Shown here: piece after piece, positions 1 through 64,000 of the stretch | Layout: the number at the start of each line of letters is the position of its first letter | Position numbering within the stretch: position 1 is the first letter of the stretch | Source of the DNA: Calothrix sp. PCC 7716 | GTDB taxonomy: Bacteria > Cyanobacteriota > Cyanobacteriia > Cyanobacteriales > Nostocaceae | Assembly (NCBI RefSeq): GCF_019977735.1 | Contig: NZ_AP025018.1 | Coordinates: 10,916,580 to 10,980,579 of the forward strand | Direction: 5' to 3' | DNA length: 64,000 nt | Notes under the pieces: model-generated | The model's input: only the letters and a program-made list of their open reading frames with translations | Database searches by the model: none | What the model was told of the DNA's origin: nothing | Program-made: the position numbers and the translations under genes

Positions 1-51
1 TAAAATTACTTCAAGAGTTTTCAAGCTGAAATAATATCTCATGTGCAAGCA

Positions 52-198
52 TTAGCTGTTTAGTCTTGATTGTAATTCTTGTAATTGTTCTAATAATGGT
101 GGTAAATCTCTTTGAATCGTCTCCCAAATAATTTCTAAATTCATTTCGCGCGCGTCGTGTATGTCAGAAATTAATCTTACACAACTTAATCCTGGTTC
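52..198 (-). pseudogene. C-terminal remnant of a HepT-like (DUF86) protein
   Basis: Read on the minus strand, this stretch gives about 48 codons ending in TAA. They contain the segment DIHDAREMNLEIIWETIQ followed by RDLPPLLEQLQELQ, which resembles the C-terminal helix of DUF86/HepT proteins, the partner of MNT nucleotidyltransferases in toxin-antitoxin pairs. No start codon or N-terminal domain is present: upstream the frame runs into two palindromic intergenic repeats (about 202-265) and then a stop. I read it as the surviving 3' end of a gene whose 5' part was lost. No MNT partner is visible inside the window. Family assignment is from memory of the motif and is moderately sure. Confidence 0.5.
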
Positions 199-201
199 AA
201 A

Positions 202-265
202 GTAGGGTGGGCAGTGCCCACCGTACAAATGTATACTGCACAGGCTAGAAGCCTATGCTACATGA
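202..265. repeat. Two adjacent palindromic intergenic repeats
   Basis: The first element is GTAGGGTGGGCAGTGCCCAC with its continuation (202-226), an inverted repeat of GTGGGCA/TGCCCAC. The second, 238-263, has the form CACAGGCTAGAAGCCTATG. Related copies lie at 9565-9585 and 57069-57092 (first type) and at 9684-9710 and 14684-14708 (second type). They sit just past the 3' end of the minus-strand ATPase gene, so they may also act as its transcript end. Confidence 0.7.
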
Positions 266-3200
266 CAACTGCTGGTTGTAACTCGTGTTCTTTGGTGGGT
301 GTGTATGTGTAATTGGATTTGTCTTCGCTATTGGGCAGAATTGTGATGTATTTGCCGTCTAAGTTGCGATTACGTGATACCAATTCTTTACGACCCTCGT
401 TAACTAAGAACGGAAGCACTGCACTGGCGCCAATAACCACCATATCTACTACGTTAATTGGTGCGATTTGCAACAAACCTTTGAGTCCAGGTACGGTTGC
501 GGCAGCGATTTGTAGTGCAAAAGAACCACCCAAGGCAATATTTAGATATTTGTTTTGTGGTAGTCTCTTACCGCTAAATATGCTGTGGGTTTGCGAACGG
601 CAACTGAGCGCGTACATTAACTGTGCCATTGTCAAGCTCATAAAGCCAATGGTGCTGGCAGTTGCTCCCATACCATAACGGTTAATAGCATAACCATAGG
701 CGCCTAAAGCACTTGCTGACATTATCGCTGACTCGCCAACAATGCGTCGGAAGTCAGAATTTTTGATAATTGGTTCAGATGGGTCACGGGGTGGCGCCAG
801 TAATACATCTGGTTCAGGAGCTTCCATTGCCAGTCCGAGCGCAGGGAAGATATCTGTTACTAAGTTCAACCATAGTAACTGCATAGCTGTCATTGGTTCA
901 CCTATACCAGCAGCAGTTGCAGCGAGCATCACCATAATTTCACTGGTGTTGGTTGATAGTAAAAAGTGAACCGATTTACGAATGTTGTTGTAAATTGTAC
1001 GTCCATGACTAACGGCTATAATCATGGTTTCGAGGTTGTCGTCTTCGAGGATAATATCCGCCACTTCACGGGCAACATCGGTGCCACTATGTCCCATTGC
1101 AATACCAACATTAGCAGCTTTGAGCGCGGGAGCATCATTAATTCCATCCCCGGTCATTGCTACTATTTTACCTGTGCTTTGCTGTGCTTGGACGATTTGC
1201 AATTTGTTCGCAGGACTAATACGTGCAAAAACATTTACTCGGTCGCACAGTCCTTTAACAACTTCTGGGTCAACTTGTTCGAGGTGGGTTGAGTCGAGAA
1301 TTTCTAGCTGTTTGCCTTGGCTAAGATTTAGTTCTTTACCAATAGCATAAGCTGTTGGACTTTGATCCCCAGTAATCATTACGGTGTTGATACCTGCTGA
1401 GTGGAAATCTCCCATCAATTCCTTCACACCTTTACGGATGGGGTCTGCCATTCCCACAAGTCCCAACCAAATTAATTCACTTTCAGTGTTAATTTCATCC
1501 GAATCTTGAATTAAATAAGCAATTCCAAGAACACGCAGTGCTTTACCTGCCATGTCCTCGTTATCGTTCTCAATTAACTGTCTATCAGCATTGGTTAAAG
1601 GTATTTGCTGACCGTTTTTGAGTTGATGACTACATAGCGCTAATACTTCAGATGGACTACCTTTAACTGCAACAAGTTTTTGATTGTTGTCAGGAGTATT
1701 ATGTAGCGTCACCATGTAGTTACGCGCTTGCGAACGGTGACTAATTTTCTGCAACGGATAATTTTCGCGCAGACTATTTACATTCACTCCAGCATTTATT
1801 GCTAAGTCGATAAGCGCGTTCTCTGTTGAAGAACCTTTTACAGTGTAATTGTGTTCTTTGTTTTCCTTTTTCTCTTTAACCTTTTCCTTTTCTTCAATAA
1901 TGCTTTCGTTGCAAAGTACCAAGACATGCATTAACTTCAGCACTTGCTCGTTGCTATAAGGATTAATAGACTCATCCCCATCGCGCAACTTATCTTCTGC
2001 AACATCAATACATCGTCCATCAGCACACAACTCAACAACCATCATGCGGTTAGCTGTAATAGTACCAGTCTTGTCCATACAGATAGTCTGTACCGAACCC
2101 AGTGTTTCCACTGCATCAAGGCGCCGGATTAATACGTTATGCTTCCGCATGTTAGCAATACCAAGCGCTAATGTAGTAGTTGCTACCGTTGGCAGTCCTT
2201 CTGGTACTGCTGCTACAGCCAACGAAATTGTTGACTTGAGCATTTGCAGCACACTGTTACCGCGCAACACACCAATACCAAATACAACAGCACAAATGGC
2301 GCCGCTAATTACAACAAGCTGACTTCCTGCTTGGTCGAGTTGTTTTTCCATCGGGGTTTCAGGTGTCGAAGCTTCACCAAGCATCGCCTGAATTTTACCC
2401 ATTTCGCTATATTTACCTGTGGCGACAACTACCGCTTTTCCTTGTCCCCCTGTCACCAAAGTACCCATGTAAACCATGTTTACCCTGTCGCCCAAAGCTA
2501 CATTCTCATCTTCGAGCGCTACAGTAGACTTACTAACGGGCATACTTTCACCCGTCAACGCCGACTCATCAATACTCAAACGCTCTGCTTCAATTAAGCG
2601 TGCGTCTGATGGTACATAGCTACCAGGCTTGAGAACTATAATATCGCCGAGGACAATTTCAGTAGCGCTGATTTCAGCACTATTGCCGTCGCGAATAACT
2701 ACTGCCGTTGGCTTAACTACATTTTGAAGCGAACGAATTATTTTTTCAGAATTGCTCTCAGTAGCATATCCAATCCCTGCATTGATTACTACTACTCCCA
2801 TAATGACAGCAGCATCAAGCAAACCACCTGTAGCAACTGACACTCCTGCCGCTACTGCTAAAAGTCCTACTGGCAGTGATTTAAACTGATCAACAAACAT
2901 GCTCAACCCCGAACGCGGTTTTGCTTGCGGCAGGGTATTTAAGCCGTATTTCTTCAGTTTGCGAGCAGCAGAATCACTTGATAGTCCTAATACATTTGAC
3001 GTTTGCAACTCATTAATTACGGTCTCTACAGAACGTAAATGCCAAGGTGCAACGGATTGCGCTTTTGTTCCGACCAGATCGCGTGTTTTTTTTGCTTTTT
3101 TCTTAGCTTGGTGCTTGTTTTTTGTTACCAAATTTACAGAATTTTTGTTTTGCTTTTGGTAATCAAAAACCAGACTTTCAATCAGCGATGCAAGACTTTT

Positions 3201-3428
3201 AGGACTGCGTGCTAGTTTATAAATTACCAGCATATTTCCTGTGACCGGGTTGGCAGAAACACAACATATATCGTTGTTTTCTGCCAATCTCAACTCTAGG
3301 TATTTCTTAAGAGTATCCGAACCCTGAAGACCATTTACTTTATACCTAGCCCTCCCGCTCACCGCCGTATGTACTTCCTTAACGATAGGAATTTGACGGC
3401 GCCGGGAGATGTTACAGCTTTTATTCAT
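258..3428 (-). CDS. P-type cation-transporting ATPase (Ca2+-type, P2) with N-terminal HMA-like domain
   Basis: This 1056-residue membrane pump probably exports a divalent cation such as Ca2+ using ATP. The phosphorylation motif CMDKTGTITANR places the catalytic Asp near residue 452. TGES occurs in the actuator domain, TGDGINDAPALKAANVGIAMG in the hinge, and VAAVPEGLP in TM4, the signature of Ca2+/SERCA-like P2 pumps. Residues about 15-90 resemble the HMA_2 type domain but carry no CxxC metal site; a typical cation-ATPase N domain follows at about 130-195. A Lys/Glu-rich insert (about 520-535) lies in the nucleotide-binding region. The start is the first ATG. The gene stands alone. Substrate is inferred from TM4 and not certain; Na+/H+-type P2 pumps look similar. 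Confidence 0.88.
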   Translation of the reverse strand: MNKSCNISRRRQIPIVKEVHTAVSGRARYKVNGLQGSDTLKKYLELRLAENNDICCVSANPVTGNMLVIYKLARSPKSLASLIESLVFDYQKQNKNSVNLVTKNKHQAKKKAKKTRDLVGTKAQSVAPWHLRSVETVINELQTSNVLGLSSDSAARKLKKYGLNTLPQAKPRSGLSMFVDQFKSLPVGLLAVAAGVSVATGGLLDAAVIMGVVVINAGIGYATESNSEKIIRSLQNVVKPTAVVIRDGNSAEISATEIVLGDIIVLKPGSYVPSDARLIEAERLSIDESALTGESMPVSKSTVALEDENVALGDRVNMVYMGTLVTGGQGKAVVVATGKYSEMGKIQAMLGEASTPETPMEKQLDQAGSQLVVISGAICAVVFGIGVLRGNSVLQMLKSTISLAVAAVPEGLPTVATTTLALGIANMRKHNVLIRRLDAVETLGSVQTICMDKTGTITANRMMVVELCADGRCIDVAEDKLRDGDESINPYSNEQVLKLMHVLVLCNESIIEEKEKVKEKKENKEHNYTVKGSSTENALIDLAINAGVNVNSLRENYPLQKISHRSQARNYMVTLHNTPDNNQKLVAVKGSPSEVLALCSHQLKNGQQIPLTNADRQLIENDNEDMAGKALRVLGIAYLIQDSDEINTESELIWLGLVGMADPIRKGVKELMGDFHSAGINTVMITGDQSPTAYAIGKELNLSQGKQLEILDSTHLEQVDPEVVKGLCDRVNVFARISPANKLQIVQAQQSTGKIVAMTGDGINDAPALKAANVGIAMGHSGTDVAREVADIILEDDNLETMIIAVSHGRTIYNNIRKSVHFLLSTNTSEIMVMLAATAAGIGEPMTAMQLLWLNLVTDIFPALGLAMEAPEPDVLLAPPRDPSEPIIKNSDFRRIVGESAIMSASALGAYGYAINRYGMGATASTIGFMSLTMAQLMYALSCRSQTHSIFSGKRLPQNKYLNIALGGSFALQIAAATVPGLKGLLQIAPINVVDMVVIGASAVLPFLVNEGRKELVSRNRNLDGKYITILPNSEDKSNYTYTPTKEHELQPAVVM

Positions 3429-3542
3429 TTCATGCAGTTGTGAAAAATACTAACTTACTCAGAGTCTTTTATCTTACTGCATAAAATTAAACATTTTCTA
3501 CTTCATCAGGATTATCTTTAAATAACTTATTAAAACCCAGAT

Positions 3543-3570
3543 GTAAAGACGTAATATATTACGTCTCTAC
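3543..3570. repeat. Palindromic repeat, GTAGAGACGTAA family
   Basis: A near-perfect inverted repeat (GTAAAGACGTAATATATTACGTCTCTAC across 28 bases). Other members lie at 20182-20211, 40340-40367 and, with a different core, 61777-61804. Some members sit at gene ends and could form RNA hairpins; here it lies between two divergently transcribed genes. Confidence 0.75.
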
Positions 3571-3671
3571 AAGGTTGGAAATCTTACCCTAAATGTACCG
3601 AAATACGAACCATACAGATGACATAAAATTTTGCTAGAGTTTTAATAGGCTTACTTTTTAATTTTGACTCA

Positions 3672-4346
3672 ATGTTGCAATTTGCACCTTTATTTCCCTT
3701 AATTTACCGTGTTCTCCAACCGAGTTTTCCAAACTGTCTATGGACAGGAAACACAAACTGTAAAAAAATCGCTCTAACCTTTGATGATGGACCTCACCGT
3801 CATCACACACCCCAGTTACTAGAGGTGCTAGACTCTTACAAAATTCCGGCTAGTTTCTTTTGGTTAGGTGTATGTGTACAACAGGCGCCACAAATAGCCA
3901 AAATGGTACATGCTCGTAACCACTGGATAGGTTTACACGGTTACGACCACCGAAACTTTCCTATGCTCTCAAAGCAAGAACTTAAAGACAGCTTAGAAAA
4001 AACTCAAGCAGCTATTGAAAGTGCCTGTAATATACCCGGACAACTTATTCGCCATGTCAGACCCCCAAATGGGTTCTTTACCCCCAATACTTTAAAACTT
4101 TTGAAAAAGTGGGACTACCGTCCGGTTATGTGGAGCGTTGTACCAGAAGACTGGGTACGACCGGGTATTAACACAGTAACTCAACGAGTATTAAACCAAG
4201 TTCAAAATGGTTCCATCATAGTTTTGCACGATGGCTACTTCGGTGGTGAAGATGTCGCCGAAACTACAGCAGCTTTAATACCCAAGTTACTAGAACAGGG
4301 TTACGAGTTCGTCACTATCGATAATCTTTACGAAGTTATAAATTAA
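3672..4346 (+). CDS. Polysaccharide deacetylase family protein (NodB homology, CE4)
   Basis: A 224-residue protein with the NodB fold, predicted to remove N-acetyl or O-acetyl groups from a polysaccharide, probably cell-wall or extracellular glycan. Motif 1 is ALTFDDGPH (about residues 36-44, catalytic base and metal Asp). Motif 2, normally HxxxH, reads GLHGYDHRNF. Motif 3 is RPPNGFF, and LHDG (about 190) supplies the late His. The first ~20 residues are hydrophobic but no clear signal cleavage site is seen, so it may be membrane-attached. A strong hairpin follows the stop codon. The substrate cannot be told from sequence. Confidence 0.85.
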   Translation: MLQFAPLFPLIYRVLQPSFPNCLWTGNTNCKKIALTFDDGPHRHHTPQLLEVLDSYKIPASFFWLGVCVQQAPQIAKMVHARNHWIGLHGYDHRNFPMLSKQELKDSLEKTQAAIESACNIPGQLIRHVRPPNGFFTPNTLKLLKKWDYRPVMWSVVPEDWVRPGINTVTQRVLNQVQNGSIIVLHDGYFGGEDVAETTAALIPKLLEQGYEFVTIDNLYEVIN

Positions 4347-4347
4347 A

Positions 4348-4374
4348 AGGATTTTGGATTAAATCCAAAATCCT
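4348..4374. terminator. Bidirectional hairpin between convergent genes
   Basis: AGGATTTTGGATT is followed after one base by its exact reverse complement, then by an AT-rich run. It lies between the stops of the deacetylase (+) and the XRE gene (-), so it can end both transcripts. Confidence 0.7.
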
Positions 4375-4382
4375 AAATTTAT

Positions 4383-4730
4383 TTATTCCCTTGCGCCTAT
4401 TTCCTCAGCAACATTTTCTTGCTTAGTAGTTTCGGCGCCTACAGGCTGTTCTGTTCCTAAAAGAGTGCGGATGTCACTCAAAGAACTAGGTTTGCCCAGT
4501 TTCTCTTCTTCGGAGTCGGTTACATACTCAATTAAATCCTCTACCTGGCAGCCAAGAGCCTTACAAAACTTTACTATACGTTCAATATGATCAGAGCCAG
4601 TTCTTCCGCTTTCCCAATTTTGAATGGTACTTTCGGTGACACCGACAAGACGTGATAACTCTAACTGGGTCAAACCAGCTCTTTCACGTAATATTGCTAT
4701 TCTTGGTTTTGCTTTCCGTTTCACAGTCAC
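4383..4730 (-). CDS. XRE-family helix-turn-helix transcriptional regulator
   Basis: A 115-residue DNA-binding protein. Residues about 11-65 form a classic HTH_3 domain: ILRERAGLTQLELSRLVGV, then TESTIQNWESGRT as recognition helix and turn. The remaining ~50 residues are acidic and probably disordered, with no second domain. It is monocistronic, and the AT-rich upstream region up to 4963 carries divergent promoters for it and the small secreted protein. Target genes are unknown. No toxin partner lies next to it, which argues against a simple antitoxin role. Confidence 0.85.
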   Translation of the reverse strand: MTVKRKAKPRIAILRERAGLTQLELSRLVGVTESTIQNWESGRTGSDHIERIVKFCKALGCQVEDLIEYVTDSEEEKLGKPSSLSDIRTLLGTEQPVGAETTKQENVAEEIGARE

Positions 4731-4962
4731 AGCACTCCGACGGTCTAACTTATAGTCGTTTATCGTAACACCAAAAAAAAATTACGCCCAGATTTTTTAA
4801 CCAAGACCTTGACACCCTTAAAATCTTTAGTTAAACTATCTAAGTATAAAGCTAGCACTTGCCAAGTGCAAGTCAGTCATCTTTTTTTACCTATTAACAC
4901 TTAAGTTATTGAGTTAAATATATTAAAGGTTGATTATACATGAGGTTATGGAGTTATAAATT

Positions 4963-5316
4963 ATGTTGAAAATTATGTTGAAAAAGTCTTTTGCTGTAGG
5001 TGTGTTAGCGGCTCTGGCAATGGTGCCTGTTGCACAAGCAGGTCAAACTCAAGCAAATAGTTCTAACATGCGAATTACAAGTGGTAGCTTGGGAACAAGA
5101 AACGTTAGTGATATAGACAGCAGCACTTATACAGACCAGTATCAAGGTAAAAATAGTAATCGATTCTGTGCGACTCGCAATCAGATTCAAGGGAATAGAG
5201 AGAACGTAAGTATTAGTAACGGGAATGTTGGCTTCGGTAATGATAGCAGTGTTTCCAATTCAGCTTTTACAAGACAGAGGCAAAATGCGAACTGCTCCTT
5301 CCCTGATTTACGTTAA
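4963..5316 (+). CDS. Small secreted Asn/Ser-rich protein, function unknown
   Basis: A 117-residue product with a clear signal peptide (KKSFAVGVLAALAMVPVAQA, cleavage after about residue 26), giving a mature Asn/Ser/Gln-rich chain of about 90 residues with two Cys. Short segments repeat loosely (NMRITSGSLGTRNVSD against NVSISNGNVGFGNDSS), suggesting a beta-rich surface or fibre-like protein, but I recognise no family. Two in-frame ATGs (4963, 4975) precede the signal. The next two genes also encode small exported proteins, and a broken signal-peptide ORF follows, so this looks like a small cluster of secreted paralogs. Confidence 0.7.
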   Translation: MLKIMLKKSFAVGVLAALAMVPVAQAGQTQANSSNMRITSGSLGTRNVSDIDSSTYTDQYQGKNSNRFCATRNQIQGNRENVSISNGNVGFGNDSSVSNSAFTRQRQNANCSFPDLR

Positions 5317-5418
5317 ATATATAAATAGCTTAGTAATAGATAAAACTAAAAAGCTGGTTAATCGAGTTGTTGAACTAGATTAACCAGTAACACACAACTA
5401 ATTAGGTCTAGAAAAATT

Positions 5419-5509
5419 ATGAAGATAAAAATCTACACATGCAAATTTTCTAGCTGCTGCTTTGATTATAGCTTCAAGTGCAGCGTTAGCAAGTCAAAAG
5501 AAGTACTGA
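5419..5509 (+). pseudogene. Broken signal-peptide gene remnant
   Basis: ATG at 5419 starts MKIKIYTCKF. One frame over, from 5450, the DNA reads LAAALIIASSAALASQKKY and stop, a convincing signal-peptide core. A single frameshift joins the two halves, and the reading then runs into the heptamer repeat. It appears to be a small secreted-protein gene whose mature part was replaced by the repeat. Confidence 0.5.
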
Positions 5510-5584
5510 GTAGAAAGTGCTGAGTAGAGACGAGATTAATCGTGTCTTTACTCAGCACTCAGCACTCAGCACTCAGAACTCAAA
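5503..5584. repeat. Short tandem heptamer repeat (STRR) with inverted arms
   Basis: Copies of CTGAGT(A/G) run in one direction, then after a palindrome (GACGAGATTAATCGTGTC) in the opposite direction as CAGCACT repeats. The arms can pair to form a long hairpin just upstream of the next gene. Confidence 0.85.
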
Positions 5585-5603
5585 ACTAACTACAAAGTTG
5601 AGG

Positions 5604-5948
5604 ATGAACGCCATGCCTGCCATAAAATTAATTTTTCCGCTGTTCTTGACTGCAATGATTGCATTACCTGCTTCAATTGCAAATGCTGGTGAATTAGATA
5701 TTCAAACAAGTAATGTTCAAATGGAGCTTGATGAAGATGGCGACATTTATATTAGAACTATTAGAACGGCGCCAGTACCACGAGTAATTGTAAATCCCGC
5801 TGTCAATCAAAATATCTATAGAAATCGTCAGATGCGGGTTTTCAGAAGCAATAACAAAATGAAATGCCGTAATGTAACGCAGCGTAGAAACTCAAGAAGA
5901 GGTGGGAACCAAATTTACACAAGTAATACTACAACCGTCTGTAGCTAA
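5604..5948 (+). CDS. Small secreted protein, function unknown
   Basis: A 114-residue product starting at the ATG at 5604 (or 5613, which has the better spacing to GAGG at 5600). The signal peptide is AIKLIFPLFLTAMIALPASIANA. The mature part begins GELDIQTSNVQMELDEDGDI, then becomes Arg/Asn-rich with two Cys near the end. The frame is open further upstream to 5517, but that extension is translated heptamer repeat and is not likely real. No family recognised; it neighbours other small exported proteins. Confidence 0.7.
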   Translation: MNAMPAIKLIFPLFLTAMIALPASIANAGELDIQTSNVQMELDEDGDIYIRTIRTAPVPRVIVNPAVNQNIYRNRQMRVFRSNNKMKCRNVTQRRNSRRGGNQIYTSNTTTVCS

Positions 5949-5978
5949 TTCAGGGCATTACTTGTAGAATTCCTGTAA

Positions 5979-6008
5979 TTGTGGAATGGGCATCCTTGCC
6001 CGTTCCCC
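5979..6008. repeat. Intergenic palindrome, GGGCATCCTTGCCCGT family
   Basis: The sequence GTGGAATGGGCATCCTTGCCC extended by GTTCC is an inverted repeat. Related copies are at 6631-6660, 14081-14112, 31020-31050, 33854-33885, 54040-54115 (two opposed copies) and 63385-63412. Confidence 0.8.
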
Positions 6009-6091
6009 CATATTACAACTATGACCGTAAACTAACCTTTCTGTTTTGTTTCTATATTTATAACCCTACTTATATTCATTGGTATAAAAAT

Positions 6092-6577
6092 ATGCAAAAC
6101 CTCATCTTTTATGCGCTCTGTGTCGGACTCATTATCAGTCTAACTGCTGGATTAACTAACAATTTATCTTACAGTCAAATAAGTTCCGAAGCATCAAGCG
6201 ATAGTGGCGCCACACAAACATTCACATCCTTTACAAGTAAACAATCAAACTCTGCATCTATCCAAAGGAATAGTTTAAGTTTAAGTGCTGCAAATTTAAA
6301 ACAACCCCAAATTCTAAAAATAAATGCCCCTAGCGCACGGTTACAAGGTGAAATATCCATTAATGGTAAAGTTGTACAGCGTTTAAACGACAGCAGTAGT
6401 AAGTTAGATTTATCACCTTATTTATCTGTCGGTCAGCAAAAAATTGAAATTTCAGCACAATATTCACCATCAACTGCTGCCGTCAGCGTAGAAGTACAAG
6501 GTTCAGGCAATAACATTTCGCAACAAACTAGCGGCAGTGGAAGATTAAACTATACTCTAGATTTAGACATCCAATAA
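6092..6577 (+). CDS. Exported hypothetical protein
   Basis: A 161-residue product from the ATG at 6092; an in-frame extension back to 5981 is translated intergenic repeat and is rejected. A hydrophobic leader (LIFYALCVGLIISLTAGL) precedes a Ser/Gln-rich linker and a C-terminal region that looks beta-rich (INGKVVQRLNDSSSKLDL, then VGQQKIEISAQYSPS). It ends GSGRLNYTLDLDIQ. The pattern 'short strand, N-G turn, strand' suggests a carbohydrate-binding or PEGA-like sandwich, but this is only a guess. Confidence 0.65.
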   Translation: MQNLIFYALCVGLIISLTAGLTNNLSYSQISSEASSDSGATQTFTSFTSKQSNSASIQRNSLSLSAANLKQPQILKINAPSARLQGEISINGKVVQRLNDSSSKLDLSPYLSVGQQKIEISAQYSPSTAAVSVEVQGSGNNISQQTSGSGRLNYTLDLDIQ

Positions 6578-6630
6578 AAGTTAAGTATCTAAATTTACCA
6601 TTATATTGCATGTATGCTGAACAACATTAT

Positions 6631-6693
6631 CTTGTGGGATGGGCAGAGAAAGCCCGTCCCAATTTCAAATAACTTTGTGAACCACGGTTCACA
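6631..6693. repeat. Two intergenic palindromes
   Basis: 6631-6660 is a variant of the GGGCATCCTTGCCCGT family with a changed loop. 6676-6693 is the 18-base palindrome TGTGAACCACGGTTCACA, which recurs at 43155-43172 with one change in each centre half. Confidence 0.7.
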
Positions 6694-6720
6694 TTTACCC
6701 CACAAATTTCTCCATTGCCA

Positions 6721-7263
6721 TCAACAAGAATACCTCTCGGTTTTGCTGAAATTAACGGTCGTCGCTTGATATTGTGCTTCAAGCGATGTACGAGTTTGCA
6801 AGTCAGCCACAGACCAAATTAAAAATTGCTCTGGCGCCGTTACAAAATCTTGATAGCGATGAGTCACAACTGCGTAGAATTCTTGATACATGGCACACGC
6901 ATATTCTACTGCTGACTCAAAATCTTGAATAGGTGATAAACGTGCTTGCTGAAGGACATTTTTATCAACTGTACAAACGTCAACTTTTTCTTTCAACCAA
7001 TCAATTACAAGTTGAGCTATGTGTGAATTCTGGAATCTGTTTGCATAAGCACATATTTTCTCCCATCCAAAATCTGTAACATACATTTTTATCAAGGGTT
7101 GCGCTTGGTCAAATAATTCACTAATATCTTCTAATAGCTGGTTTCTGTTCATTAGTAATTCGAGTATTAAATCAGCATCAACCAATATCCCAATCACAGT
7201 TAAATCCCCCGATTGAAAAACAAATACGTTTATTATGTCTATAGAAGCATTGATATTTCTCAA
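6721..7263 (-). CDS. PIN-like domain protein
   Basis: 180 residues. From about residue 26 it reads GILVDADLILELLMNR, the first strand and acidic residue of a PIN nuclease fold. Later come DFESAVEYACA (about 115-125), matching the third PIN acidic block, and VTHRYQDF, matching the final 'vTrD..dF' strand. The 20-25 residues before GILVDAD are probably not translated; a GTG or TTG start nearer the domain is likely. In cyanobacteria such domains occur as VapC-like toxins and as N-terminal parts of large NACHT or WD-repeat proteins. No antitoxin gene is adjacent and the C-terminus stops soon after the domain, so it may be the leftover N-terminal domain of a longer protein. Confidence 0.55.
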   Translation of the reverse strand: MRNINASIDIINVFVFQSGDLTVIGILVDADLILELLMNRNQLLEDISELFDQAQPLIKMYVTDFGWEKICAYANRFQNSHIAQLVIDWLKEKVDVCTVDKNVLQQARLSPIQDFESAVEYACAMYQEFYAVVTHRYQDFVTAPEQFLIWSVADLQTRTSLEAQYQATTVNFSKTERYSC

Positions 7264-7575
7264 TGCTTTCCTACATTCCTACATGTAAGTTATATACAAA
7301 TCCAAAATAACTTATTTCAGATTGGCGCCCACTAAAGGGTTACTATTTCACATCCAAGCATCTGCATATTTATCGGCTTTTGTCAATCTGATACACAGTA
7401 ATCACTTCACACGTTACTTCTGTTACTTGAAACGACGAAACATATTTCCATCAGTTCCGAAACTCGCAATAATAATTATGTTTAATTCAAGTTTTTATGC
7501 AGTTGAATATCAACAAAAATGTGAAGAAATATATCATATATTTTTTTCTAGTACTAACAATGTTTGATTTTTTAC
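7264..7575. other. Intergenic region without a supported gene
   Basis: About 310 bases between PIN-like and mltA genes, both on the minus strand. The plus-strand open frame here (7322-7567) has no RBS, no domain and a composition unlike neighbouring genes. I see no strong hairpin or repeat. Confidence 0.5.
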
Positions 7576-8910
7576 CTAACTTTTTGGTTTAAGCATTAAA
7601 TAAAATAGTTGTCCGTGACCAACAGTAACACCCGCACGTTCGGCTGCAACAAGACCTGCACCAACAAAGTAATCAACTCTGCCAGCACCTTTAATGGCGC
7701 CACCTGCATCTTGGTCGAGTACATAACGACTAACAACACGGTGTTCCATTTGACCTTGAGTATTAGGAAAAGGAAGGTATGCACGAATTAATGCTAGGGC
7801 GCCTGGGGGCATAAGTGATTTATCAGTAGCAATCGAACGGTCGGTCGTAAGAGTAGCTTGAGTGGAACCAGTTGCAGTGACACCATGATTTTCCTTAAAG
7901 AATACAAAACTAGGGTCACGCGGAATATAAACATTTAATTCCTGCGGATATTTACGAAAATAATCCAAAATTTTAGGCATCGTCATACCCTCCAAGGGTA
8001 ATTTTCCATCGTCAGCAAGTGCTTTACCAATGCTTTTATAATTTTGAGCGATGCTGGCAGCATAACCCACCGTAGTCTCAGTACCATCGATAAGATGAAG
8101 TCTAGCGGAACCTTGAATTTGCATCATGTAAGGTTCAAGACGGTCGCGGAACCAAAATATTTCTAGTCCCCGTAATTTACTTTTAGAAGCTTGTAAACCA
8201 TCTGCACCTTCTAAGTCAACACGTTTAGGATGAGGTCTAGGCCAAGAGTCTAAGTCGGCTGGTTCACGATAAATAGGGTAACGAAATTCAGCGGTACGTG
8301 TACGACTAGCTTCATATATAGGTTCATAATACGAAGTAAACAGCACCCCTCCCTTTTTATCGTGACCTATCGACTGGTAAAGCACAAACTCATTTCTTAT
8401 TGCAGCATTGAGTTGTTTAGCTGATTTGCTCGTTTGTACCAACTGTCGAAATCGTTGTAAGCTAGCGATTACACGAGCGCGAGTAATACCAGCTACTGGA
8501 TAATTTTGATATGCTGCTTCAGCTTGCGGAGATTGTAAGTACTTTAAACTTTGGTCTATCGACGCTATTAAACCTTTTTGGTCTTTGATAGGTTCGTTTT
8601 CACCCCAAATTTGATTATCTAAACACGAAGCATCACCCTCGCAACAAGTAACATACGGTCTAGCTATAAGTACAGGGCGCCGTTTTGATATATTTGCTTG
8701 ACTTTTAACTTGTTTTGCAGCTTGAGGTAAATTCCACTTTTTTAGCTGACATTGTTGTGGAGCAAGCGCTAAACGCCCCAAAGGTTGTATAAGTAATACA
8801 TAAGTTAGTACAAATACAGGCAAGCTTAAAGCAACAGCAACAAGTATTTTTGCTGACTTTGGGTTAACTAACTCTCGAAACTTCGCTTTAGATTCACTCT
8901 TAATGCTCAT
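7576..8910 (-). CDS. mltA: Membrane-bound lytic murein transglycosylase A (MltA)
   Basis: A 444-residue peptidoglycan-cleaving enzyme that releases 1,6-anhydro-muropeptides. An N-terminal membrane anchor or signal (KILVAVALSLPVFVLTYVLL, about residues 20-39) puts it in the periplasm. The central domain contains VLFTSYYEPIY and QIQGSARLHL (about 265-275), both MltA hallmarks. The C-terminal 3D domain (RYVLDQDAGGAIKGAGRVDYF) carries the catalytic Asp in its 'D.GGAIkG..R.D.F.G' pattern. A Cys pair near residues 87-97 (CCEGDASC) is in the N-terminal part. Length and domain order fit the family. It is alone, with a repeat-rich 0.8-kb gap upstream. Confidence 0.92.
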   Translation of the reverse strand: MSIKSESKAKFRELVNPKSAKILVAVALSLPVFVLTYVLLIQPLGRLALAPQQCQLKKWNLPQAAKQVKSQANISKRRPVLIARPYVTCCEGDASCLDNQIWGENEPIKDQKGLIASIDQSLKYLQSPQAEAAYQNYPVAGITRARVIASLQRFRQLVQTSKSAKQLNAAIRNEFVLYQSIGHDKKGGVLFTSYYEPIYEASRTRTAEFRYPIYREPADLDSWPRPHPKRVDLEGADGLQASKSKLRGLEIFWFRDRLEPYMMQIQGSARLHLIDGTETTVGYAASIAQNYKSIGKALADDGKLPLEGMTMPKILDYFRKYPQELNVYIPRDPSFVFFKENHGVTATGSTQATLTTDRSIATDKSLMPPGALALIRAYLPFPNTQGQMEHRVVSRYVLDQDAGGAIKGAGRVDYFVGAGLVAAERAGVTVGHGQLFYLMLKPKS

Positions 8911-9741
8911 AAACGCCCTACTTCAAATATAAAATTTAAAATTCATTAAGAATTCTAAATCCTTACAGCTAGAAAATCGACATTCTTTTACTCGATAATC
9001 ATAGGTAGAAGTGTTACCAGATAAAACAACGTACTTAAGTAAGTCGGCGCCAAGCTTAATTATGCCTTCTTTAACCAATATTGTTACATTTCGTAATACT
9101 GTCATGCTGAGGTACGAAGGGCGCAGTTTTCCCGCTTTCGCGCGCATCTCTATAACGTTTAAAGGTTGTGTAAGAACATATTTCAATACGGATTTAGATT
9201 CATTGTGATAAACACCATACAAAAAGCCCAGCTTTATGACTGGGCTTTTGTGGAGTAAGTCTCCAAGGTTACATATAGAAGTTCAGTATAGTTTTGTTTA
9301 ACTTAATTAGTACTACCATTGCTCTTAGCTTGGTTTCGGAAAAGAAGCAAAATATTTTTCTGAACGCTTCATTTGATTAATTGTAGAAAGTTAGCGCCTA
9401 TTGGTTCTCTTTTCTTACCTCTTTCTTCCCTTCGGGAAAAGCTCCGCTTTACGTGTACTTTGTGTCTAAGAAAGCGGGAAATCCTCGCTCCTTATGTGGT
9501 TTATTCCTGCTTAACCTCTCACGATTGGTTCATGTCAAAAGTTTTGGTGTGTAGGCACCAATAGTAAGGTGGGCATTGCCCAACATACAATACCCCAGAA
9601 TTAATGATATGAACCACTATGCTTAACCTTGAAACTCTTGTCTCTGTGTTCTCAGTGTCTCTGTGGTTAAAAAAAACATTTGCTGCACAGGCTGGAAGCC
9701 TGTGCTACATTTACGTGTGGTGTGCATTGTTAAGGGAAATT
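8911..9741. other. 830-bp repeat-rich intergenic region
   Basis: It holds a copy of the GTCATGCTGAGGTACGAAG repeat (about 9103-9121), a two-hairpin structure on the minus strand (see 9222-9264), the repeat GGTGGGCATTGCCCAAC (9569-9585), a CTCTGTGTTCTCAGTGTCTC segment (9645-9668, recurring at 52964-52988) and CACAGGCTGGAAGCCTGTG (9684-9702). Open frames here on either strand are built partly from these repeats and I do not support them as genes. Confidence 0.6.
9222..9264 (-). terminator. Orphan minus-strand terminator, possible small-RNA 3' end
   Basis: On the minus strand: GGAG-ACTTA-CTCC, then GCCCAG-TCATAAAG-CTGGGC followed by TTTTTGT, a good rho-independent shape. No protein gene ends before it. 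The nearest minus-strand reading upstream is a 15-codon peptide (MKRSEKYFASFPKPS, from about 9374). A short non-coding RNA transcribed from about 9.3-9.4 kb is one explanation. Confidence 0.5.
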
Positions 9742-10740
9742 ATGAAAGCTGTTGTGATGACTGCACCTGGTAATCCTGATGTGCTGCAATTACGAGATTT
9801 ACCATTACCTTCTGTGGGTGATAGAGAACTGTTAGTTAAGCTAAAAGCTGCTGGTGTTAACCCTATTGATACTAAGCTTAGAGGTCGCGGTACTTTTTTT
9901 CCTGATAAAATGCCTGCGGTTCTTGGTTGTGATGGTGCAGGTGTTGTGGAAAAAGTCGGCGCCAACGTAACTAAGTTTCGTGTGGGCGATGAGGTATATT
10001 TTTGTAATGGTGGGTTAGGCGGACATCAAGGTAACTACGCAGAATATACAACAGTAGATGAACGATTTGCCGCACGTAAACCTAAACAAGCTAGTTTTGC
10101 TTTATCTGCTGCGGCGCCTTTGGTATTAATTACAGCTTGGGAAGCTTTGTACGAACGGGGAAAACTTTCGCCAAATGAACGAGTATTAGTTCATGCTGGT
10201 GCTGGAGGTGTTGGACATGTGGCAATACAGCTTGCCAAACTTAAAGGTGCCAGCGTTTGCACTACAATAAGTTCACAAGAAAAAGCACGCTATACTCAAG
10301 AACTTGGCGCCGATTTGGTAATAAACTATAAGCAAAACGATTTTGTTAAAGCAGTATTAGACTGGACTAACGGTGAAGGAGTTGACGTAGCATTTGACAC
10401 TGTTGGTGGAGAAACTCTACAAAAATCTTTTCCAGCAGTACGAGTATATGGTGATGTAGTCACAATTTTGGAACCAGATAAAAATACTGTGTGGAAAGTC
10501 GCGCGTAACCGCAACCTGCGTATTAGTTTAGAGTTGATGCTCACACCCATGTTACAAGGAATGATAGAAACGCAGCAGCATCAAGCCGAAATATTAGAAC
10601 AATGTGCAACTTGGATAGATGAAGGTAAGCTTAAAATTGACGCGCGTCATCAATTCAAATTATCAGAAGCAGCAAAAGCTCATCACTTACTCGAAACAGG
10701 GTCAATCACAGGTAAAATTATCCTACTGACCGAATACTAG
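9742..10740 (+). CDS. Quinone oxidoreductase / zinc-less MDR-family NADPH dehydrogenase
   Basis: 332 residues from the ATG at 9742, preceded by AAGGGA; the frame is open back to 9619, but that part is translated repeat. MDR family: GroES-like N-domain with LPSVGDRELLVKLKAAGVNP and the conserved VLGCDGAGVVEKVG, then a Rossmann domain with HAGAGGVGHVAIQLAKLKGA (about residues 150-169). The structural Cys cluster and the catalytic zinc His/Cys set of alcohol dehydrogenases are absent, which fits the quinone reductase (QOR-like) branch that reduces quinones or enones with NADPH. The next gene starts 16 bases downstream, suggesting co-transcription. Exact substrate unknown. Confidence 0.88.
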   Translation: MKAVVMTAPGNPDVLQLRDLPLPSVGDRELLVKLKAAGVNPIDTKLRGRGTFFPDKMPAVLGCDGAGVVEKVGANVTKFRVGDEVYFCNGGLGGHQGNYAEYTTVDERFAARKPKQASFALSAAAPLVLITAWEALYERGKLSPNERVLVHAGAGGVGHVAIQLAKLKGASVCTTISSQEKARYTQELGADLVINYKQNDFVKAVLDWTNGEGVDVAFDTVGGETLQKSFPAVRVYGDVVTILEPDKNTVWKVARNRNLRISLELMLTPMLQGMIETQQHQAEILEQCATWIDEGKLKIDARHQFKLSEAAKAHHLLETGSITGKIILLTEY

Positions 10741-10756
10741 AAGATTAGCATCGCAT

Positions 10757-12967
10757 TTGAGTAACTACACAAAAGTCCAGCATCCCGTAATAACAATATT
10801 ATTAGCCAGCGCGCTTACCGCTACTTTCTGGTTTATTGGGTTATTTTATATACCTGATTCTCAAGCTCAATCGCAATTAGAACGCACTCCACTAACTTCA
10901 GAAATACTGCAACAGCGAGTTCATAACCCAATTTTACGCGAAGGTAATCCCACCGTAGATTTACGGGAAATGACAATAGATTTACGACCAGATAATGCTA
11001 CTTTTCGCGATGAATTTTATCAAACGCTACGAAAGGAAATACAAAAAACAGGCGCCAAACCATTCGGTTTAGATTTAAGCAACTCATTAATTCAAGGTGA
11101 TTTTATTGGTAGCGACTTGGGACTGCGAACCACAATTTACCCCCAAGCAATTTCTCCAACTTTTACTCCCAGTGAGCAAGAACAACTGCAACAGCTACGC
11201 GAGGTATGTTTAAAATCACTAAGTATAGGATTCCCAAGTGCAAAAGATTGTCGTTCGTTATTACGTCAAGAAGCAAATATATCTACTGTAGAGAGCGTTT
11301 TTCGCTCGGCACTCATTATGCAACAAACGCGGTTTAATGGCGCCGTCCAGTTTGCCAATACATTTTTTCTTCAACCAGTTGATGCGAGTGGCGCCGTTTT
11401 TAACCAATCTGTAAATTTTACAGAAGCTCGGTTTGGTAGTACCGTCAGCTTTGCTAATGCTACTTTTCGTAAAGATATTCAGCTAACAAATAGTATATTT
11501 TTTAACAAAGTAGATTTAAAGCAAGCGCAATTCCAGGAAGCTGTTTATTTTCAAGATAGTAGTTTTTCTCTTAGCGCTAACTTTAAAGATGCAATTTTTC
11601 GCTCTTTGGTAAGGTTTAACCGCGCACGCTTTGGAGGTAATGCTGATTTCTCTCAGGTTCGGTTTCTCGGTCAGGTACAGTTTACCGCAGCAGATTTTAA
11701 TGAATTCCTTTTACTAACCGAAGCAGCATTCGAGCAAGCTGTAACGTTTCGCGAAGCTAGATTTTATCAACCTGTGACACTAAGAGGCGCCAGCATTCTT
11801 AATATAGCTGACTTCAGCGATGCTATTTTTGCTCTTAATGCTTATTTAAACGTATCAGGACTAGCATTTAACTCAAATAGCGCCAAAATTTTAGGGAATC
11901 CTGGTGAAATAGGCAGAATGCTTTATGTGTCATCTTTAATCGGAAATCAAAACGTATTGCGGAATTTAATGCAAAATTTCCGCTCGTTGCAGCAAATTAG
12001 CGACATTAACCAGCTTGAATATACAAAGCAACAATTACGGTTTATAGAATTGAGTCGGCGATTATTTGGTACAAATATAAATAAAGCCTCTACAGAAAAA
12101 TTAAAAAGCCTAGGTCTAACACAACTTCAAATAGAAGGAATTATTAATCATCGTAACAAAGAACAATTTCGCAACCAAAGCGAACTGTTAGAACTACCTG
12201 AAATAGATTTTGAGACATATATTAAAATACGTGACCAAATAATCGTCGATGAACCTTTATTAATTGGTGAATGGATATTAACAGCATGGAGTTGGCTATT
12301 TATTGCTGTATTATTATTACTTTCTGGTTACGGTACACAAGTTTGGTTAGTGTTTGGTGTTGGCGCCATTGCAATAGCTTATTTTGGATTATTATATTGG
12401 CTTATCGATAAATATAGGCGCCTGCGCCCAGTTCCAATAGTTCCAACTTGTTATGAAATAAGCTGGATATTAACATCCTATTTTATATTTACATCTATTG
12501 GACTAATTGCTATTTTTCGCAACGCCGAACAGCCTTGGTTGACACTAGGATGTTTAGTATTAATAATTTTACCTGTACCCTTAATACTACTAGCTCGACT
12601 TTACCAAATAGGGCGTTTTCATAACAAGATGGACGTATCCTATTTTACCGAAGATGGTACATTACGTCAGTTACGCTTGTTAATTGGGCGCCTGCCCGTA
12701 ATACCCAGAAACCCATCATTTCGCGAAAGATACATGCCCATATTATGGGACAAACGCTGGAATTGGCTCAACTATTACGACTTTAGTCTAAATAATTTAA
12801 TGCGATTAGGCTTTAATGATATTCGTCTACGCGATGAATGTCTCCCAGGAATTATATCAAGCTTGGCATGGTTCCAATGGAGTCTAGGAGTACTTTATAT
12901 AACTCTACTCTTATGGACACTATCGCGCACAATTCCAGGACTAAATTTATTAATTTACTTGAAGTAA
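10757..12967 (+). CDS. Pentapeptide-repeat membrane protein with internal ComEA-type helix-hairpin-helix
   Basis: 736 residues from a TTG start 16 bases after the oxidoreductase. A signal anchor (ITILLASALTATFWFIGLFY) leads. Residues about 185-370 form a pentapeptide-repeat beta-helix of the F-x-x-A-x-F type (e.g. AVFNQSVNFTEARFGSTVSF). Next, about 430-490, comes INKASTEKLKSLGLTQLQIE, a helix-hairpin-helix of the ComEA/'established NxAs.eeL..LpgI' kind. Three to four membrane segments (about 505-620) follow, then a ~100-residue cytoplasmic or periplasmic tail and a last hydrophobic helix. I know of no named function. The repeat and HhH parts suggest a scaffold presented on the membrane. Confidence 0.75.
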   Translation: MSNYTKVQHPVITILLASALTATFWFIGLFYIPDSQAQSQLERTPLTSEILQQRVHNPILREGNPTVDLREMTIDLRPDNATFRDEFYQTLRKEIQKTGAKPFGLDLSNSLIQGDFIGSDLGLRTTIYPQAISPTFTPSEQEQLQQLREVCLKSLSIGFPSAKDCRSLLRQEANISTVESVFRSALIMQQTRFNGAVQFANTFFLQPVDASGAVFNQSVNFTEARFGSTVSFANATFRKDIQLTNSIFFNKVDLKQAQFQEAVYFQDSSFSLSANFKDAIFRSLVRFNRARFGGNADFSQVRFLGQVQFTAADFNEFLLLTEAAFEQAVTFREARFYQPVTLRGASILNIADFSDAIFALNAYLNVSGLAFNSNSAKILGNPGEIGRMLYVSSLIGNQNVLRNLMQNFRSLQQISDINQLEYTKQQLRFIELSRRLFGTNINKASTEKLKSLGLTQLQIEGIINHRNKEQFRNQSELLELPEIDFETYIKIRDQIIVDEPLLIGEWILTAWSWLFIAVLLLLSGYGTQVWLVFGVGAIAIAYFGLLYWLIDKYRRLRPVPIVPTCYEISWILTSYFIFTSIGLIAIFRNAEQPWLTLGCLVLIILPVPLILLARLYQIGRFHNKMDVSYFTEDGTLRQLRLLIGRLPVIPRNPSFRERYMPILWDKRWNWLNYYDFSLNNLMRLGFNDIRLRDECLPGIISSLAWFQWSLGVLYITLLLWTLSRTIPGLNLLIYLK

Positions 12968-12972
12968 TAAAT

Positions 12973-13043
12973 TTGAAACCTGGTTTCTGTGGAAAGTTGT
13001 TATTTTTATTACATGCTATCAACAAAGAAACCAGGTTTCTAAT
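12973..13043. repeat. Inverted pair of AGAAACCTGGTTTCT elements
   Basis: TTGAAACCTGGTTTCTGTGG at 12971-12990 faces AAAGAAACCAGGTTTCTAAT at 13025-13043. The two can pair. A relative (CAGAAACCCGGTTTCTAGGG) is at 31621-31640. Confidence 0.7.
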
Positions 13044-13136
13044 AAAATAAAGTTTACTTAAAGATATATTATAAAATTATCTACAGAATACAAAAATATT
13101 AGATACTAATTAAGCCAGGGTTAATTATCTAATAAA

Positions 13137-14000
13137 ATGAGAACTGATTCCATTTTCTATCAATTATTCCAGCTAGTGCCAAGCGTTTTATTTGAACTGA
13201 TAGGAGAATCAGCATCAAAGTACGAAAGTTACGAATTTTCTACCAGAGAAGTTAAAGAGTTATCGTTTCGCTTTGATGGCATATATTTGCCCGTCACTAA
13301 TGATTTAGAAAAACTGATTTACTTTGTTGAAGTGCAATATCGTAAACGAGATAGCTTTTACTGGGACTTGTTTGGAGAGATAGGTTTATACAATAGTCAA
13401 TACCAGCCTAAACAAGATTGGCGTGCGGTAGCAATATTTGCCAAAGAAAGCTTTGACCCAGGCCCACTAAAACAGTATCAGGAGTTTTTTGATAGCGGAC
13501 GTGTGTCAATAGTATACCTAGATAAGCTATCACAAAAATCTTCACCCTCATCCCTTGGGTTAGGAATGATAGAATTAGTACAAGAGCCAGAAGCAAACGC
13601 TGGAAACAAAGCTAGAGAGCTAGCACAACAAACTAGGCAGCAAATAACATCCTATGAAACCCAAGATAAAATCTTGGAGCTAATCGATAAAATATTGGTA
13701 TATAAATTTCCTCAACTGAGCAGGCAGGAGTTAGATCGTATGTTTACCTTAGATGACTTAAAACAGACCCGATACTTTCAGGATGTACAACAAGAAGCGA
13801 AGGTAGAAAATGCCCGCAAATATATTCTGGAAGTTTTGAAAGCTCGCTTTGCTAATGATATACCTTCTAAGATTGTAGAAAAGTTAAATCAAATCGAGGA
13901 TTTATCTTGTCTTGACCAAATTGTTAAAAAAGCCGCTACTGCTAAGAGTCTTGCGGAATTTCGTTCATTTCTAAAACAATTACCTGATAATCGTGCATAG
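13137..14000 (+). CDS. Rpn-family (DUF2887) PD-(D/E)XK nuclease / putative transposase
   Basis: 287 residues. The N-terminal half matches the cyanobacterial DUF2887/Rpn group: MRTDSIFYQLFQLVPSVLFE, then RFDGIYLP (Asp of the nuclease core) and IYFVEVQYRK (the E-x-Q variant of ExK). Rpn proteins are DNA endonucleases that promote RecA-independent recombination. The C-terminal half is helical and ends in a region (LDDLKQTRYFQDVQQEAK) typical of the family. A short second copy of the LDDLKQTR coding segment lies 150 bases past the stop, so the locus has been rearranged. No terminal inverted repeats or target duplication mark it as a transposable unit. Confidence 0.8.
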   Translation: MRTDSIFYQLFQLVPSVLFELIGESASKYESYEFSTREVKELSFRFDGIYLPVTNDLEKLIYFVEVQYRKRDSFYWDLFGEIGLYNSQYQPKQDWRAVAIFAKESFDPGPLKQYQEFFDSGRVSIVYLDKLSQKSSPSSLGLGMIELVQEPEANAGNKARELAQQTRQQITSYETQDKILELIDKILVYKFPQLSRQELDRMFTLDDLKQTRYFQDVQQEAKVENARKYILEVLKARFANDIPSKIVEKLNQIEDLSCLDQIVKKAATAKSLAEFRSFLKQLPDNRA

Positions 14001-14040
14001 GAGACTATTTGTAAAGAAATGTTAAATGGTTCAAATTAAT

Positions 14041-14112
14041 ACGTAGGTTGGGTTCCCGTGTACAGCGCAACCCAACATTATGGAACGGGCAAGGATGCCC
14101 ATTCCACAAGAG
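14041..14112. repeat. Two intergenic palindromes
   Basis: GTAGGTTGGGTTCCCGTG with its complement CAACCCAAC (14043-14076; compare 41758-41777), then a GGGCAAGGATGCCCATTCC copy (14086-14106) of the GGGCATCCTTGCCCGT family in reverse orientation. Confidence 0.75.
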
Positions 14113-14153
14113 ATATTAATTTACATTCTGGGTTAATTTAATTTTTGGAAGTC

Positions 14154-14182
14154 CCTTAGATGACTTAAAACAAACACGCTTC
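14154..14182 (+). pseudogene. Fragment of a second DUF2887 gene
   Basis: The 20 bases CCTTAGATGACTTAAAACA plus the following ACACGCTTC match 13748-13772 of the intact nuclease gene with few changes and would encode LDDLKQTRF. Nothing else of the gene remains. Confidence 0.55.
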
Positions 14183-14205
14183 GTTAACTAACTAACAATA
14201 AAATC

Positions 14206-14679
14206 ATGCTTAAAAAACTCTTGAGTCCATGTAGAGGCGCCCACGCATCGCATTTACTAAATTTAACATTAGGGATTGGCGCCACACTCGCATTAACATC
14301 TCCATCATTTGCCCAATCAACAATTATTTACCAACGCACCACTACTTACGATAACTACGCTTACCCCCATGTTACTCCTTATCCTGTAAGCCCAATTGGG
14401 GGACGCAGTTTATTTCCACCCAAGACTAATTTATTTGACCAAAATCCCACGAATAGTTTATTCCCTAACAATCCTAATAATAACATTTTGTTTCCAGGAG
14501 TTAGGGTATATAGGCGCCCACACATTAGGCAGTATGTCAATGACTCTACGTTGGTGAACCCAGTGTTAGTAAACCCTAACATTCGGAACTCGACTATTAT
14601 TAACCCGACAATAATTAATAATCCTTATTATCGGCGCCTGCCTAGAAAAGGTTCTGTGTTTATGTATAGTTTCCCGTAG
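14206..14679 (+). CDS. Secreted Asn/Pro-rich hypothetical protein
   Basis: 157 residues with a signal peptide ending around ALTSPSFAQ (residue 36). The mature protein is low-complexity: LFPPKTNLFDQNPTNSLFPN and then short alternating hydrophobic-Asn units (LVNPVLVNPNIRNSTIINPT), a pattern that could stack as a beta-solenoid. A basic RRLPRKG precedes the end. No family recognised. Four GGCGCC sites fall within this short gene. Confidence 0.65.
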   Translation: MLKKLLSPCRGAHASHLLNLTLGIGATLALTSPSFAQSTIIYQRTTTYDNYAYPHVTPYPVSPIGGRSLFPPKTNLFDQNPTNSLFPNNPNNNILFPGVRVYRRPHIRQYVNDSTLVNPVLVNPNIRNSTIINPTIINNPYYRRLPRKGSVFMYSFP

Positions 14680-14683
14680 GTAA

Positions 14684-14708
14684 TGCACAGGCAGGATGCC
14701 TGTGCCAC
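14684..14708. repeat. Palindrome GCACAGGCAGGATGCCTGTGC between convergent genes
   Basis: A perfect hairpin-forming repeat of the CACAGGCTGGAAGCCTGTG family lying between the stops of the secreted protein gene and argB, so it could serve as a shared transcript end. Confidence 0.65.
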
Positions 14709-14712
14709 AAGA

Positions 14713-15606
14713 TTAAGATGTAAAATGTGACCCAACTAGCATTGTGCCAATACCTACATCGGTAAAGATTTCTAGGAGTAGGGAATGGGGTATGCGACCG
14801 TCTAGGATGTGCGCTGCTTTTACTCCTTGGGCAAGTGAGCGAACACAACAATTAACTTTAGGTATCATTCCACCCGCTACTACTCCTGTTCCTATTAGGT
14901 CGCGCGCTTCTTGAATATCAAGTTTGGGAATTAGGGTTGATGGGTCTTTATAATTTTCGAGTATTCCGCGTGTGTCGGTTAGTAATATTAATTTTTCGGC
15001 ATTAAGTGCAGCAGCTATTTCTCCGGCGACGGTATCGGCGTTGATATTGTATGATTGCCCAGTTTCATCAGCAGCAACGCTGGATACAACTGGAATATAA
15101 CCATTCTCAACTAATGTGTTAAGTATTGTAACGTCAATACCACTTACATCTCCAACAAAACCAATTCCTTCTTGACCTTGAGGACGAGCTTTGATTAAGT
15201 TACCGTCTTTGCCGCATAGTCCCACAGCTTTTCCACCTGCTTGATTAATTAAAGCAACAATTTCTTTGTTGACCCGTCCTACTAATACCATCTCGACAAC
15301 ATCCATTGTTGGTGCGTCGGTAACACGTAACCCATTTTTAAACTGTGCTTCGATACCGAGCTTGTCTAACCAGCTATTTATTTCTGGTCCACCACCGTGA
15401 ACGACGATAGGACGTAGACCCACACAAGAGAGAAAAACTATGTCACGAATTACTGTATCCTTGAGTTCGCTGTCTTTCATTGCTGCACCACCGTATTTGA
15501 CAACTACGGTGCGACCTGCGAATTGTTGGATGTAAGGTAATGCTTCGCTAAGTACTCTAACGCGGGTTGCTTCGGCTTGTTTGATATATTCGGTATCGTT
15601 AACCAT
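14713..15606 (-). CDS. argB: Acetylglutamate kinase
   Basis: 297 residues; phosphorylates N-acetyl-L-glutamate with ATP, the second and controlled step of arginine synthesis. The amino-acid-kinase fold shows [12 protein letters not shown] (about residues 34-45, phosphate-binding Lys), [13 protein letters not shown] (about 68-80) and the late LLTDTRGIL. In cyanobacteria this enzyme is relieved from arginine inhibition by binding the PII protein GlnB; the N-terminal helix ([21 protein letters not shown]) expected of arginine-sensitive, PII-binding hexameric forms is present. Start is the first ATG, preceded on its own strand by GGAG. No other arg gene is adjacent. Confidence 0.96.
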
Positions 15607-15811
15607 TGGGAGGAGCTATATTTTGAATGAGTTTAAGAAAGTTTTACACTTTCAACAATTTCTCACAAGACGGTATCAAACCTACACTCTTTGTGTTTAA
15701 AATTTGTAAAAAACGATAGTTATAGAGCGTAAAAAGGTGCCGATGAAGATAAAATTTTGCTGTCGTCAAACCCGTAGATAGTTTAAGCTAGCTGAAGATT
15801 GTTTTAATTTT

Positions 15812-16711
15812 ATGGTAAAAAGAGGCGGTAGTGTGCCTAAAAAAACTGGTTTAATTTCTTTTCTAGTGGTTTGTAGCTTATGGTGTTTGCCTTCGAGCGC
15901 AAATGCACAAGCTTTGATACCCCATACATTGCAACTAGATGCAGCAAAGCTTGAAAAACAAGGGTTATCTCTAGCTCAAGAAGCAGCTTCGTTGGGACAG
16001 TTTCAGCAATATGAGCTTGCTTTACCACGCGCGCGCTTGGCATCGCAACTCGCACCGAAAAACGATAAAGTGTGGTTCCTGTTGGGCGGGTTGTATTTAC
16101 AAACGAAAGATTATAATAATGCCATCAGTTCTTTAAGAAAGGCTCAGGCACTCAATCCTAAGAACGCTGACGTTCAGTTTGCTTTGGGTTCTGTCCACTT
16201 TCAACAACAAAAATATCAAGAAGCTGCCGGATTTTACCAAGCAGGTTTAAGATTAAAACCAAATGACCCCGAAGGATTATTCGACTTGGGCAATGCTTTT
16301 TACATGCTTGGAAAATTGCCTGATGCCATAGCCCAATACAACAAGGCAGTTGCTCAAAATAAAAAATTCTGGCCAGCAATTAACAATATTGGTTTAATTA
16401 AGTACGAACAAGGTGATGTAACTGGCGCCATTAAGCAATGGCAAACTGCTGTGTCACTCGATAAACAAGCTGCTGAACCTTTGCTAGCACTAGCTGTAGC
16501 ATTGCACGCTAGAGGAGACCGACAACAAGCACTCGCACTTGGAGTACAAGCACTTCGTATCGATAACCGTTATGCTGACCTAGAATTTTTAAAGCAAAAC
16601 CTCTGGGGTACACGCTTACTAGCTGACACGAAAAAATTCATTGAGTTACCTGGTGTTCAAGCAGCTATCGAACAACGCGAAAGTCAGTCATCAAGACAAA
16701 GACCACAGTAA
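15812..16711 (+). CDS. Exported tetratricopeptide-repeat protein
   Basis: 299 residues. A signal peptide or anchor (ISFLVVCSLWCLPSSANA) is followed by about six TPR motifs, roughly residues 60-265, with regular 34-residue spacing (e.g. ALNPKNADVQFALGSVHFQQ, then GLRLKPNDPEGLFDLGNAFY). TPR arrays bind other proteins, here on the periplasmic or thylakoid-lumen side. It ends in a short Gln/Arg-rich tail. It faces away from argB across a 200-base divergent promoter region. No specific partner can be named. Confidence 0.85.
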   Translation: MVKRGGSVPKKTGLISFLVVCSLWCLPSSANAQALIPHTLQLDAAKLEKQGLSLAQEAASLGQFQQYELALPRARLASQLAPKNDKVWFLLGGLYLQTKDYNNAISSLRKAQALNPKNADVQFALGSVHFQQQKYQEAAGFYQAGLRLKPNDPEGLFDLGNAFYMLGKLPDAIAQYNKAVAQNKKFWPAINNIGLIKYEQGDVTGAIKQWQTAVSLDKQAAEPLLALAVALHARGDRQQALALGVQALRIDNRYADLEFLKQNLWGTRLLADTKKFIELPGVQAAIEQRESQSSRQRPQ

Positions 16712-16717
16712 ATTGTA

Positions 16718-16745
16718 GGATAGGCGCCTCGCCTGTCCCACAACC
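16718..16745. repeat. Palindromic repeat around GGATAGGCGCCTCGCCTGTCC
   Basis: An imperfect inverted repeat just after the TPR gene stop, containing one GGCGCC site; it may form its transcript-end hairpin. Confidence 0.5.
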
Positions 16746-16821
16746 CTCTCCAAATTTTAAATTCCCTATTGCAAGATTACGCACAATACAGTACATATAT
16801 ATTGTAAAGAATAAAAAGCAA

Positions 16822-16848
16822 TAGCTCGACTCATAAAAGTCAAGCTAC
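16822..16848 (-). terminator. Rho-independent terminator of the response-regulator transcript
   Basis: On the minus strand TAGCTTGACT-TTTATG-AGTCGAGCTA is followed by TTGCTTTTT. One G-U pair, otherwise a full 10-bp stem. It lies directly after the tiny ORF that overlaps the response-regulator stop. Confidence 0.65.
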
Positions 16849-16853
16849 TGTTC

Positions 16854-16955
16854 TTAAAAGGTGATATTTTGGGATAGTTCTAACACGGCTTGTAAGATTT
16901 GTTGGCAGGACAAAGGGTTTTCCTTTTCAAGCGCAAGGTTTTCAAGCATTATCAT
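16854..16955 (-). CDS. Tiny ORF overlapping the response regulator stop (33 aa)
   Basis: Two ATGs (16955 and 16949) fall in the last codons of the response regulator in another frame (ATGATAATGCTTGA), a usual layout for translational coupling. The product would be MIMLENLALEKENPLSCQQI followed by LQAVLELSQNITF: amphipathic and helical, ending right before the terminator. It is short and may instead be the remnant of a frameshifted C-terminal extension of the regulator. No family known. Confidence 0.4.
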   Translation of the reverse strand: MIMLENLALEKENPLSCQQILQAVLELSQNITF

Positions 16956-17349
16956 CTTTGGGTAAGAGTGCCACTATTTGGTCTACAAACTGTTGATGGT
17001 CAACGACAGGCTTAGAAATGTAGCCATCTGCACCACTCTGCTTAAGGAAATTCTCACGGTCACCTTCCATAGCATGTGCCGTTACCAAAATAATTGGTAA
17101 AGACGAAGTTTGTGGGTCGGATTTTAACATTTGTGTAATCTTGATACCATCAACAGACTTACCCTGGTAAACACTTCGAGATAGCGAAACATCCATCAGA
17201 ATAATGTCGGCATCTCCTGATTGGGCAATTTTCATTACCTCTTCCACATTTTCCGTGTGTTTGACATCTAAGCCGCCCCGCTTGGTCAAAATCTTGGAAA
17301 AAACGCGAGCGTTAATCAGATCGTCTTCGACAATCAATACAGTTTTCAT
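16942..17349 (-). CDS. CheY-like single-domain response regulator
   Basis: 135 residues, a lone receiver domain. It has the acidic pair EDD (residues 8-10), phospho-acceptor Asp in ILMDVSLS (about 52), Thr/Ala in LVTAHAM (about 90) and Lys in YISKPVV (about 112). It relays a phosphate signal by binding a partner and has no DNA-binding output domain. A slightly long beta3-alpha3 loop (SRSVYQGKSVDG) is typical of regulators from cyanobacterial hybrid-kinase pathways. No histidine kinase gene is nearby, so its input is unknown. Confidence 0.92.
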   Translation of the reverse strand: MKTVLIVEDDLINARVFSKILTKRGGLDVKHTENVEEVMKIAQSGDADIILMDVSLSRSVYQGKSVDGIKITQMLKSDPQTSSLPIILVTAHAMEGDRENFLKQSGADGYISKPVVDHQQFVDQIVALLPKDDNA

Positions 17350-17600
17350 GCGAATTTAACTTGTAGGGTGAAAGGGATGACTACCTGACTTTTCAGTTAT
17401 ACGTCTCCTTGTTTATTAATCCATACGTTTCTTTATCATCAAGGATAATACTACTGTTTTTTATCCTGTCTTGTATCAAAATTGTGTTTCAATGTGCTGC
17501 CTAACTGCGAATGCTTACGCATTACACAAAAGGCGCCCCGAAAGTGTTCAAAAACTAAAACTTTGTTTGTATAGATTAGATAGATATCAGGTAAAAACTC

Positions 17601-20108
17601 ATGGCAAAACAGTTAAACCTTCTCTCAGGGGGACAGGTAATCACCACAGCCTTGCACACCGAGATGCAACGGTCTTATCTTGAATATGCCATGAGTGTGA
17701 TTGTCGGGCGAGCGTTACCCGATGTCCGCGATGGCTTAAAGCCTGTTCACCGTCGTATTTTATACGCAATGCATGAATTGGGTCTAACACCTGAGCGACC
17801 CTACCGAAAATGCGCGCGCGTAGTTGGCGATGTTCTTGGTAAATATCACCCACATGGCGACCAATCGGTTTATGATGCATTAGTACGTTTGGTGCAAGAT
17901 TTTTCTAGTCGTTATCCTTTACTCGCAGGTCACGGTAATTTTGGTAGCGTCGATAACGACCCTCCAGCAGCAATGCGGTATACAGAAACTCGTCTTGCTT
18001 CCCTTGGTCATGAGGGAATGTTGACCGAAATTGGCGAAGAAACAGTTGAGTTTATTGGCAACTTTGATAATTCGCAGCAAGAACCAACTGTTTTACCAGC
18101 GCAGTTACCATTTTTAATCCTCAATGGTTGTGCGGGTATTGCTGTGGGGATGGCGACGAATATACCCCCGCATAATTTAAATGAAATAGTCGATGGGTTG
18201 GTTGCGCTCATTGATAATCCAGAATTACCTGATAGTAAACTGTTTGAATTAATACCTGGTCCAGATTTTCCAACGGGTGGGGAAATTGTTGGTGATTCGG
18301 GAATTCGCGAGGCTTATACTACTGGTCGGGGTAGTATTGTTTTACGTGGAATTGCCACAATTGAAGAAATCGCAGCCACTAAAGGAACGAAGCGTAAAAC
18401 GGCGATTATTGTAACTGAGTTACCTTATCAGGTAAATAAGGCGGGTTGGATTGAAAAAATTGCCGAACTTGTTAACCAAGGACGGATAAATGGCATTTCT
18501 GATATCCGTGATGAAAGTGACCGGGATGGGATGCGCGTTGTTATTGAACTTAAACGTGACATTAACCCGCATGAAATTCTTCAAGCTCTATATCACCAAA
18601 GTGCTTTACAAAGTAACTTCGGCGCCATTTTGCTTGCTTTGGTTGACGGTCAGCCAAGGCAGTTGAGTTTACGTAATTTATTACTAGAGTTTTTAAGTTT
18701 CCGCGAGCAAACCTTAGTACGTCGCTATACTTATGAATTGGGCAAGGCAGAAAATCGCTCGCATTTGGTAGAAGGTTTACTCAAAGCTTTGTCAAATTTG
18801 GATGAACTTATTAGTATATTGCGACAGGCGCCTGATGGCAGCACGGCAAAAGTTCAAATTGCCAGTCGGTTAGAGTTGACCGAAGTTCAAGCTGATACCA
18901 TACTTGCTATGCCGTTAAGGCGCCTAACTGGTTTAGAACGACAAAATCTTGAACAAGAGTTTAACGAACTTAGAGAGCAAATTACTAATCTCCAGCGATT
19001 ACTGGGTGACCGCAAAGAGTTACTAAAATCTCTGAAAAAAGATTTTCGAGCTTTGAAGAAAAAGTTTGGTGACGAGCGTCGAACTCGTATTGATGCTGAA
19101 GCGAAGTTTGAGCCACCAAAGGGAGCGAAGAAAAATTCCGACGACGACATAAAATCAAATCCAACTTTAAAACCCGAAGTTAAAAGCGAGGAGACAATAC
19201 TCGAATTAACTCATCGCGGTTATGTTCGACGTTCCCAACCCAACGGTAAAAAACCCAAGGGCGATAATAATTTATCTGAAAACGATTTTATTCTTCAAAC
19301 GGTAGATACCAATACCGAAAAGGAATTACTTATCATTACTAGTGGCGCCAAAGTTTATCCAATACGAGTTGGTGATATTCCAGTTTCAACCGGACGCTCC
19401 GGAACTCGTGGAACTCCATTAATTACTTTACTCAGTAACACCGCTCAAGGCGCCACTGAAGCAATTATTACCCGGTTTATGCAGCCAGAAGAAAATCAAG
19501 AGGGTGAAATGATTCTCTTGACTAAGCAAGGACGTATTAAACGATTATCGCTGATGGAGTTTAGCAACTTATCACGTCGCGGTATTACAATCACCAAACT
19601 CAAAGACGATGATGAACTGCTATCTACACAGTTTACAAATCCAGGCGCCTCTGTTGTACTGGCTTCTTCGGGTGGGCGCCTGTTAAGGTTTGCAATAAAT
19701 GACGAACAGTTGGCAATAATGGGGCGCACCGCAATGGGTGTACAAGCAATGCGTCTACGTTTGAACGAAACAATGGCGGGTTTCGTGAGCGTTAAAAATT
19801 CCAATAATATACTGCTGGTAACTCAAATGGGTTATGCCAAACAAATTTCACTCTCGAATTTACGACTAGCTAACCGAGGTGATATTGGCACTCAGTCGTG
19901 TAAATTTACAAATAAAACCGATGCTTTAGCCGGAATTACAAATGCAACACCACGAGGAGAAGTAGCGCTTATCACTAACCAACAACGATTAGTCCGTGTG
20001 GCAATTGATACTGTTAAACTTTCAAACCGCGATAACACGGGTGAAACTATACTCCAACTAAATCGTGACGAGAAAATAATCTCAGTCGTTGAAATACCAC
20101 AACCCTAA
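17601..20108 (+). CDS. gyrA: Type II DNA topoisomerase subunit A (GyrA/ParC family)
   Basis: 835 residues; with a B subunit it cuts and passes double-stranded DNA using ATP. The breakage-reunion domain starts [20 protein letters not shown] and the catalytic Tyr lies in [11 protein letters not shown] (about residue 127). The position matching E. coli GyrA Ser83 is Gln ([12 protein letters not shown]). A coiled-coil tower and a six-bladed C-terminal DNA-wrapping domain follow, with a Lys-rich linker (about 500-540). I see no clean GyrA box (QRRGGKG): the best candidates are GRSGTRGTP and NRGDIGTQ. Cyanobacteria usually have two A-type paralogs and this one may be the ParC-like member, so the symbol is provisional. 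Confidence 0.9.
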
Positions 20109-20181
20109 TTGCTCCAAGGGATATTCAAAAATTAAGCCAACCATCCCACTTCATAAAATTTATCAATTTGATATGCATGTT

Positions 20182-20211
20182 GTAGAGACGTTACATGTAA
20201 CGTCTCTACAA
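20182..20211. repeat. Palindrome GTAGAGACGTTACATGTAACG family
   Basis: A perfect inverted repeat, TGTAGAGACGTTACA facing TGTAACGTCTCTACA, 75 bases after the topoisomerase stop. It could act as its terminator hairpin, although no clear U-run follows. Confidence 0.75.
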
Positions 20212-20326
20212 CATGCAATTTTTGTGTCTGGTTATACTTATAAAAAAAATATATATCAGTAATTTTTATCACATTCTGTCCCAGGTATGATTTTATTAAA
20301 GGTGTGTAACAGAAAAGAAAATATTT

Positions 20327-20344
20327 GTTATATTTATTTACATA
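20327..20344 (+). promoter_or_regulatory. HLR1-like RpaB-binding site upstream of hli
   Basis: GTTATATT-TA-TTTACATA fits the HLR1 consensus (G/T)TTACA(T/A)(T/A)-N2-(G/T)TTACA(T/A)(T/A): the second half is exact and the first has one mismatch. HLR1 is bound by the light-responsive regulator RpaB at high-light genes such as hli and psa. Its place, about 40 bases before the hli start codon, fits a regulatory role. Confidence 0.5.
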
Positions 20345-20381
20345 AGACCTTAGCTTTTAATTCCGGTTTGGAGTACTAACC

Positions 20382-20567
20382 ATGCAAAATACAACAGCAA
20401 CCAATATTAACGCACCAGTAATGCAAGACCGTAATGCTTGGCGTTGGGGATTTACTCCACAAGCAGAAATTTGGAATGGTCGTTTAGCGATGATAGGTTT
20501 TTTAGCGGCAGCTTTAATTGAAATTTTTTCTGGTCAAGGCTTTTTACACTTCTGGGGCATTCTTTAA
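20382..20567 (+). CDS. High-light-inducible protein (CAB/ELIP/HLIP family)
   Basis: 61 residues, one membrane helix. The chlorophyll-binding signature ExxNGRxAMIGF is present as [15 protein letters not shown] (about residues 34-48), with the preceding RWGFTPQA typical of cyanobacterial Hli/Scp proteins. These small proteins bind chlorophyll and carotenoid next to photosystem assembly intermediates and quench excess energy. GGAG lies 10 bases before the ATG. It has its own HLR1-like upstream site and a strong terminator, so it is a single-gene unit. Confidence 0.93.
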
Positions 20568-20614
20568 GTTCAAACATAACTGTCTTAAATTGATACCCTG
20601 TAGATGTCATATAG

Positions 20615-20649
20615 CCTGGGAGGATAAGTGCCTATCCTCCCAGGATTTT
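20615..20649 (+). terminator. Strong rho-independent terminator of hli
   Basis: CCTGGGAGGATA-AGTGCC-TATCCTCCCAGG, a perfect 12-bp stem, followed by ATTTTTATATTTTT. Confidence 0.9.
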
Positions 20650-20990
20650 TATATTTTTATATAATATTCTTTACGTAAATCAATTTAAATTTACATTACT
20701 TTACTTTTTGATTAATATTTTATATACAAATTAGACATAAAAATCAAAACCTGGAAGTTAGAAAACATCCAGGTTCATATTATGACACTAATTAAAAAGT
20801 TGACTAGAAGGTTTAACTTGTCTATAGTGCGCGCAGCTTTAACTTGTCATTAATCACGCAAATCTAGCTTGTCATTCTGAGCGCAGCGTAATGCGGAGCA
20901 TTTGCCGTAGGCTAGAATCTAAGGATTAACTATATACCAGATGCTTCACTGCGTTCAGCATGACATAAAGCGGACATTTGAAAATATCCT
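20650..20990. repeat. Repeat-bearing intergenic region between hli and sigA
   Basis: Contains a hairpin AACCTGGA...TCCAGGTT (20749-20776) and a ~100-base element (20868-20967) whose ends, TTGTCATTCTGAGCGCAGCG and CACTGCGTTCAGCATGACA, are inverted repeats of each other. Single ends of this element recur at 9103, 36263-36314 and 37062-37084 as GTCATGCTGAGG(T/A)ACGAAGC. It looks like a non-autonomous, MITE-like element. No coding sequence is seen. Confidence 0.65.
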
Positions 20991-22163
20991 TTAACGAATA
21001 TACTCTTTCAAAACGCTGTTGCGGTTAGGATGGCGCAACTTACGAAGTGCTTTAGCTTCGATTTGGCGAATTCGTTCGCGTGTGACGTTAAAGATTTGTC
21101 CAATTTCTTCTAAAGTTTTCATGCGACCATCATCTAGTCCATATCTTAAACGCAGTACATCACGTTCACGAGGGCTAAGACTATCGAGAACTTTTTCGAG
21201 GTCTTCGCGCAATAAATTCTTAGACACTTGGTCTTCGGGTGTTTCACCATCCGATTCAATAAAGTCGCCTAATCGAGAATCTTCTTCCTTACCGATAGGA
21301 GTTTCTAACGAAATAGGTAATTGCGCTGACTTAGCAATAAACCTTAACTTCTCAATAGTCATCTCCATGCGGGTAGCAATTTCTTCCTCAGTAGGTTTGC
21401 GACCCATTTCTTGAGAAAGCAACTTCGTTGTTTTCTTTATACGAGAAATCGTTTCGTAAAGGTGGACTGGTAAACGAATAGTGCGTGATTGATCGGCAAT
21501 TGCGCGTGTAATAGCTTGACGAATCCACCATGTTGCGTAAGTTGAGAATTTGTAACCTTTTTCATGGTCAAACTTCTCAGCCGCACGAATCAAACCAAGA
21601 CTTCCTTCTTGTATCAAATCTTGGAAAGACAGCCCACGATTCATATACTTCTTGGCAATTGAAACCACAAGACGCAGATTGGACTGCACCATTTTATCTT
21701 TTGCCCGACGCCCGATGTGCAAACGATAGCGGAATTGTGGTAATGTTAATTGCACAGCCTCAGCCCACTCGCTATCTCTGGGGTCACGGTCTAATTGCTG
21801 GGACAGTTTTTCTCGAATTCTTTCCAATTCGAGTAAATCAGCAATTTTACGCGCTAACTCGATTTCTTCATCAGCACGAAGCAAACGAATTCGACCGATT
21901 TCTTGTAAGTAAAGACGGATCGAATCTTCGGTGTAATGCTTCTTCTTGGACTGTGCCCGACGACGCGATTTAGCGGCTTTTCCAGACTTTGCGTCGTCCT
22001 CATCAGATGTCGGTTCTAGAAAATCATCGATTTCGCCATCATCGCCAAGTAGCAAGTCCTCTTCATCATCTATTAAGAGTTCCTCTAACTCGAAATCAGG
22101 CTGATTTGTGACTACTAGATCAGGCTGAAATATATTTTCGAGTACGTTATTAGCCTGGTTCAT
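20991..22163 (-). CDS. sigA: Principal RNA polymerase sigma factor (group 1, RpoD/SigA)
   Basis: 390 residues, the usual length of cyanobacterial SigA. Region 1.2-2.1 begins [20 protein letters not shown]. Regions 2.3-2.4 are [20 protein letters not shown] followed by [17 protein letters not shown], region 3 is [16 protein letters not shown]-like and region 4.2 is the [20 protein letters not shown]. The N-terminus is acidic (about residues 25-55), followed by a short basic patch. It ends LKEYIR, as group-1 factors do. It directs transcription of housekeeping genes. The long untranslated upstream region (22164-22700) is probably its promoter and leader. Confidence 0.95.
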
Positions 22164-22702
22164 GCCGCGTTCCTCATGCTCCTTGCAGAATCAATTACTC
22201 AAGACAAAATTGCAGTTGCTCGCGTGACGAGCTTTGAATATCATCCCTACAACTAGGGTAATGACTAATTTAGCTAAAAAATGTTCAGACATGTTACATA
22301 TTTCATCTAAAAAAATATGCAAACAAATTTCCGAAACTTAACCCACAGCAAGAATGCTTAAAAAGGGTTTTCAAGACATACCGCACATTAACAATAGCTA
22401 CTGCCGATTAAATACTCATACATTGAGCCTTTCTTTGAGAAATAGCATTGAGTTTGGCATTGTTTATTAAGTGAAAAACACTCTTATGTTGCTCACGCAC
22501 ATGCACTCGCGATTGAATTACCTGTTACAGACCTTCAACCTAAATTACACCTTACAAAAAAAACATCTTTACTAATGGGATGAAGATATTTTTTTGTCAA
22601 GACTTTTTAGATTGTAGCCTGTTTCACAAAAATTGCACTTATTTTGTGTAATATCCGTGAAGGAACTTTAATCAACAAAGCCTGTTATATCAAATAGAAA
22701 TT
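22164..22702. other. Leader/intergenic region upstream of sigA
   Basis: 540 bases with no gene I can support on either strand. AT-rich, no repeat family members and no GGCGCC site. It probably contains the sigA promoter(s) on the minus strand and the start of whatever is transcribed rightward toward 22703. Confidence 0.5.
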
Positions 22703-22858
22703 TTGAGCGGCAACCGTACACTTGAACTTTACCCAAATCTTAACTATAACCACCCAGAAATTATTGTTACTTTCTTTGAAGAGGCACGTCAAAATGCAGG
22801 AAAACTTCGCACGGATTTGCCAAAACCTCAATTATTTGGTAAGCAAGCGTTCTCATAA
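22703..22858 (+). CDS. Possible small protein or gene remnant (51 codons, no ATG)
   Basis: The frame from TTG at 22703 reads LSGNRTLELYPNLNYNHPEI followed by IVTFFEEARQNAGKLRTDLP and stop. Its composition is protein-like and unlike the surrounding AT-rich spacer. The frame is open back to about 22663, but no ATG is present and no RBS is obvious. It may be a true small protein with a TTG start or the relic of a longer gene. I recognise no family. Confidence 0.35.
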   Translation: MSGNRTLELYPNLNYNHPEIIVTFFEEARQNAGKLRTDLPKPQLFGKQAFS

Positions 22859-22933
22859 GTGGTTTTGTTACCAAAAACTATTTCTAACAGTTCTGCATTA
22901 CACAACAAAAGCATATTTTTGAATTAAATACGG

Positions 22934-23050
22934 GTGAAAACACATTACTCGGTAACTACTACTTACTCTAACTCGCTACGGGATACAGCAGAACAAGTAA
23001 GGGAAGTAACAACCATTTTCTTGCTGGAAGCCAGAAAACTCGATACTTAG
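22934..23050 (+). CDS. Possible small protein (38 aa) followed by a terminator
   Basis: From GTG at 22934: MKTHYSVTTTYSNSLRDTAE followed by QVREVTTIFLLEARKLDT and stop. The second half would make an amphipathic helix. A plausible terminator hairpin begins 20 bases after the stop, which supports transcription in this direction. A faint copy of the CTACGGGATACAGCAGAAC stretch appears at 23212-23240. No family recognised. Confidence 0.35.
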   Translation: MKTHYSVTTTYSNSLRDTAEQVREVTTIFLLEARKLDT

Positions 23051-23070
23051 ACCCTAGACAAGACATAAAT

Positions 23071-23106
23071 GCCTTTACCAAGCATTTATACTTAAAGGCG
23101 CTTTTT
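23071..23106 (+). terminator. Terminator-like hairpin after the small ORFs
   Basis: GCCTTTA, a 15-base loop, TAAAGGC, then GCTTTTTCC. Not associated with any large gene. Confidence 0.5.
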
Positions 23107-23869
23107 CCTATAGACAAGTGAAGCTTTGCAAGTTTAATGCCGCAATCACCGTTTTTTTAGATAACAAGCCAATATTTTAATCAAGTGGCTTCGCTTGAAA
23201 TTAAGGCAACCAGCAGCAAAACATCTGCGGGATACAGTAAAAATTAGCCATACGTCGCTAATTAATTTAACTCTAGCTTATTTAATTTTAATCGCACGAG
23301 GACGTGCTACTGAAATGTCAACCCTGTGAGACTTGACAAACTGTTCTTATTGTATACAACGTATTTTAATCAATTCAAAACGAGTTTGACACTCAGGACT
23401 AACAATATTAACCCACTTGATACAAAAATGCATAGTAAACCCAGAAAAATACTCACCTCACACGCCTCATACCACGCAAATTCTATCTACGACAGCTATT
23501 CACAGCAGTTAATGCAACACATTTTTTGCGACAGTAGCTCGTTGTATTTACTAGAACTAATATACTGATAAGCGTGCTTTTTCCTGTTTACTTAATACTT
23601 CCAACAGAATCACTGTCTATATACTGAGATTTCCGAATTGTCATCGAAAGCTGACAATATTGTTTACTATTCTGAGTACATCTACTTTTTATTACAAGAT
23701 ATAAACTTTTATGAATATAGGCAAATAGATTAAATTAGCATATCAGATTTTGGCAAATCTACACTATAAGTTAGTGCTATGCATAACTATGGTGAAGACT
23801 TATGCACAAAACTTTACAAAGTTTAGTAAGATAACCTCATAACAAAAATGAGTATTTTTTCTTATTGAC
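23107..23869. other. Intergenic region upstream of ndhD
   Basis: 760 bases. The 80-codon open frame at 23326-23568 lacks an RBS and any recognisable motif, and I leave it out. A TTGACA at 23332 has only a poor -10 at the right distance. A short inverted arrangement (TGCTATGCATAACTATGG and CTTATGCACAAAACT, 23777-23815) sits just before ndhD. No repeat-family members and no GGCGCC site are present in this stretch. Confidence 0.5.
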
Positions 23870-25555
23870 ATGGCGGAACATTTTCCCTGGCTAACCGCGA
23901 TCATCTTCTTACCACTAGTTGCTTCGCTTGCAATTCCATTTTTACCTGATAAAGATGGCAAGCAAGTGCGGTGGTACGCTTTAGGAGTAGGTATCGCCGA
24001 CTTAGTACTGATGTGCTATGCATTTTGGAAGCACTACGATGCAACTAGTGCGAAATTTCAGCTTGCGGAGAATTATGCCTGGGTACCCCAGATAGGTCTG
24101 AATTGGGCGGTTTCTGTTGATGGATTGTCAGTTCCGCTGGTACTGTTGGCTGGGTTTGTAACGACACTCGCTATTTTTTCTGCATGGCAAGTAGACAGGC
24201 GCCCACGTTTATTTTATGCGCTGATGCTGGTTTTATATTCGGCGCAGATAGGCGTGTTCGTAGCGCAAGACTTGCTACTGTTCTTCATCATGTGGGAAGT
24301 CGAGTTGGTACCCGTTTACTTACTGGTTTCGATTTGGGGTGGACAAAGACGTCGCTATGCAGCAACAAAATTCATACTATATACAGCGGCAGCATCTATA
24401 TTTATTCTTGTAGCGGCTCTTGGAATGGGGCTTTACGGTGGTGGCGATTTAACTTTTGATATTGCTGCACTCGCTTTAAAAGATTATCCAATTGGTTTAG
24501 AACTTTTTTTGTATGCTGGGTTACTGATTGCATTTGGTGTCAAGCTAGCAATTTTCCCGTTACATACTTGGCTACCTGATGCTCACGGTGAAGCTTCTGC
24601 TCCTGTATCAATGATTTTGGCGGGTGTACTCCTCAAAATGGGTGGATATGGGTTGATTCGCATCAATATGGAACTTCTTGGTGATGCTCATATATATTTC
24701 GCTCCAGTTTTAGCAATACTTGGTGTCATCAATATTATCTACGGCGCCTTAAATTCGTTGGCTCAAAAGAACATGAAGCGTCGGTTGGCGTATTCATCAG
24801 TATCCCACATGGGTTTTGTGTTGCTAGGTATCGCCTCGTTTACTGACCTGGGGATCAACGGCGCCATGCTACAAATGATTTCTCACGGTTTGATAGCAGC
24901 AGTACTGTTCTTTTTAGCTGGTGTAACTTACGACCGAACCCACACAATGGCAATGGAAGAAATGGGTGGTGTTGGGCAGGTGATGCCAAAAGTATTTGCC
25001 CTGTTTACAATTGGCGCAATGGCTTCGTTAGCGTTACCTGGAATGAGTGGTTTTGCTAGCGAACTCGCGGTGTTTGTCGGTCTGACAAGCAGTGACATTT
25101 ACAGTTCAACGTTCTGTACAGTAACCGTTTTCTTAGCTGCTGTTGGCGTAATTCTTACCCCAATTTACTTACTTGGCTTACTCAAACAAGTATTTTATGG
25201 TAACGGCGCCGTACTCCAATGCGAAATAGGAAGCAGTGGTTTACAAACTTTAGAAACAGAAGATGTAGTTTGTTTTGGTACCGACTGCGTTCTTCCTACC
25301 AAATCAGTTTACCGCGATGCTAGCGCCCGCGAAGTATTTATTGCTGCTAGCTTCCTAGTGCTGATTATCGGTATAGGTTTGTATCCTAGATTTACGATGA
25401 AAATGTATGATGCCAAGACTGTTGCAATTAATACTCAAATACGCTCCTCTTATACACAAATAGCAAACAGCAATCCTGGTATCTATGCTCAAAGATTATT
25501 AGCTCCTACAATCTCAGAGACAGAAACCGCGACTGTTTTAGGAACTTTTAAATAG
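23870..25555 (+). CDS. ndhD: NAD(P)H-quinone oxidoreductase subunit 4 (NDH-1 NdhD)
   Basis: 561 residues, about 14 membrane helices. It is an antiporter-like proton-pumping subunit of thylakoid NDH-1, used in cyclic electron flow and respiration. Family motifs: [20 protein letters not shown] with the conserved Glu of TM5 (about residue 145), then [19 protein letters not shown] with Lys and His (about 225-243) and the later [13 protein letters not shown]. It resembles the NdhD1/D2 type rather than the CO2-uptake D3/D4 types, a judgement from memory. Usually ndhF lies beside it in these organisms, but here none does. The stop is followed by a short hairpin with eight T residues. Confidence 0.94.
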
Positions 25556-25610
25556 ACATACCAGTTTGTGTTAACCTCTACCTCTGAATTATTACGAGCA
25601 GTCGTCTAAA

Positions 25611-25630
25611 GAAAGCGCCTGCTTTTTTTT
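25611..25630 (+). terminator. Terminator after ndhD
   Basis: AAAGC-GCCT-GCTTT with a run of eight T residues. It lies 55 bases past the ndhD stop and six bases before the convergent sfsA stop. Confidence 0.6.
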
Positions 25631-25635
25631 GCGTG

Positions 25636-26364
25636 TTACATTACACATGGCGCCAAACCTAAATAGCGAACACCAATGGGGGTAATTTCAAATCTACAAG
25701 GTAATATCTCAACACCCATAGCAAAAGCATTTCGCAGCAACTTACCATATACAGGGTCAGTACTGTCACCTGGAGCGAACGCCGTACAATCTGCTCGATT
25801 AATAAAATAAAGCATTACCGCACGACTGTGAGGTAACAAAGCCGTTAACTCCCGCAAATGCTTTTGTCCACGTGTAGTCTCAGTATCAGGAAACAGCGCT
25901 AACCGACCCGATGCCAAAGTTGTATTTTTGACTTCAACATAAACAGGTAAGTCTGTATTATTCCCCGTCAACAAAAAATCAATACGACTCTTTTTATCAA
26001 CTCCATAGGGCACTTCACCTTTAATAAAAGTGTAATTCCCCAATTCTGGAAATAAATGCTGTGCAAGGGCAAGCTTTATAATTCGATTGGGTAAAGCAGT
26101 ATTAATACCCACCCAAGTAGGTTCATTATCGTTTACCTGTATAAGTTCCAGGGTATAAGCTAGCTTGCGTGCTTCGTTGTCGCTTTTCGACAGCATAACC
26201 GCACTACCTGGTGTTGATACTCCCGTCATCGGTCCAGTATTGGGACAATGTGCAGTAACTACTTCTCCTGAAGCAAGTTCGACATCCGCAAAAAACCGCT
26301 TGTAGCGTTTTACGAAAATTCCAGAGTATAAAGGTGGATAGCAGTATAAATAATCATCAGTCAT
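25636..26364 (-). CDS. sfsA: SfsA family protein (sugar fermentation stimulation / nuclease-like)
   Basis: 242 residues from the ATG at 26364, chosen because family members begin shortly before YPPLYSG; the frame is open 9 codons further. The N-terminal OB-fold part is KRYKRFFADVELASGEVVTA followed by HCPNTGPMTG. The C-terminal PD-(D/E)XK-like core contains RIDFLLTG and VYVEVKNTTL (Asp and ExK). SfsA was named for maltose-gene stimulation in E. coli; the fold suggests DNA or RNA binding or cleavage, and its cyanobacterial role is unknown. It is alone and convergent with ndhD. Confidence 0.92.
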   Translation of the reverse strand: MTDDYLYCYPPLYSGIFVKRYKRFFADVELASGEVVTAHCPNTGPMTGVSTPGSAVMLSKSDNEARKLAYTLELIQVNDNEPTWVGINTALPNRIIKLALAQHLFPELGNYTFIKGEVPYGVDKKSRIDFLLTGNNTDLPVYVEVKNTTLASGRLALFPDTETTRGQKHLRELTALLPHSRAVMLYFINRADCTAFAPGDSTDPVYGKLLRNAFAMGVEILPCRFEITPIGVRYLGLAPCVM

Positions 26365-26369
26365 TGGAT

Positions 26370-26433
26370 TATAGTAGAGGCGGGTTAACAAATACGCTCA
26401 AACTGAATTCAAAATCATCCTAAACCCGCCCTT
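26370..26433. repeat. GGCGGGTTAACAAATA ... AAACCCGCC inverted element
   Basis: A ~64-base element with complementary ends. A second copy is at 28800-28858 (GGGGCGGGTTAACAAATATC, ending AACCCACCCCCT). Between these two copies lie two decayed genes and a TPR gene. Confidence 0.75.
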
Positions 26434-26443
26434 ACTATAACGT

Positions 26444-26930
26444 ATGTTACATTCTGTAAAGATTTTAGAACCAACCGATTTGTGGTATCTACAAAACAAT
26501 ATCAACAAAGAAACAAACAAACACTATCATCCCACCAAAAATATTCCGTTTGTCCAGCAATTATAAATAAAACTTGAAAATTCGGGTGTAGTGGTTCAAA
26601 AAGGCGCCAAAAAGTTAAATTGGCGGCAAATGGCAGGTTCAGCAGATGGTAGATGGAGAATTGCAATTAAGGCATTACCGGGACAAAATGCGCGCATTTG
26701 TTACAGGAACATCGGCGCCAGCAAAAGTAATAGAACTTAGAAAAGACGAAGTTTTAATCGCTGATTATGATATGGTTAAAGGCTTCACAAACGGAATTAA
26801 AGAAGAATACTCTAAGTTAGGATACTTTGGTAAAGGCGGTGGTGAAGGTTATGTGTGGACTTACACTGTAAGTAACCGTTCAGGGGGGCGCCTATTAGTA
26901 TCCGAAACAGATGGAATGGGTATTAGTTGA
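26444..26930 (+). pseudogene. Frameshifted hypothetical gene
   Basis: Three frames together read as one protein of about 160 residues. ATG at 26444 gives MLHSVKILEPTDLWYLQNNI and continues to PFVQQL. The next frame begins IKLENSGVVVQKGAKKLNWR and continues to RIAIKALPGQNAR. The third continues FVTGTSAPAKVIELRKDEVL to the end GRLLVSETDGMGIS. Joins fall near 26562 and 26696. The stops between frames are real in this sequence, so the gene is broken at least twice unless there are sequencing errors. I do not recognise the family. Confidence 0.6.
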
Positions 26931-27065
26931 AATTAACTAATTATTAAATTTCCCAATCCTCTTAAAAAAGGAGGATTTATAACAGTAATTCTACTCTCAA
27001 TGCCTTGAGGGTAAAAAAACATGTTTTTGCTGACAAGTATATTTCTGAGAGTATTATGACTTTAA

Positions 27066-27482
27066 TATCATTTAAATCGTCCTGGTGGTATTTTATTTAC
27101 CGACCAAGACCCACAGGTAACAGCTTGGAATTTTAAAGGCTTAGGGTTATTCCTACGCGATATTCGTTTCCCACTTTATAGATTAATGCGCTACAAACAT
27201 TACATAGCGTTTGACGAACGTACCCCGCGCCACAAAACCGAAATTCATAACCAAAGACCGGGTGATGGCATTACACCAGAACTTTATTATCAAATACTCA
27301 ACCCGCTAGGTTTTGACGTAAAGCTCTATCCACACAACCATAACCTAGGCGCCGAAGTTTTATTAGGTCAATTAGGTAAATCTTCTTGGCGAATGCGTTT
27401 AAGTCAACAGCTATCTGGTATGAATCCAGATTCAACTTCTTCAGCACAATCAATTATGTGTATTGCCAAGCGTTTGTGCTAA
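27066..27482 (+). pseudogene. C-terminal remnant of a SAM-dependent methyltransferase
   Basis: From the stop at 27063 the frame runs without ATG until 27186 and reads NRPGGILFTDQDPQVTAWNF, then GLGLFLRDIRFPLYRLMRYK, PELYYQILNPLGFDVKLYPH and so on. LxPGGxLxxxD followed by a 'late strand, FxV' pattern is the C-terminal half of a class I methyltransferase. The SAM-binding N-terminal half is missing; the preceding 130 bases hold no in-frame equivalent. Translation from the internal ATG at 27186 would give a 98-residue non-catalytic piece. Confidence 0.55.
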
Positions 27483-27523
27483 TAAGCTAGGATATATCAA
27501 TCCAAAATTTTTATGCCACAGCC

Positions 27524-28801
27524 ATGCAATGCGAAAACTTCAACCGGGGATTGGAAAAAGCTAAACTTCATGACTACACTGGCGCTATCGTAGATTTTAC
27601 AGCGGAACTAGAGGTAAATCCTTATTTTGCTGAAGCCTACTTGCAGCGTGGTTTGGCTTATTATGATTTGGGTGAAGCATTACGCGCTGTTTCAGACTAT
27701 ACCGAAGCTTTAAAGCTAGATTCAAAGTTAATTCAAGCATATTACAGTCGGGCATTAGCGCGGATGGTACTAAAAAATTTGCCGAGTGCCATTGATGATA
27801 TTGAACGAGCGATTCGTCTTGACTACAATTATGCGGCAGCACATAACCTACGCGGTACCCTGCTACGAAAATCTGGAGATGTTCATGGCGCCATTGTCAG
27901 TTTCAAAAAAGCGGCAGAATTATATATAGTCCAGAAAGACGCAGAAAATTGTCGGTTGTGCATGGAGAAAATTAAGCAGCTTCAACCGAAACCTCAACCA
28001 CAGCAGGTTGTAAGCATTAAGCCATCAACGAGCGCATCACCTGTAATTATGCACGAAGGTGATTACTTTAAACAATTAATCGAAAAAGCCGAACAAGGAG
28101 ATATAAGAGAAGCGCTCGAAAGTTTGAACTGGGTTTTTCAAGTAGACCCACAAGATGGTAAGGCTTATTGCATAAGAGGTGTGATACGCTGCAAGCAAGA
28201 AAGATATATAGATGCCATTGCTGATTTTAATCAAGCTTTAAAATATAACTTTCAAGATGCCATTGTTTACCGTAACCGAGGTAAAGCCAGATTACAACTC
28301 GGAGATAATACAGGCGCCATCGCTGACTTTAACAAAGCTTTAGAATTAGAACCAGATAATGCTATGCTTTTTATCGCCAGAGGTAACGCTTACCGAAGCA
28401 TGGGCAATCACTACGGCGCCGTTCAAGACTATACTAAAGCTTTACAACTTGACCCCGAAGATGCTCACGCTTACTATAATCGTGGTTTAGCATACACGCA
28501 TATCGAAGAAATGCAGCAAGCAATTAATGATTATCAAAAAGCTGCGAGTATATTTTGTGAAAAAGAAGATTGGAAAAATTATCAGAAAGTCTTGGACAGC
28601 TTAAATAAAATAACTGTACCGAGTCAAGATTTAAACAAACCTCAATCCACTATACTTCGTCAAAAATTATTAAGGCTTGTAGGCGGTTACTGGGAAATTG
28701 CCGAAAGGCTGATAGAAGACGCTAAGTATTATTATCCAGGTATGTCAGAAGATTGGTACATGGAAAAAGTCATTAGTGACATCGAACGTGATAGACGGTA
28801 G
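27524..28801 (+). CDS. Cytoplasmic tetratricopeptide-repeat protein
   Basis: 425 residues without signal peptide. Two TPR blocks: about residues 2-145 (NPYFAEAYLQRGLAYYDLGE, a three-motif unit) and about 185-365 (YCIRGVIRCKQERYIDAIAD, DNAMLFIARGNAYRSMGNHY, DAHAYYNRGLAYTHIEEMQQ). A ~30-residue Gln/Pro/Ser-rich linker separates them. The C-terminal 60 residues form a different helical region ending in basic ERDRR. It probably acts as a protein-interaction scaffold. It follows two dead genes and overlaps the next repeat element by its stop codon. Confidence 0.85.
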   Translation: MQCENFNRGLEKAKLHDYTGAIVDFTAELEVNPYFAEAYLQRGLAYYDLGEALRAVSDYTEALKLDSKLIQAYYSRALARMVLKNLPSAIDDIERAIRLDYNYAAAHNLRGTLLRKSGDVHGAIVSFKKAAELYIVQKDAENCRLCMEKIKQLQPKPQPQQVVSIKPSTSASPVIMHEGDYFKQLIEKAEQGDIREALESLNWVFQVDPQDGKAYCIRGVIRCKQERYIDAIADFNQALKYNFQDAIVYRNRGKARLQLGDNTGAIADFNKALELEPDNAMLFIARGNAYRSMGNHYGAVQDYTKALQLDPEDAHAYYNRGLAYTHIEEMQQAINDYQKAASIFCEKEDWKNYQKVLDSLNKITVPSQDLNKPQSTILRQKLLRLVGGYWEIAERLIEDAKYYYPGMSEDWYMEKVISDIERDRR

Positions 28802-28858
28802 GGGCGGGTTAACAAATATCCTACAAACGTTTTTAAAACCTCATAAACCCACCCCCTC
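28800..28858. repeat. Second GGCGGGTTAACAAATA inverted element
   Basis: Partner of the copy at 26370-26433. Its ends GGGGCGGGTT and AACCCACCCCC can pair and may terminate the TPR transcript. Confidence 0.7.
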
Positions 28859-28924
28859 GTAAAACCGCCCCCAAAACCAGTGTATTTTATACAATGACCG
28901 TTCCGAGATGACATAACCCATATA

Positions 28925-30877
28925 ATGCGATTTTTTTCAAAGTTCTTTGCTACCTTTCTAGCAGTAATGTTACTACCTGCTTTTATGGCTGTTGCTCAAA
29001 CTCAAACTATTACACCGGGTGATAATCTAGTTGTAGAAGGAATTCCACCCATTCCCGTTAGCATCGCCCAAAGTGTTGAACGCTACACTAATTTTCGTGC
29101 TGCGAGTTTAGCCAGTTGGCACCCCAAAAGGCGTGAAATGCTCATATCTACACGCTTCGCTGACACCCCACAAGTACACCTCGTCAAATCTCCTCTCGGC
29201 GCCCGCAAGCAATTAACCTTTTTTCCTGAGCGTGTAGCAGGAGGAAGGTTTCAACCAACAGAAGGCGAATATTTTGTTTTCAGTAAAGATATTGGTGGAA
29301 ATGAGTTTAGCCAAAACTACCGCTATGACTTCGCGACAGGTGATATAACCTTACTTACCGATGGGAAGTCAAAAAACAGTGGTGGTATATGGTCGAGTAA
29401 AGGTGACAAAATAATATACACCTCTACCCGTCGTACTGGTAAAGACAATGATTTTTATATTATTGACCCATTAGACCCCAAAACCAATAAGCTTATTACC
29501 CAAGTCGAAGGTGGTGGTTGGGGCCCATTAGACTGGGCGCCAGATGATAGTAAAATACTCGCAATCGAATATGTTTCTGTAAATGAAAGCTATTTATGGC
29601 TTTTAGATGCAACATCTGGAGAAAAGAAACTTATTACACCCAAAGGTGGTAAAGAAAAAGTTTCTTATGGTGGCGCCATATTTAGTAGAGACGGAAAAGG
29701 TTTGTACGTCGTCACCGATAAAGACTCAGAGTTTCAAAGATTGGCATATGTTGACCTAGTAACAATGCAGCCAACTTACCTTACTACCGATATCAAATGG
29801 GATGTCGAAGATATTGACCTTTCCGATGACGGTAAAAACTTAGCTTTCGTTACGAATGAAGATGGCACCAGTGTATTACACCTTCTTGATACAGCAACAC
29901 GTAAAGAAAAACCTCTACCTAAATTACCTGTAGGACAAGTATTAGGCACCAACTGGCATAAAAATAACGAGGACTTAGGATTTACATTAGTTTCTGCACG
30001 TTCCACAGCCGATGTATATTCATTAAATATTCGCACTAACAAAATAGAACGTTGGACAGAAAGCGAAACAGGTGGTATCAACACAACCAACTTCACCGAT
30101 GCTCAGTTAATTAGATGGAAAAGCTTTGACGGTAAAACAATTTCTGGGTTTATGTATCGTCCCCCATCTAAATTTACAGGCAAACGTCCGGTAATAATTG
30201 ATATTCATGGAGGTCCCGAAGCACAATCACGTCCTGGCTTTTTAGGGCGCCTTAATTACATAATAAATGAATTAGGTGTAACAGTAATATTTCCCAACGT
30301 TAGAGGTTCATCAGGGTACGGAAAAACATTTCTGCAACTTGACAACGGATTTAAACGTGAAGACTCAGTAAAAGATATAGGCGCCTTATTAGACTGGATA
30401 TCAACACAACCCCAGCTAGATAAAGACCGAGTGTTAGTAACAGGTGGAAGTTACGGAGGTTACATGTCACTAGCAGTAGCAACCAACTATCCTGAAAGAA
30501 TACGCGCGTCTATAAACATTGTTGGAATCTCTAATTTTGTCACATTCTTAGAAAGAACCGAAGGTTATAGAAGAGACTTACGAAGAGTAGAATATGGAGA
30601 CGAGCGAGACCCCAAAATGCGCGAATTTCTCTTAAAAATATCGCCATTAAATAACGCCAGTCGTATCAAAAAACCACTGTTTGTAATTCACGGTCAAAAC
30701 GACCCGCGCGTACCATTAAACGAAGCCGAACAAATAGTAGCAACTGTGCGAAAAAACAACATCCCCGTCCGGTATCTCATGGCAAAAGACGAAGGACATG
30801 GTTTCAGCAAAAAAAGAAACATAGACTTTCAATTTTACGCAACAATCATGTTCATCCAAGAAAATCTTTTAAAGTAG
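28925..30877 (+). CDS. Exported S9-family (prolyl oligopeptidase-type) serine peptidase
   Basis: 650 residues with a signal peptide (FFATFLAVMLLPAFMAVAQ). Residues about 50-390 form a TolB/DPP-like beta-propeller (repeated 'DWAPDDSKIL', 'FSRDGKGLYV', 'LSDDGKNLAF' blades). The C-terminal alpha/beta hydrolase carries the triad: Ser in VTGGSYGGYMSL (about 517), Asp in HGQNDPRVPL (about 599) and His in DEGHGFSKK (about 631), with oxyanion-region HGGPEAQ. It is predicted to cleave short peptides in the periplasm. It may be annotated as dipeptidyl- or acylaminoacyl-peptidase, but the exact specificity is not visible. A long heptamer array begins four bases after the stop. Confidence 0.92.
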   Translation: MRFFSKFFATFLAVMLLPAFMAVAQTQTITPGDNLVVEGIPPIPVSIAQSVERYTNFRAASLASWHPKRREMLISTRFADTPQVHLVKSPLGARKQLTFFPERVAGGRFQPTEGEYFVFSKDIGGNEFSQNYRYDFATGDITLLTDGKSKNSGGIWSSKGDKIIYTSTRRTGKDNDFYIIDPLDPKTNKLITQVEGGGWGPLDWAPDDSKILAIEYVSVNESYLWLLDATSGEKKLITPKGGKEKVSYGGAIFSRDGKGLYVVTDKDSEFQRLAYVDLVTMQPTYLTTDIKWDVEDIDLSDDGKNLAFVTNEDGTSVLHLLDTATRKEKPLPKLPVGQVLGTNWHKNNEDLGFTLVSARSTADVYSLNIRTNKIERWTESETGGINTTNFTDAQLIRWKSFDGKTISGFMYRPPSKFTGKRPVIIDIHGGPEAQSRPGFLGRLNYIINELGVTVIFPNVRGSSGYGKTFLQLDNGFKREDSVKDIGALLDWISTQPQLDKDRVLVTGGSYGGYMSLAVATNYPERIRASINIVGISNFVTFLERTEGYRRDLRRVEYGDERDPKMREFLLKISPLNNASRIKKPLFVIHGQNDPRVPLNEAEQIVATVRKNNIPVRYLMAKDEGHGFSKKRNIDFQFYATIMFIQENLLK

Positions 30878-30880
30878 AAA

Positions 30881-31012
30881 GTGCTGAGTGTTGAGTGCTG
30901 AGTGCTGAGTGCTGAGTGCTGAGTTCTGAGTTCTGAGTGTTGAGTTCTGAGTGTTGAGTGCTGAGTGCTGAGTGCTGAGTTCTGAGTGTTGAGTGCTGAG
31001 TGCTGAGTGCTA
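30881..31012. repeat. Long heptamer array (STRR), about 18 units
   Basis: Uninterrupted tandem array of the 7-mer GAGTGCT with scattered GAGTTCT and GAGTGTT variants, all in one orientation. It is the longest such array in the window. Confidence 0.95.
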
Positions 31013-31019
31013 ATTATAA

Positions 31020-31050
31020 CTCTTGTGGAACGGGCATCCCTGCCCGTCTC
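31020..31050. repeat. GGGCATCCTTGCCCGT-family palindrome
   Basis: CTTGTGGAACGGGCATCCCTG followed by CCCGTCTC. It lies between the S9 peptidase (+) and the next gene (-), and may serve both as a transcript end. Confidence 0.75.
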
Positions 31051-31073
31051 TTAATTATTCCTTCAAAATTTAA

Positions 31074-31535
31074 CTACTTAATCTTAGAATAACCCACTTT
31101 CCAATTAGTAGCCTCTTTCAACTCATCACCCTTACCTTGAGAAATAACCCACAAAGCAATACGAGTATTTAACAAACCCTTCATTAAATAGTATCCAGGT
31201 TTCGCGCGAACACCCTCAAATTCATTCGTCCCACCATAAGCAAGAATTCCACAATAAGTTTTATCACCCTGAATATTCACAGTAAACTGCTTATCATTAA
31301 GATACCCACCGGGAACCATGAAAATAGCATATACATGATGTTGTCCATGCCAAGGTTTAACAACTAGCTTTTCAGGATACGCATAATATTTAGGAGTATT
31401 ATCAGAAAAGCCCCACCATTGACACCCTAAAACAGGCGACTTTTCTGATAAATACGAGAAACCCATAACACCGATTAAAACAAGTGTAAATAAAATGTAA
31501 AATAATTTACGCTTTCGCACGCTTTTAAAAATCAT
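31074..31535 (-). CDS. Membrane-anchored hypothetical protein
   Basis: 153 residues. One N-terminal helix (LFYILFTLVLIGVMGFSYL, about 11-29) and a ~120-residue extracytoplasmic domain rich in aromatic residues (WWGFSDNTPKYYAYPEKLVV, GYYLMKGLLNTRIALWVISQ). Two Cys (about 38 and 93) could pair. The basic start MIFKSVRKRKLF supports the N-in, C-out orientation. No recognised domain. Confidence 0.6.
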   Translation of the reverse strand: MIFKSVRKRKLFYILFTLVLIGVMGFSYLSEKSPVLGCQWWGFSDNTPKYYAYPEKLVVKPWHGQHHVYAIFMVPGGYLNDKQFTVNIQGDKTYCGILAYGGTNEFEGVRAKPGYYLMKGLLNTRIALWVISQGKGDELKEATNWKVGYSKIK

Positions 31536-31616
31536 TACTTATCAATCAATTAACTTTAACTAATTGCAGTCAAAACAGTTGTAGCTTAAAAGCCAAGATA
31601 GGCAAAAATATAAAAT

Positions 31617-31645
31617 TGTTTCAGAAACCCGGTTTCTAGGGTTTC
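31617..31645. repeat. CAGAAACCCGGTTTCTAGGGTTTCT palindrome
   Basis: A single element related to the pair at 12973-13043, in the divergent promoter region between 31535 and 31719. Confidence 0.6.
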
Positions 31646-31718
31646 TCTTTTTTCTTGTGCCCAAAATAACAAAGCAGTCTACAATTTATCCCAGTAAACC
31701 GAATATACAACTTTAACA

Positions 31719-33767
31719 ATGGTATCAAATTCTACAACGTTCTCTGATATACAAAATCACTGGGCACGTCCATTTATCGAACCATTGCTGCGACGTGGTG
31801 TAGTTGCAGGGCAAAGCGGTGTCTTTCGTCCCGATAACTCAATCACACGTGCAGAGTATGCGGCAATTATAACTAAAGCATTTACAAAGATTCCGAAAAG
31901 GCGCCAATACATACCTTTTGTAGATGTACCTGCAAATTCTTGGGCTTTCTCAGCAATTCAAACAGCTTTTGAAACTGGCTTTCTCAACGGTTTCCCTGAT
32001 AATCGTTTTCGCCCCGATAACCGAATTTCGCGTCTAGAAGTTTTATTATCCCTAGTCGCAGGTTTAGACATAGCGTCAAAAATAAGACCTGACTTATTGA
32101 ATAGCTTGCCGCAAATCTATGAAGACTCGATACAAATTCCTGGCTATGCAAGAAATCAAGTAGCAATAGCAACTAGTGCCGAAATAGTATCAAGCCACCC
32201 AAATACAAGATTACTCAATCCGAATTTAGCGGCAATTCGCGCTGATGTTGCGGCGTTTATCTATCAGGGTTTAGTGTACATTGGCGAAGTACCAAAAATT
32301 GCCTCTAACTTTTTAGTTTCACCTCGACAAACTTCAACCCCACCACGTCCCACACCAACTCCAACTCCATCACCAGCACCAACAGGTACAGTTCGTGTGA
32401 GCCATCGTCGTGAATTTCGCGGCGCCTGGTTAACATGTGTATGGAATATTGATTTTCCGTCGAAACCAGGGTTATCTGCCGACCAGCAAAAAGCCGAACT
32501 AGTACAAATTATTACCCGACTTCAACAATTAAATTTCAACGCGCTCGTATTTCAAGTACGTCCTGAAGGAGATGCAACTTATCAGTCGCAACTAGAACCT
32601 TGGAGTGCTTGGTTCTCTGGTACACAAGGTCAAGCACCCGGATATGACCCATTACAGTTTGCTATTGCTGAATGTCGTAAACGCAATATTGAACTACACG
32701 CATGGTTTAACCCTTACCGCGCGAGAACTTCTATTCGACAAAATAATCTTGCCCGTCCTCATCTCGCCGTTACAAACCCTGATGTAGTATACCAATGGGG
32801 TAATCAATTATGGATGGACCCAGGTGCCAAGGTAGTACAAGACCGTGCGTACAATGTAATTATGGACGTGTTAAAGCGTTACGACGTTGACGGTATTCAT
32901 CTTGACGACTACTTTTATCCTTACCCCATTCAAGGACAAACCTTTCCTGATAATAAAACTTATGCAGCGTATCGCAATGCTGGTGGTAATTTAAGTTTGG
33001 AAGACTGGCGCCGTGAAAATGTTAATCAAATGGTATTACGGTTATCACAAGGAATTAGAGCAGCAAAACCCCACGTAAAATTTGGTATTAGTCCCTTTGG
33101 TATTTACAGACCAGGACAACCAGCAGGAATTCGAGGTTTAGATGCTTTTGCAGTACTTTATGCCGACGCTAAAAAGTGGGTTGAACAAGGCTGGTTAGAT
33201 TATATTGCTCCACAACTATATTGGCGTACCGACCAAACACAACAAAGTTACCCTGTTTTACTCAAGTGGTGGACAGAAATTAATACAAGACAACGCCATG
33301 TTTATGCAGGAAACAATCTTGGACAACTTGATGGCAAAGCATGGAAAGACGAAGAAATTGAAAAACAGGTAAAAATTAGTCGCAACCTATTTAATGATTT
33401 ATCTTTAGGCAACATCTTTTTTAGTATGAGTGGCATTAGCGAAAATCGTCAGGGTATCGCCGATAAATTCCGACAATCTCTATATAATACCCCCGCACTG
33501 GCGCCGACAATGCCTTGGCGTAATTCTAACCCACCATCACCACCAACTCAACTTCAAGTCGCTTCACGGCGCCTATCTTGGCAACCAGGAGACACGCGCG
33601 AAATTCGTTCTTGGACTTTATACAGACGCAGTGGAGATAACTGGACACTACAGCGCGTTCTAAGTCGCGGCACAAACTTCGCCACCGTAGAACCAGGACA
33701 GTATGCAGTATGTGCTGTTGATAGATTAGCCAATGAAAGTTCAGGCGTAGTTATTACCGTAAGTTAA
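31719..33767 (+). CDS. SLH-domain protein with GHL10-type glycosyl hydrolase domain
   Basis: 682 residues. Residues about 5-195 hold three SLH modules (FSDIQNHWARPFIEPLLRRG, then FVDVPANSWAFSAIQTAFET, then a weaker one), which usually tether proteins to the cell wall. A Pro/Thr-rich linker (PPRPTPTPTPSPAPTG, about 208-225) leads to the GHL10/DUF187 domain, beginning REFRGAWLTCVWNIDFPSKP and including FQVRPEGDATY, HAWFNPYRA and DGIHLDDYFYP. The short C-terminal part (about 595-680) resembles a fibronectin-III-like fold. No signal peptide is visible at this start, which is odd for an SLH protein; an upstream start is blocked by stops. Confidence 0.87.
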   Translation: MVSNSTTFSDIQNHWARPFIEPLLRRGVVAGQSGVFRPDNSITRAEYAAIITKAFTKIPKRRQYIPFVDVPANSWAFSAIQTAFETGFLNGFPDNRFRPDNRISRLEVLLSLVAGLDIASKIRPDLLNSLPQIYEDSIQIPGYARNQVAIATSAEIVSSHPNTRLLNPNLAAIRADVAAFIYQGLVYIGEVPKIASNFLVSPRQTSTPPRPTPTPTPSPAPTGTVRVSHRREFRGAWLTCVWNIDFPSKPGLSADQQKAELVQIITRLQQLNFNALVFQVRPEGDATYQSQLEPWSAWFSGTQGQAPGYDPLQFAIAECRKRNIELHAWFNPYRARTSIRQNNLARPHLAVTNPDVVYQWGNQLWMDPGAKVVQDRAYNVIMDVLKRYDVDGIHLDDYFYPYPIQGQTFPDNKTYAAYRNAGGNLSLEDWRRENVNQMVLRLSQGIRAAKPHVKFGISPFGIYRPGQPAGIRGLDAFAVLYADAKKWVEQGWLDYIAPQLYWRTDQTQQSYPVLLKWWTEINTRQRHVYAGNNLGQLDGKAWKDEEIEKQVKISRNLFNDLSLGNIFFSMSGISENRQGIADKFRQSLYNTPALAPTMPWRNSNPPSPPTQLQVASRRLSWQPGDTREIRSWTLYRRSGDNWTLQRVLSRGTNFATVEPGQYAVCAVDRLANESSGVVITVS

Positions 33768-33784
33768 ATTGACCATCAGACTGA

Positions 33785-33885
33785 AATAAACTACTTCTTG
33801 TGGAATAAACTACTTCTTGTGGAATAAACTACCTCTTGTGGAATAAACTACCTCTTGTGGAACGGGCATCCTTGCCCGTCCCTAT
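33785..33885. repeat. Four 19-bp tandem units leading into a GGGCATCCTTGCCCGT palindrome
   Basis: AATAAACTACTTCTTGTGG is repeated four times (33785-33860; the last two units have one base change, CCTCTT for CTTCTT) and runs straight into AACGGGCATCCTTGCCCGTC. The unit contains the CTTGTGG that normally flanks the palindrome elsewhere, so the array grew from that element's left edge. Confidence 0.9.
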
Positions 33886-33914
33886 AAATGTGTACTAACA
33901 AAACCCTACAATAA

Positions 33915-34910
33915 CTAAACCTGTAAACAAAGCTCTAGTTGTGTCGATTGCATTTGTTTCATATTCGACTCATTATTATCCTTTAAATATTGAAGCAAAC
34001 ACCTTGCAACAAACTCAGCTAACTTTACTGGGACAGCATTACCAATCATTTGTTCCAAATCAGTTTTAGATAAATTTTTTTCATCAAAAATAAAATTTGA
34101 AGGAAATGTTTGTATATAGCTACGTTCTATAGTAGTTAATGGACGTAAATCAGGAGTAACAGGCGCCGCATCACCTGGATGTCCTTTATAACTTTTGGGA
34201 ACAGGACGATTTACACTTCTAATTGTAGGGCTTGGTTCATCAATACTAAATATAGCTCGTCTTTGATAAGTTCTAGGATGCCTGTAGTAATATTCAACTC
34301 CTAGACTGTTTCCTAAATAATGCCTGATTGTAGTTGGTTCTTTGGATAAATTATAGTTTATATATGGAATTAATGCGTTATCGATACCGTTTAATTCTCC
34401 TATACAAAAATATCTTTTTCGACTTTGAGGAACTCCACAGAATGCTGCATTAATTATGTTTTCTGTCAACCCGTAACCACTATTTTTAAATATCTTAATC
34501 ACTTGATTATATTTCTGGCTTTTTTGAAACCTATCTACATTTTCCATCACAAACCATTGTGGTTTTACAAACGCGATCATTTGAGCGAATGTAATACTCA
34601 AATCACCTCTTCCTAAATCTTCATTACGCTTCCCAGCGCTAGAAAAATCTTGGCAGGGTGGACCACCTATAATAACGTCAGGCTTGAAGCTAAGAAAAAA
34701 CTGATAATCTTCTACATTGCCAAGGTCGCAACTGTAAATTTCATGGGAGAAGTTCTTTTTATAAACTTGTATCGCTGGTTCCCATTTATCAAATGCTGCT
34801 ACAACTGTCATACCAGCATTTTGAAAGCCTAAAGATAATCCACCACAGCCAGCGAAAAAGTCAATAATTCTTAAATTTGTATATTGGGCTTGCTTGTTTA
34901 TTAATGCCAT
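33915..34910 (-). CDS. DNA (cytosine-5)-methyltransferase, solitary
   Basis: 331 residues from the ATG at 34910, with GGGA upstream; the further TTG is less likely. C5-MTase motifs in order: I FFAGCGGLSLGFQNAG (SAM binding), IV GGPPCQDFSSAGKR with the catalytic Cys (about residue 77), VI VMENVDRF, VIII region PQSRKRYF, and IX-X ERSYIQTFPSNF, then QMIGNAVPVKLAEFVARCLL. The target-recognition region between VIII and IX is about 80 residues and short. No restriction enzyme gene adjoins it, though a decayed endonuclease-like ORF lies 1.5 kb upstream across the RuBisCO-like gene. Its specificity is not known from sequence. It belongs to the Dcm/HaeIII-like superfamily. Confidence 0.93.
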   Translation of the reverse strand: MALINKQAQYTNLRIIDFFAGCGGLSLGFQNAGMTVVAAFDKWEPAIQVYKKNFSHEIYSCDLGNVEDYQFFLSFKPDVIIGGPPCQDFSSAGKRNEDLGRGDLSITFAQMIAFVKPQWFVMENVDRFQKSQKYNQVIKIFKNSGYGLTENIINAAFCGVPQSRKRYFCIGELNGIDNALIPYINYNLSKEPTTIRHYLGNSLGVEYYYRHPRTYQRRAIFSIDEPSPTIRSVNRPVPKSYKGHPGDAAPVTPDLRPLTTIERSYIQTFPSNFIFDEKNLSKTDLEQMIGNAVPVKLAEFVARCLLQYLKDNNESNMKQMQSTQLELCLQV

Positions 34911-35005
34911 ACAAATTCCCAAAAAGACCTATGGCAAATTGTCAACTATAGTTCCTTTGTTCGTCAACTATGCTTATGTTTATTTTTGTGTAGTACGTTT
35001 GTTAG

Positions 35006-36190
35006 CTACTTATCTATCCACACACCCCATTTTTGAATTGCGCTCTTTAAGGCGCCATCTGGTAAGCTATCTAAACTATCAAAATTCAAAGATTCACTTT
35101 TATTCACACATTCGAGAGCTTCAAAAAATGCTTTGACGCCACTACCTGCGCCATCAGGGTGGTCCATAATGCCTGTACCCGCGTTGAGAATTACATCTTG
35201 CCCATAGTCAGATACAGCTTTACCTACTACACCTGGATGAATACCTGCAGATGGAACTGGCATTACATTTCTTGCTCTTAAAATATCGCGAATTTTGGCT
35301 TCAGTATTGGCATCGAATGGTAAATTACCATAATGGGCTGGATACAAAACAGCATCGGCGCCAGCATAAGCCATTAATGTTCCTAAAGAAACCGAATAAT
35401 CAAAACCATAGTCAGGGGCAGCAGAAAGGGCGCCTGCACCCGCAGGATGGGTAAATATAGGCACATTTACTTCTGGGTCTACAGCTAAAGCTTCTAAAAC
35501 AGAAAAACCATAGGAAAAGACATTTAATAATAAAGCATTGGCGCCATTACTTACTAAATCTCTAGCACGTTGTAATAATTGTGCAGCATTTCCTGTAACA
35601 TTAACAGCGTAAAGTACAGTGCGTCCAGTTTCTTGCTTGACTGTATCAAGTACTTCGCGGCAAGCTTTTAAGCGTTCGAGAGTGGGAGCAGAAGGAAGAT
35701 TGCCTAAAATTTCATCATCTTTGATAATATCTAAACCTTCCATAGCAACTTCCTTTAAAATTGCAGCATGGTCTGCGGCAGAAAGTCCTAAAGCTGGTTT
35801 GAAAATTGCCATTATTAAAGGACGTGTACGCACGTTCAATAACTCACGTATACCTGATATACCATATTTAGGACGCAACCCGTAATTTTCGGGTAGTCTT
35901 AGTGCAACAACTTTCGCGGCGCCTGCCATTGAGTACTTACCGAATATCATTGTAAGTAAGCTACTCACATCGTTTTCTACATTCGATAAAGGAAAGCGTA
36001 CCGTCGCAATACTGTAATTATCAGGTTGTTTGACAACAGATACAACTTCACCAAGATGCGATGTTAAACTTGCTTCACGATGGGCAAAGCGCGCGTCCCA
36101 AGTTCCAACAGTTTGCCCTATCGCAATAACTTTAGCTTGCTTCTCGGCATTTACATCCGGTGGAAAACGATAATCTACTTCGATAGTCAT
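35006..36190 (-). CDS. mtnW: RuBisCO-like protein (form IV), probably DK-MTP-1-P enolase type
   Basis: 394 residues from the ATG at 36190. It aligns along its length with B. subtilis MtnW/YkrW as I recall it: AKVIAIGQTVGTW, FGKYSMAGAAKVVALRLP and RPLIMAIFKPALGLSA. Of the RuBisCO catalytic set, the Lys of KPxLGL is kept while the second Lys is Ala (KPALGL). The Mg-site motif is intact as IIKDDEILG (carbamylated Lys, Asp, Glu). Loop-6 Lys and the GGG phosphate motif differ, so it cannot be a carboxylase. MtnW enolises 2,3-diketo-5-methylthiopentyl-1-phosphate in methionine salvage. No other mtn gene is near, so the symbol is a family inference. Confidence 0.82.
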   Translation of the reverse strand: MTIEVDYRFPPDVNAEKQAKVIAIGQTVGTWDARFAHREASLTSHLGEVVSVVKQPDNYSIATVRFPLSNVENDVSSLLTMIFGKYSMAGAAKVVALRLPENYGLRPKYGISGIRELLNVRTRPLIMAIFKPALGLSAADHAAILKEVAMEGLDIIKDDEILGNLPSAPTLERLKACREVLDTVKQETGRTVLYAVNVTGNAAQLLQRARDLVSNGANALLLNVFSYGFSVLEALAVDPEVNVPIFTHPAGAGALSAAPDYGFDYSVSLGTLMAYAGADAVLYPAHYGNLPFDANTEAKIRDILRARNVMPVPSAGIHPGVVGKAVSDYGQDVILNAGTGIMDHPDGAGSGVKAFFEALECVNKSESLNFDSLDSLPDGALKSAIQKWGVWIDK

Positions 36191-36262
36191 TTTAAAAAGT
36201 TTCTGCAAAATATCAAAATCCAGTATCCCAGAATTTCTACAAGTTTTGATATCCCATCTGGT

Positions 36263-36314
36263 ATGTCATGCTGAGGTACGAAGCATCTTTGTCATGCTGA
36301 GGTACGAAGCATCT
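36263..36314. repeat. Direct tandem pair of GTCATGCTGAGGTACGAAGC
   Basis: Two back-to-back copies of a ~24-base unit. They belong to the same family as the ends of the 20868-20967 element and the 37062-37084 copy, which is read as the start of the decayed ORF below. Confidence 0.85.
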
Positions 36315-36415
36315 TCACGATGTCTCAAAAAATACCGTCTTAATTCCTAATTTGACATAGCATCGTAATCAACATTACTCATAAAACGCTTCTCCATCAC
36401 AAAAGTAAGAAGTTG

Positions 36416-37082
36416 CTACAGCTTCAAAATTTCATTCAGTGAAAGCAGCCATTGATAACAAGGTTCATCAATTGGCGCCATATCTCGACGTAGTTGTGCT
36501 AAAGACTCAGTATAAGCTTTTAGCCATCGTGCTGCAAGTTCTTGTTCAACTATTAAATCGTGCCTTAACCCACTCTTCAAACGTTAGTATTTCAATTGAT
36601 ACCCCAAAATCTTTCTCAATTTCTCTACATCTAGGTTCTAGTTCCTCAAATCGTTCGGGTTTAATACTAGTAACAAAACCAACTTTTAGAACATCAAGAT
36701 ACACTTGCAAATTTTCTGATAACTCTTCAATTTCATCTCTTAAATATGACTGACCATATTTAGCGTCCCAAGCTTCTACAATTTGCCCACATTCTAAAAG
36801 TTCAATATCAGCAATATTTACATGATTTTTATTGGCTGAACGTGTTTGTGAGAGAGGTTTTAATACAGAATCAGAAAAAATTTGAAGTTCTTGCATAGCT
36901 TGCATCAAACTGTGCATTGCTATTTCCATTAATCGAGTAGCATAATCCGAAGTATCAATGTGTTTTAATATGATGCTGAATACAATATTTCTGTCAATTT
37001 TCGCAGTTTCCAAATATGAAATTAGATTTTCACTAATTTGTATAGAGAATATTTTAAAATTAGATGCTTCGTTCCTCAGCAT
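36416..37082 (-). pseudogene. Decayed restriction-endonuclease-like gene (PD-(D/E)XK)
   Basis: The open frame from 37082 to 36546 starts inside a GTCATGCTGAGGAACGAAGC repeat (its MLRNEAS), so its real N-terminus is lost. It contains ECGQIVEAWDAKYGQSYLRD, with DAKYG resembling the catalytic D-x-K of a nuclease core, then GFVTSIKPERFEELEPR and IEILTFEEWV, a sequence style I associate with type II restriction enzymes. After KARFNS and stop, a shifted frame continues LIVEQELAARWLKAYTESLA to NEILKL (36416). So it is broken at both ends. Family identity is inference. Confidence 0.5.
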
Positions 37083-37128
37083 GACAATTACATGATGACA
37101 ATTACAGATTTGTAGTGTGATAAATAAT

Positions 37129-38400
37129 TTAACACCAAGTTTGTATGACTTTGCCTTTTAATTGTTGACCGTACCAAGGTGTGTTTGCTGAGAGTGTATG
37201 TAGGTTTGTTTGTTTGACTGTCCAAGTTTGTTGAGGGTCAAATAGTACTAGTTCGCAAGGTTGATTTGGTGTTATTTTACTGACTTTTTGTTGTAAGCAT
37301 TGTGCTGGACTACTGCTTAATGGGCGCCATAATTGTAAGGGTGTGAATTCTCCGGTCTCTACTAAGTTTTGCCATAGTAAAGATAACGCTAATTCATAGC
37401 CAATTGCTCCTGGTGGTGCATCAGCAAATGCTACTGTTTTCTCTTCGTATGTATAAGCGGTATGGTCGATGGCAATTGCATCGATAATACCTTCTATAAC
37501 TCCTTTTCGTAGAGCTATCATGTCACTATTATTACCTAAAGGTGGGTCAAGTCGTAAACTTGGGTTATAGCTTTTTAGGGCAACTGTATCGAGTAATAAA
37601 TGCATCCAGGTTGTGCTGGCTGTTACTGGTAAACCTCGTGATTTTGCGGCTGCTATTAATTCAATACTTCTAGCTGTAGAAACGCGCATTATATGCACGG
37701 GTGTTTCTGTTGCTGCTACTAGTTCTAAAAGTGCGGCAATAGCTGATGTTTCTGCACTTTCTGGTATAAAGGGTAGTCCTAGTCTTAGTGCGTCTGCTCC
37801 TTCACGCGCGATACCGTTGCCGCGTAGTTGAGTGTTACATGCCCAAAAAGCTGCTGTTTTATTGAATGGTTGAAGATATTCGAGTACACGTTTCACCATT
37901 GCTAAGTTATCTAGAGGTTTGGCATCTGTGAAACCAACTACTTCTGTGGCAAAATCTGCGAATTCGTTCAATTGCTGTGCTGCAAAGTCTTGGCTGATGG
38001 CGCCCCATATGTTGAGATTAGGAATGGGAAATGAGGAATCAAATATAGATATGTTTTGAGCGATTTTTTGTAGTTGTGTGACTACAGCAGCGTTATCTAT
38101 TGCTGGGTTTGTATCGGGTAATATGTTGATGCGAGTGAAGCCACCATGTGCTGCTGCTTGTAATAATGAATTTATGGTTTCGCGTTCTTCATATCCTGGT
38201 TCTCCTGAGTGGCTGTATAAATCAATTAATCCGGTTCCTAGAATTAATTGTTGGCAGTTGCGAATTTGTGCGTCAGGTGGATATTCTGAAATGCTGGCTG
38301 CAACTTTGATGATTTGACCGTTTTGAATTAGCACGTCTGCTAATTGGTCGGTTTCTGAAATGGGGTCTATTATTCTTACTTGTTTTAGTAGTTCAGCCAT
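37129..38400 (-). CDS. pyrC: Dihydroorotase-like protein (PyrC family) lacking a key metal ligand
   Basis: 423 residues, amidohydrolase fold. Dihydroorotase closes carbamoyl-aspartate to dihydroorotate in pyrimidine synthesis. The usual motif DxHxHxREPG is here DLYSHSGEPGYEERET: the first metal His is Tyr, the Arg that binds substrate is Gly. The late acid is present as AIAIDHTAYTYEEK. The same altered motif, as I recall, is widespread in cyanobacterial 'PyrC' proteins, which suggests a conserved non-catalytic or partner role, as with PyrX and aspartate transcarbamylase. A second, catalytic dihydroorotase would then be elsewhere. The gene is 82 bases downstream of the histidine phosphatase on the same strand, so it could be its second gene. 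Confidence 0.85.
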   Translation of the reverse strand: MAELLKQVRIIDPISETDQLADVLIQNGQIIKVAASISEYPPDAQIRNCQQLILGTGLIDLYSHSGEPGYEERETINSLLQAAAHGGFTRINILPDTNPAIDNAAVVTQLQKIAQNISIFDSSFPIPNLNIWGAISQDFAAQQLNEFADFATEVVGFTDAKPLDNLAMVKRVLEYLQPFNKTAAFWACNTQLRGNGIAREGADALRLGLPFIPESAETSAIAALLELVAATETPVHIMRVSTARSIELIAAAKSRGLPVTASTTWMHLLLDTVALKSYNPSLRLDPPLGNNSDMIALRKGVIEGIIDAIAIDHTAYTYEEKTVAFADAPPGAIGYELALSLLWQNLVETGEFTPLQLWRPLSSSPAQCLQQKVSKITPNQPCELVLFDPQQTWTVKQTNLHTLSANTPWYGQQLKGKVIQTWC

Positions 38401-38482
38401 TAATTTTTCTACTCCTCCGTTTTTTGTCTTTGGTCATGTGCGTTGAGGTAACTAATGACCAAAGAAATTGCTGAAGCAATTA

Positions 38483-39823
38483 TTACAAGGCTCCTGCTGC
38501 GGTTTTGTCTAGTACACCAGAACCTAGATGTGTGGTGATGTTCATCGCTTGCAATACTGGATGTCCATCTAAGCCAGAGGGATAATCTATAACGCTGACG
38601 GCGCCATTACCTTGACGGAAATTCCAAAAGCTTTCTGATGATAATCCTAGGATATGACAAAGTAGGGTCTTATTTGTTGCGTCGTGGGCAACAATTAAAC
38701 CGATGTTTCTCTGTTCATTTAAAGCTTGTTGTATAATTAGTTGCCATGCTGCTGTGCTACGCTCGCTAACTTGCTGTAGATTTTCACCTTCTGGCATTTG
38801 AACTTCAGCGGGTATTGTGCGCCACCTTTCTAGTTCTCCAGGATATTCTTGCTCGATTTCTCGCTCAAATTTTCCTTCCCATAGTCCGTGGCTAATTTCA
38901 CGTAAGTCAGCGTTATATTTTAACTCTACGTTTGGATGGGATTGTAAAATAAGTTCGGCTGTTTCTTTAGGACGTGCCATTGGACTTGATACAGCAAAAT
39001 CGATTTTGACTTCTTTTAAAAATTCCCTAGCTTTTTGAGCTTGTAATCTGCCATTATCATTCAGGGGAACATCGATTTGACCTTGGAATCTACCTTGACG
39101 GTTCCACTCTGTTTCACCATGACGCACAAGTAGCAACCTTACTCCTTGATGTCCTGGACGTACCGAGGGCATTGTCTCACCCATGTGCTGCGTCTGGTTC
39201 ATTGATTCGAGTTGGACGTTTTCTCCTAAACCACCAGAAAAATTCAAGACGCTAATTCCACAATTTGATTGTTGAAGCGAATGATATCGAGACGGAGATA
39301 TTGATAAAGCAGTACTAATTAATGCGCGGTTGATACCGTTATGTCCAATAATTAGTATTGTTTCACCCTTATGGCGCCGTAAAATATCTTCCCAAAATTG
39401 CTTCGCTTGTTCGTATAAAGACAAAACTGGGAAGTGTTCGCGTGTCCCTTCGGATGTGGGAAGAAGCATCATAAACTTGTCAGGGCAGGAATGCCAAGCT
39501 GTATACTCTTCGGGAAATTTTTCTTTGACCTCAGTAGTTGTCATCCCAACCCACAAGGGTAAGTCAATCTCCATAAGATTATCACTGGTTTGGAGTGCTG
39601 TTGATTGACCAGAATCGCTACAAATAATATCTGCCGTTAGCTTTGCACGCTGCAATGGACTAGAGTAAATAGCGTTAAATGATATATTGCTGAGGGCTTT
39701 TCCTACTTTGCTTGCATCATCACGACCTTTCTGTGTTAACTGCGACGCATCGGAACGTCCCTGAATTCGCCTCTCAGTATTGTATGTACTTTGACCGTGG
39801 CGCACAATGATGACACGAGTCAT
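38483..39823 (-). CDS. Two-domain histidine phosphatase / phosphoglycerate-mutase-like protein
   Basis: 446 residues with two tandem RHG domains. The first starts IIVRHGQSTYNTERRIQGRS with phospho-acceptor His 9; the second starts LLLVRHGETEWNRQGRFQGQ (His about 237). Each has the later conserved His (IIGHNGIN about 160, IVAHDATN about 383). Such proteins remove phosphate from small metabolites; double-domain forms are common in cyanobacteria and related single-domain ones act as phosphoserine phosphatases. Substrate not determinable. Upstream (39824-40040) is a divergent promoter region shared with the next gene. Confidence 0.88.
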   Translation of the reverse strand: MTRVIIVRHGQSTYNTERRIQGRSDASQLTQKGRDDASKVGKALSNISFNAIYSSPLQRAKLTADIICSDSGQSTALQTSDNLMEIDLPLWVGMTTTEVKEKFPEEYTAWHSCPDKFMMLLPTSEGTREHFPVLSLYEQAKQFWEDILRRHKGETILIIGHNGINRALISTALSISPSRYHSLQQSNCGISVLNFSGGLGENVQLESMNQTQHMGETMPSVRPGHQGVRLLLVRHGETEWNRQGRFQGQIDVPLNDNGRLQAQKAREFLKEVKIDFAVSSPMARPKETAELILQSHPNVELKYNADLREISHGLWEGKFEREIEQEYPGELERWRTIPAEVQMPEGENLQQVSERSTAAWQLIIQQALNEQRNIGLIVAHDATNKTLLCHILGLSSESFWNFRQGNGAVSVIDYPSGLDGHPVLQAMNITTHLGSGVLDKTAAGAL

Positions 39824-40040
39824 CTTTAAACCCTCCTCTATCTAAAGGTATAATCTTACTTTAAAGTGCGCGACTTCGTGACACAAGCAGATGTGTGAAA
39901 TATTGTAAATTTTTGCTTTTTAAAACTTTAAATACTGCATAACTTGCCAATTTTATTCTCTACTAGTTTTAAGACCTGCATTAATTCGATGCATGGAAGA
40001 TCATATTATTTTACTAGGTACTTAGTACTAGGAGGAAAAA

Positions 40041-40325
40041 ATGTCAGAGCGAAGAAGAGACTTTCACCGTTTAAACGACTTAAATCTGTCCAGCTTTTGG
40101 TGGCACAGTGGCACAGAATGGACATCTATAATCAAAAATGAAATTACTCCAGATAAAAACGACGCAGTAGAATCGCAATCAGTCGCGCATAGACCAATAA
40201 TATATAGTGCTGTCGCCATTTTAGTGTTGTTAGGCGCCGCAATTGTAACACGCACGGGCGAAATATCACAGAGACTCGAAACAGCACAAAATCAACCACA
40301 ACAAATAATTTTCAGTAAAAAATAA
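40041..40325 (+). CDS. Small single-helix membrane protein, unknown
   Basis: 94 residues with an excellent ribosome site, AGGAGG 7 bases before the ATG. The N-terminal ~55 residues are polar (MSERRRDFHRLNDLNLSSFW), then one helix IIYSAVAILVLLGAAIVT (about 54-71) and a short Gln-rich tail. Topology is probably N-in, single span. No family recognised. A GTAGAGACGTAAC palindrome follows the stop and likely ends the transcript. Confidence 0.7.
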   Translation: MSERRRDFHRLNDLNLSSFWWHSGTEWTSIIKNEITPDKNDAVESQSVAHRPIIYSAVAILVLLGAAIVTRTGEISQRLETAQNQPQQIIFSKK

Positions 40326-40339
40326 TACATAAACGCAAT

Positions 40340-40367
40340 GTAGAGACGTAACATGTCACGTCTCTAC
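40340..40367. repeat. GTAGAGACGTAAC palindrome
   Basis: GTAGAGACGTAACATG facing CACGTCTCTAC, one mismatch. It lies between convergent genes and probably acts as a transcript end for one or both. Confidence 0.7.
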
Positions 40368-40403
40368 ATCTTATAAATATACATGTGTCGAAAGATACGC
40401 TTA

Positions 40404-40781
40404 CTACTTCTTAGCTGGTCTATCCAAACCAGTTAAATCAACCTGAACTTGTACTCCATCGTTACCACCCCCAATTGTTTGCTGTGCGGGTTGTAAGAAT
40501 ACAGGGGTATCAGGAAGCGTCAGAGTTTGATTAAACTGAACAGGTGAGGCTGAATTAGGTTTCGCCGCACTTGGTTGACTATTTTCAGGATTAATTGCAC
40601 CGAAGAAGTTAGCAAAATCATCTTGTGCGCTTCTATTGTCAATTCCCACTAACGAAGTTCCAGATAAAGAAGATGCTTCTCCTTGTGGGCTTGACGTTCT
40701 TGATGATTGTGCAGTAGCGGGCATTCCAAAGCTGACAATAGTCGCCGCTACTATTAAGGCGCCATAAGTTATAGCTTTCAT
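40404..40781 (-). CDS. Exported hypothetical protein
   Basis: 125 residues. The signal peptide is MKAITYGALIVAATIVSFGM plus PATAQ, cleaved after about residue 25. The mature part is Ser/Gln/Pro-rich and mostly disordered (SSRTSSPQGEASSLSGTSLV), with a terminal QVQVDLTGLDRPAKK. No motif or family. Confidence 0.65.
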   Translation of the reverse strand: MKAITYGALIVAATIVSFGMPATAQSSRTSSPQGEASSLSGTSLVGIDNRSAQDDFANFFGAINPENSQPSAAKPNSASPVQFNQTLTLPDTPVFLQPAQQTIGGGNDGVQVQVDLTGLDRPAKK

Positions 40782-40852
40782 TGTTGTTACCCAGATTAAA
40801 CATGCGATTTGATATCCATTATACTAAGCATCCAATTTTTGGCGAGGATGAG

Positions 40853-41257
40853 TTAGTTACGTAGCCACGTCTTTACTTTTTGTATTTGGTTCGGCGCCTG
40901 CATTTCGTGGAATAGCTGAATAGCGGTGTCAAAGTTTTTTTGAGATTTTTCTATATCACCTTTTTGAGCAAAAGTCAATCCTAATTGGTAATGAGCTTCG
41001 GCTAAATCTGATTTGGCGCCGATTTCAGATAGCATTTGAATTGCGGCATCATGAAAAGATATTGCAGCATCATAATTCATTTTATGACGTTTAATTTCTG
41101 CCATACAACTCATAGCTCTAGCATGAATTTGTGTAAACTTGCTATCTTCACAATTAAAAATAGCTGTTTTACAAATTTCCCAAGATTTATCAAAATAACC
41201 CAAATTTTTATAAGCTAAAGCAAGATTAACGTGCGTTATGTCCGGCGCCCCATGAAT
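40853..41257 (-). pseudogene. N-terminally truncated TPR gene
   Basis: The frame is open from the stop at 41258 and reads IHGAPDITHVNLALAYKNLG then YFDKSWEICKTAIFNCEDSK, two or three TPR motifs (AISFHDAAIQMLSEIGAKSD, EAHYQLGLTFAQKGDIEKSQ), ending VKTWLRN. There is no ATG before the repeats and no RBS at the internal TTG. It is the C-terminal end of a TPR protein of the NB-ARC/CHAT-associated style whose front has been removed. Confidence 0.55.
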
Positions 41258-41498
41258 TTATACTTGTAGATGAAGTAAGAGAATTTATAGCTTTATCAGC
41301 CATGAAGAATGCATGTGATGTGAGCAAGGTTATTTATAGAAGGAAGCTCAACAACAATAAAAGTTAGTCTTAAACTGTATAAAACTGAATAGACAATGTG
41401 TTCTTAAATGTGCTTTCTGTGGCTAGCAGTCTAACTAACTATTTTTGTAGAGCGCAAACGGTTTTGATAAGTAGTTTACACTCTACTGGAGGAATTTT

Positions 41499-41747
41499 AT
41501 GTCAGACAAACATTGTGATTGCGGTCGTTGCCATTGCTGTAATGGATATGTACAAGATGCAAAAAATCCAAATCGATATGTGAATTTAGAAACGGGACAA
41601 GAGCGTAAATTAGATAAGAAAAAGTGGAAATTAGATTGGCTAATTTTATGGTTTTTGATTGCCTTTTTTTTTACACACTATGCTAAATTCAAGCCAATCA
41701 AAAATTTGAATCCACCTCAACAAAGTGGGAGCAGTTTAGTTAATTAG
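41499..41747 (+). CDS. Small Cys-rich membrane protein
   Basis: 82 residues with a strong GGAGG eight bases before the ATG. The N-terminus is MSDKHCDCGRCHCCNGYVQD: five Cys and two His within ten residues, a likely metal-binding knot resembling a short metallothionein or zinc-ribbon half. A charged stretch (ERKLDKKKWK) precedes one helix, LDWLILWFLIAFFFTHY (about 45-61). So the metal site would sit at the cytoplasmic face of a membrane. The gene stands alone with a GGTTGGGT hairpin after it. No family known to me. Confidence 0.7.
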   Translation: MSDKHCDCGRCHCCNGYVQDAKNPNRYVNLETGQERKLDKKKWKLDWLILWFLIAFFFTHYAKFKPIKNLNPPQQSGSSLVN

Positions 41748-41757
41748 AGGTTTGCAT

Positions 41758-41777
41758 GGTTGGGTTAACACCCAACC
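41758..41777 (+). terminator. GGTTGGGT-TAAC-ACCCAACC hairpin
   Basis: A perfect 8-bp stem 10 bases after the Cys-rich gene stop, followed by TACGATAAAAAATTT. Same family as the repeat at 14043-14076. Confidence 0.6.
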
Positions 41778-41912
41778 TACGATAAAAAATTTCAAATTTA
41801 TTTTGATATTTAAAACTTATATACTTTAAGCTAATCGATATCATAAGTAAATATTAGTTAAAGTTAATTTACCATAGTTTAAAATTTATGATACATATAC
41901 ACTTAAACAAAC

Positions 41913-42314
41913 ATGGCTGACATTGTAGATATTGCTGTTGGTGCAGGTTCATTCTCGACTCTTGTTACAGCTGTTCAAGCAGCAGGTTTAGTAGAAACAC
42001 TTAAGAGTCCTGGTCCATTCACTGTATTTGCACCTAATGATGATGCTTTTGCGAAGTTACCACCAGGGACTATAACGACTTTAGTGCAAAATATTCCTCA
42101 GTTAACACGTATTCTCAAGTATCACGTTGTACCAGGTAAATTAACGAAAGCTGACCTAGCGAATCTTGGAACCGTTACTTCCGTAGAAGGTTCGACAATC
42201 AATATTAATTGCGCTGACGGATTTGAGGTAAAAAATGCGACTGTGTTAGCAGCAGATATCGATGCTGATAATGGTGTAATTCATGTTATAGATACAGTCA
42301 TTCTCATGGGTTAA
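41913..42314 (+). CDS. Fasciclin (FAS1) domain protein
   Basis: 133 residues, essentially a single FAS1 domain with no signal peptide. H1 motif [17 protein letters not shown] (about residues 32-48), central [10 protein letters not shown] (about 69-78) and H2-like [11 protein letters not shown] at the end. FAS1 proteins mediate adhesion or pigment binding; short cytosolic-looking versions are frequent in cyanobacteria and their function is unclear. A hairpin follows the stop. Confidence 0.92.
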
Positions 42315-42328
42315 TAAAGATTTATGTA

Positions 42329-42352
42329 GAGGAGCGTAGTAATACTCTCCTC
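42329..42352 (+). terminator. GAGGAG...CTCCTC hairpin after the fasciclin gene
   Basis: 6-bp stem with a 12-base loop that can extend (AGTAATACT), followed by ATTGTTTATATT. A short direct repeat, GAAGGCATGT (42381 and 42401), follows. Confidence 0.5.
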
Positions 42353-42526
42353 ATTGTTTATATTGCGTTATAAGATGTGGAAGGCATGTTGATTTGCGTC
42401 GAAGGCATGTAAATTAAAATTTTAGAGAAACTTAAGTAAATTTTAATTATTACTAGTCTTTATTTGCATTGCTTTTGAACAAAACAACCGAAAACTTATA
42501 GCAATTTAAAACTACTGCAACAATTA

Positions 42527-42865
42527 ATGCTTGACTTAAACACGTTATCTGAATTTTCTCGCGCGAATTGTATAAGTATTTGCGCGTTTCTAGTCCCTGC
42601 AAATCTGATTGCAACATCGCTGACAATGATTCTTGTTTTCATACATCGTCAACGTTTATCACAGCAAGTAGGACAAGCATGTGTAATTGCCAGCTTTTTT
42701 GCTGTAACAATGATACTACATGTGTACACCTGGTTTGAAGTAGGTATAGTCAGACCGCAAACTTTTATACTGCTATTGCTAGCTATTAGTTGTTTACTAA
42801 CAAACATCGTCGCAGTTTGGTTACATCATCGCTTGGTGAAAGTAGTGTTGAGTGTTGAGTGCTGA
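42527..42865 (+). CDS. Three-helix membrane protein, unknown
   Basis: 112 residues. Membrane segments: about 17-38 (ISICAFLVPANLIATSLTMI), 50-70 (VGQACVIASFFAVTMILHVY) and 79-100 (TFILLLLAISCLLTNIVAVW). The last codons (VLSVEC and stop) are supplied by a heptamer array, so the original C-terminus may have been different. It has no recognisable family and no clear RBS. Confidence 0.55.
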   Translation: MLDLNTLSEFSRANCISICAFLVPANLIATSLTMILVFIHRQRLSQQVGQACVIASFFAVTMILHVYTWFEVGIVRPQTFILLLLAISCLLTNIVAVWLHHRLVKVVLSVEC

Positions 42866-42930
42866 GTGCTGAGTGTTGAGTGCTGAGTGTTGAGTGTTGA
42901 GTGCTGAGTAGAGACGTGATTTATCACGTC
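42844..42930. repeat. Heptamer array (about 9 units) ending in a GACGTGAT palindrome
   Basis: GAGTGTT/GAGTGCT units run from the end of the preceding ORF to 42911, then GACGTGATTTATCACGTC (42913-42930). Same composite as at 5503-5584. Confidence 0.85.
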
Positions 42931-43199
42931 TAGTGTTGGGAACATTGATAATGTTGTAATGCAGGTTGTGGAGTAGATACAGTATTAAAGGCAATTAATG
43001 CAATTCCACTGTCTGCATCTACACCAAATGCTTGAGCTTCGATAAGTTCGTGAGAATTTTTGGAAAAATTTCGATAATTCTGAGTGTAACTTTGATTTTG
43101 GCTATATTGACCTCGGCGCCAGCATAATACAAAAATAATACTAAAAAATACAAATGTGAACCGTGGTTCACATTTAGCGAAATAGTTTAAGTGTACTTT
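42930..43199 (-). pseudogene. Remnant of a membrane-anchored protein gene
   Basis: An uninterrupted 89-codon minus-strand frame without any start codon: FTFVFFSIIFVLCWRRGQYS, then NFSKNSHELIEAQAFGVDAD, SGIALIAFNTVSTPQPALQH and YQCSQH. One hydrophobic helix, then a compact domain with protein-like composition. The TGTGAACCGTGGTTCACA palindrome lies exactly in its 5' part (43155-43172) and may have destroyed the start. Family unknown. Confidence 0.5.
43155..43172. repeat. TGTGAACCGTGGTTCACA palindrome
   Basis: Second copy of the 18-base palindrome seen at 6676-6693; here it interrupts the start region of a decayed ORF. Confidence 0.75.
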
Positions 43200-43355
43200 T
43201 TAGCCGAAAGGAATATTTTTATACCAAAATTATGTACTCTAAGCTAACATTTCATAACTAGTTAAGTTTGCTGCTTTTAGGCTTAAGCCTAGTAAAAGGA
43301 AAGCAAGTGAGGCTTACTCTGGTAAACATTAGGTGAAATGGTATTACTACTTATA

Positions 43356-43381
43356 CCCCTGGTATTTTAACCAGGGGTTTT
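43356..43381. terminator. CCCCTGG...CCAGGGG terminator hairpin
   Basis: 7-bp GC-rich stem with TTTT on the plus strand. No plus-strand gene ends nearby, so it may finish an unannotated short RNA from 43.2-43.35 kb, or act for the minus-strand gene that ends at 43401. Confidence 0.65.
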
Positions 43382-43400
43382 CATATTTACCGAAACAACT

Positions 43401-44054
43401 TTATTCTCTCTGTGGAACCACAGGTTGGACGGGAGTCGGTTGAATAGGTGTAGTCTCGAAAGTGCGATTAAATTGATTTGGTTGACTAGGATTTGGTACT
43501 GGTGTATTTACCTGAGTACGATTCCCTGGTAAAAATGAAGGTAGAAGCCCACCGAGTCTATCACTAGCATCGATACAAGTGTCCATTGCTTGAACTGCTG
43601 AGTAATCAATTTCACGACGTATCCCAACCACACAAGATGCAAACCTAACTGGTAGTAAGCTACGACCACAATAATTGAAAACTGATGGGTCAAAAGAATC
43701 TCTCTTGCTCGTGCTAATGTTAACAACGCAAGTTGCTAAATCTTCAGGACGACGTGCAGAGCGACAAGAAGGAAGAATATCAACAGCAGCAACCTGGGTT
43801 TGTCGTTGAATTCGAGTCACACAATTAGAAAAGTCTCTTGGACGGAGTGCCGCAGCGCAATTTTGTGAAGCAGCTTCGGGAGTAATGCCCAGTCTCAGCA
43901 GTCTTCCTGCACAAGCACGGTAATCACTCCCAAAAGTACTTGATTGTATTTGACCCATAGCGGGCAAAGTTAAGGCAAGTGAAAACCATCCAGTGATTGC
44001 TAGCACGTTTGCAAAACTGTTAGTATATCTACCTTTCTTCAATAATCTAAACAT
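43401..44054 (-). CDS. Exported protein with repeated Cys-containing units
   Basis: 217 residues from the ATG at 44054, preceded by GGGGA; an ATG 13 codons earlier is also possible. The signal peptide ends near ALTLPAMGQ. The mature part holds a repeated unit of about 35-40 residues, 'C......L...L.P..F..CV..I': ACAGRLLRLGITPEAASQNC, FSNCVTRIQ, LPSCRSARRPEDLATCVVNI, FNYCGRSLLPVRFASCVVGI. Nine Cys probably form disulfides outside the cytoplasm. A Pro/Gln/Asn-rich tail follows. A cyanobacterial family of unknown function. Confidence 0.7.
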   Translation of the reverse strand: MFRLLKKGRYTNSFANVLAITGWFSLALTLPAMGQIQSSTFGSDYRACAGRLLRLGITPEAASQNCAAALRPRDFSNCVTRIQRQTQVAAVDILPSCRSARRPEDLATCVVNISTSKRDSFDPSVFNYCGRSLLPVRFASCVVGIRREIDYSAVQAMDTCIDASDRLGGLLPSFLPGNRTQVNTPVPNPSQPNQFNRTFETTPIQPTPVQPVVPQRE

Positions 44055-44207
44055 TTTAATAAATCCCCAAACACCCAACTTATGGTACCGCATTTAGAGG
44101 AGGGGGGGAGTTTAAGGGCTAATTCATAATTCCCTATTCCCTATTTCCAATTTCCATTTATAATTAAATGTCTGAGTAAAATTTAAACAGGATTACAGTA
44201 CTGAACC

Positions 44208-44816
44208 ATGTCCCGATATAGAGGACCTCGTTTAAGAGTCACCCGCCGCTTAGGCGAATTACCAGGATTAAGTCGTAAAAGTGCCCGTCGTGCTTATCCA
44301 CCTGGTCAGCACGGTCAGAATCGCAAGAAGCGTTCTGAGTATGCTGTGCGTTTGGAAGAAAAACAGAAGCTTCGTTTTAACTACGGTGTTACCGAAAAAC
44401 AGTTGTTGCGTTACGTGCGTAAAGCAAGACGTGTAACCGGTTCAACCGGACAAGTGCTACTACAATTACTAGAAATGCGCTTGGATAATACAATATTCCG
44501 TTTAGGTATGGCGCCTACCATTCCTGCTGCTCGACAATTAGTTAATCACGGTCATGTATTAATCAATGGACGTGAAGTTAACATAGCCAGTTACCAATGC
44601 CGTCCCGGTGAGGTTATTAGTGTTCGTAATAACGACCGCTCAAAGAAACTTGTGGAAGCTAATTTGCAATACCCAGGTTTGGCAAACCTCCCTAGCCATT
44701 TGGAGTTTGACAAAAACAAACTCGAAGGCAAGGTCAATGGTGTTGTCGAGCGCGAATGGGTCGCATTACAAATTAATGAACTACTGGTCGTTGAGTACTA
44801 CTCACGTCAAGCATAA
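44208..44816 (+). CDS. rpsD: 30S ribosomal protein S4
   Basis: 202 residues, usual for cyanobacterial S4. It starts [20 protein letters not shown] and lacks the four-Cys zinc site, as in the C- (zinc-independent) type. The S4 RNA-binding domain is [20 protein letters not shown], then [20 protein letters not shown]. It nucleates 16S rRNA 5'-domain assembly. It stands apart from the main ribosomal protein operon, as in other cyanobacteria. Confidence 0.98.
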
Positions 44817-44820
44817 AAAT

Positions 44821-44896
44821 AGTGCTGAGTGGAAAGTGCTGAGTGCTGAGTAGTAATGTTATACCCTACTCAGCACTCAGAACTCAGCACTCACTA
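44821..44896. repeat. Heptamer array with opposed arms
   Basis: GAGTGCT units followed, after GTAATGTTATACC, by the reverse-complement CAGCACT units. The resulting hairpin separates the convergent rpsD and moaA stops. Confidence 0.85.
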
Positions 44897-44900
44897 CTTC

Positions 44901-45890
44901 TTACCCTCCTATTTGCGACATGGTGCGGCTGTAATTGCCTGTCGCAGTTCCGGAATAACGTTGTTTAAAGTTTATTTCAGATTTTACCGTCAATAATTCT
45001 TGTAGCTGCTCCCGCAATTTGGTAATGCTGATACCGCTGCGGAGAGCAGTTTTTAAATCGATTTGACCCGTTTCGTTTAGTAAACAAGGACGTAACCAAC
45101 CGTCAGCAGAAAGTCTAACTCGGTTACATTTATCGCAAAAGCATTCTGACATTTGGCTAATAAATCCTAATGTACCTTTGGCGCCTGGTATTTGAAAGAC
45201 ATCCGCAGGGCCATTACCACGAACTTGACTTTCAGTCAGTCCCCAACGTGTGCGAATTTGTTGACGTAATTCCTCAGAAGCTACCCAACCTTTATTACCG
45301 AATAAATCATTATTACCAACTGGCATAAATTCAATAAATCTGACGTGCCATTGTTTGTCAATAGTCAACGCTGCTAAATCTAATACTTCATGGTCATTAA
45401 CACCAGGTATTACCACTACATTTAGCTTCAACGGGTCAAACCCTACGTTATACGCAGCTTGAATACCATCCCATACATGGCGCCACTTCGAGCGTCCGCG
45501 ATTACCAATAATGGAATTAAATGTATCTTCTTCTAAAGAATCTAAGCTAATATTAATACGAATTAGACCAGCATTGTAAAGGTCTTGAGCTATTGGCGCC
45601 AGTAAAAAACCATTAGTCGTCATCGATAAATCTTGCGTCTCTGGTAAAGAGGCAATTTTTTCTACAAGCTCAACAACGCGCGGACGCAATAACGGTTCAC
45701 CACCAGTTAAACGAAAGCGGGTAAACCCAACTGGAATAAAAACTTCTTTAATCAGAGTTAGTAATTCTTCATTCGTCAATAAATTTTGTTTAAGTATATA
45801 ATCTAACTCCGTTCCTTCCGGCATACAGTACTGACACCGAAAATTGCAACGGTCTACCAAACTAATTCGCAAATAATCTACTTGATTCAT
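44901..45890 (-). CDS. moaA: GTP 3',8-cyclase MoaA
   Basis: 329 residues from the ATG at 45890 (another ATG is 3 codons earlier; the outermost GTG is unlikely). A radical-SAM enzyme starting molybdenum cofactor synthesis by rearranging GTP. First [4Fe-4S] site: CNFRCQYC near the N-terminus. GGEPLLRP (about 66-73) binds SAM. The second cluster is [20 protein letters not shown] near residue 250-270. The usual C-terminal GG is present (MSQIGG), which MoaA needs for activity. No other moa gene lies beside it. Confidence 0.96.
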
Positions 45891-46109
45891 CTTTAACATT
45901 TTGCTTATACTGTTTACATACACCTTATACTTATTTTGTCAAGATATTAAACAGTTATTTTTGGGTTGCTATACTAACATTCTTTTAAGTTAACGTGGAA
46001 TTATCTAAAATCTCTCTTCAAAAAAGCATATATAGTGCAAATAAACGTCTGGGTAAGCAAAAATACTGTGAAGCAAATATAATTCATTTTTGAGTATTAT
46101 TTTTGAAAA

Positions 46110-46137
46110 ACCCCCAAATTTGCGAATGATTTAGGGG
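46110..46137 (-). terminator. Terminator of the protease gene
   Basis: On the minus strand CCCCTAAAT...ATTTGGGG followed by GTTTTTCAAAAAT, 12 bases past the stop codon. Confidence 0.7.
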
Positions 46138-46149
46138 ATTGATTCGCGA

Positions 46150-47073
46150 TTACTTATTACTCAAAGATTCCTGAATAGTAGAAATCTTCACAGCAAAGTT
46201 AGTAATATCTTGTCCTGTGCGAAGATTTTTAGCTTCAGCATTATTTAAAGCTACAATATAAGGGTCGCCGTTGATTACACCAATAATGGCGCCACCACTT
46301 GAACCACCAGCTGTGGAACAATCGTGTAGTAAAAAACCAGAATCTTCTTTAATAATACTGCACCCTGCCTCATAAGAAGCCGTCCAACCTTTACCTGCAC
46401 TAAAATAATTTTTATATTTATCGGTCGGGAAATCTCCTGAGTAACCAACAAAAAAGAAAGCTTTGGGATTTTGAGTGAGTGTATTAGTCGCTAGAGATTT
46501 TAATCCTAAATAACCGTATTTACGGCCTAAAGGCTGATTGATTTTCATTATTGCCCAGTCGTTAGGACTTATAGCATCACCGTCTTTAAAATCTGTACCG
46601 TAAATCACTTGTTCAACTTCTGCTACATCTTGAAATCTTTTGTCAATTACATTGGGCATAAATAAAATTTGCTTACTTAATTCACCCGTTTCTGGGTCAA
46701 TTACACAATGAGCGTTAGTTAAAACCAAATTCTCAGCAATTAAACTACCCGTACAATGATAACTTTTAGCATCCGCAGTAGTTCCTTGAATTCGACCTAT
46801 TGCCGACCAAGGGTATTTTCTACTTAACATTGGAATGCGATTATCAATACCTGTAGGAATTCCTCTAGAACCACCTTCATTCGGCTTTGTCGAACGTCCT
46901 AAATTTTGAGGTACAAAAGGTTTACTAGCTGCTTCTAAGGTAATATTACCTGCTTTTGGACTAATAAACTGTGGTGTAATGCTTTGCTTAGTTTGTGCTT
47001 GTACTGATATTGCTGTTATCGCACTTATAATTCCAGTTAAAAACAACGCGGTATATTTCTTGCTAATTATCAT
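46150..47073 (-). CDS. Exported trypsin-like serine protease
   Basis: 307 residues. Signal peptide about 1-26 (ALFLTGIISAITAISVQAQ), then a ~50-residue pro-region. The chymotrypsin-fold triad is visible: His in VLTNAHCVID (about 121), Asp in SPNDWAIMKI (about 170) and Ser in STAGGSSGGAIIG (about 256). Cys of CTGSL and AHC could pair, as could the pair near the active Ser. It resembles V8/glutamyl-endopeptidase-like bacterial S1 enzymes. It is the last of four same-strand genes with kinase and CHAT proteins, although the 303-base gap to the CHAT gene suggests its own promoter. Confidence 0.88.
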   Translation of the reverse strand: MIISKKYTALFLTGIISAITAISVQAQTKQSITPQFISPKAGNITLEAASKPFVPQNLGRSTKPNEGGSRGIPTGIDNRIPMLSRKYPWSAIGRIQGTTADAKSYHCTGSLIAENLVLTNAHCVIDPETGELSKQILFMPNVIDKRFQDVAEVEQVIYGTDFKDGDAISPNDWAIMKINQPLGRKYGYLGLKSLATNTLTQNPKAFFFVGYSGDFPTDKYKNYFSAGKGWTASYEAGCSIIKEDSGFLLHDCSTAGGSSGGAIIGVINGDPYIVALNNAEAKNLRTGQDITNFAVKISTIQESLSNK

Positions 47074-47376
47074 CGTCTGCTCCGAAATTACACTAAGATT
47101 ACAACAAGGCTAAAAAAATCAGAAACCAATTATTTATAACTAATACAGGCAATAATTAACACAAAATGTATGTAATCTAATTTATTAAAAACGTGATAAA
47201 CATAACATTTTGGTTACGTATAGATTATTGCATCATCATCAGTACGATTAGAATAAATTTGTGATTATTTTATTTTTTAACAATTAAGTCATTGAAACTC
47301 AACACTAAACTATATTTCAGGCGCCAGATTACTTATGCATATTAATACGACGCTCTGGCTCGCTTGAGCAATAACT
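47074..47376. other. 303-base spacer between CHAT and protease genes
   Basis: AT-rich, one GGCGCC site (47321), no hairpin with a U-run and no open frame of note. It probably contains the promoter of the downstream protease. Confidence 0.4.
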
Positions 47377-49536
47377 TTATTGCCATTCGCCTTGCACAGT
47401 AAAACCAGCCCAATAATAAGGACTTTGCCATTCAGGGTTCTCCCATAATTTTTTCTGAGCCGCGCGCAAAGCATTTGCAGGCGTTTTATTTTGCTGTAGC
47501 ATTTCCTTATAGAATTCTTGCATTAATACTGATGTGCCTTCATCATTAACATTCCATAGCGATACTACAAGGCGCTTGCCACCAGCATACATTAACCCGC
47601 GCGTCAATCCTACCAACCCTTCACCGCTAACATTTTTACCAAGTCCCGTTTCACAGGCACTTAAAACTATTAACTCTGCTGAATAGTCGAGATTGAATAA
47701 ATAACCTAAGCGCAAGTAACCGGGTATTGATTTACCTTTTTTATCAACTAATGAAAGTACAATTCCTGATAACTCTGGATTTTCATAATTTACAAAGCCG
47801 TGGGTGGCGAAATGTATAATGCGAAATTGATTTACCTCACTGCTGGTTGCCCAAGTATAGTTAGCATCAAAGCCCATTGCCTGCATACGAGAAGATGCTG
47901 GTATCAGGTTTAATATTCCTTGTGCTTCTGTAAATGTACCTTGAAGTCTATCGAAACCGGAACGCTTTAGACTTTTGGTAGATTTTTCAAGGTCTGAATT
48001 CTGTAGTACTAATTCTGGACCTAATTGATTATTATCAGGTTTTCCTGTAACTCGTTCGTCAGTGGGACTATATACAGGGTCGGCAAAAATAGCTAACGCT
48101 TTTGGTGCTTCGGGACGTGTTGCGAGTTTTTGACGTTGGATAGCAAGCGTTGATGCTGAGGGCAAGTTGATAATTTCATGGTTAAGCATTAATGGTTGAT
48201 AGTTACGAATTTGGTTAGGGTCAGGTAATGCAGCAAAGGGAATATCTTGTAATGCACCATCTCCTACGATTACTAATCGCTTTCCTGGCAATTTGTCAGC
48301 AACTGGCGCCAGTATAATCTTGCTAAATTCGTTTGATGCTTGAATAACTTCTGGGGGTATGCTATCGGGTATTAGTACGCCACTTCTGAATTTACTCGCT
48401 GCTGTTTCGATTTGTTGGCGCCCAGGTAATACATAACTAGAGAGTGAATTTTGAGTTACTGCCCACAAATAACTACGCTCTTCACCCAAAGAATATTCGA
48501 GTAGAACAGTATCTTTATCAAGCAATTTTTGGATTTGCGGAAGTTGAAGAATGTCTCTTCCTAACTTGGGCTTAAGTACTTTTTCACGGTCTGGGTTTTG
48601 CGCGCGGATTTTGGCATTAACTTCTTCTTGCTCTTTAATAATATTAGTAATTTCTTTTTGAGTTGCTGCAATAAGTTCTACTGGTTGTTGCGGCTGGTTT
48701 AAGTATTGTGATAATAGTGTTTCAGCATCATCGCGTTTGGAAACTAAACGCTCTTCAGCTTCTATAAGGGATGGGTCAATACCTTTACAAAGGTCTGCCT
48801 TAGCTTGCTTTAAAAGTTCAACTAAACCCCGCGCTTGAGAACGTTCGGAGGTGTAAAGTGCTAATGCGTCATAACCTTGTGTAGGATTTTTATTGTGCAA
48901 CTCCATCAACAAGTCTATGTGAAACTTATAATATTGCTGCACAGATGCAAAATAGGCGCTTTGTTCATCTGTATTAGTATATGACTTCCGTAAATCTTCG
49001 ATAAGCGCAATAGCATTTTTAATAGTTTTGTGTGATTGATTTATATTGCCTTGACTACGTTCTAGCGAAGCAATATAACCAAGAACAGTGACTTGTCCAT
49101 TTTTATCGTTGACATAGCGACGTAATTCTAACGCTCCTTTGTAATTTTCAAGAGCTTCTTTTTTCTTTCCTAAACCTGAATATGCTTGTCCTAGCGCAAC
49201 TAAAGTATTACTTTGTCCAGCTTTATCTCCTAATTTCTGCCACAGTTGCAACGCTGTTTCGTATTCTTTTATTGCTTTTGTTCGTGATGAATCAGAATTG
49301 AGCTTAGAAAGCAACAATCCATTTTTCAATGCTTTTTGTGCAGCTATATAATTTGGGTCTTGCTGCCTTGTTGCAACTTGTTGTTCGATTCGTGACAGAG
49401 TAGATGTATTTTTTATCCGTACAGAATTAAATAAAAGCACGGCGCCTACTAATAAAATTAAGCTGTACAAACCTAATTTTGGACGTAGATGCTGTATTAG
49501 ATGCAGTAAAGACTGGCGATAATGGTTAGTTTTCAT
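47377..49536 (-). CDS. TPR-CHAT domain protein (caspase-like)
   Basis: 719 residues. An N-terminal membrane anchor (LYSLILLVGAVLLFNSV, about 20-37) leads to three TPR motifs (KAGQSNTLVALGQAYSGLGK and neighbours, about 80-200), a coiled-coil linker with EERLVSKRDDAETLLSQYLN, and a C-terminal CHAT domain (about 430-719). The cysteine-protease dyad is present: His in IIHFATHGFVNY and Cys in IVLSACETGLGK. CHAT domains are caspase-related proteases (or inactive relatives) activated by upstream sensing parts. Cyanobacteria have many. It sits between a Ser/Thr kinase and a trypsin-like protease on the same strand. Confidence 0.92.
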   Translation of the reverse strand: MKTNHYRQSLLHLIQHLRPKLGLYSLILLVGAVLLFNSVRIKNTSTLSRIEQQVATRQQDPNYIAAQKALKNGLLLSKLNSDSSRTKAIKEYETALQLWQKLGDKAGQSNTLVALGQAYSGLGKKKEALENYKGALELRRYVNDKNGQVTVLGYIASLERSQGNINQSHKTIKNAIALIEDLRKSYTNTDEQSAYFASVQQYYKFHIDLLMELHNKNPTQGYDALALYTSERSQARGLVELLKQAKADLCKGIDPSLIEAEERLVSKRDDAETLLSQYLNQPQQPVELIAATQKEITNIIKEQEEVNAKIRAQNPDREKVLKPKLGRDILQLPQIQKLLDKDTVLLEYSLGEERSYLWAVTQNSLSSYVLPGRQQIETAASKFRSGVLIPDSIPPEVIQASNEFSKIILAPVADKLPGKRLVIVGDGALQDIPFAALPDPNQIRNYQPLMLNHEIINLPSASTLAIQRQKLATRPEAPKALAIFADPVYSPTDERVTGKPDNNQLGPELVLQNSDLEKSTKSLKRSGFDRLQGTFTEAQGILNLIPASSRMQAMGFDANYTWATSSEVNQFRIIHFATHGFVNYENPELSGIVLSLVDKKGKSIPGYLRLGYLFNLDYSAELIVLSACETGLGKNVSGEGLVGLTRGLMYAGGKRLVVSLWNVNDEGTSVLMQEFYKEMLQQNKTPANALRAAQKKLWENPEWQSPYYWAGFTVQGEWQ

Positions 49537-49664
49537 GACTTTTTAGCTTTAGATAATCAAAATAATGCTATGTATTACTCTTTACTCATGTAGCTAACGT
49601 TTATATTCAAATCTATAAGTTGTTTTTGATGCACCACTTTATAATATTTCAGACACACAGCAAC

Positions 49665-49808
49665 TTATGCAGGCGCCTCATGTACGCTCCCTGTAAGTAA
49701 CATCCATCCTTGTTGCGCGATGAGTTTTCCTAGCTGGTAAGCATTTTCTATATCTGTATGTGTAGCGTTTTCACCTGGCCCCATGACTCCAATGATGATT
49801 TTTCGCAT
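49665..49808 (-). pseudogene. Truncated TIGR00725/SLOG-family gene (47 codons)
   Basis: ATG at 49808 gives MRKIIIGVMGPGENATHTDI followed by ENAYQLGKLIAQQGWMLLTG, the exact N-terminus expected of the TIGR00725 'SLOG/LOG-like' nucleotide-binding family. It then ends SVHEAPA and stop where the family has the GG-rich ligand loop and over 100 more residues. The GGCGCC site lies in the divergent tail. Either a remnant, or a newly shortened peptide. Confidence 0.65.
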
Positions 49809-49843
49809 ATGGTTTGGTAGAAGTTGATAGCTGATATATGTTT

Positions 49844-51358
49844 TTAATTTGGCTTATTTATAACCATAGTGCCAGTTATTATATCGTGTAAAGTTCTTTT
49901 CTTTTTGTTGAAAGATGCAGTACCGAAGTATATTAAAATACCAAAAATAAACAAGCTTTGGCTGAAAGACATTATTAAAATTGTGATAATTACGCTAACT
50001 ATAAACTTAGCAGTTGCGTGCCAAAAAAATATATTTTTTTGATTTAAATCAGTAATTATTATTTTAAATATTCTTTGACCAAATGTTGCTTGTTTTTTAG
50101 AACTTTCTGTCAAAGAATAATAAAGCCAACTAAAAATTAAAACTCCTAGAAAAAACCCAGCACCAAGAAAAAAATTAAAACTACCAGATGCAGAATAAGC
50201 TATACCTGTAGTTGAGCTTGGCAATAAACGCATATTCCATAATATAAAACCAAAAATCGGAAATACAATTACTCCTGTTAATCCTCCACAACAAAAGCAA
50301 ATAATTAAGTCAATGATTCCTGCAAAAATTCGCTTCCATATAGCAGCGTAAACAATTGATGATGTTTGTGGTTGATTATTCTCTTTATTCGTGATATTTA
50401 CTAGTGTCTCTGGTATATTATTGTGAGTTGATTTTGGTTGAGATACATACTTAGGTGAATACAATTCGCGCTCAATTTCTGCCAACATTGACAAAATTAC
50501 CTTGGCATTAGCAGGACGCTGGTTAGCTTTATGTGACATCATCACATCTATCAAATCTGCTATCTTAGGCGACATTTGTGGTGCATGTTGGCGCCATTTA
50601 ACCTCATCATTAAAAGAGTCGTAAATTTCTTGGTCAATAGGATGCTTTCCCGTAAGTAAATATACAAAAGTTCTCCCCAAGGCAAAGAAATCTGATTGAG
50701 GTACAGCATTGTTATAAATTTGTTCTTGTGGAGTAAAACCAGCAGAAATAATTCCCGTCACACCACCTTGTTGGTTTACCACGGTTTTAGTAACTTGTCT
50801 TGCTGTGCCAAAATCAATTAGCGCTAATTCCCCACTTGATCTGAGCATTATATTAGAAGGTTTAATATCTCGATGAAAAAAGTTTTGACTATGTACTTTG
50901 TCTAGAATAATAACTATTTCTTTAAGCCAATCAATTGCTAGAGTTGGTTCAATAGAACGCATTTCCCTGTTGAGCATATATTTTTCCAAATCCATGCCAA
51001 CAATCTTCTCCATAACTAAACAATGAATTGGTTCTTGGCTATTTCTAGGTAAATAGACAAAATAGCCATCTCTTTCGACTTTTGGAATTCCAGGATGTTC
51101 TAATTGACTTAAAACTTGTGCTTCTTGTTGAAATAGTTCTACCGCCTTGGGGGTATTATTAGTAAGTACCTTCAAAACTTTGGGAATACTGCTTCGTACT
51201 CCTATCACCTCATAAGTCATCCCAAAACCACCCTCTCCCAGCAACCGCAACACCCGATAGCGTCCTTGCAGAAGCATTTCTGAACCGCAAGATTGACAAA
51301 AAAGCACACTATCTGGATTATCTGGTTGCGTACAGCGCGGATTAATACAGAGACTCAT
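49844..51358 (-). CDS. Zinc-ribbon Ser/Thr protein kinase with C-terminal RDD membrane domain
   Basis: 504 residues. CxxxxC and CxxC pairs in residues 4-24 (CINPRC, CQSC) form a zinc ribbon. Kinase domain about 30-295: LLGEGGFGMTYEV (P-loop), HRDIKPSNIML (catalytic loop, about 163), LIDFGTARQ (Mg Asp) and QSDFFALGRTF. A ~40-residue linker leads to an RDD domain, about 340-504, with four or five helices, beginning WKRIFAGIIDLIICF; GQRIFKI and LHDIITGTMVI are RDD signatures. Thus a cytoplasmic kinase tied to the membrane. The reverse domain order and the fusion itself are uncommon. It is first of the four-gene set. Confidence 0.93.
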   Translation of the reverse strand: MSLCINPRCTQPDNPDSVLFCQSCGSEMLLQGRYRVLRLLGEGGFGMTYEVIGVRSSIPKVLKVLTNNTPKAVELFQQEAQVLSQLEHPGIPKVERDGYFVYLPRNSQEPIHCLVMEKIVGMDLEKYMLNREMRSIEPTLAIDWLKEIVIILDKVHSQNFFHRDIKPSNIMLRSSGELALIDFGTARQVTKTVVNQQGGVTGIISAGFTPQEQIYNNAVPQSDFFALGRTFVYLLTGKHPIDQEIYDSFNDEVKWRQHAPQMSPKIADLIDVMMSHKANQRPANAKVILSMLAEIERELYSPKYVSQPKSTHNNIPETLVNITNKENNQPQTSSIVYAAIWKRIFAGIIDLIICFCCGGLTGVIVFPIFGFILWNMRLLPSSTTGIAYSASGSFNFFLGAGFFLGVLIFSWLYYSLTESSKKQATFGQRIFKIIITDLNQKNIFFWHATAKFIVSVIITILIMSFSQSLFIFGILIYFGTASFNKKKRTLHDIITGTMVINKPN

Positions 51359-51870
51359 AAATTACTTCCTAAGAGCCGAAATATAATAACTTCTAAGTAA
51401 ATTTAATTACTTTTTTAGTATATATATTTACTAGTATAGCCGCAAAAAGTGAATAAATATATAAATAAATACTAAAATAAATCAAAAATCATCAGATAGC
51501 AGTTCATGCTTATACTGGTGACGTATGGGTATAAACAATACAGTTTTATGCTATTTCAAGGCTTAAATTTAAAAAATTTTTAACATTTGTATCACAAAGA
51601 AGAAAATCAAGAGCATACAAGCTACAAAATTTATTGTATTTTTAAATATAATAATAAAAATATTAAAAACATTGACTTTCGTTATTATAAGTATACATAA
51701 ATTAATTGAGTAATAAATGTATCTACGTCACTTAAAGTAAAAATTATTGCGCTAGTTACTGACTTGGTTAATTTTTATTTTTTAATTTTTAATTGATTTC
51801 CACCCACTATTATTGTGGACAGATTGTGGGATAATAAGCCGATTGCATACCCTAACTAGACAAAACCATC
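51359..51870. other. AT-rich 512-base divergent promoter region
   Basis: Lies between the kinase (-) and the next gene (+). Very AT-rich (long A/T stretches at 51580-51800), without repeat-family members, GGCGCC sites or terminator hairpins. No small ORF that I can support. Confidence 0.5.
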
Positions 51871-52905
51871 GTGGAATATACCGAATCGATGAACGACCTG
51901 GCGGATGCATTACAACAGCCAGTAGATTTTAACTTTGATCTTCCTGACCCTGAAGATGAGGCAATTTCAGAGTCGGAATTTCTTATTCAGGTAGATATTG
52001 CTTGGCAGGTATGCGACCGTTTTGATTTACAGACCGATATTTGGCGAGGACGAATCTTGCGCGCGGTTCGGGATAGAGAGAAAATTGGTGGGGATGGTCG
52101 TGGTACTGGGTTCCTACACTGGCTCAAAGAACGCGAAATCAGTAAGAGTCAGGGCTATAACTGGATTCAACTAGCAAATAGTGCTGATACACTTCTTGCA
52201 GAAGGTAAGCTCGAAGAGAAATGTATTAAGAACTTTAGCAAGCGCGCGTTTATTGAAACTGCCAAAGCTGTACCAGAAGTTCAGCATATGGTGACTGAAG
52301 CCGCGCAAAAAGGTGATAAAATAACTCGCCGTGAGGTAAAGCAGCTTACCGAAGAGTGGACGGCTATGACCAGCGACTTATTACCCCAGCCTGTTAAAGA
52401 AAAAGCTGCCGATAATTCGCTTCCCCCTCGCTATATTGCTCCTTTAGTTCGCGAAATGGAAAAGCTACCTGAAGTACATCAAGTTGTAATTCAGAAAGAA
52501 ATCGCCGCTAACCCTGACTTAGACACAATAAAGTCCGCAACTACAGAAGCGCGTAATTTAGCTAAATACCTCAAAGCTAGTGCCCAAGTTCAAGCATTGA
52601 CTCAGCAAGATGTAGATATTGAAACAGCTTTGTTAGAAGCACAGCGTGTGGGATGCTTAAATACTGCTGCTGACTTGGTTAACCAAGCTTCGCAGCTTGA
52701 ACAAATCATCGGTAAGCTTTACATGACCTGGAAGCGTGTTGGTAATTTGGCTGACCGTTTGTATGTTGATACAGGCGCCAGTACTCCGCAACTACGTGGG
52801 TTGTTGGAATGCATAGAACCGCTGGGAAGTCAACTTATGACTATTCAAATTGGTAGTCCGAACGAACGGACTGTTAGGTTACAAATACAAGAGGAAGAAA
52901 ATTAG
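51871..52905 (+). CDS. Conserved cyanobacterial protein of unknown function
   Basis: 344 residues from a GTG at 51871 (an ATG is six codons in). The N-terminus is acidic (ADALQQPVDFNFDLPDPEDE). Next comes a region of the style WRGRILRAVRDREKIGGDGR, then FLHWLKEREISKSQGYNWIQ (about 95-115), which reads like an HTH-type 'small winged' segment of phage or plasmid replication/partition proteins. The rest is helical and Gln/Ala/Glu-rich (possible coiled coil about 225-285). All this suggests a nucleic-acid-associated protein, but I do not recognise the family. Confidence 0.65.
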   Translation: MEYTESMNDLADALQQPVDFNFDLPDPEDEAISESEFLIQVDIAWQVCDRFDLQTDIWRGRILRAVRDREKIGGDGRGTGFLHWLKEREISKSQGYNWIQLANSADTLLAEGKLEEKCIKNFSKRAFIETAKAVPEVQHMVTEAAQKGDKITRREVKQLTEEWTAMTSDLLPQPVKEKAADNSLPPRYIAPLVREMEKLPEVHQVVIQKEIAANPDLDTIKSATTEARNLAKYLKASAQVQALTQQDVDIETALLEAQRVGCLNTAADLVNQASQLEQIIGKLYMTWKRVGNLADRLYVDTGASTPQLRGLLECIEPLGSQLMTIQIGSPNERTVRLQIQEEEN

Positions 52906-52990
52906 CAACGGATGTAACGGATGTAACGGATAGTTTTTTTGTGAAAAACTACGTTCTGCCTCTGTGGTCTCTGTGTCTCTGTGGTAAAGA
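52906..52990. repeat. CGGATGTAA triplication and CTCTGTGGTCTCTGTGTCTC element
   Basis: CAACGGATGTAACGGATGTA (52907-52933) contains a 10-base direct repeat; a related copy is at 63312-63337. CTCTGTGGTCTCTGTGTCTC (52964-52983) recurs at 9645-9668 in variant form. Confidence 0.7.
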
Positions 52991-53038
52991 TAATTACTAT
53001 AGAGGCACAGGATAAATGCATATAATGAGGTATGTTTG

Positions 53039-54022
53039 ATGAGAGAAAGTTGGGAGAGAAAGGCGCCTTGGTTGAATTTAAATATTGATTCTTTAACTGA
53101 ATTGATACAGCCTGTTTTTAATGGTTGTCGTGTGATTTCTGCTCAACCAACTCAAGGTGGGTTGGCTAATACTAATTATCGATTAGAGTTATCAAACGTT
53201 GTAAGTCCTATTTTACTTCGGATATTTTCTCGCAATAATGGCGCCGCACGTAAAGAGTTTGCGATTAATCAATTTGTGAAAAGCTGTGTTCGTGTTCCTG
53301 AATATTTTTATTTTGCTGATTCTAATTCAATTACAGGTCATCCATATGCTTTGATGGAATGGATTGATGGATATATGTTAGATTCGGTGATTAAATCAGC
53401 GAATGTAGAAGATATTGGTAAAATTGCTGCTTCTGTGGGTTGTATACTAACTAATATACATTCGTTTAAATTTAAACAATCTGGATTTTTTAATAATGAA
53501 TTAGAAGTAGTACAACCCGTTGATATGGGTAGTAAAGGGTTTTTGAGTTTTGTTGATCAAAATTTGATTAATGGTAATGGATATAAGCATTTAGGTAAGG
53601 AACTGACGCAGCAATTTTGGCACTTTTGCAATACATATGCGTATTTGCTTGATGATGTTGATTGTAGTTCAAAGGCGCCTTGCTTAGTTCATTCAGATTT
53701 TGGCGGCACAAATATTTTACTCAAACGAGGTATAGATAGTTGGACGATAGGTGGAGTTATTGATTGGGAGTTTGCCTATAGTGGTTTATCTATGGCAGAT
53801 GTTGGGCATATTTTACGACCACCGTTAGATGCTTTACCTGGATGGGAAGATTTTTTTATTCAAGGCTATGTTGAAAATGGTGGTTTATTGCCAAGTCAGT
53901 GGCGCCGTGTTAGTAAGTTATTGGATTTGTTGGCTTGGGTGGATTTTTTGAATCGGGATGTTAGTAGTACGGTTATTAGTTCAGCAAAGCAGGTTTTGAT
54001 TAATACGATGAATTGTTGGTGA
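53039..54022 (+). CDS. APH-family phosphotransferase
   Basis: 327 residues from the ATG at 53039 (TTG directly before it is less likely). Kinase-like fold: TQGGLANTNYRLEL (nucleotide loop, about 39-52), Lys/Arg in ILLRIFSR, catalytic HSDFGGTNILL (about 218) and the metal-binding GVIDWEFAYSGLSMADVGHI (about 240-258). The family includes aminoglycoside, homoserine and fructosamine kinases; nothing here shows which small molecule is used, and a housekeeping metabolite is more likely than an antibiotic. Two palindromes follow. Confidence 0.85.
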   Translation: MRESWERKAPWLNLNIDSLTELIQPVFNGCRVISAQPTQGGLANTNYRLELSNVVSPILLRIFSRNNGAARKEFAINQFVKSCVRVPEYFYFADSNSITGHPYALMEWIDGYMLDSVIKSANVEDIGKIAASVGCILTNIHSFKFKQSGFFNNELEVVQPVDMGSKGFLSFVDQNLINGNGYKHLGKELTQQFWHFCNTYAYLLDDVDCSSKAPCLVHSDFGGTNILLKRGIDSWTIGGVIDWEFAYSGLSMADVGHILRPPLDALPGWEDFFIQGYVENGGLLPSQWRRVSKLLDLLAWVDFLNRDVSSTVISSAKQVLINTMNCW

Positions 54023-54029
54023 ATTGATC

Positions 54030-54116
54030 TTGTGGGATTATCTTGTGGGATGGGCATCCTTGCCCGTCCTTGTACAAAAGAATATTAAGAGGCGGGCAAG
54101 GATGCCCGCTCCACAG
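54030..54116. repeat. Two opposed GGGCATCCTTGCCCGT palindromes
   Basis: GGGATGGGCATCCTTGCCCG at 54047 and GGCGGGCAAGGATGCCCGCT at 54093 face each other, with a partial third CTTGTGGGA before them. They lie between convergent stops and can form one large hairpin or two small ones. Confidence 0.85.
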
Positions 54117-54141
54117 CAATTATCCACAATTGCTGGTTATT

Positions 54142-54969
54142 TTAGTTCTTTATTCCTGTTGCGGCGATGCCTCTAATAAATTGGCGCTGACCGATTAGAA
54201 ATAGAATCATTACTGGCACAGTAGCAATTGTTACTGCTGCCATCATAAGTGACCAGTTGTTGGTAAATTGCTCTTGAAATTCGGCGAGTGCGAGTTGGAC
54301 TGTTCTTAATTCGGGTCGAGTTGTAAATACTAATGGTTTGAATAAGTCATTCCATTCACCGATGAAGGTAAATAAGAATAAAGTTACTAAAGCAGGACGC
54401 GCGAGTGGTAACATTACTTGCCATAAGATTTGTAGTCGGTTGGCGCCATCTAGTGCGGCAGCTTCTTCGAGTTCGACTGGAATAGTCAAGAAAAATTGAC
54501 GCAGTAAAAATATTCCAAACCCGTTTACTGCTGTTGGCAAGATTAAGGCGCCGTAAGTATTGATTAAATTTCCTGTTTTTAATACCAAGAATATTGGTAT
54601 TACAAGCAATTGGAATGGTATTACCAATGTAGCGAGTACTATTAATAACAGAGCTTGCTTACCGCGAAATTTTAATCTTGCCAGAGCATAACCAGCCAAA
54701 GCGGAGGTAATAATTTGAAATGCGGTGACAGATAAAGCTACTAGTGTTGAATTCCAAAATGCTAAAAGAAACTTACCTCGCTGCCATGCGTCACCATAGT
54801 ACATAAGTGACCAACTTTGCTTAAAGGCGTTTCCTGGAGCTGACCCCGATGTAGCAAACGAGGTAACGAAAACAATGATTAGCGGTAGTAAGACGATAAG
54901 TGCTAGAAGTAGAAGTACGCAATAGCTAAGAATATCGTGGTATTTAGGATTCAAGCTTGGTTTTGGCAT
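54142..54969 (-). CDS. Carbohydrate ABC transporter permease (MalG family)
   Basis: 275 residues from the ATG at 54969, with GGGAG upstream. Six membrane helices. The EAA loop that contacts the ATPase is VELEEAAALDGANRLQILWQ (about residues 175-195). The end is GQRQFIRGIAATGIKN, as in MalG/UgpE/LacG proteins. Such a permease needs a MalF-type partner, a binding protein and an ATPase; none is beside it, which is usual in cyanobacteria where the sets are dispersed. Sugar unknown. Confidence 0.93.
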   Translation of the reverse strand: MPKPSLNPKYHDILSYCVLLLLALIVLLPLIIVFVTSFATSGSAPGNAFKQSWSLMYYGDAWQRGKFLLAFWNSTLVALSVTAFQIITSALAGYALARLKFRGKQALLLIVLATLVIPFQLLVIPIFLVLKTGNLINTYGALILPTAVNGFGIFLLRQFFLTIPVELEEAAALDGANRLQILWQVMLPLARPALVTLFLFTFIGEWNDLFKPLVFTTRPELRTVQLALAEFQEQFTNNWSLMMAAVTIATVPVMILFLIGQRQFIRGIAATGIKN

Positions 54970-55160
54970 TATTCTATAATCTCCCAAGCATTTATTCTAG
55001 TGTCACCTGTAAAAAATAGTTCCCAGCAGAAGCTAATCTATAACATAGTGACTTTGTTAAGTTAAATTAAATCACAGTGAACATAAAAGCTATCAGCTCC
55101 GCGCTATCAACTGTTAGCCGGATTGTATCAAATAAATCACATCACAGGAGTGAGCATACT

Positions 55161-55853
55161 ATGTCACAGGTGGCAGAATTAGGACTCGATTTTAGCAGTG
55201 AAGTCTATAAAGACGCTTACAGCCGCATTAATGCGATTGTAATCGAAGGCGAACAAGAAGCACATGAAAACTATATAAAATTAGCCGAAATGCTTCCTGA
55301 GCATAAGGATGACTTGGTTCGCTTATCGAAGATGGAAAGCCGTCATAAGAAGGGTTTTGAAGCTTGTGGTAAAAACCTTCAAGTTACACCTGATTTGGAA
55401 TTCGCTCGTGAGTTTTTTGCTGGTTTACACCGCAACTTCCAAGAAGCAGCAGCAGAAGGTAAGGTTGTTACTTGCTTGTTAATTCAATCGTTAATTATCG
55501 AATGTTTTGCAATTGCAGCTTACAACATATACATCCCTGTTGCTGATGATTTTGCCCGTAAAATCACTGAAGGTGTTGTTAAAGATGAATACTCACACTT
55601 AAATTTTGGCGAAGTTTGGCTCAAAGAAAACTTTGAAGCATCTAAAGCTGAACTTGAAGAAGCAAACCGCCAAAACTTACCTTTGGTGTGGAAAATGCTC
55701 AACCAAGTTGAAAACGATGCCGAAAATATGGCAATGGAAAAAGACGCTTTGGTTGAAGATTTTATGATTCAATACGGTGAAGCTCTGAGTAACATCGGTT
55801 TCAACACCCGTGATATCATGCGCTTGTCCGCTTACGGTCTCCGCGCCGCCTAA
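55161..55853 (+). CDS. ado: Aldehyde-deformylating oxygenase (alkane synthase)
   Basis: 230 residues from the ATG at 55161, with GGAG nine bases earlier; an in-frame extension to 55077 has no support. It converts Cn fatty aldehydes to Cn-1 alkanes plus formate. The ferritin-like di-iron site is complete: Glu31, Glu59 and His62 (MESRHKKG), Glu114 (IIECFA), Glu143 and His146 ([10 protein letters not shown]). Spacing matches the structurally known enzyme. The next gene is its substrate supplier, aar, 167 bases on, beyond a heptamer array. Confidence 0.97.
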
Positions 55854-55856
55854 AAA

Positions 55857-55980
55857 GTCCTGAGTAGAAAGTGCTGAGTGCTGAGTTTTGTTTTACTCAG
55901 CAACGCCATTCGCCTCAACGGGGGGAACCCCCGCACGGCGATGGCTCCTCAGCACTCAGCACTCAGCACTCCTCACTCAT
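55857..55980. repeat. Heptamer arrays flanking a GCCATTCGCC hairpin, between ado and aar
   Basis: GAGTGCT units, then GCCATTCGCCTCAACGGGGG pairing with AACCCCCGCACGGCGATGGC (55907-55947), then reversed CAGCACT units. It occupies nearly all of the ado-aar spacer. Confidence 0.85.
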
Positions 55981-56020
55981 AACTTATTACTTTACTTACC
56001 CACGCCCAGTATCACAGTAC

Positions 56021-57055
56021 ATGTTTGGTCTAATCGGACACTTGACTAGTTTAGAACACGCTCAATCGGTAGCCCTCGAGTTAGGCTACCCTGAATATGC
56101 CGACCAAGGCTTAGATTTTTGGTGTAGCGCGCCACCTCAAATAGTTGATAATATTAGTGTCACTAGTATTACCGGACAAAAAATTGAGGGAAGATACGTA
56201 GAATCTTGCTTTTTGCCGGAAATGCTTGCTACACGTAGAATTAAAGCGGCTACTCGTAAAATATTGAATGCAATGGCTCATGCCCAGAAGCACGGCATTG
56301 ATATTACTGCTTTGGGTGGGTTTTCTTCAATCATTTTTGAAAACTTTAACTTAGAGCAACTTCGTCAAGTCCGAAATACAACCCTTGAGTTTACGCGGTT
56401 CACAACTGGTAATACTCATACTGCCTATATTATTTGTCAGCAGGTTGAACAAGCTTCCAAACAAGTCGGTATTAATTTATCGGAAGCTACGGTTGCTGTT
56501 TGCGGCGCCACTGGTGATATTGGTAGTGCTGTTTGCCGCTGGCTTGACGCAAAAACCGATGTTAAAGAGCTTTTACTGATAGCACGTAACCAAGAGCGTT
56601 TGGAACACTTGCAAGCTGAGTTGGGACGCGGAAAAATCATGGGGTTAGAACAAGCGTTACCCGAAGCTGATATTATAGTTTGGGTCGCGAGTATGCCCAA
56701 AGGGGTAGAAATTGACCCAGCAACCCTTAAGCAGCCTTGCTTACTCATTGATGGTGGCTACCCAAAAAATATGGCTACAAAGATTCAGCAGTCTGGTGTA
56801 TATGTCCTGAATGGTGGAATTGTCGAACATTCCTTGGATATTGACTGGAAAATCATGAAAATAGTCAACATGGAAATTCCAGGACGCCAATTGTTTGCTT
56901 GTTTCGCTGAGTCCATGCTTTTAGAGTTCGAGAAGTTGCATACTAACTTTTCTTGGGGACGCAATCAGATTACTGTAGAAAAAATGAGTCGCATCGGTCA
57001 GCTTTCGCTTAAACACGGGTTTAGACCGCTTTTAGTGTCTACCTCTAACTCCTAA
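56021..57055 (+). CDS. aar: Long-chain acyl-ACP reductase
   Basis: 344 residues from the ATG at 56021; the 50-codon extension upstream encodes repeat DNA (its [10 protein letters not shown] is heptamer translation). AAR reduces acyl-ACP to fatty aldehyde with NADPH through a thioester. It starts [20 protein letters not shown], characteristic of the family. The Rossmann motif is [18 protein letters not shown] (about residues 158-175). The candidate active Cys lies in [14 protein letters not shown] (about 235-248), near which the family's catalytic Cys is expected. Partner of ado. A GGTGGGCAGTGCCCACC palindrome follows the stop. Confidence 0.96.
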
Positions 57056-57068
57056 CTCCACTTTTCGT

Positions 57069-57092
57069 AAGGTGGGCAGTGCCCACCCTACA
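57069..57092. repeat. GGTGGGCAGTGCCCACC palindrome
   Basis: Copy of the 202-226 type. It sits between aar and accA and could end the aar transcript or attenuate readthrough. Confidence 0.75.
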
Positions 57093-57123
57093 GCTACTAA
57101 CTTGTAACTATTGATTTTTAAAG

Positions 57124-58104
57124 ATGGCAACTACTGAGCGTAAACCACTACTGCTAGATTTTGAGAAGCCTTTGGCAGAATTGGCAACCCGAATAGACCA
57201 AATTCGGCAACTTGCTGAAGAAAATGGTGTGGATGTTTCTGGTCAAATTCGGCAGCTAGAAACTCGCGCGACCCAACTGCGAGAAGAAATTTTCAGTAGT
57301 TTATCTCCATCACAGCGATTACAGGTTGCACGTCATCCACGTCGCCCTAGTACTTTAGATTACATCCAGGCAATTAGTGATGAATGGATGGAGTTACATG
57401 GTGATAGAGGTGGTTTTGATGACCCCGCTATGGTTGGTGGTGTTGGCAGGTTAGATGGGCGCCCTGTGGTAATGTTGGGGCAGCAAAAAGGACGTGATAC
57501 TAAAGATAATATTGCCCGTAACTTTGGAATGCCTTACCCAGGTGGTTATCGTAAGGCGTTGCGGTTAATGGAACACGCTAACAAGTTTGGAATGCCAATT
57601 ATAACTTTTATTGATACTCCTGGCGCCTGGTCTGGTGTCGAAGCTGAACATCAAGGTCAAGGTGAAGCCATCGCTTATAACTTACGTGAAATGTTTAGCT
57701 TTGATGTACCGATTATTTGTACTGTTATTGGTGAAGGTGGCTCCGGTGGAGCTTTAGGGATTGGTGTTGGTGATAGACTTTTAATGTTTGAGCATTCGGT
57801 TTACACGGTTGCAACTCCCGAAGCTTGTGCCGCCATTCTATGGAAAGATGCCGCTAAATCTCCTCAAGCTGCCGTTGCACTCAAAATTGTTTCTCACGAC
57901 CTGTATAGTTTGGGTATCGTTGACCAAATTTTATCTGAGCCAACTGGTGGCGCTCATTCCGACCCTCTCAAAGCCGCAACTACTCTTAAAACCGCTTTAG
58001 TTGATAACTTAGATGAACTTTCTACCTTAACTTCAGCACAACGGCGCCAGTTACGCTACGAAAAATTCCGCAAAATTGGCGTTTTTACTGAAGTTGAACA
58101 TTGA
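57124..58104 (+). CDS. accA: Acetyl-CoA carboxylase carboxyltransferase subunit alpha
   Basis: 326 residues, normal length. With AccD it transfers CO2 from biotin to acetyl-CoA, the committed step of fatty-acid synthesis. Motifs: [20 protein letters not shown] near residue 75-95, [33 protein letters not shown] and [19 protein letters not shown] (crotonase-type oxyanion loop). The start ATG lies 68 bases after the aar stop, with a palindrome between. Linkage with ado and aar ties substrate supply to alkane formation. Confidence 0.98.
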
Positions 58105-58562
58105 ATATACTCGAATAAACTTTTTTTTGTTATAATTGCCTATGGAAAGTTACTTTTCTTAACGAATCTTAACCTTCTATAGGCATTTTAGTACATAAGT
58201 TCATTTGATTGTTTACTTTACTCAACTATATTTCCCGAATTAGTGAGCAAGTAATGTAGCGTCAATGGGAATGAAAACCAAACGGTAACCACTAACAGGC
58301 TTTTAGCGATATGGATTGCAAAATTTATGAAGAAAGTGTATTTGATTGCCTACACTTAGAATGTATTAATTTGAAAGGATAGCATCTGTTTAGAGGTTAT
58401 TCAGGAAATTTTTAGAATTGCTTAATCTATATAACCAACCGCGATACACACATTAGACCTCGAAATCGAAAGTTCTGGGTATCTATGTTAGAGAGAAAGA
58501 ACTGGTGACAAGAAGTCTGTTTAATGGCGATGCGTTTGGGTGGCCAAACAACTGGAGACAAC
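58105..58562. other. 458-base spacer between accA and the SDR gene
   Basis: Contains TATAAT at 58131 without a good -35, and no repeat-family members or GGCGCC sites. A minus-strand open frame overlapping the SDR gene (58427-58963) is a shadow. The region likely holds the SDR promoter; a hairpin TGCCTATGGAAAG...CTATAGGCA (58138-58186) could end the accA transcript. Confidence 0.45.
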
Positions 58563-59288
58563 ATGATTGTCGAGCATAAACGACGCGCCCTTATAACTGG
58601 AGCAAGTAGCGGAATTGGAAAAGCAACAGCTTTAGCCTTTGCAAAAGCGGGTATAGATGTTGCTCTACTTAGCCGTTCTCTCCCAAAACTCACAGCAGTA
58701 GCTAAAGCTGTGCAACATGCAGGAGTAGAGGCAAAAGCATACGCAGTGGACTTAAGCGTTGTTGGCGAAGTCCAAGAAAAAATGCAACATATTGCACAAG
58801 ATTTTGGTAATATTGACATTCTTGTAAATAATGCTGGAATGGCATATACAGCCGACTTGAGCGAAACACCTTTATCTGACTGGCAACGGGTAATTGATTT
58901 AAATTTAACCAGCGTGTTTGAATGCATCAAGGGAGTTTTGCCCAGAATGCGTGTTCGCGGCACGGGTACAATTATTAACGTCGTTTCAATCGCGGGTAAA
59001 CAAGCTTTTCCAAACTGGGGCGCCTACTGCGTTAGTAAAGCTGGTTTGTTAGCGCTGTCACAAACATTAGCACAAGAAGAGCGCTCTTACGGTATCCGCG
59101 TCACAGCACTTTGCCCAGGTTCAGTAAATACAGAACTTTGGGACACCGAAACCGTTCATGCGGACTTTGACCGTTCCAACATGCTCACCCCAGAAATTGT
59201 TGCTCAGTCAATTCTTTACACTGCATTACTGCCTTCTGGTGCAGTCGTTAATGAATTAACTCTTATGCCAAGTGCTGGAGTTCTTTAA
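58563..59288 (+). CDS. Short-chain dehydrogenase/reductase (SDR)
   Basis: 241 residues from the ATG at 58563, with GGAG eight bases before it; the ORF is open 13 codons further but that part does not fit the family. Classical SDR: cofactor loop ITGASSGIGKATA (residues 10-22), NNAGMAY, catalytic Ser in VVSIAGKQAF and the YCVSK motif Tyr and Lys (about 148-152). The basic residues after the second strand (LLSRSLPK) favour NADP(H). The same gene order (ado, aar, accA, SDR, folE) is, as I recall, conserved in many cyanobacteria. Substrate unknown; a role in lipid or pterin reduction is possible. Confidence 0.93.
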   Translation: MIVEHKRRALITGASSGIGKATALAFAKAGIDVALLSRSLPKLTAVAKAVQHAGVEAKAYAVDLSVVGEVQEKMQHIAQDFGNIDILVNNAGMAYTADLSETPLSDWQRVIDLNLTSVFECIKGVLPRMRVRGTGTIINVVSIAGKQAFPNWGAYCVSKAGLLALSQTLAQEERSYGIRVTALCPGSVNTELWDTETVHADFDRSNMLTPEIVAQSILYTALLPSGAVVNELTLMPSAGVL

Positions 59289-59434
59289 GTAGTGCTGAGT
59301 AGAAAGTGCTGAGTGCTGAGTAGCAGTATTAAAAGTTAGGAGTTAGGAGTTAGGAGTTAGGAGCTACAACTCAGCACTCAGCACTCAGCACTCAGCACTC
59401 AGCACTCAGCACTCAGCCCTCAGCACTCAGAACT
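59289..59434. repeat. Heptamer arrays plus AGTTAGGAG tandem repeat
   Basis: Forward GAGTGCT units, then four copies of AGTTAGGAG (59333-59361), then about nine reversed CAGCACT units. It fills the spacer between the SDR gene and folE. Confidence 0.9.
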
Positions 59435-59466
59435 GTTCCACAGAAACATCACATAACACTTACATC

Positions 59467-60165
59467 ATGACTATAGCTCGTTCCAACGGCTCTCAATCTC
59501 CGCTAATTCCTGATTTGACTGATATTATTAGCACTAGACCCGACCGTAATACCCATGACGGTAAGACACCTGATTTGCATCCACCTACTGCAGAGGACAT
59601 GGAGCACATGCAGGATGCGGTACGAAATATACTTATAGGTGTTGGCGAAGACCCAGAACGTGAAGGACTGCTCAAAACTCCAAAACGTGTAGCAGAAGCT
59701 ATGCGCTTCTTGACGAGTGGTTATAGCCAGTCGCTTGAAGACCTAGTTAATAATGCCATTTTCGATGAAGGGCATAACGAAATGGTATTGGTTCGTGATA
59801 TAGACTTTTTCAGCTTATGCGAACATCACATGCTTCCGTTTATGGGTAGAGCGCATGTTGCTTATATCCCTAACCAAAAAGTTGTTGGACTAAGTAAACT
59901 TGCCCGCATCGTCGAAATGTATTCTCGTCGTTTGCAGGTGCAAGAACGTCTTACCCGTCAAATTGCTGAAGCTGTTCAAACAATTTTAGAACCCCAAGGC
60001 GTTGCTGTAGTTATGGAAGGCGCCCATATGTGCATGGCTATGCGTGGAGTTCAAAAACCCGGTTCTTGGACTGTTACAAGTGCCATGCTTGGTGTATTCC
60101 AAGACGAACAAAAAACGCGCGAAGAGTTCTTTAACTTAATTCGTCACCAACCATCATTCTTTTAA
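59467..60165 (+). CDS. folE: GTP cyclohydrolase I (type IA)
   Basis: 232 residues. Converts GTP to dihydroneopterin triphosphate, the first step of folate and pterin synthesis. The zinc ligands are in [20 protein letters not shown] (Cys and His about residues 118-121) and [16 protein letters not shown] (second Cys about 189). The N-terminal ~45 residues are disordered, then [20 protein letters not shown]. The start ATG lies 32 bases past the repeat array. FolE downstream of the SDR is part of the conserved neighbourhood of ado. Confidence 0.97.
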
Positions 60166-60169
60166 TAGT

Positions 60170-60290
60170 TGAAAGTGCTGAGTGCTGAGTTCTGAGTAAG
60201 AAGAGTTAGGAGAAAGAAGTTAGAAGTTAACGTAATTATTTCCCACTCAGCACTCAGCACTCAACACTCAGCACTCAGCACTCAGCACTG
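60170..60290. repeat. Heptamer arrays with GTTAGGAG variant core
   Basis: GAGTGCT units, then AGTTAGGAGAAAGAAGTTAG and six reversed CAGCACT units. The array overlaps the 3' end of the trpF coding sequence (60268-60290). Confidence 0.9.
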
Positions 60291-60909
60291 TTAACTGTTC
60301 AAACAATTTTGTGACTTTATCTAAATCTTTATCTGCTGGCGCCTTTTCGACACCGCTCGATAAGTCAATTCCGTTTGGTTTGACTTTATTTAGTGCTGAG
60401 GCAATATTGTCTGGTGTTAATCCTCCTGCTAAAAACCAAGGACGACCTGGGTTAAATTCCTCAAGGATGTTCCAATCTAGAATTTGACCAGTTCCACCTA
60501 ACTGTTGAGGATGATAAGCATCTAATAGCAGGGTATCAACATAATCAGTAAAAGTCTCGGTATTATCTAAATCTTCGACATTACGTATTCTTAACGCTTT
60601 AATTATTTCAATTCCTGGCAAAATTTCACGTACTTGTTTGCAAAATTCTGGAGATTCATTACCGTGTAATTGCACTCCTGTCAATGCAGAATTATTTGCT
60701 ATAAATGCTATTTCTGTTGGTTGTGCATTGGCAAAAACTCCAATCTTATCTATCGAAGACGGTATTAAAGCTACAACCGATTTAATTTGTTCAACGTTAA
60801 CGTAGCGTGGGGAAGATTCGACGCAAATAAATCCTAAAGCAGTGGCGCCCGCAGCCGCAATAGCTTGACCTTGTAGTGGGTCACGAATTCCACAAATTTT
60901 AATTCGCAT
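60268..60909 (-). CDS. trpF: Phosphoribosylanthranilate isomerase
   Basis: 213 residues; the Amadori rearrangement step of tryptophan synthesis. (beta/alpha)8 barrel: [11 protein letters not shown] with the catalytic Cys (residue 6), [17 protein letters not shown] with catalytic Asp (about 130), [10 protein letters not shown] and [12 protein letters not shown] (phosphate binding). The last residues TVLSAEC and the stop are encoded by the heptamer array; the barrel is already complete, so function should not suffer. Convergent with folE. Confidence 0.96.
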
Positions 60910-61048
60910 ATAGATTTTAAGAATTTAAGAAACGTAGTTAACTTTACTGTAATTCTAAATAAATAAAGAGTATTGGCTTTATTTACTATAAACTTTTATA
61001 ATCTTTCTGATTATGATAAGTTTTCACTCTGAGGAGAAAACCGCGCTT

Positions 61049-61300
61049 ATGCCTTCATTTTTACTAGCAGTTGCAGCTAACGTTCCCGCAACACCCGCTT
61101 GGAGTCCAACAATTGGATTGATTATCAGCATATGCTCGTTTGTTGCGCTGCTGCTCACCTTAAAGATTGAAAGACCAATGGTTGGGCCAAAAATGCCACT
61201 ACTACCTATGAGCATTCCTGCATTTGTAGCTGCAATGTGCTTTGGTCACGTTGTCGGTATTGGTGTCGTTTTAGGACTGACTAACATCGGCACATTGTAA
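61049..61300 (+). CDS. psaK: Photosystem I subunit PsaK (copy 1)
   Basis: 83 residues from the ATG at 61049; GAGGAG lies 12 bases upstream, and the ORF extends 12 codons further without support. PsaK is a two-helix subunit at the rim of the PSI core. Helix 1 is TIGLIISICSFVALLLTL (about 20-37), helix 2 MSIPAFVAAMCFGHVVGIGV (about 53-72). The loop ERPMVGPKMPLLP and the end GLTNIGTL are PsaK hallmarks. A second psaK follows after 133 bases. Confidence 0.94.
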   Translation: MPSFLLAVAANVPATPAWSPTIGLIISICSFVALLLTLKIERPMVGPKMPLLPMSIPAFVAAMCFGHVVGIGVVLGLTNIGTL

Positions 61301-61335
61301 AGTGCAGCACATTTTACGGCATTTGTAATTCTAGC

Positions 61336-61363
61336 TAAAGGGGGAGGTAGTTTCCTCCCCTTA
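61336..61363 (+). terminator. Hairpin between the two psaK genes
   Basis: AAGGGGGAGG-TAGTTT-CCTCCCCTT without a strong U-run. It may stop part of the transcript or stabilise the 3' end of the first message. Confidence 0.5.
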
Positions 61364-61433
61364 GATGGAAGATTCAAGTCTTTATCCGAACGAGCATTAA
61401 AAATGAGCTTATGTTCGTGTAGGAGAAAAAACT

Positions 61434-61745
61434 GTGTTTTCCACATTTATATCTACTTTGACATTTAATTTTGTATCGCTTTTGGCAGCTGTTCAACCAA
61501 CTGTTCCTAATAGTGCTGTTGAATTTAACTGGACTGGCACTTACATTATTGTTGGCGCGAGCTTATTAGCTCTTTTAATTATTCCCAGAACAATTGAAGA
61601 ACCCCATGTAGGTAATAAAATGCCATTACCTTTCCCTTCGTTGTTTAATAATCCTAGTGTTGGTACATTTCTTGCAGCAATGGCTACTGGTCATATAGTT
61701 GGCATAGGCGCCGTTTTAGGTTTAACCAACCTTGGTGTTATTTAA
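61434..61745 (+). CDS. psaK: Photosystem I subunit PsaK (copy 2)
   Basis: 103 residues from a GTG at 61434 with AGGAG eight bases upstream. Helix 1 is [15 protein letters not shown], helix 2 [20 protein letters not shown], then the end GLTNLGVI shared with copy 1. The loop ([18 protein letters not shown]) is longer and the N-terminus is extended by ~20 residues. The two copies share the (V/H)VGxKMPL loop but are diverged, which suggests distinct forms (compare PsaK1 and PsaK2 of Synechocystis, the latter induced by high light). Confidence 0.92.
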
Positions 61746-61776
61746 TTAATTTTGAATCAAATATTTTATATTGTTG

Positions 61777-61804
61777 GTAGAGACTAAACATGTTTAGTCT
61801 CTAC
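61777..61804 (+). terminator. GTAGAGACTAAACATG palindrome acting as terminator
   Basis: Perfect 14-bp inverted repeat GTAGAGACTAAACA/TGTTTAGTCTCTAC followed by ATTTTTATAC, 31 bases after the second psaK. It combines a repeat-family member with a terminator shape. Confidence 0.75.
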
Positions 61805-62107
61805 ATTTTTATACATTATTTTTACATGTCATACCTGTTGATGTAGCCCAGAGTGCATATTGCCCTGGTTGATTTTATCAAAATATAATAATTTTTACTT
61901 GCAACAATAATGATAATTAAACGCCAATATGAGCGTTAAGGTTTGCGAGTCAACTGCTTAATATCCAAAGAGCTACAATTGTTTATGCTAGAGATATTAA
62001 ATCTGATGAAGCATGTTACTACACGTTCTTACAAGCTATATTAGAATAAGTAAAAGACATACTACTTAATTAATACAATTAGTAATATTTATTAAACGGG
62101 GAAAATC
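61805..62107. other. Spacer between psaK and the M50 protease gene
   Basis: About 300 AT-rich bases without supported ORF or repeat-family member; contains a plausible GGGG ribosome site just before the next ATG. Confidence 0.45.
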
Positions 62108-63304
62108 ATGCAAACAAATTGGAAAATAGGGTCTTTGTTCGGAATACCTTTATTTTTAGATCCGTTGTGGTTTGTAGTTTTTGGGTTGGCAACGCTAAAT
62201 TTTGGTTTTGCTTACCAGCAATGGGGCGCCAGTTTGGCTTGGGGCGCCGCAGTGGTAATGTCATTACTGTTGTTTGGCTCAGTTGTGCTACACGAGCTAG
62301 GTCATAGCTTGGCTGCAAAATCACAAGGCATTAAAGTTAACTCGATAACCTTATTTTTATTTGGTGGAATTGCGGCAATTGAAGAAGAATCAAAAACTCC
62401 AGGTAAAGCTTTTCAAGTTGCCATAGCAGGACCACTAGTAAGCATTGGCTTATATATAACACTGCAATTGATATCAAATGTATTTTCTGATACTTCACTT
62501 ACACATGCCATACTTGGAGACTTAGCACGTATTAATTTAGTGTTAGCACTATTTAATTTAATTCCAGGTTTACCGTTAGATGGTGGACAAGTATTAAAAG
62601 CAGCATTATGGAAAGTGACGGGCAATAGATTTCAAGCAGTGCGAGGCGCCGCTTTATCTGGAAAGATTTTAGGGTATGCTGCGATTGCGATTGGTTTAGC
62701 AGTTGATTATTTTACAAGTGACTTAGGAACAGGATTATGGATTGCATTATTAGGGTGGTTTGGAATTCGTAACGCGACAAGCTACGACCGTGTTACAGTT
62801 TTGCAAGAAACACTACTAAAAACTAAAGCTAGCGAAGCAATGACGCGCGACTTTCGCGTTATTGATGCAAACCAAACATTGCGTGCGTTTGCCGACTTAT
62901 ATTTATTAGATTCCAATTCACAAATTTACTTCGCTGAGTCAGATGGACGCTACCGAGGTATGGTAAACGTTGACAACTTACGTAAAATAGAACGTAGCGA
63001 GTGGGAAACCAAAACCTTAGAAGCAATAGTTAACACCCTTTCAGAACTTCCCACGGTCGAAGAAACAGCCACACTAGTAGAAGTAATCAACAAACTCGAA
63101 GACGAAAAACTTCTGCGAGTAACAGTACTTTCACCAGCAGGCGCCGTTGCTGGTTTAATAGACAGAGGAGATATTATCCAAGCGTTAGCAAAAAAACTAA
63201 AATTAAAAATTAGCGATGCTGACATCAAACAAGTAAAACAAAATGGAACCTACCCACCAGGACTACAGCTAGGAATAATTGCCAAATCTACAACAAATGA
63301 ATAA
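62108..63304 (+). CDS. Site-2-type (M50) membrane metalloprotease with CBS domains
   Basis: 398 residues. The zinc site is VVLHELGHSLAAKS (HExxH, about residues 62-71), and the second ligand lies in NLIPGLPLDGGQVLKAAL (Asp, about 160). Four to six membrane helices in residues 15-235. Residues about 245-375 form a CBS pair (SEAMTRDFRVIDANQTLRAF, and LLRVTVLSPAGAVAGLIDRG). This is the class III S2P architecture, in which CBS domains binding adenine nucleotides control intramembrane cleavage. Likely substrates are anti-sigma factors or similar single-span proteins. Confidence 0.94.
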   Translation: MQTNWKIGSLFGIPLFLDPLWFVVFGLATLNFGFAYQQWGASLAWGAAVVMSLLLFGSVVLHELGHSLAAKSQGIKVNSITLFLFGGIAAIEEESKTPGKAFQVAIAGPLVSIGLYITLQLISNVFSDTSLTHAILGDLARINLVLALFNLIPGLPLDGGQVLKAALWKVTGNRFQAVRGAALSGKILGYAAIAIGLAVDYFTSDLGTGLWIALLGWFGIRNATSYDRVTVLQETLLKTKASEAMTRDFRVIDANQTLRAFADLYLLDSNSQIYFAESDGRYRGMVNVDNLRKIERSEWETKTLEAIVNTLSELPTVEETATLVEVINKLEDEKLLRVTVLSPAGAVAGLIDRGDIIQALAKKLKLKISDADIKQVKQNGTYPPGLQLGIIAKSTTNE

Positions 63305-63311
63305 ACTTTGC

Positions 63312-63412
63312 AACGAACACAACGGATGTAACGGATAATTTATTTTATTGAACAAGTTTTTGTTTGTGCAAAAAGCTAAATCTTGTGGAATGGGCATCCT
63401 TGCCCGTTCAAA
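63312..63412. repeat. CGGATGTAACGGATAAT and GGGCATCCTTGCCCGT elements
   Basis: CAACGGATGTAACGGATAAT (63321-63340) recalls 52907-52933. TCTTGTGGAATGGGCATCCT followed by TGCCCGTTC (63383-63412) is the common palindrome. Confidence 0.75.
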
Positions 63413-63462
63413 CATAAAATACTAATACAGAATATTTACTTGAAGAAAGTGCAATAAGATTT

Positions 63463-63494
63463 AAAGCCCCCCTTATTAAGGGGGGTTGGGGGGA
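63463..63494. terminator. CCCCCCTTA-TTAAGGGGGG hairpin
   Basis: Nine-bp stem between the M50 gene (+) and the ligase (-), overlapping the last codons of the latter (its NPPNPP tail). Confidence 0.6.
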
Positions 63495-64000
63495 TTAAAA
63501 GAAGGATTTAGAGAGATTAAAATTTGATGCATCTCCGAATCTGATAAAGGCTTAACGTCAAATTGTGTATTAAAACAATTACTTGCAGCATCAACTAAAG
63601 CATTAATAATGGTTTCAACATCAAAATTTAAAGACAACTCCCCAAAGCGTGATTCTTCACCAAAAACCTGAGAAAATAATTCAATATCAGGCTGTAATTG
63701 AATGGCGCCATGTTGCAAAATAGCATTCCCCTTTCGTAACTGTGCGCTACCAATTAATTTATATCCATTATTCGTAACTAAATCTGCACTTGTAGCAGTA
63801 CCAAAACAATTTGGATTATGAATATAACCACGTCCTGCCGTACCATAATGTAAATCTACACCAAGCTGTTTCCAGCCAGCAATTAAAAACTCACATATTT
63901 TTTGATAAGCTTGCATCCGAGTCCCATTTAACCCAGATGTTATCACAGCATAAGTTAAATCCCCTTGATGTAAAACAGCCCTTCCACCTGTAGGACGTTT
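63476..64000 (-). CDS. Lipoate-protein ligase A / BPL-LPL family protein (partial, cut by window end)
   Basis: 175 C-terminal residues are inside the window; the start lies beyond 64000. Right at the edge is KRPTGGRAVLHQGDLTYAVI, the R(R)xxGGGxVxH(x)G(D)L motif of lipoate/octanoate transferases. Later YGTAGRGYIHNPNCFGTATS and YKLIGSAQLRKGNAILQHGA carry the GxAQ.r and 'QHG' features (Lys that binds the acyl-adenylate). It probably attaches lipoate or octanoate to a 2-oxoacid dehydrogenase or GcvH. The tail after LISLNPS is supplied by the terminator repeat. Confidence 0.85.
   Translation of the reverse strand, partial: KRPTGGRAVLHQGDLTYAVITSGLNGTRMQAYQKICEFLIAGWKQLGVDLHYGTAGRGYIHNPNCFGTATSADLVTNNGYKLIGSAQLRKGNAILQHGAIQLQPDIELFSQVFGEESRFGELSLNFDVETIINALVDAASNCFNTQFDVKPLSDSEMHQILISLNPSFNPPNPP

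Follow-up and report, generated by a model that had tools for sequence, protein, structure and literature searches.

The 64,000-nucleotide stretch analysed here (the window) has a GC content of 39.3% and contains 111 copies of the palindrome GGCGCC, one per ~577 bases. Eight of them lie outside the genes called by a simple longest-ORF rule. A methyltransferase gene of the kind expected for such a word is located in the same window; it was absent from an earlier reading of this DNA (the sequence-only reading). The features are as follows.

1..64000, no strand (palindromic): GGCGCC sites, 111 counted
22164..23869, no strand: long spacer without GGCGCC, ~1.8 sites expected at the non-coding density of 1,043 per Mb
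51359..51870, no strand: second spacer without GGCGCC, ~0.5 expected
31719..33767, + strand: SLH and glycosyl-hydrolase-like GHL10 protein, flanking the methyltransferase gene on the side away from the RuBisCO-like gene
33915..34922, − strand: m5C DNA methyltransferase, HindV/GRCGYC type (PF00145, E 2.2e-64), 335 aa, open
35006..36208, − strand: RuBisCO-like protein gene (PF00016, E 7.7e-38), next upstream of the methyltransferase gene on the same strand, 83-base gap

GGCGCC excess in the window and the genome

The sequence-only reading had put the sites at ~110, one per ~580 bases, and our count reproduced this figure, far above the ~6 copies expected. In 100 dinucleotide shuffles of the window, GGCGCC occurred 6.1 times on average and 13 times at most, and none of the shuffles reached 111. 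A second-order Markov model gave an expectation of 5.0, and under a first-order model GGCGCC was the most over-represented of all window hexamers (O/E 18.4). HIP1 (GCGATCGC), of which that reading had found no copy, is indeed missing from the window, where 0.33 copies are expected. The whole genome (12.37 Mb) carries 20,380 GGCGCC sites (1,648 per Mb) vs 7 copies of the word read backward, and 66 copies of HIP1 vs 64 of its backward control; HIP1 proper is not over-represented. The O/E of GGCGCC was ~20 in 464 kb, and this is the extreme genome-wide over-representation (~1,000-2,000 per Mb) by which a HIP is recognized. A stretch of NIES-4105 plasmid1 contains 48 sites in 45 kb (1,067/Mb). Since the Markov expectation is far below the observed count and HIP1 is not abundant genome-wide, neither of the two outcomes named beforehand as incompatible with a HIP-like word was seen.

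In 720 kb, the first base of GGCGCC fell on codon positions 1, 2 and 3 in 597, 207 and 288 cases, respectively, which bears out the proposed use of all three frames, and 564 of 1,013 Gly-Ala dipeptides were encoded as GGCGCC. Permutation of synonymous codons within each gene of this DNA (442 genes) gave 72.8 ± 8.2 copies vs 1,026 real ones, and O/E was 25.7 in non-coding and 20.4 in coding DNA. Composition, codon bias and spacer avoidance were rejected as causes by this permutation and by the non-coding O/E. The scarcity of sites in long spacers, which had also been noted, was confirmed for both named spacers; their lack of sites is unremarkable because only ~1.8 and ~0.5 were expected. Non-coding DNA in general is not GGCGCC-poor once its lower GC content is allowed for, and the scarcity is mainly a base-composition effect. 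Regular spacing was also rejected, as the gaps are distributed almost randomly (gap CV 0.97; 207 gaps >1 kb vs 222.6 expected), with slight under-dispersion (index 0.89-0.94); only gaps shorter than 50 bases are clearly too few (43 vs 100.7 expected).

Distribution in the genus and the candidate methyltransferase

The family sample comprised 145 genomes from a larger group, 7 from the GTDB genus to which Dulcicalothrix desertica PCC 7102 and Calothrix PCC 7103 belong, and 138 others. GGCGCC reached 1,150-1,711 per Mb (one per 580-870 bases) in all seven genus genomes, with 1,701/Mb in PCC 7102, and in none of the 138 others; the highest count among the latter was 1,053 in 9.5 Mb, where the backward control was even higher (1,270). 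Conversely, HIP1 occurred 31-163 times per genome (4-23 per Mb), at or close to chance, in each of the seven and at least 535 times in 137 of the 138 others, in agreement with the view that an alternate HIP is found only where HIP1 is low. The abundance of GGCGCC is a clade trait, common to the seven genus genomes, and the claim of HIP behaviour with a different word holds both genome-wide and across the genus. No replacement palindrome comparable to GGCGCC was detected in 50-100 kb of each of four low-HIP1 family genomes (G022, G082, G083 and G014). HIP1 is still weakly present in G083 and G014, and G022 contains a dispersed non-palindromic repeat.

The methyltransferase encoded at 33915-34922 carries PCQ and ENV motifs. 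Its best enterobacterial plasmid homologues among the matches listed are 54-57% identical, and one of them is annotated hindVM beside hindVRP. A methyltransferase of HindV type was found in all seven genus genomes, with one copy of this type seen in PCC 7102 (14 of 21 first-look candidates scored) and in another genus genome, G101 (14 of 14). In an alignment of 54 methyltransferases, from which L054 and L071 had been dropped by a motif filter, the putative target-recognition region (residues 190-275, as placed in this analysis) was identical at 59-70 of 85-86 positions in 23 homologues from other family genomes (L024-L046), 17 of which adjoin RE_HindVP. A profile search confined to this nuclease family (PF09519) found RE_HindVP in none of the seven genus genomes and in 32 of the 138 others, 31 of these above the curated cut-off. 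The ORF next to the paralogue L004 (369 aa) had no Pfam match. With a threshold of at least 350 bits, 35 genomes outside the genus have a homologue. Of these, 28 carry RE_HindVP and hardly any GGCGCC; the other seven have the methyltransferase without RE_HindVP, keep HIP1 and show no GGCGCC excess (0.5-42.6 per Mb).

The sole other m5C class called in all seven genus genomes, by length and score, was rejected as the writer of the mark: a search of 58 genomes of other genera found it in 38 of them as well, and it is probably specific for RCCGGY, since it matches a plasmid gene annotated beside a Cfr10I/Bse634I nuclease. The methyltransferase at 33915-34922 is the likely writer of a GGCGCC mark, and an enzyme predicted by homology to act on the word, as expected for a HIP, is encoded in the genome.

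Conservation and change of the sites

The comparison of orthologous sites proposed in the sequence-only reading showed that GGCGCC is kept far beyond expectation. Window sites in aligned DNA were retained in PCC 7102 (101/108), PCC 7103 (80/97; ~93.6% identical in aligned DNA), FI2-JRJ7 (78/98), NIES-4105 (67/82) and C42 (21/35). With NIES-4105 (12.7% divergence), 280 of 348 sites were retained and 88.1 expected, and the flanks evolved normally (O/E of changes 0.86-1.23 at distances 1-15). In the all-word control GGCGCC ranked first in retention with each of four partners (among 1,450 hexamers with NIES-4105, and among 1,586, 1,929 and 1,172 with the others) and second of 600 with C42. CGCGCG and GCGCGC were also retained beyond expectation with NIES-4105 (2.59 and 2.58 vs 2.98 for GGCGCC), and part of the GGCGCC excess may therefore be common to GC-rich words. 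GGCGCC persists at orthologous places in the aligned stretches, both in coding and, with small numbers, in non-coding DNA, and the constraint starts and stops at its six bases.

The changes within the word were counted in three ways. In the lenient count (1,295 taxon-sites), in which at least two other genomes had to agree and some PCC 7103 losses may really be gains in the ancestor shared by G000 and PCC 7102, 71 non-deamination losses were observed vs 256.6 expected (0.28 of expectation), the synonymous ones numbering 35 vs 179.1. In the strict count, which required the agreement of NIES-4105, these losses numbered 39 vs 120.7. A third count used 70,153 columns, after 2:2 and multi-state columns and those missing any of four genomes had been dropped. 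G→A changes were rare in the lenient count at positions 1 (21 vs 90.2 expected) and 2 (8 vs 51.7), and inner C→T changes reached 107 vs 87.7 (58 vs 43.5 in the strict count). The inner C alone escapes the suppression, for C→T, as deamination of m5C would give. A hypermutability of GCGC in general was also considered. In absolute terms C→T in GGCGCC (O/E 1.22) does not exceed that in other GCGC (xGCGCx) words (1.36) or other GGC words (1.21), and this indirect footprint of methylation therefore rests on the contrast within the word.

The O/E of non-deamination losses was the lowest of 61 words with at least 100 expected changes and ranked 7th of all 1,610 words, the six lower ones having small expectations (19-27 changes). 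For all nine changes taken together, the loss O/E of GGCGCC was on the low side without being exceptional, ranking 27th of 1,610 words (42nd of 494 in the strict count, 120th of 727 in the 70,153-column count). The suppression of loss is less certain in non-coding DNA (9 losses vs 13.7 expected in the lenient count, 28 vs 37.3 with PCC 7103).

Gains were few by parsimony: 4 vs 178 losses (lenient), 7 vs 61 (70,153 columns) and none, with 0.53 expected, in the strict count. All four lenient gains came from GGTGCC (4 of 42 vs 0.40 expected), as did four of the seven in the 70,153-column count. We read the few gains as a probable fast reversal of deaminated sites, although ongoing decay would look similar. 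The near words of GGCGCC are depleted except GGTGCC and GTCGCC (one-off words, O/E 0.16-0.99). GGTGCC itself is neither over-abundant nor depleted (O/E 0.99) and is therefore not simply tolerated. GATC is avoided as well (O/E 0.14).

Explanations and known systems

We consider it fairly probable that GGCGCC serves this genus as its HIP, maintained through a HindV-type methyltransferase and a word-specific force favouring methylated sites. In an ancestor that had lost HIP1 and the nuclease of a GRCGYC restriction-modification system, the methyltransferase of that system would have been recruited. Both strands would be methylated at the inner C (GG-mC-GCC), and sites so marked would be favoured either by selection on the mark or by a word-directed bias of conversion or repair. 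At the methylated C, deamination would keep making GGTGCC/GGCACC, mostly restored or purged. Among the observations against this reading, GACGTC and GACGCC/GGCGTC are depleted (O/E 0.08 and 0.16), although an enzyme specific for GRCGYC would be expected to mark them too, and the seven genomes of other genera with the methyltransferase and without RE_HindVP show no GGCGCC excess.

The GmC-dependent mismatch-repair ratchet of Elhai is a less likely alternative. A MutH-like factor would read G-mC, and repair would keep GmC-creating mutations beside a methylated C, GGCGCC being a by-product saturating at about one site per kb. The model predicts that the inner C is methylated and that GRCGYC and GGTGCC drift in one direction, towards GGCGCC; it agrees with the gains from GGTGCC, the depletion of near words other than GGTGCC and GTCGCC, a site density of the predicted order and the slight under-dispersion. 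It is less compatible with the nearly random spacing and with the weak dependence of site conservation on isolation (with NIES-4105, 87% in the quartile of most isolated sites and 77-79% in the other three, denser ones; 88-94% with PCC 7102 and 76-81% with PCC 7103, without a trend). Its supplements, that a second methyltransferase copy is perhaps critical and that alternate HIPs are sporadic and not found in clades (Elhai 2015, PMC4390886), fit poorly with the one copy of this type seen in each of PCC 7102 and G101 and with the seven genomes of one genus that share the word.

It is improbable that word-bearing fragments are taken up or recombined more often, as at USS/DUS- or Chi-like sequences. 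This would give a word-specific signal in coding and non-coding DNA and in both the chromosome and a plasmid stretch, as seen here; however, such a drive usually leaves one-off words abundant, and these are at or below chance. Still less credit is given to Vsr-like very-short-patch repair which, by over-acting on the T:G in GGTGCC, would restore C:G and enrich the methylated word. The E. coli Vsr over-acts at Dcm sites, and most gains in two counts do stem from GGTGCC. Vsr-type repair is nevertheless disfavoured, as PF03852 was found in none of the seven genus genomes (matches in 5 of 14 control genomes); GGTGCC is not depleted, and such repair would not account for the suppression seen at positions 1 and 2. 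An origin without any word-specific force, whether through codon or amino-acid usage, base composition or a bias of mutation, is hardly credible: most sites are genic and Gly-Ala is the commonest frame, but the synonymous permutation, the equally high non-coding O/E and the suppression of losses within the word and not in its flanks contradict it.

More tentatively than in the main reading above, we suggest that the word which punctuates the whole genome was exchanged in this genus as a heritable unit, a nuclease-less restriction-modification methyltransferase having been domesticated and its target having taken the role of HIP1. HIP function would then require a methylated palindrome with G-mC, whichever the word, and GGCGCC would have persisted while the genus diversified, in spite of the deamination of its own m5C. 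What HIP1 does has long been asked in cyanobacteria. A genus with a swapped word and one shared methyltransferase gene is a natural swap experiment, in which the role of GGCGCC should equal that of HIP1 elsewhere; judging by their names, at least three of the strains (PCC 7102, PCC 7103 and NIES-4105) are cultured. The six-base constraint and the inner-C contrast make the choice between selection, repair bias and drift measurable.

GGCGCC as a HIP is already known. It was named an alternate HIP in Calothrix PCC 7103 (Elhai 2015, PMC4390886). The word, the order of its density, the lack of HIP1, the GRCGYC-type methyltransferase and the genus are the same here, whereas we find the GGCGCC HIP in six further genomes, that of the window among them, and saw one copy of this methyltransferase type in two. 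The conservation of individual sites, its sharp limit to six bases and the contrast at the inner C go beyond the parts of that report considered here. HIP1 (GCGATCGC) of most cyanobacteria is likewise a GC-rich palindrome of similar density; it has been tied to methyltransferases (Elhai 2015, PMC4390886) and, as cited in PMC6604393, is maintained by selection (Xu, Lawrence and Durand 2018). It differs in the word and the methyltransferase, and GGCGCC lacks the GATC core. HindV-type GRCGYC restriction-modification systems share with the genus a closely related m5C methyltransferase with a conserved putative target-recognition region; in contrast to them, RE_HindVP was not found in the genus, and the target is, in one of its forms, enriched and not avoided.

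Abundance of GGCGCC in the genome and the genus

The window contains 111 GGCGCC sites (mean 6.1, maximum 13 in dinucleotide-preserving shuffles), close to the 110 or so counted by eye in the sequence-only reading, and no copy of HIP1, the highly iterated palindrome of most cyanobacteria, in 64,000 nt. Under a first-order model, GGCGCC is the top over-represented hexamer of any kind in the window (O/E 18.4), which agrees with the proposed excess over a Markov expectation. The main claim, that GGCGCC is over-abundant and HIP1 missing, was upheld in the window and also holds genome-wide: the 12.37-Mb genome of Calothrix sp. PCC 7716 carries 20,380 GGCGCC vs 7 copies of the backward word, and HIP1 is at control level (66 vs 64). 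When synonymous codons were permuted per gene in the 442 genes of a 720-kb stretch, keeping proteins and codon counts, the 1,026 real sites fell to 72.8; 564 of the 1,013 Gly-Ala pairs in these genes are written GGCGCC. The reported scarcity in spacers was only partly borne out. Non-coding DNA has fewer GGCGCC per Mb because its GC content is lower (34.0% vs 39.5% in genes), but the effect is not word-specific, the O/E being 25.7 there and 20.4 in genes.

The family sample comprised 145 genomes from a larger group, seven in the genus and 138 others. All seven (PCC 7716, Dulcicalothrix desertica PCC 7102, Calothrix PCC 7103, NIES-4105, HK-06, C42_A2020_038 and FI2-JRJ7) carry 7,475 to 20,380 GGCGCC (1,150-1,711 per Mb); among the others the highest count is 1,053, from a 9.5-Mb genome whose backward control is 1,270. 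HIP1 occurs 31-163 times per genus genome, well over control in PCC 7103 (163 vs 58), C42 (147 vs 37) and NIES-4105 (125 vs 75), with 88 vs 66 in HK-06. Outside the genus, 137 of the 138 genomes have at least 535 copies, the exception (G082) having 30.

Conservation of sites and direction of change

The 720 kb of the PCC 7716 chromosome were aligned to five relatives, and these alignments also supplied the expected changes, classed by base, change, codon position and synonymy. All hexamers were put through the same model as a control.

Conservation of GGCGCC in five relatives (expected values in brackets; non-coding numbers are small; flanks, summed substitutions 1-15 bases outside the word; rank, kept vs expectation among the words scored)
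Relative; aligned, identity; divergence; intact, kept; non-coding intact; flanks; rank
PCC 7102; 218 kb, 93.9%; 6.1%; 350/386 (208.0), 91%; 24/30 (15.5); 717 (680.5); 1 of 1,586
PCC 7103; 463 kb, 93.6%; 6.4%; 673/859 (443.5), 78%; 37/59 (25.7); 1,659 (1,577.0); 1 of 1,929
FI2-JRJ7; 141 kb, 93.6%; 6.5%; 208/248 (135.7), 84%; 11/15 (6.3); 497 (448.6); 1 of 1,172
NIES-4105; 183 kb, 87.4%; 12.7%; 280/348 (88.1), 80%; 13/19 (4.6); 1,304 (1,264.1); 1 of 1,450
C42; 34 kb, 83.1%; 16.9%; 37/62 (8.8), 60%; 1/2 (0.3); 341 (305.0); 2 of 600 (CGCGCG first)

Other GC-rich words also exceed expectation (kept/expected with NIES-4105: GGCGCC 2.98, CGGCGC 2.78, CGCGCG 2.59, GCGCGC 2.58), so the excess is partly not unique to GGCGCC. 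Flank rates are near normal, and the constraint is therefore confined to the six bases. Retention shows no steady drop with divergence over the five relatives. Its values in PCC 7102, PCC 7103, FI2-JRJ7 and NIES-4105 speak against simple decay of the sites; that in C42, the genome of lowest density, gives no such argument.

Changes were polarised over four lineages.

Observed/expected losses per lineage
Lineage; inner C to T; other changes
PCC 7716; 21/28.3; 14/78.5
PCC 7102; 10/14.1; 6/43.8
PCC 7103; 58/37.2; 47/109.6
FI2-JRJ7; 18/8.1; 4/24.6

Since inner C to T amounts to 107 vs 87.7 expected while other losses reach 71 vs 256.6 (synonymous 35 vs 179.1, replacement 25 vs 51.9, non-coding 9 vs 13.7, codon unclear 2 vs 11.9), the inner C is the sole leak point of GGCGCC, in the direction of m5C deamination. 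With all nine changes together, the word is 27th lowest of 1,610. If each word is scored without its most excessive change class, GGCGCC moves to 7th of 1,610; the words below it have at most 27 expected changes. Among the 61 words for which 100 or more changes are expected, none is lower. Simple tolerance of GGTGCC would make that word abundant, whereas it is at chance (101 vs 101.6). The mutation rate at the inner C would be about four times normal, offset by the same force as holds the other bases. C to T is likewise somewhat raised in other GCGC words (1.36), so only the contrast within the word speaks for methylation.

PCC 7103 shows weaker maintenance and more inner C to T than PCC 7716 and PCC 7102, which may partly be a polarisation effect; in the non-coding DNA aligned with it, suppression is weak (non-deamination changes 28 vs 37.3).

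Site gain relative to sister genomes, a further suggestion of the sequence-only reading, was above expectation in the lenient count (at least two other genomes agreeing; 4 vs 1.36) and in the four-way alignment (7 vs 0.8), but not in the strict count, where NIES-4105 had to agree (0 vs 0.53). GGTGCC was the source of 4/4 gains in the lenient count and of 4/7 in the four-way alignment. Gains are few and outnumbered by losses in the parsimony counts, a result that quick reversion of deaminated sites would give and that gradual erosion of all sites would give as well.

The candidate methyltransferase and other repeated words

The PCC 7716 genome has 16 PF00145 matches, one of them within the window, where a short array lies beside it:
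33915-34922, minus strand: m5C methyltransferase, candidate writer
33785-33862: four-copy 19-base array directly past the methyltransferase gene end

HindV has the specificity GRCGYC. Among the matches listed, plasmid relatives of the window gene include one annotated hindVM adjoining hindVRP. The accessible text of Elhai (2015, PMC4390886) uses the same specificity class and notes two predicted GRCGYC methyltransferases alongside the alternate HIP GGCGCC.

Homologues occur in 7/7 genus genomes (82-92% identity), and the surrounding DNA is alignable too in PCC 7102, PCC 7103, NIES-4105, FI2-JRJ7 and C42. The cognate nuclease family RE_HindVP (PF09519) was found in none of the seven and in 32 of the 138 others. 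A strong homologue also occurs in 35 genomes outside the genus. Of these, 28 carry RE_HindVP (GGCGCC 0-14.5 per Mb) and seven do not (0.5-42.6 per Mb); all 35 retain HIP1 (252-1,027 per Mb). At 25 methyltransferase loci, the six of the genus hold 16-41 GGCGCC each; at the 19 others the count is zero in 16 cases and 1, 2 and 10 in the remaining three. Three low-HIP1 genomes without a close homologue show no GGCGCC excess and, in the samples read, no comparable palindrome. This pattern, from one clade, fits a need for both a nuclease-free methyltransferase and HIP1 loss, as in Elhai's scheme. A second methyltransferase copy, possibly critical according to the same text, is seemingly unneeded for maintaining GGCGCC, because PCC 7102 and C42 have one copy of this type among the candidates scored. 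In PCC 7716, locus L008 (contig C2) holds a further methyltransferase of this type, split into two frames, adjoining a DpdA-like gene (PF23859, deoxypurine in DNA).

In the window and the genus genomes a second word, CGCGCG, may also behave like a HIP: its O/E is 4.9 in PCC 7716 and 9.8 in a NIES-4105 stretch, recent gains are 20 vs 8.6 expected, and 81/120 sites are kept in NIES-4105 (31.3 expected) and 12/21 in C42 (3.0). Many palindromes are nearly missing from 464 kb of PCC 7716 that include the window (TTCGAA 0, 139 expected; GCATGC 0, 104; GTGCAC 0, 85; CCATGG 0, 60; TGCGCA 1, 112; O/E of GGCC 0.11 and of GATC 0.14), which suggests a heavy restriction-system load, past or present. Related heptamer tandem arrays (AGTGCTG / AGTGTTG / ACTCAGC / CACTCAG) recur in the window:
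5550-5582, 30880-31011, 42844-42909, 55948-55979, 59369-59434, 60244-60289: heptamer arrays
G022, a low-HIP1 family genome, shows no alternate palindrome in the stretches examined (L193-L197). What recurs there, at about 60 copies per 100 kb, is a dispersed repeat that is not palindromic and is rich in GGAGACTGA / CGGAGAAT.

Maintaining force and relation to known alternate HIPs

GGCGCC is probably an alternate HIP that is methylated by the product of the window gene and actively maintained. The force that best fits the observations is sharp, works inside and outside genes, is little affected by neighbouring sites and tolerates near-random spacing. Two candidates are left for its source: selection for methylated sites, or a bias of repair or conversion working on GGCGCC itself. 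The mismatch-repair ratchet that Elhai proposes, which requires a methylated inner C, is an unlikely candidate for the maintaining force; according to the accessible text, the methylated position was known for no enzyme of GRCGYC specificity (PMC4390886). A distance-limited, saturating ratchet would give fewer long gaps than observed.

A literature search covering few subscription journals returned no treatment of GGCGCC in this setting besides Elhai (2015). The accessible text describes it as an alternate HIP of Calothrix PCC 7103 and of 19 kb of Calothrix D253, and argues that alternate HIPs are sporadic, not clade-wise (PMC4390886). The finding is therefore not new in kind: the abundance of GGCGCC is real and strong and had been described before, and PCC 7716 is one more genome of that genus. 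Added here are its standing as a clade trait and a likely writer within the window.
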